Part shown: piece by piece, positions 1 to 64,000 of the stretch | Layout of the letters: every line of letters begins with the position of its first letter | Numbering within the stretch: position 1 is the stretch's first letter | DNA from: Beroe forskalii | Taxonomy: Eukaryota; Ctenophora; Nuda; Beroida; Beroidae | Direction of reading: 5' to 3' | Assembly: GCA_011033025.1 (NCBI GenBank) | Contig: WFMF01000029.1 | Span: 186,001-250,000 of the forward strand | Length of the DNA stretch: 64,000 bases | Position numbers and translations under genes: made by a program | The notes under the pieces: generated by a model | Database searches by the model: none | Told to the model about the DNA's origin: nothing | What the model saw: the letters and a program-made list of their open reading frames with translations, nothing else

Positions 1-146
1 TTAGGCATCCAAAACTTTTTTAGCCCATTTGGGCCAATAAATTGGCAAAACTATAAGTAAAAGGGGCTAAAAAATGTTTTGGAGGTCTAAATCATAAATC
101 TGGCTCCATTTGTTTCTGAGGAATTTATTTTTCTAACTTATGCATA

Positions 147-826
147 AGGCGCATGTATAGAACATCGGTCGATCGAATGGAATTGGTCGATCGATCAAGA
201 TAAGGTACGTCTCCCATGTAAACGGGAGCCTTCATTATCTATGACAATGACGTCACTCAGAAAAATATAATTAAGCGCACCTAGCGCTTTATGCATTAGG
301 GTTAGGGTTTGATTAGGGTCAGGATTTGTTAGGTTCAAGGTTAGGATTAAGGTTAGGGTTTTGGTTAGGGCAATGGTTTGGTTTAGGATACAGAAAAATT
401 GACGTTTAGATCTGTGACGTCACTCAGAGCCGTTTATATGGGAGAGATACCCAAGATGGTACGTCTCCCATGTAAACGGGAGCCTTCATTATCTATGACA
501 ATGACGTCACTCAGAAAAATATAATTAAGCGCACCTAGCGCTTTAAGCATTAGGGTTAGGGTTCTGATTAGGGTCAGGATTTGTTAGGTTCAAGGTTAGG
601 ATTAAGGTTAGGGTTTTGGTTAGGGCAATGGTTAGGTTTAGGTTTAGGATTGAACGACTGATGTGTTTTACTGGTCCCAAATTACATAGATCGTGTTTTA
701 ATTAGCGATAGTATAGTTGTTTCCCTACTAGCTCAAAGATTTTCTGCGTGAAACACATCAGTCGATCAATTAAGTTGATCGATCGACCAATTCCATTCGA
801 TCGACCGATGCACTATACATGCGCCT
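147..826. mobile_element. MITE-like inverted-repeat element
   Basis: The ends form an inverted repeat of about 52 bp. The left arm (147-198) reads AGGCGCATGTATAG then CATCGGTCGATCGAATGG, and the right arm (775-826) is its reverse complement with two mismatches. Inside, a block of about 254 bp is duplicated in tandem (from 204 and from 458), and a short inverted copy of its start lies at 425-452. No open frame for a transposase is present, so this is a non-autonomous palindromic element. No clear target-site duplication was found, so the superfamily is unknown. Confidence 0.65.
296..650 (+). repeat. Degenerate TTAGGG telomere-like tracts
   Basis: Two blocks (about 296-388 and 549-650) contain many copies of TTAGGG, TTAGGT and TTAGGATT in one orientation, one in each half of the internal duplication of the surrounding element. 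They are far too degenerate to be a working telomere and are best read as an interstitial telomere-like minisatellite carried by the element. Confidence 0.7.
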
Positions 827-915
827 AAAGAATTACGAGGAGAAAACATTCGTAGCGACATTAGTGCGTTTTTTTACATTAAACCTGATTTTCGATCAAC
901 CTAAGTCTATGCAGA

Positions 916-1712
916 CGCCTTATGCTTGCTGCAGGAGACTCCGTGTGCCCGGCTTTATCTACTCCATTTGATTATGCTTGCTGAAGGAGACTCTGTGTGC
1001 CCGGCTTTATCTAATCCATTTAATTATGCTTGCTGCAGGTGACTCTGGCCTGTGGGCCCGGCTCTGTCTACTCCATTTGATTATGCTTGCTGCAGGTGAC
1101 TCTGTGGGCCCGGCTCTATCTACCCCATTTGATTATGCTTGCTGCAGGTGACTCTGTGTGCCCGACTCTATGAACCCCATTTGATTATGCTTAATGCTGC
1201 AGGAGAATCTGTGTGCCCGGCTCTGTCTAGTCCATTTAATTATGCTTGCTGCTTGTGACTCTTCGGACCCAGCTCTATTTACTCCATTTGATTATGCTTG
1301 CTGCAGGACTCTGTGTGCCCGGCTCTATCTAGTATCTACCCCATCTGATTATGCTTGCTGCAGGACTCTGTGTGCCCGGCTCTATCTACCTCATTTGATT
1401 ATGCTTGCTGCAGGAGACTCCGTGTGCCCGGCTTTATCTACTCCATTTGATTATGCTTGCTGCAGGAGACTCTGTGTGCCCGGCTCTATCTACTCCATTT
1501 GATAGTGCTTGCTGCAGGTGACTCTGGCCTCTGGGCCCGGCTCTATCTGCCCCATTTGATATTTTGATAATGCTTGCTGCTTGTGACTCTTTGGGCCCGG
1601 CTCTATCTACTCCATTTGATTTAGCTAATTGCTTGTGAATCTGTGAGCACCGGCTCCTTGTACCCCGTTTGATTATGCTTGCTGCTCGTGAGCACCGGCT
1701 CTTTTTACTGCA
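916..1712 (+). repeat. 52-bp satellite, array 1 (diverged)
   Basis: About 15 tandem copies of a ~52-bp monomer. Its landmarks are TGATTATGCTTGCTGCAGG, GACTCTGTG, GCCCGGCTCTATCTA and CTCCATT. Several monomers have lost or gained a few bases and vary at the GTGTGCCC/GTGGGCCC position. The same monomer, in the same orientation and better conserved, forms the arrays at 53.9 and 60.9 kb. Because 52 is not a multiple of three, open frames across the array are fortuitous. Confidence 0.9.
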
Positions 1713-1841
1713 TAATGACATATCGTGCAGCCGCGATGCAATTCATGTTATGTAAACCATCCACGCTGAATCCAATGCGCGGGATATTTTCAGCGCGCGC
1801 GATAATTAGTTACGACGCGCATCGACTATTACCATTATGGT

Positions 1842-1900
1842 GGAGCCTTATTTTGCCTCTTCTCTGAAGAGGCGCGCTTGCGCGCGCAAAATAAGGCTCC
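1842..1900. repeat. Perfect 15-bp stem hairpin, CG-rich loop
   Basis: GGAGCCTTATTTTGC (1842-1856) is matched exactly by its reverse complement at 1886-1900. The 29-base interior holds CTCTTCTCTGAAGAG and alternating GCGCGC. It lies just beyond satellite array 1. It could be the remnant of a small hairpin element; it has no T-tract that would suggest a terminator. Confidence 0.6.
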
Positions 1901-3554
1901 GTAACATGGAGTAATCCCCTGTCGTTCTACATGCACAGCAGCATATCATACTGGTCCTGTCATTTGCTTCATCCCACCCCAATAGCCCATACTATGTCGA
2001 TCAGTTTATCAAATGCTCAGCATCATCACCACTTCACCCTCACTAACATTCGGAGCTAAAGTCAGCGTCAAACAAAAATTCTTTATGCTTTTTTTCTTGG
2101 CGCGTTCCGTTGCCTTTGCGCGTTCCCACTGAGCTTGGCGCTCTCAGACAAATTATCTAAGTGCGCGCTTCATTTTTCAAATCATGAAAAAAAAGCTACG
2201 CCGCGCGCAATTGATCCACCATTTCGAAGAATTCCGACGAATCACGAAGTTGATATTCGCGTTGGATAAAGTATAATACATTCTGATACATTACATTTCA
2301 ATGTAGGGCGGCCTGGTTTATTAGCTTCTGATGACCTGTCACCTGATGAGGTTCCATAGGAAGTTGTGTATCTGAATCGTTTTTCTGATTTCGCAGCCGA
2401 CTCTTTGTTGTTCATAAGTTTTCAATCCTTTTTGGTCACACATCTGTGATGTAATGTTTGACGATTTGGATCGGCTCAGCTACGTCGGGTCATTTTTTGT
2501 TGTTCATAAGTTTGAAATCCTTTCTGTTTTCAGTAATCTGTGATGTATTGTTTGACGATTCGGATCAGCTCAGCTACATATTCGGACCATTTTTTGGTTA
2601 AAATTATTTTGTAACTGCCGCATTTCAGACGTTTCTCCTTGAATGACGAATTGTCAATTTGTAAAAAGTACCTTTATCGTCTGAAATAAACGATCCTTTC
2701 CTGATATAATGTATGAATCGGTGTTTTTCGACAAATTCATAGAAATTCAAATTGTTCTATCGTTGAATCGAAGTGATAATTGATATGAATCAGGATGAGA
2801 ATTTTTGTTGATCGAAGACAAATTTAATCGACAAAATTCCTATGTTAAGTTAATTCTATGATGACTAAGAGATGACTTTAAGTTTGAACAGATTGCTCTC
2901 TTGTCTCTGACTCTTCAATTTACAGGCAATTTTTATCACCTCCATTAAGATATCTGCCCTTTGCATAACAGCACTCCTCGTTTTGGGAGTTTTACATCTG
3001 CTCATTCTTATCCGGTTGAAGTTGAACTTTAAGCCTTTTTGATTTCAATATCAGACATATTTTCGGCGCTAAAATTGAATTGAAAACTTGAAAGAAGGCG
3101 ACGCCCTAAACCGATCAGTTAGACTACTTCAGTGTACACCCTTTCTCTGAATTTACCACCCAAGAAAGCAAGAAAGAAAGTCTTAAGCGTCCGCCATATT
3201 GTCCTCGGCATCTCATTCTCACTTTGAGTTACTGATTTCTTTTTGAATCACCTAATTTTAACAAATATAGTTGATCTTTGAAATCATTATCTGAATTACA
3301 TTTTCAATTATCTGCCCAATTGTTAATAGTATTATTGGACTATCTAAATTTTCCGATATCTTCGGGTTGGTTTTCGAGTCACGATCTGCGAGCTGACTTA
3401 TTAAGAATTCGCTTGAATACAAGGCTTTTGTATCACTGATCATTATCATTGATTTCTTCTATTTTTGCCTGTATTGTTTTATCTAGATTTTATCTGCCAT
3501 TCATTGCTCTTCGTTCATATGACGGGCATGATATGAACAATGTAAAAAATGAAC
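1901..3554. other. Non-genic stretch with a 92-bp tandem duplication
   Basis: No coding exon was recognised. At 2407-2590 a block is present twice with a period of about 92 bp. Each copy carries GTTGTTCATAAG, TCTGTGATGTA and GCTCAGCTAC. The rest is AT-rich single-copy-looking DNA. Confidence 0.5.
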
Positions 3555-5789
3555 GGTAACTCGGTAAAACACCTATGCACACTGAGGGCACACTGAGGGC
3601 AGAACCCTCGACACACAGCTGAGAGCACAATGAGGGCATAAGGCATACTGGGGCACACTGAGGGTACACTGACGGCACAAGAAACAATCAGTGAGCCCAG
3701 AGCTTTGCCCTCGGTGTGCCCTCAGTGTGCCCTCGGTGTACTTGCCCTCGGTGTGCCCTCAGTGTACCCGGTGTGCCCTCGGTGTACTTGCCCTCAGTGT
3801 GCCCCCAGTGTGCCCTCAGCTGTGTGTCCGGGGTTCTGCCCTCAGTGTGCCCTCGGTGTGCCCTCAGTGTGCATCGGTGTGCCCTCAGTGTGCCCTCAGT
3901 GTACCCGGTGTGCCCTCGGTGTACTTGCCCTCGGTGTGCCCTCAGTGTGCCCTCAGTGTACCCGGTGTGCCCTCGGTGTACTTGCCCTCAGTGTGCCCTC
4001 AATGTGCCCTCAGCTGTGTGTCCGGGGTTCTGCCCTCAGTGTGCCCTCGGTGTGCCCTCAGTGTGCATCGGTGTGCCCTCAGTGTGCCCTCAGTGTGCCC
4101 TCAGTGTACCCGGTGTGCCCTCGGTGTACTTGCCCTCAGTGTGCCCCCAGTATGCCTTATGCCTTCATTGTGCCCTCAGCTGTGTGTCCGGGTTCTGCCC
4201 TCAGTGTGCCCTCGGTGTGCCCTCAGTGTGCCCTTAGTGTGTATCGGTGTGCCCTCAGTGTGCCCTCGGTGTACTTGCCCTCAGTGTGCCACCAGTTTGC
4301 CTTCTGCCCTCAATGTGCCCTCAGCTGTGTGTCCGGGGTTCTGCCCTCAGTGTGCCCTCGGTGTGCCCTCAGTGTGCATCGGTGTGCCCCCAGTGTGCCC
4401 TCAGTGTACCCGGTGTGCCCTCGGTGTACTTGCCCTCAGTGTGCCCCCAGTGTGCCTTCTGCCCTCAGTGTGCCCTCAGCTGTGTGTCCGGGGATCTGCC
4501 CTCAGTGTGCCCTGGTGTGCCCTCGGTGTACTTGCCCTCAGTATGCCTTCTGCCCTCAGTGTGCCCTCAGCTGTGTGTCCGGAGATCTGCCCTCAGTGTA
4601 ACCTCAGTGTGCCCTCGGTGTACTTGCCCTCAGTATGCCTTCTGCCCTCAGTGTGCCCTCAGCTGTGTGTCCGGAGATCTGCCCTCAGTGTAACCTCAGT
4701 GTAACCTCAGTGTACCCTCAATGTGCCCTCGGTGTGCCCTCGGACTGCCCTCGGTGTACTTGCCCTCAGTGTGCCCCCAGTATGCCTTCTGCCCTCAGTG
4801 TGCCCCCAGCTGTGTGTCCGGAGATCTGCCCTCAGTGTGCCCTGGTGTGCCTTCGGTGTACTTGCCCTCAGTATGCCTTCTGCCCTCAGTGTGCCCTCAG
4901 CTGTGTGTCCGGAGATCTGCCCTCAGTGTAACCTCAGTGTAACCTCAGTGTACCCTCAATGTGCCCTCAGTGTGCCCTCGGACTGCCCTCGGTGTACTTG
5001 TCCTCAGTGTGCCCCCAGTATGCCTTCTGCCCTCAGCTGCGTGTCCGGGGATCTGCCCTCAGTTTGCCCTCAGTGTGCCCTCAGTGTGCCCTCGGTGTGC
5101 CCTCAGTGTGCCCTCAGTGTGCCCTCAGTGTACCCGGTGTGCCCTCGGTGTACTTGCCCTCAGTGTGCCCCCAGTATGCCTTCTGCCCTCAGTGTGCCCT
5201 CAGCTGTGTGTCCGGGGTTCTGCCCTCAGTGTGTGCCTCAGTGTGCCCTCAGTGTGCATCAGTGTGCCTCAGTGTGCCCAGTGTGCCCTCGGTGCTTGCC
5301 CTCAGTGTGCCCCCAGTATGCCTTCTGCCCTCAGTGTGCCCTCAGCTGTGTGTCCGGAGATCTGCCCTCAGTGTGCCCTGGTGCCTTCAGTGTACTTGCC
5401 TCAGTATGCCCTGCCCTCAGTGTGCCCTCAGCTGTGATGGATCTGCCCTCAGTGTAACCTCAGTGTAACCTCAGTGCCCTCAATGTGCCCTCAGTGTGCC
5501 CTCAGTGTGCCCTCGGTGTTGCCCTCAGTGTGCCCCCCAGTGTATGCCTTCTGCCCTCAGCTGCGTGTCAGGGGATCTGCCCTCAGTTTGCCCTCAGTGT
5601 GCCCTCAGTGTGCCCTCGGTGTGCCCTCAGTGTGCCCTCAGTGTGCCCTCAGTGTACCCGGTGTGCCCTCAGTGTACTTGCCCTCAGTGTGCCCCAGTAT
5701 GCCTTCTGCCCTCAGTGTGCCCTCAGCTGTGTGTCCGGGGTCCTGCCCTCAGTTTGCCTCAGTGTGCATAGGTGTTTTACCGAGTTACC
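3555..5789. repeat. 11-bp minisatellite enclosed by ~125-bp inverted arms
   Basis: The body (3690-5760) is built from an 11-base word, CCCTCAGTGTG, and variants (CCCTCGGTGTA, CCCCCAGTATG). These are grouped into larger blocks marked by CAGCTGTGTGTCCGGGG. The orientation flips near 3685: 3555-3680 is the reverse complement of the right end. Both extremities carry GGTAACTCGGTAAAACACC in inverted orientation. All three forward frames stay open because an 11-base unit rotates through every frame, giving a Cys-Pro-Val pseudo-protein; I do not regard it as coding. The inverted termini suggest a mobile or palindromic unit. Confidence 0.85.
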
Positions 5790-6003
5790 CGATGAAGTTG
5801 ACAAATGAAATTTTGCTCAATCAGCGTTTCTATTTAGTCTTTAGCTAAAAAGTCAATTGGGACAGGGACAAATTGGGCAATTGAGACAGTGACATCGCGC
5901 CTCCTCCCATTAGAATGATGGCAGAAGCAGATCAGAGCCGTGGGTCGGCACCAACCAGAGTTTCTGTGGCAACCCGTGGGAGAAGAGGTGGTAGCCAATA
6001 AAA

Positions 6004-6605
6004 TTCTATTTGACCACCAGAGACATCTACGCCCAATAGGGGCGAAAAAGGCAGTTTTGCCGAAAACGCGATTTTAACCCCCATAACAGACAGAAATGGC
6101 TGATTTCGGGATTCTGAAGTATGGTATGTCTTTCTTAGGTCGTCCATGGATGGCGTGCAAATTTTCAGCTCAATCAGCCAAAGCTTTTTGATTTCGGATC
6201 TTGGGTGCCTCAGAAATGAAGAACGTCCTGGATCACTGCTTTGAGAGGTAAAAATAGGGTTTTACAGGAAAACTGGCGAATATCATTGGTTCAGTGGTTT
6301 CAGGCGCATAATTTATGACCAGATACACTTCTATTTGACCACCCAGAGACATCTACGCCCAATAAGGGGCGAAAAAAGGCAGTTTTTAAACCGAAAAACG
6401 CGATTTTAACCCCCCATAACAGACAGAAAATGGCTGATTTCGGGATTCTGAAGTATGGTATGTCTTTCTTAGGTCGTCCATGGATGGCGTGCAAATTTTC
6501 AGCTCAATCAGCCAAAGCTTTTTGATTTCGGATCTTGGGTGACTCAGAAATGAAGAACGTCCTGGATCACTGTTTTGAGGGGTAAAAATAGGGTTTTTTG
6601 GATTT
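6004..6605. repeat. Direct duplication of a 325-bp unit
   Basis: Two adjacent copies begin at 6004 and 6329 and share TTCTATTTGACCACC, ATCTACGCCCAATA, CGATTTTAACCCCC and GGATGGCGTGCAAATTTTC. They differ mainly in the length of short A, T and C runs. No convincing protein is encoded on either strand. Confidence 0.8.
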
Positions 6606-6632
6606 TACAAAGGAAAACTGGCAGAATAATCT

Positions 6633-6770
6633 GTAGGTGAAAGGGTGAGAGAAGGGGTGGGGGTGAGAGAAGGGGTGGGGGTGAAAACGGGTGGGGTGAG
6701 AGAGGGGGTGGAAAGAGTGGGTGAAAAGGAGTGGGGGTGAGAGGTTTGGAAAGAGGTGGGGCTGAGCCTC
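6633..6770 (+). repeat. G-rich minisatellite (G-quadruplex capable)
   Basis: Repeated GAGAAGGGGTGGGGGTGA-like words give more than four closely spaced runs of at least three G on the plus strand. This fits a G-quadruplex-forming or slippage-prone sequence. No gene function is inferred. Confidence 0.6.
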
Positions 6771-8435
6771 AGGTTAGTGCTACCAAGAAGACTAGGGTGA
6801 TACCGATACCAAATCAACCGAAAACATTCTGAATGAATCCAAAAAATGCCATTACAAGGAAACTAGCCAAAACCGCTTGTTTCGGGTTTATACTAATGGA
6901 ATTTTTTAGATGTGTTCGCAATTAAATTCGAGTTGATCCGCTTGGATTGTGTCTCGGCTTGTTCCTGCAACATGAGTTTATGTATTATCAGATCGCGCTG
7001 ACGTCATTTGCACGGTGCCATTATTTGTTGCCAACTGCAATGGCAGATTTCTCAGAATCTCATGTCTAAAAGCAACAAACCCCATAGAGTCTCAGCTGGT
7101 TTTGACGTACGTGCCTTATCAATGATTTGCATTTATGAGTAGCCCATTGATGGTGAACGTACTTAGTAAGATTGTCCAACACACGTGCTTAAATTTTGTA
7201 CGTGCTTTCAATATTGTAAAATTAAAGGAACTTTCGAATGGTAAAATTAATTTATATATTCATCGACTAATGAAGGTACTCAAATCAAATAAAATGCCAA
7301 ATAAAATACTAATGTTCGATACTAAAGATTTATCTATTAAGGACTATAATATTAAATTCTAATCTTTGTACTTTAATTTAAACTATTATTTTGAATTCTT
7401 GAATATCAATTTCGTGATTGTTTTGTTTATGATGAAGAACACACTTATATGACTTGTCAGGCGTTGCCTGACCCCCTCGCGCGCGCGAAGCGCGCGCGCC
7501 ACGACTCGCAATTTTAAATAAAATTTAAAATAATGGGTCTGACGACGTCAGACAATATATGACGACGCTTTAAGTTTTCATCAGTAAATTTTGCCAGGAC
7601 TTGATTTAGTCTAAATTAACTCTGTAAATGCAAATTAAACGACGTGAAAAACTAAATGATTTAGAAGGACAATTATATCCACTTTTCCTTTAAGAAATAG
7701 GGTAAAATTTCAATTATAATGGAATGACGAATAGCTATAAGTAGAACTAGAAGTTCGGTCGCGGTTAAAATCAACAAAATTAACAAAGAACCCTTATAAT
7801 CCTTTCCCTTCCCAACGAGACAGCAACATATTGGAAGAGTAATGTCTTGTTGCAACACGGAATGTGTTACAGACTTTTTCAACAAAGAATTTGTTGCCGA
7901 AGTGCTGTCCACTCTACTTCTTGTTGTGAGTAAGCAGTCGCACTAAGATATATAAGTGGCCGGGTGGGGGGGGGGTTGGGGGTTCAGGCCTGATAATTTG
8001 TAAAACTTTAGATTTTGGGATATGAGTTGACCAAGACATGTACCAACACTTTCAGTGTGGTCTTGAGTCCATAGGTCTTACATTGTTCGGCGTCGAAAAA
8101 TCTAAATTTGGACTTTGATTCCACTCGATTCGTCTCGATGTGACTACATGCACTGTAAAAATCGGATAAAATATAGAAAAAATGACCGAGTTATGCCATG
8201 TCAAATTATTTGCATAATTATTTATGCAGGGATTATAAATCTTTAGAATTTTAGAACTTTAGAGGAGGTAATTCAACATAAACCGATAAGAATCAGATTT
8301 TGCTTAAGGCCACAAAAATGTTTGGGTTTATAATTATTTTTGGGCCAAAAAATTGGCAAAATGTTGGGCCATATGTTATGTTTTGGATTTTTATAACCCT
8401 GAGGTAAAGGACCCCGACTACATGCATTATTCCAG
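6771..8435. other. Stretch upstream of the aquaporin exons
   Basis: No exon was recognised, although the missing first exon of the aquaporin gene should lie here or further upstream. The stretch includes a CG-alternating hairpin around 7478-7499 and a 10-base G run at 7966-7975. The rest is AT-rich. Confidence 0.4.
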
Positions 8436-10448
8436 TTGATCGGAGATGGGGCTGTGGCCCAGAGGTATTTCCTTTACGCGGAGGATAAGAGCGAACCCTT
8501 CCTCTCCATTAAACTTCGGATACGGCGCTGCGGTGGCTTTCGGTTGTTATCTGGCGGCGGGAATTTCCGGGGCCCACATGAACCCGGCAGTCTCTGTTGC
8601 TCTGGCGGTGGTTGGGAAATTCTCGTGGTGGAAAGTGCCGAAATACATCGTGGCTCAGATGATAGGAGCGTTCTCTGGAGCACTGCTTGTCTTCCTGGTT
8701 TACTATGGTAAGCTGTTGAGGGTCAAGTCATATTATTAGTTACTCATAATTTGAAGTTAGAACGGCTATCTGCCATAGTGCCACTAGATGATAAGTGGTT
8801 ATTGACCGTAGTTCATGCAAGGACAGCTGTTGTAGATTTATTAAGAGTGCAGCAACCCCCGGCCGTGAGAGCAGGCGAGTAGGTAAGGACTAAGGAGATT
8901 TTTGATTTTTTTTGAAACACAAGGAATTGTGCTCAACAGCATTATGTTATTCGTTTAGACTATTCGAGTCTTTGGTCTTAGTCCACTTTCAGTCCTTGGA
9001 AATGGACACCAATCTGTCAATGGGCCGCTTGCTTGTAAACATGGACAGTCGCCAATATTAGGAGTTTTCAGATGACAACAGGAGAGCAACATATCTTGAA
9101 TTCTGACAACAGATGACAACATATTATCATGATCATTTTATCATTCAGACAGACTGACAACAGGAGATGACAACAATTACCGGAGCATCTTTGGGACCTA
9201 TCCGCATGCGGACGTTACAGGCTTACAGGGGGTCAAATATTCGATCAGGTGAACTTCCACTTTATGATTTAAATAAAACTTCCCTGCTTTCGGTTGGTAT
9301 ACAAAATTATGTCTTCGATTTAATAATTCCAGGTTTACGACTTAGATATTTTGTTGTTCACACTGCTGAGTTTGCTCCACCTCTACCTCCCTAATTCTCC
9401 CTTATTAACCTATTTCACAATTCACCCCTATCTCCCAATTGCAGATCCTCGGCCCTATGATCCTCCTTCTCATCATCTGCTCGCTGACAGACCCCAAGAA
9501 CTCGCCCCTCCCCGGGGTGACACCCCTCATGTGTCGGGAGGTGCTGTGTTCGCTATAGGGGTCTCCATGGGGACTAACTGCGGGTACCCGCTCAACGCTG
9601 CTCGAGACCTCCCACCCAGATTCGTGTCTTTTATTGTGGGATACGAAAATACGTTCAGGTACGGCAAAAGGGGAAAAGAGTAAAGACATTTCATCTCACG
9701 ACATTTGATTGCAGGACCTTTCATCTCAGGACATTTCATCTCGAAATATTTCAACTCCGAGCAAAGGTTGGGGGTCTTGGTTATGATTAGGGTCAAAACA
9801 GGGAGATAAAGTGTTCTAAGATGAAATGTCGTACTATCCAACAGAAACATACAAACATTTTATCAGTGGATCGTTGTTAAATTTTAAACTTTACAACACT
9901 ACTTCATACAATCAAATTTGAGGATGGAATTTGTCCAACTAAAACAAAATCATTGGATCATGGTACTTTGAGAGCTGCATGATATTGTTCCCTCACTCAG
10001 CTCGGCCGTTTTATCAGCACAGAGCTCTCAAAGTAAGATAACACTAATATCTCATAACTCACCTCCTCTTTCAGTGCTCACAACTACAACTTTCTTCTTT
10101 CAGTGCTCACAACTACTACTTCTGGATCCCTATCGTGTGTCCGATTATCGGGGAATCCTCGGCACTCTCCTCTACACCTGGACCCTGGAGAAGGATGACA
10201 TTTACAACTGGTGTGCAGGTGGTTGCTGCTGTTGCAGGGGAGGCAGCAGTGTGGCACCTGACCAGGAGATGGAGGGGGTGGAGGGAGATGGATTGAAGAT
10301 GAGTCCTAAACCTCCCCGACCGGAGGAAAATGGGGAGCCTGATCAGGGGTACAACAACAACACAGGGTACAATGATCAAGGTACCACACTAGGATACATC
10401 GATCCGAGAACCACAAGGGACGATGTAGCTCTCGTTGATGCTGAATGA
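8436..10448 (+). CDS. Aquaglyceroporin (MIP family), 5'-partial, with frame breaks
   Basis: Glycerol/water channel of the plasma membrane. Recognised exons are 8436-8707, 9149-9248, 9445-9658 and 10104-10448, all with AG/GT borders. Seen in order: LIGDGAVAQ, the first pore motif GAHMNPAVS (AAC CCG GCA at 8581), SIFGTYPH, FDQ at the end of exon 2, LTDPKN, the second pore motif NAARDLPPR, NYYFWIPIV, then an acidic tail with a CCCC cluster. The Asp after Arg marks the glycerol-transporting branch. The second motif has Ala where NPA is usual. The first transmembrane exon was not found. Four single-base shifts are needed to keep the family frame: one base too many at AAA 8511-8513, one missing in GGGGG 9228-9232, one missing near 9531, and one missing in GGGG 10150-10153. 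Either consensus errors or a young pseudogene. Confidence 0.8.
9069..9175 (+). repeat. Duplicated acceptor region before aquaporin exon 2
   Basis: The start of exon 2 (ACTGACAACAGGAGATGACAACA after CAG at 9146-9148, given here as landmark words) is echoed upstream in the intron: TCAGATGACAACAGGAGAG at 9069 and TCTGACAACAGATGACAACA near 9100. These are imperfect tandem copies of the 3' splice junction. Confidence 0.55.
9873..10045. repeat. Dispersed repeat, copy in aquaporin intron 3
   Basis: AAACTTTACAACACTACTTC followed by ATACAATCAAATTTGAG here recurs with few changes at about 17,966-18,012 and 29,250-29,291. The stretch ends with an inverted pair, TACTTTGAGAGCT near 9963 and AGCTCTCAAAGTA near 10,023. 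It behaves as an interspersed, probably non-autonomous, element. Confidence 0.55.
10071..10120 (+). repeat. 29-bp duplication of the exon 4 splice acceptor
   Basis: TTTCAGTGCTCACAACTAC occurs twice, with acceptor AGs ending at 10074 and 10103. Only the downstream AG keeps the aquaporin frame (exon 3 ends in phase 2, then S-A-H-N-Y-Y-F-W). The upstream one would shift it, because the 29-base spacing is not a multiple of three. Confidence 0.75.
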
Positions 10449-10454
10449 TACGAT

Positions 10455-10550
10455 TGAAGTATTTGGCCTGAAGTATATGGCCTGAAATGTATGGCCTGAA
10501 GTATATGGCGTAAATGTATGGCCTATAGTATATGGCCTGAATAGTGAATA
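10455..10550 (+). repeat. Short tandem repeat after the aquaporin stop
   Basis: A 14-15-base word, ATGGCCTGAAGTAT and variants, is repeated about six times immediately 3' of the aquaporin stop codon, in its presumed 3' UTR. Confidence 0.7.
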
Positions 10551-12958
10551 CCAAATCCCTCGTAATATGAATTTATACACCAGTAAAAAAGGAATATTTT
10601 ACAATTAGAAAAGCACATCAATAATTAGGAAATATGAAATGGAAACAACTTAGATCTTACTGACCTGCAGTCATAGAGGATCAAGGATCTTATTTTGGAC
10701 ACCTCTGACGTGTCCATATTCCATATTCATTTAGATCCTCGCTCTACGGGCTAAAAGTCTAAACCGGATGCATCCCTCGGGAAGTATTCCAACATGGACC
10801 CGATGGGCGCGGGTTACATGTAAAAAAGATGAGGTAGAATCTTCAGATGAATGGGTTTTGGATCGAAACCACTAAGCCAGAGTTTTCGTCAGGTGCTGAT
10901 ACAATGGTACAGAATTCAACCAGCATCCCTTTCTGACTTGTAGACACTGAAATAGACACTGAGTTAGTGGAAAGTTGAATTTACAGACAAGTTAATTTGC
11001 AACTTTGCTAAATAACCCCAAATAGCGACTCTTATTTCAGAAAAATATAACTAAAAACAGAGGTTTTAATGACTCTTTAAATGTTCTTGAGTTGAAGGGT
11101 GGGTCAATATAGTTTAACTGTCGTGATAAATCAGATAACTCGAAACTTCATGGTAAAATCAACGCTAACTTAAGTACCACTGCACACCATGACATAAATA
11201 TAGAATGATAAGAATTAAAGAGCTGAAGACAAATGCGGTTAGAATTTTAGTTTACGATCCGTGAGTTCGAGAAATGAGAATCATTCTGAATTTCCGAACT
11301 CACGACCCCTAAACTAAAGTAATCCACATATCTTCATGATAGTCTAAAATCAACATAACTAACCAAAGAATAAGCTCATCAGATGAAAATTGGACTTGTC
11401 AGATATCGTGAATATGGTTGACATGTAGGAATGTTCTAAACTCTTCCAGTTCAGTCGAACATCGAATCTGGGTACCTTGAGTCATGCCCTAAGAAATAGA
11501 ATCTTTGTTATTGAAATTACAGCTATAGCACGAAAAGAAACTTGTTTATTAATATTTAAGTATTTAGTATTAGGAATGATTATTATTAATAGACCTCCTT
11601 TTCATAGGTAATTCCATTAACTATTAAAATTTAATTTCTTATTTAATCTTATACAAATAAATAGCATGTATGATTCATAATGGTATTGTAACTTTAAACG
11701 TCATGTCAATACTCATTTCTTAATTCATCAAATATTGGGACTCAGAGATAAAAAATAATTCAATTTAAACTGTCAATTATCTCAAAATTACATAAACACT
11801 CCCTATAAGCCCTGTAAGTATGAACATTTAATTTTCATACCCTGAACTGAGGCTTAAAGCCATTCTTTCGCCTACAGTAAGAAGAAGTTTCAATAGTTGA
11901 AGTTGACATTAGAGCAACAAATGGAGAATGTAGGCCTTTCTATAAGTGTTTGAAACTGAAGGTGAAAGGAATAGACAGGTGCTCAAGTTTAGACATGCGC
12001 ATGAGTTAATTTTGAAGAATTATACAAAGGTGTCAAGTTTAGACATGCGATTGCAAATGAGTTAATTCTGCAGAATTTTAGCTTTGTGCTTTATATTACA
12101 CGTTATATACTAATTTGATATATATATTTGACACTGGGGAGATTCGTTTCAAAATGATTCTGAAGTTCTAATTACTAGATTCTTGACACTTGTGCATATG
12201 ATAAACATTTCCATATACTGCGTTGATTTCTCACATTTGAGCATCTGCAAAGTAGACTTATTCTAGGAGAGTGACAGATGACATCTGTCAGAGAAATTAA
12301 GATCAGAGCTAAGCACGAAGCTGAGATTAAGGCAGATTTGTGACTCAGGTGCAACGAAATGCGAAGGGTGACTGGACTCCAAATAGTCAAAAAGTCGAAA
12401 TACGCTTAGAATAAAAGATTGCACAGAAACATCAGGCAATACCAAGTACCAGTAGGTAGTTCTGTACAATGTAAAATGAGAAGTGCTCTAGAACAGCCCG
12501 GACATCTTTTCAAAATCACATTAACATCACCATCCGTTCAATTTCATCCGTATAACACAATTCTCGCCAAAATAAAAATTCATAATACACTATTTAGTAT
12601 TTTAAACTGAATCTTCAATAAGTTAAAATATATAATTTGATTGCCGTTCCCCAAATTCGAACATAATATGAAATAAATCTAAGATTTAAACAAGGCAAGG
12701 TCAATTTAAGAATTCATATCGTTAAATCTGTTGAACCTATACCTTCCGAAAACGCATCTATAGTCAATATAAGCCAAACAATCAAGTTCATTAATAACTC
12801 AACAAAAACAAATTTTGTAATGAATCAATTTAAATACGCCACAAATAGCTCAAATTTAATTGCACAAAGTAGTGCTGCTAAGACTCAACATGAGTCAGTA
12901 ACAAGGGTACTTTGGTCAGTCAACATCTTGGTGTCTCGACCTATATAGTTAAGATACA
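10551..12958. other. Non-genic, AT-rich
   Basis: No supported exon. At about 11,975-12,080 a ~56-bp block containing AAGTTTAGACATGCG and GAGTTAATT is present twice. Short open frames near 12.2-12.6 kb have no recognisable domain. Confidence 0.4.
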
Positions 12959-13080
12959 TTGCGTAACACCCGTGCCTTTCAATGTTACAAGGCATTACGC
13001 CTGGGTGTTACAAAGTCACAAGGCGTAACGCCTGGGCGTTACAAAGTCAAAAGGCGTAACGCCTGGGTGTCACACAGGTT
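12959..13080. repeat. ~33-bp tandem repeat with palindromic core
   Basis: Three to four copies of a unit carrying AGGCGTTACGCCT-type palindromes (AGGCGTAACGCCTGGGTGTTA). The repeated dyad symmetry could form small cruciforms. No coding potential. Confidence 0.7.
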
Positions 13081-13392
13081 TCATGAGTTTGAGAGAAGAC
13101 CAATAATGGCAGTCTTGTGGAAATTTTTTTTTTTTTTAGGTCGGGACACCAGTATGAGTATGAGTTTCGCTTGTATCTCAGTATCTGATAGCTAGTATCT
13201 GATAGCTGTACTGGAGAGCAGGCATGTGAGAGCACTGATTTTGATTTTCGCTTTAGTATCGGTGGTGTTTTTGCCTACCCGCACGATCCCCAAATCGTCA
13301 TGACATTGACCAATCAGCGCGTGAGTTTTCAGTCAACTCGCACTCTGATAGCGGTTAGCACGGTTCGTTGAAGCGTCTAAATCCGCATAAAA

Positions 13393-16300
13393 TCAGTGAT
13401 AGCAGTGAGCACGGTTGGTTGAGGCGTTACTGCTCCGTTTGAAAGTCGTTACGAAGCGTTTCCGGAAGAAGCGGAAGAAAACCTGCTTCAGTTCTACGTC
13501 AGGAGCCACGAGGAGGAGGCAGCCGAACAGGGAGTCCGCGAAACTGAGCAGCATTATACCGGCGATAGAGTCGTGTTTACACAACATCTGAAGATGGAAG
13601 GATGTAAGAGGGGGTGTTAGAGTCGTGTTTACACAACATCTGAAGTTGGAAGGGTGTTAGAGGGGGGGTTAGAGAGGATATAAGAGGGGGTGTTAGAGTC
13701 GTGTTAGAGTCGTGTTTACACAACATCTGAAGTTGGAGGGGTGTTAGAGTCGTGTTAACACAACATCTGAAGTTAAAATGGGTGTTAGAGTCGTGTTTAC
13801 ACAACATCTGAAGTTGAAAGTTCCCCCAAATTTCGACGACATTAATAATAAATGTCGTCGAAATTGGTGAAACTGATAAGAAAACTGATAAGAAAACTGA
13901 TAAGAAAACTGATAAGAAAACTGATAAGAAAACTGATAAGGGAAATGAAAAGGAATCTGATAAGAAACTGATACATCCAAGGAATTGCCAATTGCTGTGT
14001 ATATTGTATAATGCCAATTGCTGTGTATATACATCCAAGGAATTGCCAATTGCTGTGTATATTGTATAATGTAAACTCCAACACAGACAGTAGATTGTAT
14101 AATATATTCAGTGCATTTTCTAATAAATTAATTTAATTCAATTATTTATAGATTTAATTAAGATAAGAGCTTAGTGATATGAATATGTTGCGTGTCAGTT
14201 GTATGTTCTAACCAATAAACTTCTCAGAATGTATGACTATGATGAATGATATATTCATTGAAATATCACAAGAACACGACGTTTTAATTGTTACAATTGA
14301 AGATGTTCGTAACCACTCTACTCGTCCTATTTCTGATTAAATTGACCAAGGAATATCCCCCACATATTCCCCTGTATCCTACCTCTACGAAAGGAGGAAA
14401 GAGGAGGATGTAGTGACTCTTCAGGATAACATACGACACCAGGAATATCTTGATGGTGTGTTTAGAGGACTTGGTCGTGGAGAGGTGGGATGCTTTGGAG
14501 GAGTTTGCCTGGCGTTTCCTGCGAACTCGCATCTCTATCGGCGTGTTTGACCCGGACTATTCTGCCCGGGGAGTTGTGGAGGAAGGGGTTCAAGCTGTAG
14601 TGCGATCTGAGGGAGAGAGTGAGAGGGTTAGAAAGTGATGGAGTGAGGGAGGGGTTACTTTAAACACAGACACAGGGAGGTTCAAACTGTGAGAGAAGGA
14701 AACTGAGATTTTGTCAAAACAGAGACTCTGATTTTTTGGAAGATTGTATTTATCCTTGACTTCGTTAATAGAAAAATAATTTGCGAAAAGAATAATTTTC
14801 ATCTATCTGCATGTCGAGCTGTTCTCCACTCGACCACTCACTGAGTCTCGCTGAGTTCTGTAATGGTGGCGGGTGGCGGGGAGATGGCATTTGAAATGTG
14901 TGTTTTCCGGCGTACGGAAGGCCGGGTGGCGGTGGCTGACTTCCTCTGAACCCGACACAACTTCTTGATGTTAGCCCGGAGACAGTGGATGCGGAGCCAG
15001 AGCACGGGAATTATCAGGAAGGCTATGATGTAAACCACCAGGAAGACGTAGGAAATCATCTGAAAAATGCGCATAATTGAGGAAATCCCTCCTATGAAGT
15101 CACGTAAAAAGAGAATTTTGGAGTTATCGACAATCAAAGATCAGACATTCACCTCACAAAATAGAAATAATATTAAGATGAGATAGTCAGAACTAGAACA
15201 ACCAAATTACAAAATTCCAGATACCTGTGATGAAAGGGATGCTTTGTCGACGGTGCAGATGATGATTGGTTTGTAGGTACTGACTGCCTGGAACTTGATG
15301 ACACCACCAGCCGAACAGGCTACCACTGCGATACTCTTACACAGCAGGAACACAGCGAACATCAAGATCTGAGGGGAGTAAAGTGGTGTCCGATTAAAGT
15401 GGTGTCAGAGTGAGTGGTGTCAGAGTGAAATGGTGTCAGAGTAAAGTGGTGTCAGAGTGAGTGGTGTCAGAATAAAGTGGTGTCAGAGTGAAATGGTGTC
15501 AGAGTAAAGTGGTGTCAGAGTGAGTGGTGTCAGAATAAAGTGGTGTCAGAGTGGAGTGGTGTCAAAGTGAAGTGGTGTCAGAGTGAAGTGGTGTCAGAGT
15601 GAAGCGAAGTGGTGTCAGAGTGAAGTGGTGTCAGAGTGAAGTGGTGTCAGAGTGAAGTGGTGTCAGAGTGAAGTGGTGTCAGAGTGAAGTGATGTCAAAG
15701 TGAACTGCTTTCAAGCTGAAACGTTCATCACCATTAACAATGCGTATGTCGAGGCTTACCCTGGGCTGAGTCATGATTCGTTTGTACTGCAGGGCGTAGA
15801 CGATATAGACGAATCTCTCGAGCGTCACTCCTAACTGAAGAAATTTATATTTAATCATCTCTCCCATACAGGCTGATATTGATTAAAAATCAACAAACTC
15901 AAGATCAACAACTTACTAACTTAATAATTAATAATTTGATGTTCATGAATTGAAACCAAATTTCATCGTCACGATTTCATCGTCGATATTGAAATGATTA
16001 TGTCTGTAATTTAAGATCATAAAGCTCCGTACCACACAGAAGATGTTTCCAATGACGACTGCCATGATGGCAGATCCCACAACGAGGGGACAGATTCTGT
16101 TGAGGAAGAGGTGGGAGGAGAAAGCGAGGAGGGTGATTACCAAGGAGTAGATGATGTAGTAGACAGCGAGGAGGAGGACTAGGGAACGAGACTGAGGGGG
16201 TGAAAAGGGGTTAATGGAGTGGGGGAGGGGTTAAGAGTGTGGGTAAGACGTGGAATGAGGGGGTTAGTGGAGTGAGGGGTTATAAGATTGGGGGTTAGAG

Positions 16301-16844
16301 GAGTGGGGTAATTATGGGGGTCTTTGAAACGACAAACGACAACGTTGAGATGACCAATTCCAGCAACAGCCAATAAAAATTACCAAATTGTTAACCAAAT
16401 TAACAAAGTTAGTAAATCGTTAGAATAGGTGCACTTACTCTCTTCTTGAAGTTTATCCTGTATAGTAGGGCTGAGAAAACAATTATGTTTTGAATGAGAA
16501 CTGCGACAAACCACGTGGCAACAAGTATCTTGTTAACTGAGGGAATTACTGTCAAAATAATAAATTAACAGTGGTACTTTCAAACAGTCATTCAAAATAT
16601 TTCAAAAGATTTTGGGAAAAAATGGAAAATAAAACAAAAACTCCTGATACAGTATAGTTCAAGAATCATTTGAGTATATTATAATTTTATAAGGGGCAGT
16701 TATATTTGCAATTACAGTGGGATAAGGTATTTTTGAAAATTACAAACCTCCATAAGGTCTGAGATCTTCCATGCTTAGAAAGTTAGAGGTCAAAACTCCC
16801 CTTTGTGCATAAGCAGCTTCTTGGATGTATTTGTCATAGGAAAA
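13393..16844 (-). CDS. Class A-like 7TM receptor, eight exons (5'-partial)
   Basis: Minus-strand exons, 5' to 3': 16748-16844, 16439-16548, 16033-16191, 15760-15834, 15225-15368, 14842-15059, 14383-14518, 13393-13587 (stop TGA). Every junction is AG/GT and every phase agrees, giving about 377 residues without a stop. Seen: an extracellular N-terminus, TM1 (ATWFVAVLIQNIIVFSALLY), TM2, a Cys at the top of TM3, then LERFVYIVYALQYKRIM, which is the E/DRY motif and second intracellular loop of rhodopsin-type receptors, TM4, a loop-2 Cys (IIICTVD), TM5, a basic third loop, TM6 (IFLVSYVILKSHY), and TM7 plus helix 8 (LVAPDVELKQVFFRFFRKRF). NPxxY is not preserved and the usual TM2 Asp is not seen. Ligand unknown; the style recalls lineage-expanded chemosensory-type receptors. 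The first exon with the initiator Met was not identified. Confidence 0.8.
13567..13820 (-). repeat. Five copies of the exon 8 acceptor of the 7TM receptor gene
   Basis: On the minus strand CTTCAG|ATGTTGTGTAAACACGACTC is the true acceptor and start of the last coding exon (AG just above 13587). The same ~30 bases recur upstream in the intron, ending near 13,650, 13,734, 13,774 and 13,816. Each keeps the CAG and the first 15-20 exon bases, so each is a potential decoy acceptor. Confidence 0.85.
13866..14085. repeat. 11-bp AAACTGATAAG tandem and duplicated 60-bp block
   Basis: Six head-to-tail AAACTGATAAG units (13,866-13,940) are followed by a block containing CATCCAAGGAATTGCCAATTG and GCTGTGTATATTGTATAATG that is present twice. 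It lies inside the last intron of the 7TM receptor gene. The core CTTATCAGT also builds the minisatellite at 47.2 kb. Confidence 0.75.
15375..15720. repeat. ~16-bp minisatellite beside a splice acceptor
   Basis: About twenty copies of AGTGGTGTCAGAGTGA and variants fill the intron next to the acceptor of exon 5 of the receptor gene (exon high end 15368). On the transcribed strand the repeats are pyrimidine-rich (TCACTCTGACACCACT) and run directly into the CCCCTCAG acceptor. Confidence 0.85.
16192..16330. repeat. Pyrimidine-rich repeats before receptor exon 3
   Basis: On the minus strand, words such as CCCCTCACTCCACTAACCCC and CCCCCTCATTCC recur up to the acceptor CCCCCTCAG at 16,192-16,200. 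The pattern looks like an amplified polypyrimidine tract. Confidence 0.55.
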
Positions 16845-19800
16845 CTAGAGGTACAAATGGTTTAATAAAAGGCTAGATTGAAAAGTTAAAAAACTGGCAA
16901 ATGTTATATGTGCAGAAACTACAATCACATTGGTACAAAATTGAAGAAAAATGAAAATCAGCTCGTATTTTTCTCGAATATTTGATGCATCATTCGATAT
17001 TTCTAGGCAAGAACTTCACACATACACCTTTCGCTTTGTTGTAATACTGTACATTAAAATCTAAACTTTAGTTAAAACAGCGTTTACTTTAGTGTTACTT
17101 TAGCGTTACTTTAGTTAAAACAGCGTTTCGTCAATTAGTGTCATACATTCATACCCATAAAGCAAAAGTGCAAAAACGGCCTCGGTTCTCAAAGCATCAA
17201 GATTCGTTCTGAAACTCAGAATCACATTGGGCGAGCCTGAAGGTTATAGAATGCTTTAAACCAATCGGCGAGCAAGCTGTGCTAACCAGTGCCCTAAGTA
17301 CTTCTGCAGTTTCATAGTTAGATAGTAACAGGTTTAATCTAAAATTAAGCTGACATCGCAAAATTAAAAGCATAGCGAGAGAGCTATAGCTGGTTCAGAG
17401 GTCAGAGGATTTTTGCTGTGACGGATTGCCAAATGCCAAGGAATCGGTCGAGTAACCATCGATCTAAGTCGCCGTGAGAACTCTCGAAAGAGCATTAATC
17501 GTTAGAGTCTCTGAAATAATTCTCACGCATTCGCGCGTAGGCCGGATTTATTCAACCATATGAGAGTATAAAACGTGTGGGTGACATAAATTCTGTCCTA
17601 TAAAACGCGGTTTTCATAATTTATAGCAAAGAAATAATCATATTTATTACGACAGTTCTTCCGGTATATTTTGGCGTTACATGAAACACTCATAGGAGTA
17701 ATCTGAACTTCACCATTTGAAGACTGTTCAGGGTTTAAGGATGTTAACTTCATCCTTTTAATCCCTGAAGTGGTAATAGAACGACTTCAGTTTTTGTATC
17801 ACTAAACGAGCCGAGGTCTTGTAACTGATAACTCTGCCAATTCGATGGCACTTTGCTTTTATGATAAGAAAATACTGAGTAAGATATTATAATTGTAATT
17901 GTAACGATACAAAGCTACACAAACACTTTGAAGTGACGATAAATAACATATGCCAAAAACTTATTATGTGATTTAAAACTTTATAGCACCACTTCATACA
18001 ATCAAATTTGAGTTAGGTAATTCTAAGGAAGTTTATCAATACGAAAATATAAAATTCCAGTCAATAACTGCTCTTATAATGATTTGCTGTCCAACTAGAA
18101 TAAAACACGATTATAAGGAACCATAACTTCAAATTGATCTGAAGGAGGTCAATCATGTCGAACCTCGACAGACCGATCATATATAGATATATGCTGCTTT
18201 AGAAATAAAACGATTTTATAAACGGCCATGACTCATACCATGCCTTGAAACCCTTCATTATATTATCGTAGTGTGTATAATGCACAAAAATATAGCATAT
18301 GCATAGGAATCAGAGGATTCACAAAATTTATTGCATTCCATCATTCAATGCCAAATTTCTGTCTTGTCGAGTGGTAAAAGAAGCCAGAAATTCAGACAAG
18401 ATCAGAAGATCCTAGAAGACTATAGAAGAGAGCCAGAAGATCCTAGAAGAGAGCCAGAAGATCCTAGAAGACTTGAAGAGAGCCAGAAATTCTGAGAGGT
18501 TTTCCAGAAGGGAGCAATCCAACGTTTTAAACAATGCAATTGCTTTGAAACTGACTTTCATTCAGGGTACGGTCTCTCAATATACCAAGGGGAAACTGCA
18601 GTATCAAAATAGCAATTATTTAAGAACCAAGATATGCTGGCAATTATGAAATCTTAGAGCAGTTTAGGGCACGCCGTTAATTGGATCAAAAAAGTAAATG
18701 TCTACAAAATTAGACTGGCTAGCATTCTAGGAAAAGAAAATTATAATTTTCAACTGTCACAATTGTCATTTGTCGGCTAATTGGGATTTTTAGCTCATGT
18801 TATCATGATGTTCTTATTACCCGGACTAAAATGGTGTCGCGCTCCCCAATCTGATGAGATAAATCTCAATTTTATGATTAGAATATCTGACAGCTGATAT
18901 GTCGATCATACAGCAGATAAAACGGATACAGCAGTGCATCAAAAATAGTTTTTTTACAAAGTTAGAAGCGAAAGGGTATATACAGTTCGAGTTCCTAATT
19001 TTCTAAATTTATTTCAACTTTAATTTTACTATAATGTGTGCATGGACTCTTAAGTAAAGATGTGATTGAATTTTTCAATCATTACTGCGTTAAAACCCTG
19101 CTAAGCCTAGCTACCAACATATTTTGAACTTTCAATTTAATGCATGCCTATTTAGCTCTTCATTATAACAAGCTTACAAGGCTTTTACTGCAGAATATTG
19201 AAATATAACATTATCGATATTCACCTTGGACTTCGATATGCATATTCTATAATAATCAAAACTTCAACAATGTCCAATGATACTTCATGATAATTTTCTG
19301 ATCTATCGTTCATCTTCTCAATCAAATTATCATACTGACTTACTTCTTTATTTACCATAATATTCTAATATTGAAGCGTGCATTGATAATATCAATGGCA
19401 ACACTGATACTACCTAAATATTCAAACTGCAAAAGAAAACTATGATGTGCTTTTTCAGCTATGTTTCTGAAGGACAAAAGAACAAATGAATTGAGTCAAC
19501 AGACAAGCAGAATGCATCTAACTCAAGATTAACTTTACTGCCTCTGGTTGATTTGATGAAATCAGATAGATTCTTCCTCGCAAATCAATTGCCAAGGTGA
19601 GGAATTAGGCAGCACGAAAATATGTAACCGAGTTGAAAGGTTGGGGCATTAATTCTTCACAAATGTGAAATTGAAGAACGGCAATTAATCAAGAATCCGT
19701 CTAATTTTAGCTTTGCAAAGGTAAAATAATCAAGATTACACTCCCACTATAATATAAGAATAATCGTGGCTATCAAAGAGCAAGTACAGTATGTCGTTTG

Positions 19801-22800
19801 TTACCAGTAAATTTCTCAGAAGCTAAGTGAAATAACCGAGACTACTCCCAATTTAATCTGTCATGCCATCTGCTACCAGTGTATTTCTCAGCAGCAAAAT
19901 GCATTGCAGAGTTAAGTCTTTAATATGGAATTCATTGGCAACTCCGTCCAATGTCGATGCATAGTTGCGGCATATTTGGGCAAGCTTACAATGCCAAAAT
20001 ATGCCCAGCTCTTTGCCCAAAGTATACCCAAACTCAACCCCGCGGTTTGCCCAAAGTATACCCTAACTATACCCCGCGGTTTGGCCCAACTTTCTTGCTA
20101 AAGGACTATGCATGGACATTGAATCGAGTGCTCTGGGGGGAGTGCTCTACAGGGTGCAGGAGAATTGGAGCGTAATAATTAATTAAACTGAACAAATGAA
20201 ACAAATGAAGCAAACTCATCAGTTTGAATTCATACTGACCAATGATAATTGATATCAGTGTTACAATAATATAATATTGATTGTACTGTAGAGTCATTGA
20301 AAGTATTGGCCTATTTGGTATACCATATCAATTATAAAAGTTAATTAATCATAAGGGAACAATTAATAGATTGATATAATGATTATAAATATCTGAACAG
20401 AATCTGAGATAAGAAATAAGTAGGTATACATCTGAAATAGATCGGAAACTATTCCTGTGTAGAATGATTTGGAATTTGGGAGGACGTTGATAGATTAATG
20501 GATGTATAATGGTATCTTCCACTTTAGCCCGGTTGATAATGAAGATGTAGCCTAGCGAATCCTAGTCATGGAATAGAGCTCACGGTGTAGCGAGTAATTA
20601 TGTACCTAATTATTATTGTCAAAGCATAGTTTAGCGCAGTTTGACAAAGAGCAGATCCACATAAAATAAGCTGCTAAAACTATGAAATTTTATGACGAAG
20701 AGTTTTATCAAACTTCAAAGCATCTAAGCATCAAATTGTAGCAGCGCTGTGTTTGACAGATATCCTTTGAAACAGTAAAAAACTCATCCGGGTCGAGAAT
20801 AACAAAGAAACAATGCAACAAAGCAACATAAAAGCATAAAGCAACACTTCTTCCTCTAATGAGAGTAGAACAATAGCTAAAGCGAGCTGCGCCGCCCGGG
20901 GCTGACACCCACAATCAATAGACACCGTGTGACTCCGTACTGCTCCAATTAGGAGGAAAAGGTATAAACATAGAACGGCAATAGCTATCTCGTTAATTGG
21001 CATTGTAATTAACGGATTATCAGTGTTATCATGAAGAGAGGAAATATGAGTCAAGGAAGTTGCTAAGATCCATTAGTGAAGTGTGGAGTGCCATGAAATG
21101 TACATCCGGGACAAGGCATGTCAGAGTCCTGTCATACTGACTTAGTTATATTTGGTGCAATAAGTATTGGCTGGCACTCTCGTGTGATCAAAACATTCCT
21201 GGGGTAGTAACTTAAGCGCCTATTAGTTATTAACTTGATCCTTTCAATGTTTGGAGTGCCAATTTTAGGGGGCTCCCCATGGGGGCCGTGCAGTCAGATG
21301 CAGGCGCCAGCTCCATACTAGAGTCTAGAATTGACGGAAAAAATTAATAAGAGTGCAGGCATTTGAAAACCAATATGTGTAGCTACTAAACCAAAGTAAA
21401 CCACGATATTTTGACAGGAAAAATCAGGTACAAGGTAGAAGAGTATATCTCCTTAGCTAGACTGCATTCGAAGTATCCTGAAGCCCTGAGAAGTGGTCCG
21501 GAGGGCATTATATCTTCTACTTCTTTTAACGTATCATCTTATTATATTTGCTACCGTGCAGCGTAAAACAAATCCTACGAAAGATATAAAGTTGTCGTGA
21601 CATAGATAGCAAAAATGATACGGCAATTGGCGCACAAATAATCATTTCCGGTTGTCATTATCATGGTTTAAAATGGTGATTTGATGAGCATATACACCAC
21701 CTACTGAGGAAAAAACACCATCTATTTTAGAAGGCCGACACATAACAAATTGTATTAATTAATCTTGGCTTGACAATGAACAAAGCAAATAAGCAAATAA
21801 GCAAATATTGTGCATATATTGTTCACATGAAATTACACCATAATCATGGATATTCTTGGTATTGAATGGTGTACCGATGTTGTGACCCTATATAAGTCAG
21901 ACGTCTGATTTTGTCGTACGCATCATGTAAATTTGGAGACTGTGGCAATAGCTATTCTCTGATATAATGTAGATACACTGGGGAGCCCTACACAGCAACC
22001 ATGTCAAGCCTTTGTGTGAACATCAGAAGAAAGGACCCCCAAAACTCAAAAGAGTAGCAAGGGCCAAGGAAAGCCTGTAAAAGTGTGGTACTAACTAATG
22101 CTAATTAGAAAGACCGTTCTCCATTGAGTTTTTAATTGATGAGAACCAGGGAACAAAAAACATTCAAAAAAGTCAAATACAATAACAGAGCTAAACTTGT
22201 CTCTTTCCAGTGCAGCCCTTTTCACGGTACCCATTCGATGTGTTGCATTTGATTTGGCATAAATACTTAAATAGCAGTGTATACTTAAATAGCAGTGTAG
22301 GGGTCACAGTTTGGCGTCAGCCATAAAGCGAAAATGTAAGTGGAAATGGCCATTAGGTACCTATATCATTTAAGGCGGATCTCCAAGAACTTCAATCTTT
22401 TAATAATCAAGGAAAATAATCAATTTTGAGACATACGTACAAGGTGCAGCTCTGGGTTGCGCCTGATAGTGACACCAGTCATGAAGCTAAATAGCTCTTT
22501 ATATATGGCCGGCCAGACACTTCAAGGCTGACAGTTGCAAGACACGCAGTCACACTGTGGAATAGTACTATCTTCTAGCGTTCTATAGTGCCAGTCATAA
22601 ATGTTCTTAAATTTAAGTTTAAAACTTTTGGGTGAAAAATGTCATATGCGACACTCTCTGGCAACATTCTATAGTTAGCATGATAATATAGGGAATGTTC
22701 AGCAAGCCCACCCTCACGAGGCAACAGCCGAGCACACCTCTTAACTCGGTCAGCATGTTTTAGAGTCTTCCATTTTACAACAAATCTCACGTTTTACCGC

Positions 22801-23639
22801 ACCATAAAAATATAAAAACACAAATCAGTACAGATGCGTACACTGATACCTACGTCGCGAGTTGGAGAAAACGCCTTCTGAAATTTCCACACGACCGCTA
22901 TTTGCACGTACGTGATTTACCAGTATTATAACCACGTAGGTAGGTAATCTAAATCACGTACATTTCATGCTCCAAACATTTTAATGGCAAAAAATGTCTC
23001 AAACTACGAATATTGTTACCACATTATTACTAAATAATCAACTGACACAACCACAAGTTAATAAAGTAATAATAATAATAAGTAGGTAATAAATGATAAC
23101 TATGAATTGTCATTTGTCGAGCTACTCTACACACTAAAGCATTAACTTCACTGCAGTTATATAGCTAGAGTTAGAGGAGGGTAGTAGGTACCTCCTGGTT
23201 TACATTATCTCATTATCAGCTAATAATCAGGTAATTATCGAGTGTATATAATGTATTATTTATATTTTCACCATGTGTGTCTGAACTGATATAATGGCCA
23301 TGCGACAGCTACATTGTTATACATCTGAATGTAGTGAGTTGGTACTCTTTAAACATTTCGATATCCCTTCAGGGATCACGTGACACTTGAAAGTTTGAAA
23401 ATTCAAAGTGTGATAACTTTTGAACCGTGGATCGAGAGACCTGTCACAGAGTTGGTAAAAATTCAAGTCATTTTCTAAATATTTTCTAAACCCGACGAAA
23501 ACCTGTCTTTGATTTGTCAAAAACGACGACGCAACCTGCACTGAGCCTGTCAACAAAACGTGGACGTGGTAACGCTTGTTAGAAGGCCTAACATTGTAGG
23601 AATTATAGATAAGACACATTGAAGTGGGGCCGGTTAATT
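16845..23639. other. Large AT-rich stretch without a supported gene
   Basis: The missing first exon of the 7TM receptor should lie on the minus strand here. Otherwise only small repeats are seen: AGAAGATCCTAGAAGAGAGCC units at 18,403-18,490; a duplicated GCCCAAAGTATACCC...CCCCGCGGTTT block at 19,975-20,090; a dispersed-repeat copy near 17,966; and AGCAAATA repeats at 21,784-21,806. No domain could be recognised in the short open frames. Confidence 0.4.
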
Positions 23640-23733
23640 AAAAGGCCAATAATTGTTCGTCAAAAGATTATTTATTAATTGGATTATAAACCAATTAATA
23701 AATAATCTTTTGACGAAAATATATTGGCCTTTA
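23640..23733. repeat. 94-bp hairpin (MITE-like)
   Basis: AAAGGCCAATA...GTCAAAAGATTATTTATTAATTGG is followed after an 8-base loop by its reverse complement, ending TATTGGCCTTT. The near-perfect arms are about 43 bp. It sits directly outside the 23.75 kb foldback element. Confidence 0.75.
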
Positions 23734-23754
23734 AAATTTAAATTCATGGCCTTA

Positions 23755-26700
23755 TAGTAAGGGATTGATCCATAACCCCCCGTGAACTAAATCCTCCCAA
23801 AGATGTTAGAACGGAATTCGGTAGTCCATAGGCCCAAGAACCACCAAAAAAAAGTTGCCCAAGAAAATCCTTGGGGAACCTTGATTTTTTACCCCTTTTT
23901 TACCCACACGTAGGGTAAAACTTTGAGAGGCCATATCTCTGCTTCCTTTTGAGATAGAGAGGTCAACGACCAGTCTAAAATGTGCGCAATGGTCACATTT
24001 GGTTGGGCGGGTCAAGGTTTGAAGTCGTTATCTCGAACCGTTTTCGAGATAATCCCCAAAAACCCCTTTTTCGCTAAGCGCAAAGGGGTAAAAAAGTGGT
24101 ACTGCTAAATTTGGCTCTACTGCAGGCAAATTGACCATTTGTGTAATTGTAGAAACGTTTCTGAGTCGCATATAGTCTAAAGTTGAACCAAAAAAAAGTT
24201 GCCCAAGATATTCCTTAAGGAACCCCCATTAATTTTACCCCTTTTTCGTACCCCGCGTAAGCGAAAATTTGAAATCGGGATATCTCCGCTTCCTTTTGAG
24301 ATAGAGAGGTCAACTACCAGTCTAAAATGAGCGCAATGGTCATATTTAGTGGGGCAGATCAAGGTTTGAAGTCGTTATCTCAAACCGTTTTCGAGATAAT
24401 CCCCAAAAACCCCTTTTCGCTAAGCGCAAAGGGGTAAAAAAGTGGTACTGCTAAATTTGGCTCTATGCTGCAGGTAAATTGACCATTTTCATGATTGGAG
24501 ACACATTTCTGAGTCGTTTACAGTCTAAAGTTGCACCAAGAAAAAGTTGCTCAAGATATTCTATAGGGAACCTCCATTTTAACCCCTTTTTCATACCCCT
24601 GCATGAGCGAAAATTAGATTTAATGTGGATATCTCGGCTTCCTTTGGCGATACAAAGGTCAGCAATCAATCTAGAATATGTAGAATGAGCATATTTGGTG
24701 GGGTAGAGCATAGTTTGAGGCCGCTTTTTCCATCGGCTTTGAAGATAATTGCTCAAAATTCCATTTTTCGTCACTTCTATGGAGTCAGCTAGATTTTCCA
24801 TCATCCCTAATTAGTGCAATTAAAATGGTCTTATCAAGGCTTTTAAATTTAGAAATGGTTTCAATAATGGCATAAACCATCGTGTCAATCTATGATCAAC
24901 GTCAAATTATTGGTTAATTATTAATGGTGGCCAATTCTGTACCCAATATCGATTAATCCTCGTTGACTTGCCCCAGTTATTGTTAATTTGGGTAATTCAA
25001 GACTAGTCACAATTAAATCCATTATTTGTTTGTGAAATACAAGTCAACAAAAAACCGATATAAGTGTCAAATTTTTGCTGCTTTTAGTTATTGCTGGTTG
25101 TTGGTTTTTCTGTAATATCAATAATTTTAGATCTTCGTAATAAAATTGTTGACCTGAAGTGCGGGCTGTGATTGAGCTCAGTGATTCGGAAAAAGCCTTG
25201 ACAGTATTTATCTATAGCTTTCGCAGTGTGAGTTCAATATCATAGACCTATTTTCTGCCAAATATTCTGTCGACTGTTCATGTCCCTACAATTCCGGGAC
25301 AATCCAGATGAATTGCACTCGTGGTTTAATCCAAAGAATGCGAAAAGTTGGAACTTTTTGTCTCGAGACACGAAGACAGCGTTCTTTAAGGAAGTTTTCA
25401 CTTTTATTTCTTTCTCAGGTTAGTCTTTTTTACTTATATATTAGCCACTGTTCGACCAAGAAATGCATATCTTGCTTGTCTGTTTATTAGGAATTGTGTA
25501 AATATCGTTGTTTAGACTTTTAGAAATGAAAACGATCCTGGAACACTCGAAACACACATTGTTCCATTTTTTCGCTTGATCCCCAACCTTTATAGATAAA
25601 TAAACACGCACCTATCGGGTCCATTTAAGGATACTTCCTGAGGGATGTATCCGATTTAGGCCCGAGCCCGTGGGACGAGGGTCTAAACCAATATGGACCC
25701 GATCAGGCAAGTGTCTTTGTAGACTTCAGAGGGTTCTATGCTCAACTACTACAGAATGGTTAAAATACATCACTTTACAGGGTTTCAGGATCAAACAGTT
25801 CGTGTACAATGGCATTGTCACATTGCAAGCAGCTGTCAAATTTTATAATGGATGATGGCATTTTGCTCACTACCAATCATCAAGTTTTTGCTGTCAACAT
25901 AACTTGGCATCGGTGGAAGTTTGCTCACAATGGATCTGTCTTAATAAGTTTATAGCCTGGTCTGGTTTGTCTCGAATTGAAGTAGAAGGGCAATCCCCCC
26001 GCTCGTATCATAAGACACTCTACCCACCTTTGAAAAATGTGACCTTTATTAAAGCAGAGATTTTTCCGAACTCAGAAACGAGATATAATTGGTTGGATAT
26101 ACCATGCTAACCACTCACTAGAGAATGACTATATGAGGATGACAGTCAATGAGGCGCAACTGATAAAAATAAGCAATGCCAATGAAAACTCACATCTTTG
26201 TTTGGGCCTCGTTGGCAATTTTGATCGTTTTTATTGTGATTCTCTTTGCTGTCTGTATGAGAATTACGTTTAGAAACACTGTGTTTATTCAAACATCTAC
26301 AGTATAAACAGAAGCAACTATCATTACCTTTGCTGATTACATTGTAAATGATAATAATCTATGGCTTTGTTTACGAATCAAGGCGTCGGTTTTTTTTTTG
26401 AATTTTTTCTACAAATAGTACAACAAAAGTATTAAAATTTGCTGAGATTTCTAATTTTCGCTCATGCAAGGGTATGAAAAAGGGGTTAAAATGGAGGTTC
26501 CCTATAGAATATCTTGAGCAACTTTTTCTTGGCGCAACTTTAGACTGTAAACGACTCAGAGATGTGTCTCAAATCATGAAAATGGTCAATTTGCCTGCAG
26601 TAGAGCAACATTTAGCAGTACCACTTTTTTACCCCTTTGCGCTTAGCGAAAAAGGGGTTTTTGGGGATTATCTCGAAAACGGTTCGAGATAACGACTTCA

Positions 26701-26975
26701 AACCTTGACCCGCCCAACCAAATGTGGCCATTGCGCACATTTTAGACTGGTCGTTGACCTCTCTATCTCAAAACGAAGCAGAGATATGGCCTCTCAAAGT
26801 TTTACCCTACGCGTGGATAAAAAAGGGGTAAAAAATCAAGGTTCCCCAAGGATTTTCTTGGGCAACTTTTTTTTGGTGGTTCTTGGGCCTATGGACTACC
26901 GAATTCCGTTCTAACATCTTTGGGAGGATTTAGTTCACGGGGGGTTACAGCCTGGGGCAGATACATCCCTTACTA
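23755..26975. mobile_element. Foldback element A with ~346-bp arm repeats and TTA target duplication
   Basis: The left arm (23,755 to about 24,790) holds two and a half tandem copies of a ~346-bp unit. The right arm (about 26,450-26,975) is an inverted copy of about one and a half units. Landmarks are CGAGATAATCCCCAAAAACC, GCTAAGCGCAAAGGGGTAAA and AGTTGCCCAAG. The extreme ends read TAGTAAGGGAT and ATCCCTTACTA, flanked on both sides by TTA (23,752-23,754 and 26,976-26,978), which fits a 3-bp target duplication. The interior (24.8-26.45 kb) has one coding-looking exon but no recognisable transposase. TTA duplication is compatible with PIF/Harbinger-type insertion, but that is inference. Confidence 0.75.
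25280..25418 (+). CDS. Candidate first exon inside foldback element A
   Basis: An open frame starts MSLQFRDNPDELHSWFNPKN and continues through KSWNFLSRDTKTAFFKEVF to a strong donor, CTCAG|GTTAGT, at 25,418/25,419. The composition (W, F, N, K, R, D well mixed) looks protein-like, unlike the surrounding AT-rich DNA. I recognise no family. It could be a piece of the element's own protein or a captured host exon. A partner exon was not found; 25.7-25.9 kb also has short coding-like pieces in broken frames. Confidence 0.25.
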
Positions 26976-26977
26976 TT

Positions 26978-27007
26978 AAACGAGAATCGCATATGCGATT
27001 CTCGTTT
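26978..27007. repeat. Perfect 30-bp palindrome
   Basis: AAACGAGAATCGCAT is followed immediately by its exact reverse complement. It begins at the right target duplication of foldback element A. Confidence 0.8.
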
Positions 27008-30000
27008 TAGTAATAGTTAGGGAACTTTACACTTAACCAATTTTGTGCGCGGCTTTGCGCAATATTAACGAAATTGCAATCACCATAATTTGGCGAAATC
27101 GTTCAAAAAATTCTTTGACTTCCAAAGGTCGGTTCAAAAAGGCCGGCTAGATATTATAAAATAAAGCCCAATAACTCAATAAAGTAGTCCCGTGAACTGA
27201 ACCAGTATGTGAATATGTGATCAATGGATTCTAAGGCACGATGTATACCTACCTAGACCTATTTTAAGATTTATGGTCCTGAGTTGACACATAAAATGCA
27301 AGGTAATGGACATCTAAAAGGGGGTCAAATATGGTGAAATTAGCCTCCTGTGCGTGCTTTGGGTAATTGCGCGCGGGGTCAGTCATTATATTCAGATATT
27401 TCATGGGTATAAATGATACGAGATTATGTGGTTGTTTGAGGTTTTGAGACTATTGTTGAGTCGCAAAGGGGAGTGAGCTTTTTGCCTCACTAAAGTCACG
27501 ACACTTTACCCCGTAATATTTCATTTCAAAACAAGGGTTAGGCCCTGGGTACTTATGTCTTATGTAGGGTTATATATGGGTAGGTACTAGGTACTAGGTA
27601 GGTATAGCTACATGGACTATATGTATATGGTTAGAACTTGTGTTAGACGTACCTAGAGGCTATGGTGTTTGGTAGGGCCAGAAGGTCATCAAGTGCCGTA
27701 CTGAGGTGGAGAGTTCTGATTTTAGAAATTTGGGAGCATAGCTTCATACCAACCTACTTTCATACTTTTATAGGCTCTAAAGTCGCCTGATGGAAAGACC
27801 AATGTGTAAATGCAGCTGACTTCTGATTGAATTTCACAGTTTCAAGTTTAGGTATAGACCACCAGCTAGGTAGGTACCTATACTATCTTACTATAACACG
27901 AACACTGGAAATTGACGGTTCAATGCCATGAATTCACCAGTTTAATGTCACGAATTCGCCATTCTGAAGCAGTAAATTGTAAAATGACGGCATTTTGAGG
28001 CGCCTATCCTCAGCAGAGCGTGTTCTATAAAAAGAGAAAGCGACAAATGCAGCAAAAATCACGCACACAATCAACTTTGTGTACGAGATTACGGCACCTA
28101 TTTACCAGGAGAATTTTCATCATTGATTGTATTAAAATGGGAGGTAGGATATTGTTTTATTAGATGAGTTTAAGATTATTTCATTGAGCCCCGATGTCAT
28201 CTGACATGAAACTGACATCATACTTAAACGAACTTACTAAGCCCCGAAGAACTAGATAAGTAGCTAAGTCTCTAAGTAGAACTTGAGTAGTTGATAATAA
28301 CATTCAACAAGATGAGATCTGATCAGAAGGTACCAACTACCAAACTGCTAAACTGAAAATTCAAAACTGCGAAGTGTCGTCGTCCATCTAGAACAAACGT
28401 TTCGTCTATAACACCGACATTTCAATCCAGGAAAATACGGAAATAGGAAAAAGAGGAAATGATTAAATGCTTAAATAGTTAAATGACATCTTGCGTGTGA
28501 CACAGAATTAGTACGGGTATAATCGGAAATGAGTTAACGGTTCTATCGATTGGGTATAGACACAGCTGAGCTACCGTGAGGAACTGAAACTGAATAGGGT
28601 TCCTTTGAGGATCCGCTCTGCACCCAGCACCTTCTCAGCTTCCTGCATAATGTTTACGCCTCTTGATTTAAAGATAGTAGATACCGATCTAATAACCATG
28701 TATCGCCGTGTTATAAGCAGCTGCAGGCGCCAGTGGACCTTGCAAGCATGTAGCACAAGCCAATGAAACAATGGGCCAGTGGTCACGAACGCTAGCTATA
28801 AGGTGCGAGCAGAAAGTCTGAGATATGTATAATTGAATAATTATCAGTATAATTATCTTTATAGTTAATGATATTCAAGAAATCACGAACACCGAAAGCC
28901 GGAGTAGCTGGTAGGTATGAAGAAGGCAGGATTTATCGTATTTCGCTATCGGGAGGTAGTATGCTACAGGGGAGAAATTGTTAGGGTTGTTCTTGATACA
29001 CACACAATATGGACTTCATAATTAGTTGTCTGATTAAGGGAGACGGTTGTAGGAAATGGTAGTAGGGAGGTAGATGTATTTCACTCTACAGTAGGTTCTA
29101 GCAAATGTACCTAGGTTATGTACCTAGGTAGGAACCTATTAATATACCACCTGAGATGTGTAGAATCAAAGTGTGAATTCCAGAGTTCGGAGTTCCAAAT
29201 CCCAATTAAGTAGGTAGGTACCACTAACCACCCAGCTTACCACCACGTTCTAAACTTCACAACACTACTCAATACAATCAACTTTGAGAGCATTATATCG
29301 ATGGTTCTACTGGCGGTTTCCTAGGGGCTCGGGCATCAGAAATCAAATATCAAGCTGCTTTTTCACTTTTGAACTACTGGAATTTCCGCATTTAAATTCT
29401 CCTGAACTATACCGTAAATCCGTTCATGCGCTTGCCAGAGACAATGGTCAGTGAGCAATCGGTCACAAATCGGTCGTGATGGTGTTCTAACTTATGCAGC
29501 ACTTATGCATCTTCGGATAGTAACGCATTGCTTGTAGTCATTTCAAGACTAGTCTAAGCAAACTCAATCAGATAGAAAAACAGCTAATTTCATTCCACAA
29601 TCCACATCTTTCGTTAGCGCATCTATAATTCTAAGTGACAATCGAACCAGGCCACAATATTCGGTGCAAATCTGCGCTACGTAACCATGAAACGAACGTA
29701 AACTGGAGTAAACAAATTGAACACAAAGGCCCGTACCAATATTCTAGATCAAATCAAATCATCCAATACTAATTAATTTTTATGGATCGACCTATATAAT
29801 GAAGTACTATAAATAAACTCATTAATTTCACCAAACAATAGCAACAGGAAACAAATTAATCAATCAATTAATTATTAAACCAGGTTTAACATGGTCGAGA
29901 TTTTAGAGATTTCAGGTTATATGACCGACCTAAAACTCTAAAACTGTAAATGAATGCATGAATTTCCTTCCATATATTGAGATTTGAGAAATAAAACGGT

Positions 30001-30069
30001 AAAATGCTAAGTTGTAGGTAGTATCTTATAGTCCTTTTTATAAGGTAAAAAACGGCAAAAAATGCCACG
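27008..30069. other. Non-genic stretch
   Basis: No supported exon. The words TAGGTACCTA and GTAGGTA are frequent between 27.2 and 29.2 kb. A dispersed-repeat copy lies at about 29,250-29,291. Confidence 0.4.
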
Positions 30070-33000
30070 ATCTGTGCAAAAATTATTTACAAAGGTTTTA
30101 TTGTTGGAATGTGTTCTAATGGGTCCCATGAAGGTCTCCAAAGAGTGTTAAGGTGCTACCTTGAAGGGAAAAGTCAGAGGGCCACGCCCTTTTTCGACCG
30201 TGGAAATTTTGAGGAAAAATGAAAATTCAGTTTTTATATGATATATGACATGTGGGTACCCTAAACCTATGTTTTTGGGACGGGGAATCGATTCCAAACA
30301 CTTTCAAAGTCGTATCTACCTTCCTTGACTCAAAACCGGCCACGCCCATTTTGCGCAAGGCATTTTTGAGGTCTAAAAGCTATTTTTCAGATTAATGCGA
30401 TATATGGCATGTAGGTACTCTAAACCCATGTTTTTGGGACGAGAAATCGATTCCGCACATTATTAAAGTCGTATCTACCTTCCTTGCCCCAAAACCGGCC
30501 ACACCCATTTTTTCGTATTGGATTTTTTGACCGCCACAAAGATATTTTTCAGTGAAGTGCGATGTATGGCATGTAGGTACTCTACACCCATGTTTTTTGG
30601 GACGAGAAATCGATTCCACACATTATTTAAGTCGTATCTACCTCCCTTGACCCGATACTAGCCACACCCACTTTTTGTGTATGAGATTTTTGGCCCACCA
30701 GAAAGTTATTTTTCAGTTAAATACGACATTTAGGATGTAGGTACCCTAACCCATGTGTTTGAATAAAGAAATAGAATCGATTCCACACATTATCAAAGTC
30801 GTACTGAACTTCATTGATCCGTTTGTGGTCACACGGCCACTTTTTGTGTAGGGTATTTTCGACCAGTCTAAAAGATATTGCTCAGTGACATAAGATATGA
30901 TGCATGTTGGTACTTTAAACATGTTATCAGAATTGATTATTGATTATCTGAGTATCTGGTCGAACTAGCTGCAGTAGTTTAGGTTAGTCATTCGAGGTAA
31001 CACTTGTTGATTGTCTTCCCACATAAAAGTCCATTGGTCTGCTATGGTCGTCCTCTACTGGTGAAAGACAAAATTCTGGAAACAAAAACCAACCCAGAAA
31101 TCAAGGAGGCGCGGCAGTCAACTAATGTTTAACCTATCAAAACGGGCAAGGCATCCCTATTCCTCCCTTGGGAGCGAGGAATGAAATTTATTGAGCTGCT
31201 TTTCTGCTCCTGCCCGACCAGTTCCTTTCCGACTGCTACTGTCATAACTTTATTCACTTCTCTGTTTGTTGTATGCTCTGCTAGATCGAGGCTCCGCTGT
31301 TATTGAGGTGAAGAGTTTATCAATCCTCACTCACTGGCCTTGAATTTTTCTCTCAGTCTTTCACTGGGGTCGATCAATTCATTAAAATGTCAGACATTCA
31401 CTCCTCCTTTCCATCTTGGATAGAAAGGATAAATGGACATCCACCTATGTTAAATTCAATTCAATGCCCAGCTACCCTTCAAGATTTCTATGGCAGTGTA
31501 TTTGTCTGAATACTTCCTTGTCAGCTATCCCTGTAGGCATCCAACTTCACGACATGCCAAACCTTAAAACCTAACCTCTTGTTTTCTGTTCGGTCATTCT
31601 CTTAACCTGAGCACAGCGGGTTTTCTCTTTCCCCTGCTTATCATTTCAGCCGTGCCCATCTCTTTAACCCGGAGCAGGTCTGTTGTGTCCCACTATCACG
31701 AAGCCATTGCCAAGCGACCTCAGCTCTGGAACCCTATCTTCTCGGCGAAATATCACTTTCAATGCTTCGTTGGCAAAATTCCTGTTGTAGTAGACTGAAA
31801 TTGTGCGAAAGCATCCAGAAACCTGGTCAGCCGAGAAGTGAGTTCCTCACAATTGTCTTTTTCTGGTACCCATGTACAAATCTAATTACCATCCATATCA
31901 AGATATCACAGTGATGCCGTGATGGCATGGAAATCTTTTAATGGTAAGATGGTAGAGAATGGATGTATCTCTACAATTTATCCTGGATTTAGAGTACATA
32001 CTTACCTATATGGGTGACTTATCACTTTTGGTCGCTGGGAAAGGAAATATGACGTCCGCTTGCTTACGTTAGGTGATCAAACATTTTATCTGTTAAAAAC
32101 ACTAACTTGGAATGGAGCCAAATTCGGGTAGGTTTAGTGTTTGCTGGTTCTGCTGCACAACCAACACTCCTAGGCAAACTGCTCAACCTTTGGCTTTATC
32201 AGTTTATCCCTGGAGAAGAACCTCCACCCTTGCACACCATGTCCTGTCTATCCCCCATGTATGCATTATGTATGTGTGCACCTTGGTGGGTGCTGGATGC
32301 CGTGGCAAGACCCTTCACAAGCGACTGAGGGTGGCGACCACATTAGGCGAAAGCAAGTGCAAATCCAAAAGCCTGTGCAGCAGAGGACAGATAGCTCAGA
32401 GACATAGTGATTGTATAATGTATATTAATATCAGAATATCGACCATTGGGTAATAGACCCCAATGACCACAGATAAGAGGATTATCTGCCAACAAATACG
32501 CAAAAGTGGGCGTGACTGGTATTGGGTCAAGGAAGGTCGACACGGCTTTGATAATGACGTGGAATCAATTTCTCGTCACAAAAACATGGGTTTAGAGTAC
32601 CTACATGCCATATATCGCATTAATCTGAAAATAGCTTTTCTACCTCAAAAATGCCTTTGCGTAAAAATGGGCGTGGTTTTTTGAGTCAAGGAAGGTAGAT
32701 ACGACTTTTATAATGTGTGGAATCGATTTCTCGTCCCAAAAACATGGGTGTAGAGTACCTACATGCCATACATCGCACTTCACTGAAAAAAATACCTTTG
32801 TGGCGGTCAAAAAATCCCATAAAAAAGTGGGCGTGGCCGGTTTTGGGGCAAGGAAGGTAGATACGACTTTAATAATGTGCGGAATCGATTTCTCGTCCCA
32901 AAAACATGGGTTTAGAGTACCTACATGCCATATATCGCATTAATCTGAAAAATAGCTTTTAGACCTCAAAATGCCTTTGCAAAAATGGGCGTGGCCGGTT

Positions 33001-33266
33001 TTGGGTCAAGGAAGTTAGATACGACTTTGAAAGTGTTTGGAATCGATTCCCCGTCCCAAAAAACATAGGTTTAGGGTACCCACATGTCATATATCATATA
33101 AAAACTGAATTTTCATTTTTCCCTCAAAATTTCCCACGGTCGAAAAAGGGCGTGGCCTCCTGACTTTTCCTTCAAGGTAGCACCTTAACACTCTTTGGAG
33201 ACCTTCATGGGACCCATTAGATCACATTCCAACAATAAAACCTTTGTAAATAATTTTTGCACAGAT
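30070..33266. mobile_element. Foldback element B with five ~160-bp arm repeats per side
   Basis: The termini ATCTGTGCAAAAATTATTTA (left) and the exact inverse (right, ending 33,266) open arms of about 800-900 bp. Each arm is a series of about five degenerate ~160-bp units. Each unit carries GGCCACGCCC, then CTAAACCTATGTTTTTGGGA, then GAATCGATTCC. The left arm runs to about 30,950 and the right arm starts near 32,500. The interior is single-copy-looking with a few coding-like fragments. No transposase was recognised and no clear target duplication seen, so the element is probably non-autonomous. Confidence 0.8.
31650..31798 (+). CDS. Candidate terminal exon inside foldback element B
   Basis: After an acceptor-like CTTATCATTTCAG, an open frame encodes SRSVVSHYHEAIAKRPQLWN, then IFSAKYHFQCFVGKIPVVVD and a TGA stop (49 codons plus two phase bases). 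A second coding-like stretch lies upstream at about 31,012-31,128 (GRPLLVKDKILETKTNPEIK). The family is unknown. It may be transposon-encoded or captured. Confidence 0.25.
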
Positions 33267-34869
33267 GGTTTCATTTTTTCTCTTATAATTTATTCATGTC
33301 AGCATATTACCTCAGGTTCATTTGATATTGTCCAATCAACGCACGAGATGAACGTTATCTTACCATGCATCGCGCACTCATGTTGGTCAACGGCATAACG
33401 GTTTCATGATCCTACAACTCTACAAGCTAGGTAAGGCAGTGAGTACCAGTAATAAATTTAGTCAAAAAATAAATAACTTAAGAGTATATATAACGGGCAA
33501 GACCTGTATAAGGGGCAGCACTTGGACGGTTCAACCGTAAGCGGAATTTCATCTGAGGAGAAAACTATTCGATTTCTTTCATGCTGCAAAGAAATCTAGT
33601 AATATGCTAAGGATAGCAACATGCTAACATGAAACTCTTCGAGATATTTTTTGCAAAGTTTGCAAAAATAGCAGGTATCTACCAATCAGATCGCTTATAT
33701 ATTTCAGGAAAAATCTTCGATTTTACAATAATAAGGTCGGCTACAACATATGTAATGTAAGGTCTATGCCCTGACTAATGTGCCCAAGTCTCAACAGGGG
33801 GGTTTGAGCAAGAAAACCTGTCGTACGTCATACATACCACTTACAACGCACCCTGAGAAAAACCGGTAGGCAAACGGCATCCGCAGGGCCGTTTAAATCT
33901 CTGATAATAACGTAACCAAAACCGCTAGTTCTCCAAATGCGGAGTTCATTTTTCCAAATTGCACTTCAATTACATAATATATTATCGTGATTGTGGCCTG
34001 CCATGACGTCAATTGTGTTTATATATCTAGCTATTATGCACCACGAAAAGTCTGAAATTCAAATAATAATACGATATCCAGATATCGATCTAGTTCCCTA
34101 ATTGTGGACTGATATATTTATGTTTTATCGATTATATATCGGAGGAGCTTCCGGAAATATCGTTTACTGCAGCCACAACTACACGGTGAGATGCTTCATG
34201 CTTTATGCTCTGGGTAAAGTCGCTGTAATTTAAGATTCCGGGTATACTGCCGACTGTGGATTTAGGACGCACCATTTTTTCTTAGCCTTTTGTCTCTTAT
34301 CATTTATCAAACTTTGTTCAAAGGTTTTATGTTAAATCATAGCTCATGGCCGAGACAAATTTTAAATTTGGGAATTAATTACCACGTTTCGGAGTTAGCC
34401 CTAATAATTTATGAATCCAATCGGAACCCGTAATCGTAAGAACCAAATGGTCTCATTTCTGAAAGGATCAAAAGAAGCATGGAAATCGAAAGACATAATT
34501 TTCCGGCTTCAGCATTTTCGCCGTTCCTAAAAATACACCCAAAAATGCACGGCAGAATTGTTTGTATATCTCCTCAAAACGAAATGAATATCGAGACCTC
34601 GGCGGTGTACCATAGAGAACTTGCCCACAGGACCATTTCATATCGACCAATCAGCACGCTAGTTGATTGTTGACTCACGCGCTGATTGGTTAATGTCATG
34701 GAGATTTTACGAATTGGGGATCCAAGGGGTAGGCTTTTAGCTAAATTTACGCAGCCGTTAGTGGTGCCCGGCTAACGCAATGAAGAAGGCAAGAACTAAT
34801 ATCGATACATGTGCCATTGGGTAAATGTCTTAACTTCAAGTGCTTGCAAGAAACAGCCCTCTCCAGTAG
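33267..34869. other. Non-genic stretch with a dispersed inverted repeat
   Basis: No exon supported. At 34,650-34,735 the words CCAATCAGC and GCGCGTGAGTCA/TGACTCACGCGCTGATTGG form an inverted pair. The stretch ATTGGTTAATGTCATGG...GGGGATCC matches, in the opposite orientation, 13,287-13,330 in the region of the 7TM receptor gene. Confidence 0.45.
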
Positions 34870-35073
34870 TTAGTTTAGGGTGCGGTCATCATCAAGCTTT
34901 AAGAATTTAAAGTTGTGACGCCGGACTGTCATTTCATATTGCGCACACACCTTGCACTGTCCCTTTCGGTATAAAAGTACGATAGCTAGACCAATCAAAT
35001 GAAATGATATTGAAACCACTATGGGGGACATATATCCACATAAATCGAGCTCCTTCGGTGATATATCTTGCAT
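34870..35073 (-). CDS. Candidate small membrane-protein ORF or exon
   Basis: A 67-residue frame has one hydrophobic segment (MSPIVVSISFHLIGLAIVLL) followed by YRKGQCKVC and a basic/acidic tail. An acceptor-like TATATGCAAG overlaps its start, so it may be an exon rather than a complete gene. It lies 174 bases downstream (minus strand) of the similar membrane ORF at 35,247-35,423. No family recognised; may be fortuitous. Confidence 0.25.
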   Translation of the reverse strand: MQDISPKELDLCGYMSPIVVSISFHLIGLAIVLLYRKGQCKVCAQYEMTVRRHNFKFLKLDDDRTLN

Positions 35074-35246
35074 ATATCATGAAACCAAGGCAGTTACACG
35101 TCATCAACTCACCATGTTAAAGTATAATAGTGACGTCATCAGGTACAACCATCAGATATATATTTTCATATTGTATACTAATTATTAAAAGGAGTGCCAC
35201 GGTTTAATGACATAAGAATAACTGAATAAGACCCGGGGTCGTCTTA

Positions 35247-35423
35247 TTAATCAAGTACGAGTAATATTGACATGGTTGGTGGCTGACTTGACGTCATCTT
35301 CATAATATAAAGGAAGGATTTGACGACCTTGAGAATGGACCGGGCACAGCATATTGTGCACAAAGTAATAATAACTACAGCTCCTGCACCATAACCGTAT
35401 CCACTGAGCTGGATATCCAACAT
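35247..35423 (-). CDS. Candidate small membrane-protein ORF
   Basis: A 58-codon frame begins MLDIQLSGYGYGAGAVVIIT, continues with LCTICCARSILKVVKSFLYI and ends at TAA. It has one transmembrane-like segment followed by a basic stretch. It could be the first exon joined to 34,870-35,073, but no convincing donor was identified. Not recognised. Confidence 0.25.
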   Translation of the reverse strand: MLDIQLSGYGYGAGAVVIITLCTICCARSILKVVKSFLYIMKMTSSQPPTMSILLVLD

Positions 35424-37356
35424 GGTTTCTTGGAATATGCGATAATATTTTTCCGCTACACATTATAACCCAGGAAAAGTAGGGCAGTAACTCATCTTAT
35501 CCTAAAATAAGAAAATACTAAAACATATCAGGACTTCTCTGAAATACCAACCTACTAAATATGCTGACCAATTACCATGGTCTGAGAGCCATAATAGTCT
35601 CGTGTGGATGATATCGGGCACATACCGAATAAAGATCTTAGAATCTTACAGCTTGGCATCTTACAGCTTGGAATAATACAGCTCATATTCATGAGTCACA
35701 CCATATTATTGGCAAAGAGTACGGTTATAATGAATTAAAGAAGGTCATGGTTTAAAAGTTAGAAGTTGGGAGTGTCAATTATCAAATTTCTGCAGAAAAT
35801 TGGCAGCTGCACACGAGATTATTAGATAAGACATTAAGACGTATGAGTGATGACACCAGAAATCAAGCACCATGGCAATTGGCAAATGGCTGTAACATCA
35901 CCACTTATTATATTCTAAGGAAAATCACGTGACAGCGTTAAGTGATGCCAAGGCTAAACGTCAATGGAGCGTCATGACGCGCTATCTAAGCTAGGGATCG
36001 GTTGATGCCTAACAACGATCACGATTCATTGCTATCTTAAACCTACCTCCTTACCTCCCCGTATGCAATTGAAAGAAAAACCACCTTTTTATGCGTTCCA
36101 ATTTCCAAGGACCTCTAAGGAATAATTTATTTTCTAAATTACATTTCTAATTGCTTTAGAAAAAAAATATATACGGGCAATGAGCATGCATAAGCGAAGC
36201 GTAAATAACTCGACCGCAAAGACTTCCATCTCGCATTTAATTAGCTAATAGCCCGACTTTACTACGCTTCGGTTTTATAAAAATGCAAAATCCCGGTAAA
36301 TAAGCATAAAGCATGTTTCGATTAGCTATGCTATTCCACGGATACAATGAATAATTTTCGAGATCACAAACTTACGAACTTAAGATATTCTGGAATCATT
36401 GTCTGCGCAGTGCGCATTTCTCAGAAAAGCGAATTTATATTCCTAAGATTGTTCCTTGCGATATGAAGGATATGGCAATGCTCTGTCCGTATTGGAACAA
36501 CAATTAGCAGTCCTGATCCTCAGTTTAGGATGGTTCACAAACTACGTAATCAGCCAGGGGGTCGGGAAAGGAGGGGTTTGAACGACTTCATGTCACGTTA
36601 TAGGGGGGGTATAAAGTGTTGGCGATTACGTTATAAGAGAACGATGCCGTATTATTAGAATTACGCAACATGCAGGCTTAGGAAATAATTAGTTTATTAA
36701 TTAATAATGGCCCAACAAAGGCTCATATTAGGTATTTGGCTGCCAGGGATGCACAAATCACATATAAGAATATGACCAAATGAGCAGATCATCCCAAAAC
36801 CAAAAGCTGCCCGGTAGCACCTTTTCACAGCCTCCTGACAACTTGGAAACCAGGCTGATTGCCTGCAATTGGCGACCACAGGAGCAGCTGCAGCTTTGAA
36901 CAACTCATTAGAAATTGGAGGGAGGCAGCTGAAACGCCGCAGTGGCTACGGTATAACGGTGTATTGTAAGAGAGCAAGTCACACTGTAACGAGAAGCTGT
37001 GTCGTAATCATGCGCCATTACATAGCTTCTCTAAAGCGAGTACTCTATTAACAGGCTAGAAGGAGTATCTCCCTGGGGGTAGGTTCATGGCTACAACAGT
37101 GGGAGTTGTAGTAAGTGTGAGGGTGAATAATTCGAAAAAGGGCATGGAAATTGGCAGACTTCAGAGTAAGTAGGACGTAGGTTTATGAATTTGGAGCCCA
37201 GAGGAACCGAGGTACCTCCAAGCATGCATCCAGATCGACCTGGGAATTTATTAAGAAAGAAATGAATTAGAATACTGAATTAACTTTTAATAAAGGAATG
37301 AAATATAAACAGGGAACCTAGTAGTCTAGTTACTTAGTACAAAATCCAGAAGGTAT
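35424..37356. other. Non-genic stretch
   Basis: AT-rich with no recognised exon. A G-run (GGGGGGGTATAAAG) lies near 36,603. Nothing else stands out. Confidence 0.35.
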
Positions 37357-40300
37357 GTGCAAATCGTGATACCCTTTAATGACCGGTTGTAGAAGTTAGT
37401 TTAGGCCATCTAGAATCATGTTTTAGCGTGATCCAAAATTTTTGGGAAATGGAACATGGTCTAGTGACCACGCCCTTTTTGGGCGTGGGAAAATTCAAAA
37501 ATTCGAATAGAAAAATTATTTAAGGCCAAATATAGCATGTGAGGTGTCTAAACCTATGTTTTTCGGGACGCTGAATCGATTGGAAGGGTTATTTTTAAGT
37601 TTTGACAGTCATACATGACGTCAGGGACCACACCCACTTTTTACCGTGGGAAAATTTGACCACTTTTGCAATGTGCAAACATAAGTCATACCATAGCATG
37701 TGAGGTGTCTAAAGCCATGTTTTTGAGGACGCTGAATCGATTGGAAGGGTTATTTTCAGGTTCTGACTATCACATGTGACGTAATTGACCACGCCCAGTT
37801 TTATGTGTGGGAATATTTGAGCATATTTTGCATTATGTAACTAAAATTCATGTTATGGCATGATGGGTGTCTAAACTAATGTTTTTTGGGACGCTAAATT
37901 GATTGCAAGGGTTATTTTGAGTTTTGACAATCATACGTGATGTAGGCGACCACGCCCACTTTTATCGTGGGAAAATTTGACAACTTTTGCAATATGCAAA
38001 CATAAGTGATGCCATAACATGTGAGGTGTCTAAACCCATGTTTTTTGAGGACGCTGAATCGATTGAAAGGGTTATTTTCAGGTTCCGACCATCACATGTG
38101 ACGTAATTGACCACGCCCATTTTTCTGAGCAGGAATATCAATTGAGTATATTTTGTATCAGGTAATAAAAATTCATACTATGGCATGTTGGGTGTCTCAG
38201 GTCATGATTATTGGGACGTTGAAACGATTGGAAGGGTCATTTTGAGTCTTGGCTATCATAGTCACCGTGATACGTGACGAATTGTCAGCCACCTTCACTT
38301 TGGGGGATATTTGAAAGTTTGTTAGCATCGAGTAAATCAGTTATCTGAATATGTTATTCAAAACCCATGTTTGAATCGATTGGAAATTGTCTTTTGAAGA
38401 TTTATAGTCAGCATTATAATATTTGACGTAATTGACAGGGAATATTCTTCTAATAGGAGGTAAATAAGGGTAAAAAGAATTATTACCCTCCCGTGGCTCA
38501 AACTCCAGTGTGATAATTATCGATATATCACTCCTTTATAGGACTACTGAACAGTGGCGGAATAATAGAGCAGAATATTGTTTAATAAATTGTTGATTCT
38601 ATGAAGGGCACTCGATAATCTATAAAAAACGTTGAATTCAGACGAGGGTCGTCAGACCCGAGTGGTAAGTACTGTTTGTCGGGTAATAATACAATTAACA
38701 AACTCATGGATCGTGTGATATCGAAAATTGTCAAACTCGGCTAACGCCTCGTGTGATAATTTTCGATATAACGCTCCCATTCGTTTGTTAATCGTACAAT
38801 ATTAATTGATTCAGTAAGTTCCAAGCAATGGATTACTTCTGAATTTCTTATAATAGGTGTGAATTTACAGTAATAATTACTTAATTAATGATTCCACGTG
38901 ATATTTTATTGCACACTGTGAACAGGCATATAATGATAGGATAAGAAGTCCAACTGGAGGCCGTGTGATAGTTTGATTATAGATAGAACAGGGGTCAGTT
39001 ATAAACTATATTGGGAGTACTGGGGTTCAGGCCCCAATATCACATGGCTCTGGGTAAAAGGTGTAGCAGATCTCGGTCGTTCCCCTTGAACGTGTCATAG
39101 TTCAGGGAAGTGGTAATTCAGATTCTGCGCTACACACATCGTACCCCACCTCAAAGGCTAGACCTTACGGCTTACCGGACATAACCAGGTCTTGATTCCA
39201 GATGGTACTCTATATTATGTACCGAGATGTGGCACCGTTACAGGCAAACCAAGTAGAATAGATCCACAGTGGATCATGACTTAGAAAAGCAAGCCATAGG
39301 TTATTGCAATAATATCATGATACATGGACCACCCCAGATCTTAACAGCAGGTCACCTACTCTAATAAGCAACATCCCAAGATGTCGTTCATTGAATTCAT
39401 TGCTGTTCAATGTTCTCAGTACAACTGGAAAGTAATGTTCTCTTCAGTGTTATGTAGGAATAAGCTTTTTTGTTCAATTATTGTCTGTAAAGTGTAAAGG
39501 CATGATCACCACCTATGACCCGGCATCCAGGTATTCAGGTATAGTTGTGCACTGTTGGACTAGTCAAAATAGTTGCACATCCAATTGAGTACCAATGAAC
39601 TCTTTGCCATGGACTCATGGAGGGTTGCCACCACTTCATGCGTGTTTGGTAGGGAGTACAAATAGGTACGTCTTGTGAGATGTAAGGATAGATCATTGGA
39701 ATTGAATTCTGACCATCAAAATATGGCACGTATAATGGCAAATACACAGATCTGGTACATTTGGCCACATATGTTAGGACTTACAAATAACCCTTTAGTT
39801 CCTACTTTAAAATACTTAGTCCTTTCATTCTCGATTCTTCCATTCGGTTTCTAGTCGTAGAAAACACTGTTTTAGATACCTACAAGATAATATGTCTAGA
39901 CTCGTTATAATGATTACCCATCACAATATTTCTCAACTATTCTCACAATAGCAGTGGCCGTGGTCACTAACATCACAATTTCACAAATGATTTTCTCATA
40001 ACTCACAAATAAACCTTCCAATTGATTCAGCACCTTGAAACAATACACATCCATCATGCATTATATAGACGGATGAATTTTAATTATGCAAAGCAAAAGT
40101 TGCGCCACGTTTAACAATTGGCGTGGTCAATAAAGTCACACGTGATGGTCGGAACCTGAAAAAAACCCTTCCAATCAATTCAGATAAAAAGTGGGTGTGG
40201 TCGCCTACATCACGTATGATTGTCAAAACTCAAAAATAACCCTTGCAATCGATTTAGCGTCCCAAAAAACATAAGTTTAGACACCCATCATGCCATAGTA

Positions 40301-40794
40301 TGAATTTTGGTTACATGATGCAAAATATGCTCAAATATTCCCACGCATAAAACTGGGCGTGGTCAATTACGTCACATGTGATAGTCAGAACCTGAAAATA
40401 ACCCTTCCAATCGATTCAGCGTCCTCAAAAACATGGCTTTAGACACCTCACATGCTATGGTATGACTTATGTTTGCACAATGCAAAAGTGGTCAAATTTT
40501 CCCACGGTAAAAAGTGGGTGTGGTCCCTGACGTCAAGTATGACTGTCAAAACTTAAAAATAACCCTTCCAATCGATTCAGCGTCCCGAAAAACATAGGTT
40601 TAGACACCTGACATGCTATATTTGGCCTTAAATAATTTTCCTATTAGAATTTTAGAATTTTCCCACGCTCAAAAAGGGCGTGGTCACTAGACCATGTTCC
40701 ATTTCCCAAAAATTTTGGATCACGGTGAAATATCATTTCTAATGGCCTAAACTAACTTCTACAACCGGTCATTAAAGGGTATCACGATTTGCAC
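37357..40794. mobile_element. Foldback element C, relative of element B
   Basis: The termini GTGCAAATCGTGATACCC (left) and its inverse (right, ending 40,794) lead into arms of five ~160-bp units each. GACCACGCCC-type words lie at about 37,466, 37,627, 37,787, 37,948 and 38,108, and their inverses at 40,122-40,680. Each unit has GTGTCTAAACC(C/T)ATGTTTTT, GGGACGCTGAATCGATTGG and GTGGGAAAATTTGA. The same unit length, order of motifs and core appear in element B, although flanking bases and termini differ. The interior (38.4-40.1 kb) has no recognised transposase. Confidence 0.8.
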
Positions 40795-41156
40795 CGGATA
40801 TGTAATAAGTCACCAGACTATAGTATTTGCAATGTCGTCGTTCGCGTTGACAGAAAGACAGAATTAATGGAACTCGATTTACTTTTCAGATAAGTGTTTG
40901 AAACGAGGAGCCTCGAAAAACAGTGAGGATATTAGAAATAAAGATAATAGGAAAATAGAAATAGCTAAAAAGCGGTTGAAAAGACGGCAATTTTGAACAC
41001 CAACAAAACTCCAAAGCAATTTTCCACTTACAACATATGTATCTTAGCGGACATAATTGCGAGTGTACATAACTATGGTCCGAGCTAGAGCGAAATTCCT
41101 CCAAAATATATTGAATATGATCTAATTTTGGGGAGTTATTCATTGGTTCAATCAGA

Positions 41157-41699
41157 TACCTTAGTACACTTAAGAACGGCATCACGTAATTTGCGCGCAC
41201 TTTAAGATCGGAGCACTTTATTAGTGCGGTTTTTTATGAGTTAGAAAACGATGTGGAAATTTGAATAAATTTGAAATGTTCCTCTTTATTGGAAGACAAC
41301 ATATTCATAGGACCAACAATCGAAAATTTTGCAATAATGAAAATAAATCACATTTTCTACAGTAATAAGTTACCTATAGTGTCCAATACAATTTCTTTCT
41401 TTAAGCTATTTAAGTTTTAGCTAACGGTCACGATATACAGCTCGTTTTGTAATAGTACTAAATTGTTTTGGCCACTACAAACTTATCAAGTACCCATACA
41501 TTCAAATCCGGTAGTATAGTCATTCATTAATTCATGTCCGAAAAAAAACGAAATCGAAAAAATCGCAAAATTCACAAAATTGTTCACTTAATTAGCATAC
41601 ACTTCATTTTATGCGCACTTAAATACTGTACACTTAATTAGTGCGGTTTTTTCCAAACCGCACTAATTAAGTGACGCCGTTCTTAAGTGTACTAAGGTA
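41157..41699. mobile_element. TA-flanked MITE
   Basis: The inverted ends CCTTAGTACACTTAAGAACG (from 41,159) and the inverse (to 41,697) are flanked by TA on both sides, as expected of a Tc1/mariner-type non-autonomous element. The internal word ATTAGTGCGGTTTTTT occurs at both ends, and a perfect hairpin with AAACCGCACTAATTAAGTG lies near the right end. No protein encoded. Confidence 0.75.
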
Positions 41700-42339
41700 A
41701 GCAGATAACTGCTTGAATATCTAAAGATCTAATGCGTGAAATATCAGGGCATCAACTCTACAAGCAAATCAATGGCATGGTGAATGAAAGAAATAGCTAT
41801 TAAAGAAGAGCAAATGAAGGCAAGAAATTTGGAAGAGTAGAAGATGGTCGGACTTGATTTGGGCGGACAACATACCTAATTATGGGCACAGCTGGGACCT
41901 TCAGCGACCAATATACCTACATGTCAAAATAGACCGAAATAGTGAAGCAATGTCCGGGACAGGTGCATGATCGAACCTACTTTCAACAAATACAACGCAG
42001 ATAAGGTGTATCAGCAAATGGCCAGCTGCCTTTCAAATTAGGGAAATCAACGGACACAGTTATTTAAGTATTTAGAAATTAAGGTAATCTAGAGATGAAA
42101 GTTGGTACACTCTTTACTACTTCTTCAGCCCTTTTTTCTACTCCCAGGTAAGCTTTTATTAAAGTATTAAAGGAGTTAAGCTGTTATAATTAGCTAATTA
42201 GGGGTGCATCCCGGATGCAGACCAGTCAGAGATCATGCGAATTTATTCGGTCTAGATAAATTATGAATTCAATGAATTAATTTATCGATAATATAATTAA
42301 ACATGCATATTCGCAAGTTGCGATTCAAAATTCAAATTA

Positions 42340-42487
42340 AGAACCCTACATTGCCATTATCAAAGTACCAAAATTAGTAACTACCTACATGGACAATGGA
42401 CAATGTAAAGCTTAACATGTCCATTGTCCATTGGCCATGTAGGTAGTTACTAATTTTGGTACTTTGACAATGACAATATAGGGTTCT
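42340..42487. mobile_element. 148-bp hairpin MITE
   Basis: The ends AGAACCCTA and TAGGGTTCT enclose two near-perfect arms (CAAAGTACCAAAATTAGTAA, CTACCTACATGG, GGACAATG) around a short loop. The whole unit folds as a single hairpin. Confidence 0.8.
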
Positions 42488-43534
42488 AGGTACGAGAAGT
42501 AATAATTATCATATATGAGCCTATTGAACCGTGATGCGTTATATTGCACATAAAGAAGTTCAGGCAGGTTACAAGAGCACGATATTATATAGTGCGGTAT
42601 AATGGCCAATGAGCAGAAGCTCAGAAGAGTGCAGTCATGAGCAGTGCAGTTCGTACTCAAAAGCCAAGGTATAGTCAGAGAATCATTAAGGAGTTTAAGT
42701 AACAAGAGAGCGGTCATATCACGTACCTTGCAGTGTCATTAACTCCTTAAATAGAACTGAGCCGGCTGCATATGTTCAAATTACCTGGTATATAATGCAG
42801 GTGTATTGAAGCTTTGAGGTGTGATATCCAATATGAGGGAGCAAATGCATGGAACCAAGTGCTGTAAATTTTGCTAGAATTTACGACTAGATACAAGGTA
42901 GGTGTAAGAGTATGATAAGTTATAATAGAGCTACATTCATCAAAGTTCATCATGGTCATATAGCACGATCTTAGCTCTAAAATACATCTCGATTTTCTGC
43001 AAGCTGCATTCAAAGGACATTGATCAATTTCACAAGACAGTCACGAAATTTAAAGAAAGTTCATGCAATGAAGAGTACGTGAAATTGGGAGGATAGCTCA
43101 TGAAGACACCAAAAGATAAGAAATGGAAGACTCCCGGCCCTGTGAAGCTGTGAAGAATAAGTGATCAGTATACGGCTGCCACTGATTTGGCACAATTCCT
43201 GGAAAGTTGGAAGCTATGCTATGACTGAAATATGGATCCGTCTTGAACAATCCGATACACTGATGACTGATGACTTGATAAGGACCATCAAAAATTGCAT
43301 GCAACAATCCTTCAGAACTTCACAGCATGTATTGTTCACATCACGTGATTATTACGTGATAACTTCGTACATGATGGTTGTCAATCATGAAGCACCATGA
43401 AGGTTATCTTATATGACGTGCTTGAAGTATTATAACTGTCAGTGGGAAGTGACCATATGATTTATTGGTAAGATGCATAATCAAATGATAATGAAATGGA
43501 TAAGTCCTGAATGAGTACTGAATGGTTATCATGA

Positions 43535-43680
43535 AAAAAGCCAAAAAGAGTAGGCGAAAATATTAAATGACTAAATTGATAGATTAAGAAAACCTATAAA
43601 TAAATGAAAAAAGCTAAAAAGGAAAGGCGAAACTCTTAAATTACTAAATTGATAAATTTAGAAAACCTATAAATAACTGA
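43535..43680 (+). repeat. ~78-bp tandem duplication
   Basis: Two copies of a block with GAAAAAAGC(C/T)AAAAAG, AGGCGAAA and AAAACCTATAAATAA. AT-rich, non-coding. Confidence 0.7.
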
Positions 43681-44436
43681 ATATTATTAAATAAGTTCGA
43701 AAATAATTAAATTAGTTTGAATCGATAAGAATGCATATATTTAATGAGCAATTAGAGCTTATAAATAGGACAAAAAGGGGATAGATTGATGATGATAATG
43801 ATCCATTGGGAATCTATAAAAACTCTTGGAGTTCATTTTTCAGATTAAATAAATTAATTAAATTCATAATAATCAGACTCCATTATCATTATACTATCAG
43901 ATTATATTGGAAATCGGATGATATAAAACCGGTAAATTATTAATTTCCCGCGCGGTTCCCTCAGTGAGTTTAATACCACGCACGTACAATCCGGCCGTGC
44001 AGCGTGGACAAAAGAAGGCTAATTATCATGCTTATTGTGTGAATAATATGAAAGTACGAATAAACAAACGTTTGGGCATATCAGGAATTGTATGTCTATA
44101 TGGTGCGCTCATTTGCTGTGTTTTGTGTTGCAGTATAGGTGTTCATGAGGATTTAATGCTAGCTATTAGAGTATTAGCCATAAGGAACATGATAGTTCTG
44201 ATACGCTGTGAATTTAAAACTTTAAATGTTCCTGTGGCAGGAATTATATTGATAATTACGGCAAATTACCAGATCTGTGGCAAATTGGGCACATCAAAAT
44301 TTAAGATCTGGCCAGTAATTATCTCGGATAATATCGTACTGATAGATATGGATATAGGATTTAAATCTCGACACAGACTATATCAGAAGATAAAGATAAG
44401 GTATAAACTCGTCAATGCATAATTTCAGCTCCACCC

Positions 44437-45531
44437 ATGGACGAAGTATCTAAACTAGCCCTGCTGTTCAGCATCAGCCTCTTCGCCCTCCTCTTCCTCC
44501 TCACCGTCACCGTCCTTGGCACCGTCGCAAACCGGCACTCCTTCGCCTTCCTGCGGCAGGACGCTAACAGGACGCTCCATGATAAGCTGATGATGGTTCT
44601 GAACGGCACGGACGCTGCTATGTGTTCTATGGCGTGCATCTTGTGTCTGGTGAACACCCTGCAGCTGATGTTCGCATCCGAGCCCGTCAAGGACAAAGTG
44701 ACGATGTTAGCGCTGGTGGTGTGGATGGTGAAGTGCGTGTTCAAGGTGTTAGTGTCCTGTACTGCCCTCGCATCAGCTATTGTTTTGGTTGTCCGAGCCT
44801 TCGTCATCACTCACCCTACCTACGAAATAAAGACTGGGGATCTATACTCGCTCATGGTGATGTTTTTCATCTTTTCCGTGATCGCCAGCGTCACCATGGC
44901 AGTCACTAACTTCCCGGGGGGCAAAGCTTCGGACGAAGGGAAGCTGAGCACTCAAATAATATACGCTATAGTCATCGGGATTTTAATCATCGTTTCAGTT
45001 ACAAGCGTTATCATCTGTGCCATTGACTTAAAACCGCACCTCCCACCCCCTCCACCAGGAGAAATGAACACTGCAAAAGAGAGGAAGGACACGATGAACA
45101 CCCTGATAATCGGCACCATCTTCTGCACCCTCCGCACCGCCTACCTCATCCTCTTCTGCCACTACAACATGGCCTCCCTCGCTGACAGTGACAGGACCAC
45201 GGAGGAGGTGCTGGTCAGTCTGACTCTCATCCCCCTCAACTCCATCCTCAACCCCTTCGTCCTCTTCTGCCGTAGCGAGCCGCTGCGGAGGTTCAGTAAG
45301 GAGCGGATCACGGGTCGGTGTCTCTTCCGCTTCACCTGGGTCTCGTCCTTCTGCTGCTGCTGTAGGATGTGTTGGTGTAGGAAGTGGGAGAGAGTGAAGA
45401 GGAGGCTGAGGGGTGAGGAGGAGGAGGAGGAGGAGAAGGATGTGAGGGGGTTTAAGAAGACAGCCTCCATGATACTGGAGAACAAGAGTTCTGTGGGGGT
45501 GGAACTGGAGGATCAGAGTGAGGAGATATGA
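44437..45531 (+). CDS. Class A-like 7TM receptor, single coding exon
   Basis: A 364-residue protein with seven hydrophobic segments: about 6-31, 51-79, 88-119, 137-157, 172-195, 219-241 and 257-279. TM2 holds NGTDA, with Asp near the usual conserved position. TM3 ends LVVRAFVITHP, so the DRY Arg is present but its acidic partner is replaced by Val. TM7 ends LNSILNPFVLF, a variant of NPxxY. A basic helix 8 (EPLRRFSKER), a Cys cluster (CCCCRMCWC, a possible palmitoylation site) and an acidic Glu run follow. The start is ATG eight bases after an acceptor-like TTTCAG; the upstream GTGAGT at 43,964 suggests a 5' UTR intron. GC content and codon use stand out from the AT-rich surroundings. Ligand unknown. 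No close similarity to the receptor at 13.4-16.8 kb was apparent. Confidence 0.85.
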   Translation: MDEVSKLALLFSISLFALLFLLTVTVLGTVANRHSFAFLRQDANRTLHDKLMMVLNGTDAAMCSMACILCLVNTLQLMFASEPVKDKVTMLALVVWMVKCVFKVLVSCTALASAIVLVVRAFVITHPTYEIKTGDLYSLMVMFFIFSVIASVTMAVTNFPGGKASDEGKLSTQIIYAIVIGILIIVSVTSVIICAIDLKPHLPPPPPGEMNTAKERKDTMNTLIIGTIFCTLRTAYLILFCHYNMASLADSDRTTEEVLVSLTLIPLNSILNPFVLFCRSEPLRRFSKERITGRCLFRFTWVSSFCCCCRMCWCRKWERVKRRLRGEEEEEEEKDVRGFKKTASMILENKSSVGVELEDQSEEI

Positions 45532-47170
45532 ACAGGATCATTGTGAGGAGATATGAACAGAGAGATATGAACAGAGTGAGAGAGTTATGGTGGGGGTGAT
45601 TGCTTAAATAGGATGAGTTAATGATATGTTCATTGACAATTATTATATATTGAGTGTGGAGTTGAAATCACGGAGGTTGAAATGTTGGATGATTTCAGCC
45701 GGGACATGCAGCTAATTCCTATCAGTCCACGATTAAAATTTTATATTGGCTGATAGTTTAGGAGTTAAAGGTAACAATCGATTAATCCGATTCCAAACAA
45801 ACGAATCAGGTGATTAAAAAACCGCTCCGATTGATTTAAATGTGATGTGGAGGAAATGGGACAAGATTCGTCATAGACTAATTATCAGACAACTCGAAGA
45901 TTGAATATATTTAAGCAGGTGTTAGAATATGCACCTATCCATTGAGAGTTGAGACATTGCAAAGATCGATTGGCTGACAGGGTGTGGGCTGTAGTCGTGA
46001 TAAGTAGGACTCTGAGTAGCTGATAAAATTCTCAGATTTGTAGTTCATTATACGTGACAACATGACATGACTAGGCTACGAATGGCTAGCAAAGTGACTG
46101 ATTTTATGAACCGGAGCCATAATTATGCAGTATGTAATTAACTAATTAAAGCCATGACACTGCTGACTGCTCGTATTCATGAGGTTGTAAGAGCTGGTGA
46201 TTGCATGGAGACACAGAGACATGCATTATAATTGCAATAACTCTGCAATATGAATAATAAACTACCTTACTAAAGAAATGCCACACTTAATGCGATACTT
46301 AATTAGAGCAATTTTGATAAACTAGCATTAATCAAGTGCGCAGTGTGCACCGATTACGTGATGCACACGTAATTTTAAGTGTGCTATAAGAGTGCTAAGC
46401 GTACCATAGTACTAGAAGAATCTAGTATGAGAGGGGTAGCAGTGGAATCTTTGATAATGCAAAGATTGAATTTTATTTTCATTTTCAACCAATATGAGAA
46501 TTCGATACAGAAGTGATTGACAATGATATCTGATCTCACCCTCAGGGATGTTTGAAGAAATTTCAGTATTTGTAGAAACTACAATTAAGTAATTAATGAT
46601 CAATGATGTTTCCCATTTTCCTGCCTCCCTACGATTCGAAAATAACAGAAAAGTTCTGAATTATTGTGCTTTTAGTTTTAAAGCAAATTTTAAAGCAAAT
46701 TTTAAAGCAAATTTTAGTTTTAAAGCAAATATTTAAGTCGTAAATGTAGGTCTTAAAACAAATACCAAGGTTTATTTATAAAGGTTGTAATTTGGGGATT
46801 TTTCAGAAAAATCCCCATTTTATCACCCACCATGACATTTCGAAATGACGTCATTATCATATGTTAACGAGAGTAATAACTTGAAAAATCCCCATCTTTC
46901 AACTTACCAAAATTTGAAACAAATAATATGGTAAAAATCGCCAATTCAAAACTAACAAGGATTGAAATTTGAAAAGATTCCCAATACTCGGATATAGAAT
47001 AAACACAATAGAACCAATCACCAGTTCATCGGGCATTGTTTGGTCGAACACATTTAGCATGATCTCGACTGAATATTTGGTCTTTAAAGTTAAATTTTTC
47101 TTAATGAAATTAAAATTGAAAATAGTAGACTTTTCATTTTCATAGTATCATTATCTTACCAGCCATTCAA
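45532..47170. other. 3' flank of the receptor gene, no further gene seen
   Basis: Just after the stop codon the words GTGAGGAGATATGAACAG and AGATATGAACAGAGTGAG are short tandem copies of the end of the CDS. An AATAAA lies near 46,256. AAAGCAAATTTT is repeated at 46,680-46,730. No exon recognised. Confidence 0.4.
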
Positions 47171-47174
47171 CCCA

Positions 47175-47475
47175 ATGTCGTTATCTTATCAGTCTTAATC
47201 TTATCAGTCCTTATCTTATCGGTCTTATTCTTATCTGTCTTAATCTTATCAGTGGTAATCTTATCAGTCTTAATCTTTTCAGTATTAATCTTATCAGCAT
47301 CAATCTTATAAATATATCAGTCTTAATCTTATCAGTCTTAATCTTATCTGTCCTAATCATATCAGTCTTCTCTTAATCTTATCTCTCTTAATCTTATCAA
47401 TCTTGATCTAATCCGTGTTAATCTTATCTTTCTTAAACGTATCTTTCTTAATCTTATCATTTAAAATCTTATAGT
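47175..47475. repeat. TCTTATCAGTCTTAA minisatellite
   Basis: About twenty imperfect copies of a 14-15-base unit, TCTTATCAGTCTTAA. It lies 3' of the glycosyltransferase gene. The core CTTATCAGT is shared with the repeat at 13.87 kb. Confidence 0.85.
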
Positions 47476-47764
47476 TATATCTATGGTCCCAACATGAGAT
47501 GAACGGTTAGTTAGCAGATATCAAATTGAACAACTTCAATTCATTCATGAATTAAGATTTAATCAAAATAAAAGTAAATTCAAAATCGATCCAAATAAAT
47601 AGTTAGCTCTCCAAATAATTTCAAATAATTCCCGATATAGCTTCAAGATTATCTCCGATTTTCACCACGATAGCCTATATTCGCGTAAAATTGTGCAAAC
47701 AACTCCTTTGTTCAGCATTTTTTTCACTCTGATCTTTATGTTTTCCCGAGGAGTGAAAGTCCCC

Positions 47765-49275
47765 TCAAATACTCATGTACTTCTTGACGCCAACCAATCC
47801 CAGCACCAACAGAGCTGGAGTGATCAGGATATCCAGATAAAAGAGCTCATACCACGGCTGATGCCCGGGTAGGAAGCTATAACCTGATGCCACCGCATCC
47901 AGATATCCCAGGATGTTCTCCTCGGTCGGCATAGTGGTCATTATCTGCCGCCGGACATCCCTCAGGGTCTTCTGGAACCTCCCATCGGTGCTGTTCATGA
48001 TCTTCTCTACGATTTCACCAGCGCTGGTCCCCTTGAGATCGAGAACATTCTCCCCGATGCCTGTTTCCGGGGCCTTCACGGCATTGTAAAACTGATCCTT
48101 AGCGAACTGCGGCACCACCAGCATGGGTTTCCCTGCGCAAGCAGTTTCCATCTTGCTGGAGTGTCCCCCGTGAGTGATGAAGAGTTTGAGGTTGGGATGC
48201 TGGAGGAGAGACTGTTGGGGCAGCCACGAGAACATCTCACATTGTCCGGAGCATCGGGCACCTTGTTCTGCTTCCACACCACTTTGTAAGGCAGACTGGC
48301 GAACACTTCCAGCCACTTCCTCTGCTCCTCCTGCGGAATGTCCATCTGGAGGGACCCAAACGACATGAAGATGAAGCCCTGAGTAGCGTTGTCAATGAAC
48401 TCCCCTAGTCCAGGGTAGGCGGCTACCTCTTCAGCGCTGTACTCCGTACACATGGCTCCCCCAAGGTTCACAACACCCGGCCCAAACGGAGTGGGTCCGT
48501 CCACTAGGGGGTGCTGGTGGGTGTTCATCAGCAGCAACTTCACCGTCTTGTACGTTTCCGTGTACCCCGGGTAGTCAGGGATGTTGGATCGCAGCACCGG
48601 CTCGATGTACCAGTTAACTGCCGCCTTGTTGAAGAAAGCCATCATGTTCCGCATCAGCAGGTTACCAAATCTAGCAGTTATGGAGGATTTCATCTCCCCG
48701 TGGTCCTTGCCCATGAGCAGGATATCCCCGATTTTAGTGCTGGAAGCGTAGAGAGGGAGTCCCAGACGAGAGAGGTGGAGAGGGAAGAGGTAGGGAGCTG
48801 TCACGTGGAGCACCGTGTTTTTAATACCCAGCACGTGACCCAAACCCATGGCACACACATCGTAATACGGGGCAAAGGAGAAGAGAATATCGTATTTTCT
48901 CCCTGAATCCTTCAACTTCCGAACGTTTGGTTCACCCCAGAACCTCTCGCACGAGCTGAGCGTATCATTGATCTTCCCGAAGGTCCTCTTGACAGTGGTA
49001 GTGAAGGAGTTGTCATCACTGTCGTTCCGTCCACTCCCATGCCCGTTCACCAGGGCTTCACAGTGCGGGATTGCCAGTTTCTCAGCCCTTTCACTCACGT
49101 ACTTGGGAAGGTTGGTGCTGAGGTAGGTGACGGTGTGGTGGTGGGAGAGGAGGAGGTTAGCCAGGGGACCCGAGACTGTCTGGTGGGAGCCGGAGCCGAA
49201 TACCGTGACGAAGAGAACGTTCCAGGAGTGAGCGGTGGGGGAGAGAAGGGCAAGAAGGAGGAGCTGGAGATACAT
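47765..49275 (-). CDS. UDP-glycosyltransferase (UGT family), one frameshift
   Basis: Transfers a sugar from a UDP-sugar to small lipophilic acceptors; family members are type I membrane enzymes of the ER. Start MYLQLLLLALLSPTAHSWN is a signal peptide. The N-terminal acceptor domain runs to about residue 270 and is followed by FGPGVVNLGGA and GFIFMSFGSLQ. The UGT signature is FSWLPQQSLLQHPNLKLFIT then HGGHSSKMETACAGKP with VVPQFAKDQ. A C-terminal hydrophobic anchor (LDILITPALLVLGLVGV) ends in a short basic tail, KKYMSI. The total is about 503 residues, as usual for the family. The frame breaks once: after DAPDNV (48,238) reading must shift to the MFSWLPQQ frame, as if one base were missing next to GTGAGATG. 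The coding region is otherwise one exon, with an acceptor (CCCACAG) 17 bases before the ATG. An assembly error or a recent pseudogene are both possible. Confidence 0.9.
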
Positions 49276-49492
49276 ATCGCACTCGCAGGAGACTGTGGGA
49301 GGGTTAATTAGGGTTTTGAGAGAGAAGGGTTAGCAGGAGCTGATACATATGTTACAGGGATTATGGGATCTAGGAAGGTTAAATAGAGTTAGGGGGATCA
49401 GAGAAGGGCTAGCATTAGCAAGACCAGGGGACTGTGGCAGGGTTAAATAGGGTTATGGGAAGAGACAGAGAAGGGCGAGCAGGGGACTGTGG
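49276..49492 (-). repeat. Repeated acceptor and signal-peptide start upstream of the UGT gene
   Basis: On the minus strand the acceptor CCCACAG|TCTCCTGCGAG (exon from 49,292) has relatives at 49,432 (GCCACAG|TCCCCTGG) and 49,487 (CCCACAG|TCCCCTGCTCG). At 49,348 a second ATG begins MYQLLLTLLSQNP, a copy of the true start MYLQLLLLALLSP, which then runs into a stop. GCCCTTCTCT also recurs in the farther copies. Confidence 0.65.
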
Positions 49493-51713
49493 GGGTGTTA
49501 GTAGTAAGGGTGAGCAATACCAGGGCCTGATACACTACACAGCTTTGATGCGATGTTGATAATAAGATGATTCTAGCAATACATCAGATATTACAGTAAA
49601 TGCGCTAAAGCTAAAACTAGATCTGCAGTCAATTTTATGGTTCTATAAACCAATTAAACCAATGCCAATGGGACTGAGAGTTGGGCACAACTATTAATAA
49701 CAACGTTAAATTAAAAAACCTAATTTCAGAACTTCAGAAAACACCTAAAAGCAATATGAACAATAAACTGACGCTCAGAGGTTTTGAAGCAAAAATGCAA
49801 AGTTAGCCGCATAGATCTCTTTAAAAGTTATGGGATGGTACTAGGACGGTACTCAGAAATCTGGGCTAATTGATTAATTCAAACTAATGAATCACATTAA
49901 TTGACACACTATACCAATCAGTGTACGTGAGTATTGCTGTACTGCTCTATATCTCTAGATATACCATTACCAGCATGAGCAAGTTAATTAGATTACTGCT
50001 ATTGCTAGATGAATCTTATTATTATTTCTTCAATAATTGCAGCACTTAAAGTTAATTAACTTTAACTTTAAGTCAATGAATTGCGATTAGTCTTATCTTT
50101 GATCAAATTATAAGGCTTCCTTGTACATTGATTTAATTCCGTGAAACATTCATATTGTATAATAGCCGTCCAAAATTTGAGAAAACGGGCATAAAAATGA
50201 TGGCACAAAAGATTTTGAATGAAAATGCGGACGTTCGGAGGCCAGAGGGGGTATTTCAGGTTGCGGGCGTTTGCTGACTACTACTAGGGGGGAGGGAGGG
50301 GTCTAAAATAGCCGAAATTTTGCGAACGTCCTTTATAAATGGCCCCTTGACTCTTGCCCAAAAATGAACTATCACTATCAGTCTCATCACTTAGCTCATG
50401 TTCAACAGATTGGTACTTCTGATCATGAAGTTTAACAGTAGAAGTACAAGTGAAACTGTTGCGTTATATATCACAAATAAAAATATACATTTTATTTACA
50501 GTTACAATTATTTATATTTAAGAATCATCGCATAATTATATTTATATTCGACTTTTTGAAGTGATGATACCATCATCAACTGCACAAATTCATCTTCAAG
50601 TATTAAATTGTCAAAAGTAACGAAACTGATTTTCACTTAGATTTGGTCAAATTCCGTGATCTGAAAAATATCCTCATTGCAATTGCATTAAACAAGTCAA
50701 GTTTAACGGTAGCCTGAAAAAAAAACAATGCAAGTTTGTGACACGATTTTTTCATTATCAAAATTAAATGTCGATATAAATCTTGATAGTAATTAGTAGA
50801 AACATATTATTATTACACAGAAAGAATATTATTCGATATATTCGCACTGATAAACTGATAGCAGCGACATTAGGCATATGTATATGCATTCCACATTTGA
50901 TTAGATAACAGATATCCCATTCAAGTATATTTATTTGCATTTTGTAACCAAAAGATATGGATGGGTCGGATGGATTATATTTATTTGCATTTTGTAACCA
51001 AAAGATATGGATGGATCGGACTACAGCACTTCTGTACTGTAGTTCGTAGATTAAAATAGTATACTCCTTGCATCCTCCTTTTTTGTGTGGGTTAGCAATA
51101 GCAACGCACTCAGACTTGACGCACTCAAAGTTGAAAGTCATCTTCCCTTCATCATCAGTTATTAATACATTTATTAGGACCATGGAATCATAACAAAGGG
51201 TAGAAAACACAAACCACCTACTAACGCAGAGACAATGGAAGTGGAACCACCGTCCCTCTCTTGGAAAGAACACCAATTATCCTGATTCCTTTTCCTCCGA
51301 AGTCCTGATATTGTAAGCGAACTCTAAGAATTCCGCAATCCAATTTCCTGAGTCCACATTCCTCTGGATTTATAAATCGCTCAGTCCACAGGAATAAATC
51401 AATAACCACACTGAACTATACAGTCGGTGGTAGAACGCACATATTATCTGAAGACATATAAAAACAGCTCCTCCTCCCACCCTCCTTCCTCCGTTCACCA
51501 ACTCTTCACTTGAGTCTATGGGAATGACACCTCTCTTACGCTAATGTTGCGAGTCCCAAGAATGCCCTCTGAAATTTCCTCATGACTGTCATTTGCACGT
51601 GTGTATTGTGTAATACTGCCGCGCGGCTTGGAACTTTCAGAATGCTCATATTTCTCGAATTCGCGAGACACCAGTGTAAAAGTAAACCGCCAAATAATTT
51701 GCACCCTAATTGG
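49493..51713. other. Non-genic stretch, with a 45-bp duplication
   Basis: TATATTTATTTGCATTTTG plus TAACCAAAAGATATGGATGG is present twice in tandem at 50,927-51,020. Minus-strand frames around 51.05-51.4 kb (GKMTFNFECVKSECVAIANP and TERFINPEECGLRKLDCG) look mildly protein-like but cannot be joined with confidence. They may be an unrecognised exon pair or 3' UTR. Confidence 0.35.
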
Positions 51714-51959
51714 CTAGCTCCCCGAGCACTTGTCCAGGTAACAGTACGTGGTCGCTATCACCTCCGCAGTTTGTCGGGAGAAGTCGTCAGGGAAGAGGAG
51801 GGTCAGGTTGTTGGGGGCCTTGTACCCGAAGTAGAGGGGCGTGTCCCACTCCTTGGCTAAAGCGGACTCCACCTCGTTCAACATGTTCCGCTGGTACTTG
51901 TTGAGGTGTTGCGAGAGTTTCTTCTCCTCCATTAGCTGGTATACTAGGTGCTTCTTAGG
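51714..51959 (-). CDS. Terminal exon of an unrecognised gene
   Basis: After a good acceptor (CTCCCTCCTTTCAG) an 82-codon exon in phase 0 encodes PKKHLVYQLMEEKKLSQHLN ... NEVESALAKEWDTPLYFGYK ... LLFPDDFSRQTAEVIATTY, CYLDKC and a TAG stop. GC-rich codons and charged, well-mixed residues mark it as real coding sequence against its AT-rich flank. I do not recognise the family. No preceding exon was found before the satellite region, so it may be an orphan exon or the first intron may be very long. Confidence 0.6.
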   Translation of the reverse strand, partial: PKKHLVYQLMEEKKLSQHLNKYQRNMLNEVESALAKEWDTPLYFGYKAPNNLTLLFPDDFSRQTAEVIATTYCYLDKCSGS

Positions 51960-52225
51960 CTGAAAGGAGGGAGAGGGTTATATGAAGGAGATACTGGACA
52001 GTGAACGGAGGTCCCAAGGAGAGTGGGGACTGAGAGGGGATGGGGTGTATGGGGGTGGGGTGTATATGGATTGGAGGGTTCAGGATGTATTAGCCCACGG
52101 GAGAGGGGATGGGGGTTATGGGTGGGGGATCAGAAAGTAGTGGAGAGGAGGTATACCAGGTGCTTCTTAGGCTGAAAGGAGGGAGAGGGTCATATGAAGG
52201 AGAGCCTGGACGGAGGTCCACAGGA
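51936..52225 (-). repeat. Duplicated acceptor junction of the 51.7 kb exon
   Basis: The junction GAGGGAGAGGG...CTTTCAG|CCTAAGAAGCACCT at 51,936-51,998 (plus-strand span) recurs at 52,150-52,220 inside the upstream intron. The copy has the pyrimidine tract, the CAG and about 22 exon bases, with a spacing of about 215 bp. Confidence 0.8.
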
Positions 52226-52344
52226 GGGGGATGGGATGGGGGTGTAATGGGGTTCAGGATGTAGTAGTTCATAAGAGTAAGGCATAACACTAGGCTAAAT
52301 ATGAGGGTGAGGGTTCATAAACCAACCAATTCTTATGAAGATGA

Positions 52345-52612
52345 GTATGGTGGCCGAGAGTGGCCATCGAAAAATTTTCAGCAGCAAAAAAAAACCTTCG
52401 AAAAAAATCATGTGAAAAAAATCGCTCTTGGCCGAGAGTGGCCATCGAAAAATTTTTCACTTTCAGTAGAAAAAAAACTTCGAAAAAAAAATCATGTGAA
52501 AAAATCGCCCTTGGCCGAGATTGGCCATCGAAAATTTTTTCAGCAGGAAAAAACTCCGAAAAAAATCATGTGAAAAAAATCGTTCTTGGCCGAGAGTGGC
52601 CATATTGAGAGC
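52345..52612 (+). repeat. ~72-bp tandem repeat
   Basis: Three full units and a partial one. Each has TTGGCCGAGAGTGGCCATCG, an A-run, TTCGAAAAAAATCATGTG and AAAAAATCG. A-runs vary in length between units. The open frames here are artefacts of the repeat. Confidence 0.85.
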
Positions 52613-52724
52613 AACATACGTGTGCTCGTGTATGTGCGTGCGTGTGATTGATAAATTGTAAATGATATCACGCACAGCGACACAGTTAACCTGTGTTTGT
52701 CCGCATCGGACCATTGATTTGCCC

Positions 52725-52875
52725 ACCGACTGACCCATCGATAGACCTATTGATAATGCCATGTTGAAAGTTAGATGTCATCATTGACACCTATTTCCCT
52801 TAATTCATGCACACGTCAATGATCAGTGATGTCATTATCAATAGGTGTATCAATGCAGATGGATCAGTCGGCAGG
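52725..52875. repeat. Imperfect inverted repeat (MITE-like)
   Basis: CCGACTGACCC...ACCTATTGATAATG on the left is matched in inverse by CATTATCAATAGGTG...ATCAGTCGG on the right. The arms are about 35 bp with mismatches. Confidence 0.55.
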
Positions 52876-53064
52876 CCCAGGTCAACAATCGACATGAGGG
52901 CACAATACACATACTTGTCATACTTGAATAGTGTCATGCAGGACAAATACTAGTGCCCTAGGGCCTAGTCTGTAGTTGAAAGGGCTCTTACTAAATCGCA
53001 CAATCACGTGGCACAATCACGTGGCACTACTTTTTTATACGGCTCTCAATCCTTGATTAAAAAC

Positions 53065-53165
53065 AGGCCCTAACCCTGACCTTGCCCTGGTTACGCGCAC
53101 GGAAACCCTGACCCTAACCGACCTCCCAAACCATACCACTGCCCTAACCATTACCCTAACCCGAC
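53065..53165 (-). repeat. Degenerate CCCTAA telomere-like tract
   Basis: CCCTAACCCTGACC, CCCTGACCCTAACC, CCCTAACCATTACCCTAACCC and similar words. This is the reverse orientation of the tract at 0.3-0.65 kb. It again lies shortly before a 52-bp satellite array. Confidence 0.7.
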
Positions 53166-53920
53166 TGAGAAATAAGGCTTTTTCATCTGTTTAACCGAGC
53201 ACTGGTCACGTGACCAGACATAAATCAGTTTTTCGCCTATTACTTCTCAGGGTTGCATTTTTACCCTACGTCATGGGGGGTGATTCGGAATCAGCGTCGA
53301 AAAAAACGTTGATATCGAAAATACTCTAATATAAGGCACCTGCATCGTTACGCGTCGATCAAATGGATTGATCAAATGAAAAACGCACACAATCGCGCGC
53401 GCGCTTGCTTTTTTGCGCGGATGTCTTTACCACATGTTACGTGTCCCTGTTTGTTCGCGCTTGCGCGCGCTTTTCGTAGAAAAGTCACAAACAGGGCCAC
53501 GCAACAATGGCAAGATTCGCTCCTCAGCTCGGGGCGCATATTTTACGCCCCTATTAAGTGATTCAACCATATTTGGGCATTAATTGTTTGAGTGCGCGCG
53601 TCGTACGCCGCGCTCTAGGTTGAGAGTCACTCTAGCAGAGATGACCATATTTTGAGAACCTCCAAATCGCGTTGGATAAAGTGATGACGTAGGTCAGGTT
53701 TAACAGGCGTTTCTTGAAATAATTGTCAGGTGATACCCATATATGGAATAAACTATCTGCTGAGCACTAGAGTGAGGAATGTGTCCGGCTTTCCATAAAC
53801 AGTTGATGTTTTTACGCAGTTCGTTGCTACTCATTACTTCATTGAATTATTTGTTTTGTGTGGCCATCGGCTCTTTCTACTTTTCTAACCGTTTTGATTA
53901 TGCTAATTGATATTTGCTTG
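53166..53920. other. CG-rich stretch before the satellite
   Basis: Alternating CGCGCGCG words and a CGCGCTTGCGCGCGC palindrome lie at 53,393-53,475. TCGCGTTGGATAAAGT (about 53,668) also occurs near 2,253, so the two satellite neighbourhoods share more than the satellite. No exon. Confidence 0.4.
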
Positions 53921-53924
53921 TGAG

Positions 53925-54925
53925 ATGTGACTCTGTGGGCCCGGCTATATCTTCTCCATTTTATTATATGCTTGCTGCAGGAGACTCTGTTGGCCCGGCT
54001 CTATCTACCCCATTTGATTATGCTTGCTGCAGGAGACTCTGTGAGCCCGGCTCTATTTACTCCATTTGATTATACTTGCTGCTGGTGACTCTGTGGGCCC
54101 GGCTCTATCTACCCCATTTGATTATGCTTGCTGTAGTTGACTCTGTGTGCCCGGCTCTATCTACTCCATTTGATTATGCTTGCTGTAGTTGACTCTGTGG
54201 GCCTGGCTCTATCTACCCCATTTGATTATGCTTGCTGCAGGAGACTCTGTGGGCCCGGCTCTATCTACTCCATTTGATTATGCTTGCTGTAGTTGACTCT
54301 GTGTGCCCGGCTCTATCTACTCCATTTGATTATGCTTGCTGTAGTTGACTCTGTGTGCCCGGCTCTATCTACTCCATTTGATTATGCTTGCTGTAGTTGA
54401 CTCTGTGGGCCTGGCTCTATCTACCCCATTTGATTATGCTTGCTGCAGGAGACTCTGTGGGCCCGGCTCTATCTACTCCATTTGATTATGCTTGCTGCAG
54501 GAGACTCTGTGGGCCCGGCTCTGTCTACCCCATTTGATTATGCTTGCTGCAGGAGACTCTGTGTGCCCGGCTCTATCTACTCCATTTAATTATGCTTCCT
54601 GCAGGAGACTCTGTGTGCCCGGCTCTATCTAGTATCTACTCCATTTAATTATGCTTGCTGCAGGAGACTCTGTGGGCCCGGCTCTATCTACTCCATTTTA
54701 TTATGCTTGCTGCAGGAGACTCTGTGGGCCCGGCTCTATCTACTCCATTTGTTTATGCTTGCTGCAGGAGACTCTGTGGGCCCGGCTCTGTCTACCCCAT
54801 TTGATTATGCTTGCTGCAGGAGACTCTGTGGGCCCGGCTCTATCTGCCCCATTTGATTATGCTTGCTGCAGGAGACTCTGTGGGCCCGGCTCTATTTACT
54901 CCATTTTATTATATGCTTGCTGCAG
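53925..54925 (+). repeat. 52-bp satellite, array 2
   Basis: About 19 well-conserved 52-bp monomers (TGATTATGCTTGCTGCAGG, GACTCTGTGGGCCCGGCTC). Variants such as GCTGTAGTTGACTCTGTG recur at regular multiples, giving a higher-order pattern that is also seen in array 3. The array stops abruptly at GCTTGCTGCAG, about 25 bases before the LINE start codon. Confidence 0.95.
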
Positions 54926-54949
54926 ACAATCTTGATCAGGAAACCAATG

Positions 54950-55624
54950 GACCTTACTGTCACTGATAGCAAATCTCTGAGGTCTTCCTTCAACAAGGAA
55001 TTCCCTGGGGTTGTAATAAAGAATTGTCGTGTCACTGCTGGGGGATCATTCAAAGTTGAACTGGATAAAGAAGATGATGTTAAAAAGGTGTCAAGTCAAT
55101 GGAAAAATGATTCATTTGGTGGAAATAAAGGAGTCGCATCCCCAATGGATCTCCAGACAAGTGGAATTATAAAGCATGTATACTTGGAACAAAATGAGGC
55201 AGACATTGAGGCTGAGCTCAAGTCAAAATATCCTGAAATATCAAAAGTGGAATTTTTCCAGCGAAATGGGTCTTTTTCTGGTACCATCAAGGTTGTGTTG
55301 AAAACAAGGGAAAACTTAGTTGAAATAATGGAAGATAGAATAGGAATATTTAATCAGAGATATATCATCGAAGAATTCAAGCCAAATCCTAGAGTTATCA
55401 AATGCAACCGATGTCAAGTATTTGGACATATTGCCAGACGATGTAGGGCATCAAATCCAGTTTGTGGCAAGTGTGGAGACAAAACCCATGAGTCCAACAG
55501 CTGTTCCAGCTCTGTAAGAAAATGTAGTCACTGCTCAGAAGGACATGAAACTGGGAGTAAGACATGCAAAGTGATGAAAGACAAACTGGCTGAAATCAAG
55601 CAAAGACAGCAATATGGATTCTAA
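54950..55624 (+). CDS. LINE ORF1, Gag-like protein with three zinc knuckles
   Basis: RNA-binding protein that forms the retrotransposition particle. The frame is open upstream through the satellite, but MDLTVTDSKSLRSSFNKEFP at 54,950 is the natural start, giving 224 residues. An N-terminal RRM-like region is followed by CNRCQVFGHIARRC and CGKCGDKTHESNSC (both C-x2-C-x4-H-x4-C) and a third, CSHCSEGHETGSKTC. The ending is basic, IKQRQQYGF. This layout is typical of Jockey, R1 and I-type elements. The stop overlaps the ORF2 start by 11 bases. Confidence 0.9.
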   Translation, partial: DLTVTDSKSLRSSFNKEFPGVVIKNCRVTAGGSFKVELDKEDDVKKVSSQWKNDSFGGNKGVASPMDLQTSGIIKHVYLEQNEADIEAELKSKYPEISKVEFFQRNGSFSGTIKVVLKTRENLVEIMEDRIGIFNQRYIIEEFKPNPRVIKCNRCQVFGHIARRCRASNPVCGKCGDKTHESNSCSSSVRKCSHCSEGHETGSKTCKVMKDKLAEIKQRQQYGF

Positions 55625-58600
55625 CTCCAAAGTCGAGAATAATGGGAATCTAAACCAAACCAAATACACCTTTTGCTCTGTCAATATTTGTGGATTATCT
55701 GCAAGAAGTAAATTCTGCCTGGAGAAATATTGCTATGACAGGGGTATTGATGTGCTTGCAGTTCAAGAATCATTCACATCAGATCCATCAAACAAGTCTC
55801 TCCTCTCCATGATTGCAATGGAAGACTCCAATGAAAATTGCAACCGAGGAGCCATGATCTTTATTAATAATAAGAAACTCAATCTGGTACCAATAGCAGA
55901 GTTATCTCAGATGTCCAAAAACATTGATACTGCCTGGGGACTCATAACTGGACCTGGTGTTCGTCTTATTGTTGGCTCAGTCTATCTAAAGCTAGGCTAC
56001 CAACCTAGCATCACTGAGTTCATATCAATGTTGAAACGAGCCAAGGCTCTGTGTCATCAGCTGCAAGCTAGTGGTGTCTCAGTATTTGGCGATTTCAATG
56101 CTCGTCATGAACTTTGGGGTGATTCAACATCCAACTCATATGGTTTAGAGCTGGTCAAGCATCTGGACTTTCAAGAATTTACCATATCAGCTGCTGAAAA
56201 ACCCTCATATCTGTCAGTGAATGGTAACAGTTGCATAGACTTACAGATATCTACAATAGATAGTGCTGAAGCATTCACACCACTAACAACAGATGATGAA
56301 ATAGAACTATTCTCTGGAGCCCCTATCCGTGGCCATGTTCCCATCTTAACTTCACTGGCCACATCATTTGCTAAGAAGGCTTCCCCACCACCTAAACAGT
56401 CTATTGACTTGAGTTCAATGAATTGGGAATCATGGACTCAAAAACTAGAAATATGGGCCATGGAACAGCCATCCAATTGGGTGGAAATGAATGCATGGGA
56501 GAAATGGGATTCATTAAAACAATGTATACAAAAAGCTACTAAAGAAGAGTGCAGAACCAAAACAACAACTGTACATAGCAAACCCTTTTGGACATCTGAA
56601 CTAACAGAATACTCCAAATTACTTAGAGAAGCCAAAAAGAATTACTCTAAGCGTAATACTCTCAGCAATAAAGAAGCTATGGATACAGCTAAAGCAAAAG
56701 TTTGATGACACACGCAAAAGGGAATGCCAAAACTTCCTCCTCTCAAAAACCCAGAGCCTCAATGTTGCCCAAGCAAAGAAATTCTGGAAAAGCTTTAATC
56801 AGCTCTTTGCAAAAAAGAATCATAACTGTGTTAATCCACTCAAAGATGAGGATGGCAATCCCTTAACAGAACCAGAAGATATTGAAAATATCTTATTTGA
56901 TAGCTTCTTTGCATGTAAGCACCTTGATGTGAAAGGACAGAATTTTGATAACTTATTCTATGAAGAGGTCAATAGAATGTATGAGGATATCTTAGTTAAT
57001 TCATCAGAAACTCCTCAACTAGATGAGCTCTCTAGTGACATTAGGATCGAGGAAGTTGTACATTTCATCAGAAACTACAAGACGTCTGGAAAAAGTTTTG
57101 ATAATCTAGAATTTCACCCTGGTATGTTTAAACATTTTGGCAAAAATATGATCCAAAGGACTGTTGATCTGTTTAATTGTTGCCTTCACTCAGGCATCTG
57201 GGTTTGGGACACTGCTGATGTCATTTTTCTAAAAAAGGGAGGAAAGAGGGATTTCAGCAAGGCTGGCTCTTATAGACCAATTTCTATCAGCTCTTATATT
57301 GGCAAAGTTTTTGAACAAATTCTAGCATCACGACTAGAAAAGCACTTTTCCTCTATCAATCACAATGACGAATACCAAGAGGGCTTCACTAAAAGAAAGA
57401 ATACTATCCGATACCTCAATCGTCTTGATACCGACATAAGAGCCAGCTTGGAAAAGAAGTATACTGTCATATGTCTTTTCATCGACTTTGAAAAGGCCTT
57501 TGACAGTGTGTGGAAAAAGGGTCTTATGAAAAAATTATTTGATGTGGGGGTCACTGGGAGTATTTGGAAACTGATAGATAACTTTTTATTCAGCAGGAAA
57601 GTCAGACTTATTTTCAATAACTTCACAGGACTGATCAGGGCATGTAGGGAGTTCGGCCTACCACAGGGCTCTGCTCTCTCACCCATTCTCTTCAAGTTTT
57701 ATGTACATGACTTTGCAAGCAACTGTAAGAACCAAGAAAATACATCACTCTTCAAGTTTGCAGATGATGGAACAGTAAAAGTAGCCAGAGAATCAACCCC
57801 CGATTGTCTTTCTGACCTCCAAGAAGTATGCAATATCATTCATGAATGGAGTACCAAATGGAGAATGATTATTAATTGTGATCCAGAAAAAACTGAGCTC
57901 ATATGCTTTGGTACAGCAGAAAAGAATGAATCAACCCTTCCACCTTCAGTGTCCCTTGGCAATGATCAAATAATGTTCGTTGACAAAACGAAGGTCCTTG
58001 GAGTTATCATGGACAAAAGATTGACATATATTGATCATGGAAAAGAAATTAACAAGAAAATCCTGTATAGGTGGGTAAGTATCTGCAAATATACCAACCG
58101 GAATTGGGGCTTCAGACAGCATATCATAGTTCGCCTCATGGAAGTCATATTAGGAACATGTATTCACTATGCTGGTACCATATGGATCAACAGAAGGAGC
58201 ATCAATGAGATAGAAAGTAGTTGGTACAAAGCTTTGAAAGCAGCTACAGGAGCTGTTTTTAACATCAAGCAAACTTCAGCTGAAGCACTTCTGGGAATTC
58301 CTCCTCATGAAGTTCAAAACCATGTCAACTCAGTCAAGCACATGTTAAAAATGAACATTTTGCCATCAATGGCTGATCCATTGAAAGATCTCATATCTAA
58401 GGTACTCAAAGACAGTGTTTCAACTGCAATGACAATAAGCAAAGTAAAAGAATGTTTCAAATTCCTCAAATGGAAGGTTGATAAGCTCCCAAAGCACTTT
58501 TCCTCAGAAGAGTTAAGCATTATCAATCATAATCAAGTTAACAGGTTCACTGAGCTATCTACCATTGCTTGTTCATACAACAAATCATTAATGAAATTGT

Positions 58601-59052
58601 ATTCAGAAGACACATGGCAGGCTTTGATTCACAGCCAATATCAAATTGAGGGCTACACAGAAGTGCCTAAAGTGAGTGTTAATAAGCTTGTATTTCCCTT
58701 AAGAGCAACAAGACCCATTGAAACACTGGTTATGAGCTTGTTCTACCCCAACAACTTATTCTTGGCTTTCCTAAATAGCTACAACTCAGCTAAGTTCTCC
58801 AGCAATCAATGCCCCTGCGGAAATGGTGTGCAAGATTCTACGCATTTACTCACTAAATGTAGGCTTATAACCAGTTACAAGAGAAATGACATTAATGAAT
58901 TTCTAGCTTTCTATGATTTTCATTCAATTGACTCCATAAATGCCCAGAAATATCTCCTTATTTCATGGAGTAAATACCCACGATTTATTGACTTATGTTG
59001 CTCACTTGTTGAGGATGCTCTCTGCTACCTCATCACAGAGGTAACTCTCTAA
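55614..59052 (+). CDS. LINE ORF2: endonuclease and reverse transcriptase, one frameshift
   Basis: Makes the target nick and primes reverse transcription. The endonuclease comes first: SVNICGL, LAVQES, VFGDFNARHELWGD, SCIDLQIST. The first frame ends at 56,705. The coding continues one base out of register from about 56,670 (KLWIQLKQKFDDTRKRECQN), through KKFWKSFNQLF, into the long frame at 56,929-59,052. The reverse transcriptase shows GSYRPISISSYIGKVFEQ, FIDFEKAFDSVW, GLPQGSALSPILF and the catalytic FADDGT. A C-terminal CPCGNGVQDSTHLLTKC is the zinc-knuckle-like end seen in this group. No RNase H domain was recognised. All key catalytic motifs are present, so the single frameshift is the only visible defect. 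Confidence 0.9.
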
Positions 59053-59587
59053 ACTCCTCGATGTACACCACATTCAAGACCACTGACTTTTGGTGCATCT
59101 CTTTGACTTTAATTCCTTTATACGGTTATAGAGCTGGTTGAAATATATCCCAGACGAAGACATGATCATGTAAATTTGTTCTGTATATAAAGATGAAACT
59201 TAACCCTACAATTGTAACCTGAATAACAAAATGTGACTTTTATAAGTATTTATTATGAACTATTTATTACTCAATCTTTAATTAAGATGATGACTTATAT
59301 TCTATTTAAATCTGTTTGCAGTATCAAATTCAGTATAGAAATACTGATGTTTTTAATTTTGCAAGTGATTAAATTATTAATTTATATGCCTTGATGGTTA
59401 TAAGAAATAAGCTAATTTTCAATTCTTGATTTCTGCTGGTCAGAAGCACTGATTACAATTAAATACATTTTTAAATTTTGCAAAGACTGGCTTAGACGTT
59501 TTAACTTTTTCTTAACATCTGTTTTCATCCTGCTCGTTAAGGCAGTGGCCCGACCAGGGGTCTTTAGAGAAATATATATATATAGTG

Positions 59588-60901
59588 TGTCCCGTTTAAG
59601 TTCGTAAATTTTGAATACACTCTGCATCTACTGCAATAGAGATAAACCCTAAATGGTTCTGTAGATTGGAGTAAATAGATGAACATTTAGGCATATCTTG
59701 GCCTGATTTGGTTTTCAGAAGTTTGAGTCCATATTTCTTCACGTTGACTGGAAGTGTGAAAAAAACATGTTATTGAAACGTGCATTTGAGGTCATCACTT
59801 TGAAAGATTCAATGGTCGTCCAGGAAGCAACCTGGATACCACACCAAAATTTTACCTACCCTTGGTACTCTCCAGTGTATCAGCAAAATATTTTGTGACC
59901 ATAGAACTGCTCACGACAGCGGAAACGACGAAAATCATCGATCAAAGAAGCTGAGGTGAAAAGTGTGCAAACCTCGTTTCAAATAACCCAGCTCCCGTAA
60001 CTTCAAAAAACATCAACCAAACATCATTCATTGGAGCTGAAAATTTCTACGATTGTTCGTCTGAGAATACTGATGGAAGCCCATGAGGCAAAATTTCAAA
60101 TCTGATTGAAAGACAAGCAGAGGAAGGCCTGGTTCGCAGCCAGCAGGGGCGGGCTTAGAGAATAGCGCTTATTACCTTTAGTTTGTTTCCCGGCAAATCA
60201 TGGTTTTACAGTCATGGGATATCCCAGAATTGGCCTCAATAATTTTGGACGTTTAACAGGGACACTGTTCAGCCTCTTGGAAGTCGGTTAACACCTATTG
60301 AAGTCATGGTTTGAGGCGCTTTAAGCCCCAAAATCTCCATTTTCCTTAATTATTCAACGAAAATGGCTCCCACAACGAGATTAACGGGCATATTCACTAT
60401 GATTATCTGTCGTGGTTTTTGCGTCAGCTGATGTAGAAACACATGCTGAAGTCGTCATGGATTATGCAAGTTAATAGAACACCTCAAATGGCTCTTAAAA
60501 ATCGAGCCATTATTGACATGCATTTTCGAGGGAGAGCAGTAAGGAAACACATCTTCATGTCATGGCCTCCCTACTCCCAAGATTTGACTCCCGTTGATTT
60601 CTGGCTATGGCTGACACTCACAAGAAACATCTTCAATGGAAAACAATAGCCGTTTACCACTATGACTCTCCTGGAACGAGCTGTAATTTGGGGATTCAAG
60701 AAACTACAAAGGGGTAATTTTGCTCATTTGAGGCCTAAAGTCGAGAGGCGATGGACAAGTTGTGTCGATAACAACGGTTATGGAAGTTAATTTACCATAA
60801 ATGTTCATCATTTTGCTCTGAAATGATGTGTGAAATTTGTCCATAAGTCAATTTTTAAGAATGAAAATGTAACTTTAAAATTTACGAACTTAAACGGGAC
60901 A
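59588..60901 (+). mobile_element. Tc1/mariner element with decayed transposase
   Basis: Perfect 25-bp inverted ends, TGTCCCGTTTAAGTTCGTAA plus ATTTT, at 59,588-59,612 and 60,877-60,901. They sit within a TA repeat that appears to be the LINE tail. Length is 1,314 bp, the usual size for mariner. The transposase is ruined: only a part near 60,443-60,649 can be read, including WPPYSQDLTPVDFWLW, the region around the last catalytic acidic residue. The residues where QxDxAPxH is expected read QVNRTPQM, so the second catalytic Asp is lost. The intact ends suggest it was moved by another copy's transposase. Confidence 0.85.
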
Positions 60902-60917
60902 TAGTATATATATATAT

Positions 60918-62278
60918 ATGCTGCAGGAGACTCTGTTGGCCCGGCTCTATCTACTTATCTACCCCATTTGATTATGCTTGCTGCAGGAGACTCTGTGAGC
61001 CCGGCTCTATTTACTCCATTTGATTATGCTTGCTGCAGGAGACTCTGTGGGCCCGGCTCTATCTGCCCCATTTGATTATGCTTGCTGCAGGAGACTCTGT
61101 GGGCCCGGCTCTATTTACTCCATTTTATTATATGCTTGCTGCAGGAGACTCTGTTGGCCCGGCTCTATCTACCCCATTTGATTATGCTTGCTGCAGGAGA
61201 CTCTGTGAGCCCGGCTCTATTTACTCCATTTGATTATGCTTGCTGCAGGAGACTCTGTGGACCCGGCTCTGTCTACCCCATTTGATTATGCTTGCTGCAG
61301 GAGACTCTGTGGGCCCGGCTCTATCTGCCCCATTTGATTATGCTTGCTGCAGGAGACTCTGTGGGCCCGGCTCTATTTACTCCATTTTATTATATGCTTG
61401 CTGCAGGAGACTCTGTTGGCCCCGCTCTATCTACCCCATTTGATTATGCTTGCTGCAGGAGACTCTGTGAGCCCGGCTCTATTTACTCCATTTAATTATA
61501 CTTGCTGCTGGTGACTCTGTGGGCCCGGCTCTATCTACCCCATTTGATTATGCTTGCTGTAGTTGACTCTGTGTGCCCGGCTCTATCTACTCCATTTGAT
61601 TATGCTTGCTGTAGTTGACTCTGTGGGCCTGGCTCTATCTACCCCATTTGATTATGCTTGCTGCAGGAGACTCTGTGGGCCCGGCTCTATCTACTCATTT
61701 GATTATGCTTGCTGTAGTTGACTCTGTGTGCCGGCTCTATCTACTCCATTTGATTATGCTTGCTGTAGTTGACTCTGTGTGCCCGGTTCTATCTACTCCA
61801 TTTGATTATGCTTGCTGTAGTTGACTCTGTGGGCCTGGCTCTATCTACCCCATTTGATTATGCTTGCTGCAGGAGACTCTGTGGGCCCGGCTCTATCTAC
61901 TCCATTTGATTATGCTTGCTGCAGGAGACTCTGTGGGCCCGGCTCTGTCTACCCCATTTGATTATGCTTGCTGCAGGAGACTCTGTGGGCCCGGCTCTAT
62001 CTGCCCCATTTGATTATGCTTGCTGCAGGAGACTCTGTGGGCCCGGCTCTATTTACTCCATTTTATTATATGCTTGCTGCAGGAGACTCTGTTGGCCTGG
62101 CTCTATCTACTCCATTTGATTATGCTTGCTGCAGGTTACTCTGTGGGCCCGGCTCTATCTACCCCATCTGATTGTGCTTGCTGCAGGACTCTGTGGGCCC
62201 GGCTCTATCTACTCCATTTGATTATGCTTGCTGCAGGAGACTCTGTCGGCCCGGCTCTATTTACTCCATTTGATTATT
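60918..62278 (+). repeat. 52-bp satellite, array 3
   Basis: About 26 monomers of the same 52-bp satellite. The variant TTTACTCCATTTTATTATATGC appears near 61,112, 61,378 and 62,054. The spacings of 266 and 676 bp are near multiples of the monomer, indicating higher-order units. The monomer order resembles that of array 2. The array ends at TTTGATTATT, directly against LINE fragment 2. Confidence 0.95.
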
Positions 62279-63075
62279 AAAAGTGACAATAAATCGGCAA
62301 CTGTAGGAGTAGTGTACCGCCCACCAAGTGGAGTGCTTAATGATGCTATCAGTGAGTTTAGCAGGATTGCTGAACAACTTCCAAAAGATTCTCATATAAT
62401 AGGCGACTTCAATATTGATATGCACAAAGATAGCTCTAGAGAAGTTCAATTATTGGAAGACTCAACACTAGCCTTTGGACTTTATCCTCAAATCTCAACC
62501 TACACTCACGAGAAACCAGGATGCAGGAAAACTTGCATAGATAACATTTTCACAAATGACCCAGAAAGTATACATCTCTCAGGGACACAAACTGCACATT
62601 TCTCATCACTTAGCTGTATTCCTAATACAGATAGTATTACTATAGTGGTAAGGCAAGTAAGCTTATTCAATACTATGATTATTGCAACTCTAATGTTGAA
62701 AAATTTAAAATTGAACTAGGCAAGGAACTCTTAAATAACCCCCTAACAACTTTAAAATTCTCAACCTTATTTCATCTTAAGTTAAGACCAATCATGCAAA
62801 CTTGATATACCAAAATGTTCTGGCGTACTCATTAATAACCCGTGGATAACAAATGGGCTTATTGTCTCCATTGCTATGAAGGACAAATTGACAAATTATG
62901 GCAATCGACTATGAAGAAAATGTATTCATAAGCTCAATGAACCAACCGATAGAAAATTGCGAGTTGTTCTTTCTGTGTTGATATTCAGACAGATATGAAA
63001 AATTTAGTAAGTATAGAAAAACACTGAAATATTTGATCAACGAAAGAAAATCGAAATATACTTCACCTATTGTAT
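62279..63075 (+). pseudogene. Fragment of a second LINE (endonuclease and linker)
   Basis: The readable part is SATVGVVYRPPSG, HIIGDFNIDMHKD and CIDNIFTND, endonuclease motifs of a CR1/L2/RTE-like type distinct from the 55-59 kb element. After frame breaks, INNPWITNGLIVSIAMKDKL and KYRKTLKYLINERKSKY match the usual linker before the reverse transcriptase. The copy is truncated at both ends and inactive. Its 5' edge coincides with the satellite edge. Confidence 0.75.
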
Positions 63076-63545
63076 TCTTATGCTTCAGAAAAGAAAAACC
63101 ACGTTCTAAAATCATGCAAATGATACCTCCTCCCGTCCGTTATCATTTGGAAATCCCTTCGGCTGATGACGTCTTGGTATTATATTTTGACGGCACCTTA
63201 CGACTAACATGCAGATGAGCCCAGGTTCGAAAGGGGCGTTACGGCAACAACTGTCGCCGGCCCGAGCTTTCCAAAATGCCAAAATATTTTCAATTACTGT
63301 ATCGAGGCGGCAATTTTTACAAGACGTTTGGCTTCTGGGGCCACCGCCCCCAGACCCCCGTTAATTCTTCAATTTGAACTGTAAAACTAAATTACAATGT
63401 AGCTCGAAAATTCCCTCTGTTTCTCACTCACAGAATGTTTGTTTTCTAGGGGTTGTTGCCCCAAGACCCCTGCCCTGAATAAGTAAATTGAATTAGGGGC
63501 TATCCAGAAATGAGCTCATCACTTGGGCAAGTATGTTTTGGAAAT
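63076..63545. other. Non-genic stretch
   Basis: No exon recognised. GCCCCCAGACCCC and GCCCCAAGACCCC are short repeated words. GAGCTCATCA near 63,511 and its inverse near 63,580 form an inverted pair. Confidence 0.35.
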
Positions 63546-63599
63546 GATGGGGCAGTATGTTTGTAGATTTGCAAAATGATGAGCTCATCTACTACTACT

Positions 63600-64000
63600 A
63601 GAAGGGGGATGGGCCAGCGAGGGCCCAGGCGGCGCCCAGGAGAGGAAGCAACTGGCCGAGACAAGCGCTTCCGAGCTCCCATGCGCCCGGATGGGACGGG
63701 AGTCCCGTTCCTCCCCGTTGCCGTCCTGTCGGAACAGGACGGCGTTCCCGACCCAGCGGCGGGGTCGAGCCCCTCCTTCTGTGGCCGGAGCGAGGGCTAC
63801 CTCCGCGACATCCTCTGGGGACGGCTTGAGTGTACCCCTGTGACTGAAGGCTCAGTCCGGTGAGGGACAGAGCCTCAAGTAGTTGCAGAATCGTCGCATA
63901 CTCTCTTAGGTACCAGGCGACCAGTCCTGTGGGCGTAGCTGACGATCCTGTTGAGTTTGAACCTGTCCACGATGTCGGTACCTGCACAGTAGTAGGTGTC
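63600..64000 (-). other. GC-rich coding-like island at the window edge
   Basis: Base composition changes sharply to GC-rich. On the minus strand one frame reads IVDRFKLNRIVSYAHRTG and a shifted frame GLVAWYLREYATILQLLEAL. The second resembles the connection between reverse transcriptase and RNase H in Gypsy-type elements (G-L-x-x-x-Y-x-R-x-Y). It could be a retroelement remnant or an exon of a gene continuing past 64,000. I cannot decide. Confidence 0.25.

Follow-up and report, generated by a model that had tools for sequence, protein, structure and literature searches.

Copies of splice junctions at both ends of introns in the genome of the ctenophore Beroe forskalii

Junction copies and repeats in the window

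The DNA analysed here, referred to as the window, is a 64,000-nucleotide stretch (bases 186,001-250,000 of contig 347) of the Beroe forskalii genome, which comprises 216 Mb in 1,134 contigs. It carries an aquaporin gene on the plus strand and, on the minus strand, a receptor-like gene, the start of a UGT gene, a terminal exon and a further putative exon with its acceptor at 13,587. Tandem arrays identified by TRF make up 16.6% of the window. At each site, the best copy of a junction 40-mer (25 intron and 15 exon bases) or 24-mer (12 and 12) was sought within 600 bases on the intron side, with pass thresholds of 30/40 and 20/24, respectively, and the extents of copies were taken from BLAST. Twenty-four strings were scored in this way; the resulting count of 13 acceptors omits two copies and one of two alternative aquaporin exon 2 sites. 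Acceptor scores were obtained from a splice matrix trained on this same genome.

A sequence-only reading of this DNA had named five acceptors at which a segment spanning the pyrimidine tract, the AG and the first coding bases was thought to be duplicated into the upstream intron. Three of the five have clear copies (10,104, 13,587 and 51,959), the UGT site is weak, and aquaporin exon 2 fails. At the three clear sites, the copied 40-mers or 24-mers place the end of the intron, the splice site and exon bases within the repeated unit.

The junction of aquaporin exon 4 is present twice on the plus strand. The true acceptor (10,096-10,116, first exonic base 10,104) is preceded at an offset of 29 bases by a copy (10,067-10,087, first "exonic" base 10,075) that matches it at 22/24 and 27/40 positions. 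TTTCAGTGCTCACAACTAC occurs at both places, and the trained matrix gives both acceptors a score of 12.5. Position 10,104 was taken as the true acceptor because family continuity is maintained across the hand-joined exons, which match MIP with an E value of 1e-37. BLAST at the settings used did not list this duplication, which is plain on inspection of the sequence. At 9,069, proposed as the acceptor of exon 2, the best matches within 600 bases on the intron side were 20/40 and 14/24, and no junction copy was found. Short TGACAACAGGAGA repeats lie here (9,069-9,167, plus strand), and by BLAST just 18 bases are repeated (9,069-9,085 versus 9,150-9,167, E 0.013). Position 9,069 is upstream of a stop in the aquaporin coding frame and, as this frame opens only at 9,133, it is not the exon 2 acceptor, barring another assembly frame error. 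By eye, the reading frame of the gene is broken by a single base at two homopolymer runs, at about 8,511 and 10,150, and these breaks reflect either sequencing error or a decaying gene.

The minus-strand acceptor with first exonic base 13,587 lies in an array (13,561-13,820) of units of about 40-52 bp, each containing TTCAG followed by ATGTTGTGTAAACACGACTC or a variant, and its junction recurs at 37/40 positions at an offset of 52. This site had been read as exon 8 of the receptor gene, at 13,567; the copy is present, but membership in the receptor gene is unproven. Exon status was assigned from codon usage, which scored 0.45 over 48 codons on the minus strand versus 0.22 for the best plus-strand frame (true exons have a median of 0.34, and the 95th percentile of wrong open frames is 0.28). 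Pfam searches with this exon and with the receptor-like exons gave no match above the family cut-off. Because the open frame of the last receptor-like exon, which precedes it, ends at 14,841, the gene to which the 13,587 exon belongs is uncertain. A strand error, with a plus-strand exon and a copied donor at 13,567, was suspected and was dropped as codon usage favours the minus strand; a paralogue search with the plus-strand frames of this region matched the window itself and nothing else. Between the receptor-like gene and the 13,587 array there is also a plus-strand open frame (14,463-14,635) with a codon usage score of 0.39, versus 0.22 on the opposite strand, for which neither a family match nor a paralogue was found.

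The acceptor of the terminal exon on the minus strand (first exonic base 51,959) is matched at 38/40 and 24/24 positions at an offset of 212. The original acceptor and upstream intron (51,938-52,056) and the intronic copy (52,150-52,253, first "exonic" base 52,171) are 79% identical over 119 columns by BLAST (E 1e-22). A Pfam search with this exon yielded no match above the family cut-off. Upstream of the UGT start codon, a degenerate C/T-rich repeat occupies 49,286-49,534 of the minus strand, with BLAST matches between 49,286-49,337 and 49,425-49,483 (78%) and between 49,285-49,347 and 49,479-49,534 (68%). The putative acceptor at 49,292 is indeed accompanied by a repeat, with 31/40 positions matching at an offset of 139, but the repeat is weak and the 24-mer reaches just 18/24.

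Minisatellites adjoin two further acceptors, as the earlier reading had observed, with arrays within 25 nt of both 15,368 and 16,191 (first exonic bases, minus strand). At the former, a 16-bp minisatellite with the sense unit TGACACCACTTCACTC (15,376-15,704) ends 7 bases from the acceptor; at the latter, degenerate C/T-rich minisatellites (16,206-16,305) lie upstream of the junction. Other repeats were noted in the window. A 52-bp minisatellite, GACTCTGTGGGCCCGGCTCTATCTACTCCATTTGATTATGCTTGCTGCAGGA, forms three separate arrays (920-1,685, 53,929-54,925 and 60,956-62,277), one of which adjoins long open frames at 55-59 kb that appear retroelement-like by eye. Two stretches (30,240-33,095 and 37,531-40,689) are bounded by tandem repeats of about 160 bp that are inverted (30,240 versus 32,500, and 37,532 versus 40,185), the orientation being judged by eye. 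These stretches look like DNA elements with ends built of repeats.

Acceptors and donors in five gene families

Junctions elsewhere in the genome were sampled from the exons of five families: myosin, kinesin, TCP1, SNF and SNF2. A total of 338 domain matches were listed genome-wide, of which 220 fell within the 40 regions taken for analysis. Splice sites were set by reading frame, profile continuity and the trained matrix, with GT and AG required; the other consensus features, AG preceding GT and pyrimidines with C preceding AG, were recovered without being imposed. From 130 paired introns, 111 were kept on the basis of a reading gap of at most 3 residues and minimum site scores, and 19 were dropped. 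Adding 46 one-sided acceptors and 52 one-sided donors gave 157 acceptors and 163 donors. The median intron in the sample was 238 bases, and TRF arrays made up 10.3% of intron versus 1.0% of domain-coding sequence.

Junction copying was found outside the window, at rates that did not differ significantly between acceptors and donors. On the intron side, the 40-mer recurred with 30 or more matches at 5/157 acceptors and at 3/163 donors (p 0.50 by Fisher's test), and the 24-mer with 20 or more matches at 5/157 and 5/163 (p 1.0). A Markov null gave 0/555 at 30/40 for each junction type. Among the paired introns alone, the 40-mer search on the intron side returned 2/111 acceptors, 2/111 donors and 19/550 random intron positions. 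When both directions were searched at 30/40, the counts were 3/111 acceptors, 2/111 donors, 63/1110 random intron positions and 9/1100 random exon positions. The loosest threshold, 28/40, gave 6 acceptors versus 3 donors (p 0.33). The earlier reading had itself named donors and random intron positions as controls for an acceptor-specific process; this comparison was run, and its outcome is against such specificity, acceptors showing no significant excess over either. These counts would still accommodate a moderate excess at acceptors, given the breadth of the confidence intervals (acceptors 1.0-7.3%, donors 0.4-5.3%). Numerically, the junction rate falls between those of random intron and random exon, the order that would result if duplications were scattered everywhere and selection acted against changes to exons.

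Within the window, 3/13 acceptors passed 30/40, 3/13 passed 20/24 and 4/13 passed one or the other, and none of the 8 donors had a copy at either threshold. The difference between 3/13 acceptors and 0/8 donors at 30/40 was not significant (p 0.26). The acceptor rate was higher in the window than in the sample (3/13 versus 5/157, p 0.016), the window having been chosen for these sites.

One of the five sample acceptors, in L014, joins two exon matches over equal profile positions and represents a tandem exon; excluding it leaves 4/157, and the 3/111 acceptors in the both-direction search include it. The two acceptors (5027 and 5281, minus strand) belong to adjacent myosin exon matches covering profile positions 104-173 and 105-167. 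This tandem duplication perhaps provides alternative exons; there is a stop inside one match.

In all eight junction copies with at least 30/40 matches, the splice score differed from that of the original by no more than 1.2 bits, as expected given their high identity; for example, original and copy both scored 11.2 in L013, and both scored 10.6 at the L018 donor. The AG was lost in weaker matches (L013 at 4586, L023 at 1891). Among 12 hand-picked offsets, taken from four acceptors of the window, five of the sample (L014 included) and three donors, a single one was a multiple of three (p 0.054).

A TCP1-type gene that is present twice on a single contig (as L017 and L018) allowed introns of recent paralogues to be compared. 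Their exons are 95-100% and their introns 88-91% identical over aligned bases. In intron 1, a 37-base unit spanning the donor is present in about three copies in L018 versus one in L017; in intron 4, a 31-base unit spanning the acceptor is present in about four copies in L017 versus one in L018. The other two of the four compared introns are without such a difference. Both intron ends have therefore been altered by boundary-spanning arrays since the gene duplication. These differences may be gains or losses in either copy. The acceptor word CCCTCGTGTTTCAG, shared by myosin and TCP1 arrays, was considered as a dispersed family and rejected as coincidence; it has 15 occurrences in the genome, at about ten places, versus 1 for the reversed control.

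Position, composition and orientation of intronic arrays

The positions of arrays within introns were compared in 125 introns, obtained by adding 14 introns from 15 small regions to the 111. With intron ends trimmed by 30 nt, array coverage differed between the two halves of 31 introns and was greater on the acceptor side in 23 and on the donor side in 8 (sign test p 0.011, sign-flip p 0.0095). Without trimming the counts were 22 versus 9 (p 0.029 and 0.010, respectively), and counted by locus they were 18 versus 7 (p 0.043). The bias was significant at TRF scores of 40 and 50 (27 versus 10 at 40; by locus 20 versus 9, p 0.06), and was not significant at the stricter scores of 60 (17 versus 8) and 80 (12 versus 6). 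Arrays lay within 25 nt of 15/157 acceptors and 7/163 donors (p 0.08) or, in the 125 paired introns, of 13 acceptors and 6 donors (p 0.12). The 111 introns contained 35 arrays, and 23 of these were closer to the acceptor (p 0.09). The leftover 3' bias is weak, and we regard it as a lead only.

The suggestion that pyrimidine tracts are duplication hotspots fared unevenly. Pyrimidine-rich intron 40-mers were copied more often, the rate rising from 4.2% at 50-60% pyrimidine to 19.3% at 60-70% and 30.3% above 70%, but these 40-mers overlap and come from few arrays, with any internal copy present in 19/111 introns. The copy rate was elevated for purine-rich 40-mers as well, at 12.1% for those with less than 30% pyrimidine (n 107). 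When arrays in acceptor halves were compared with the remainder of the same intron, they had the higher pyrimidine content in just 16/28 cases (p 0.57).

The 16-bp minisatellite upstream of 15,368 belongs to a dispersed family of the TGACACCACTNNACYC type. Its two-unit pattern occurs 439 times in the forward and 769 times in the reverse orientation (1,208 in all), with none for the reversed control. An 860-base array of this family lies in sense orientation in a minus-strand intron (3571-4586) of the L013 myosin gene and stops 7 bases short of the acceptor, matching the spacing seen in the receptor-like gene of the window. Elsewhere, an array in L008, located outside the resolved introns, is in sense orientation, and a stretch of three units in L024 is antisense. 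The unit contains TGAC and, as TRAC peaks 10-30 nt before the AG in the sample, the unit closest to the acceptor may function as branch point and tract. CTRAC was found 18 times in sense and 2 times in antisense in the acceptor-half arrays; 15 of the 18 sense matches are contributed by a single gene, in two of its arrays, and by array 5 had more sense and 1 had more antisense matches.

Origin of the copies and their relation to known systems

The direct observations are the copies themselves, the similar donor and acceptor rates in the sample, and the array differences between recent paralogues. Their most probable explanation, in our view, is that short tandem duplications arise throughout the introns of a minisatellite-rich genome and that some of them span splice junctions, at either end, as in the "mirages" of lancelets. 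Local slippage or unequal exchange would create the duplications, and the resulting arrays would then expand and contract. A copy would at first retain its splice signal and then drift, events reaching far into exons would presumably be removed by selection, and the exon-proximal copy is probably the one that is spliced. Counting against position-blind duplication is the excess of arrays in acceptor halves, which such duplication does not predict.

That excess is what would be expected if pyrimidine tracts were hotspots and introns grew mainly from their 3' ends, constantly generating alternative acceptors, as the sequence-only reading had proposed. The greater number of arrays nearer to acceptors and within 25 nt of them, and the climb of copy rate with pyrimidine content, point the same way. 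Junction-spanning copies are, however, roughly as common at donors, the half-bias loses significance under stricter TRF scores, the composition trend comes from overlapping 40-mers of few arrays, with copy rates raised in purine-rich sequence too, and acceptor-half arrays exceed the rest of their intron in pyrimidines in just 16/28 cases. L017 and L018, moreover, differ at the 5' end of one intron and the 3' end of another. Growth from 3' ends is not borne out by the donor counts or by these paralogues, and we consider it improbable as the general explanation. A different account is that TGACACCACTNNACYC-type arrays are portable 3' splice modules, tolerated or favoured at acceptors, whose last unit serves as branch point and tract. 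The identical spacing and sense orientation in two unrelated genes, the dispersal of the family through the genome, the strand asymmetry of CTRAC and the position of the TRAC peak are consistent with it, but there are only two intron cases, the L008 and L024 arrays add none, and the CTRAC asymmetry is largely that of one gene; this account is unlikely. It is rather doubtful that units resembling a branch point plus tract, sometimes with the AG and exon start, accumulate preferentially and in sense orientation at intron 3' ends, and that the dispersed 16-bp family constitutes a mobile, repeat-borne 3' splice signal for unrelated genes. Finally, the homopolymer frame breaks in the aquaporin gene resemble those of an unpolished long-read assembly, and the copies might be assembly artefacts. 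This is highly improbable: the copies have diverged from each other (27/40 for aquaporin exon 4, 79% for the terminal exon), the differences between L017 and L018 are patterned, and single-base indels do not yield duplications of 29-212 bp.

Duplication at either end of the intron, our preferred explanation, agrees in several respects with what is described for lancelet mirages. As in the globin, Adh, troponin C and PGBD5 genes of lancelets, the unit extends across the splice site to take in both intron and exon bases, and many copies keep their AG or GT. The name derives from work on Adh3, and both boundaries are reported to be affected, with copy number varying between haplotypes and splicing remaining regular (PMC3087553). 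Lancelet PGBD5 is described as having comparable repeats at its 5' as well as its 3' splice sites (PMC3902484). Here, too, 5' and 3' boundaries are both duplicated, as seen in the acceptor and donor counts and in L017/L018, and copy number differs between near-identical gene copies, which are paralogues here and haplotypes in the lancelet reports. Unlike in lancelets, whose genomes are about 500 Mb, the copies occur in a genome of 216 Mb with a median sampled intron of 238 bases, and our junctions were read from genomic sequence, whereas lancelet splicing was checked against RNA.

The earlier reading is thus partly confirmed: the copies are real, are present elsewhere in the genome and match the known mirages in unit content and in affecting both boundaries, and their 3' specificity is not supported. 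Mirages were described gene by gene in lancelets, and in titles and abstract openings of the open-access literature, searched with limited terms, we found no description of boundary-spanning minisatellites outside lancelets. Counted over five gene families here, such duplications occur at about 2-3% of junctions, at the 5' as well as the 3' end of introns. Splice signals are still readable in the copies, and the phenomenon is general enough to be studied as a means by which alternative splice sites and changes in intron length arise. The five-family count lends no support to a special role for intron 3' ends.

Two other phenomena are related to these copies in form. NAGNAG-type tandem acceptors consist of two acceptors close together; at the four window sites the two lie 29-212 bases apart, and the copy includes the start of the exon. 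Intron gain by tandem genomic duplication of AGGT-containing sequence, in which the duplication yields extra splice sites (PMC3443670), is related in mechanism, as tandem duplication gives extra splice sites in both. In that process, as described, the duplicated segment is exonic and gives rise to an intron that was not there before, whereas here the introns already exist between successive domain segments, and the copies are located inside them or at their margins. One intron in the sample, on the minus strand of L008 (1614-1802), is 188 bases long, has ATGCTGAG followed directly by GT at both ends and has a low acceptor score of 3.3. This is what intron gain by AGGT tandem duplication would leave, and the intron is a candidate for such an origin.
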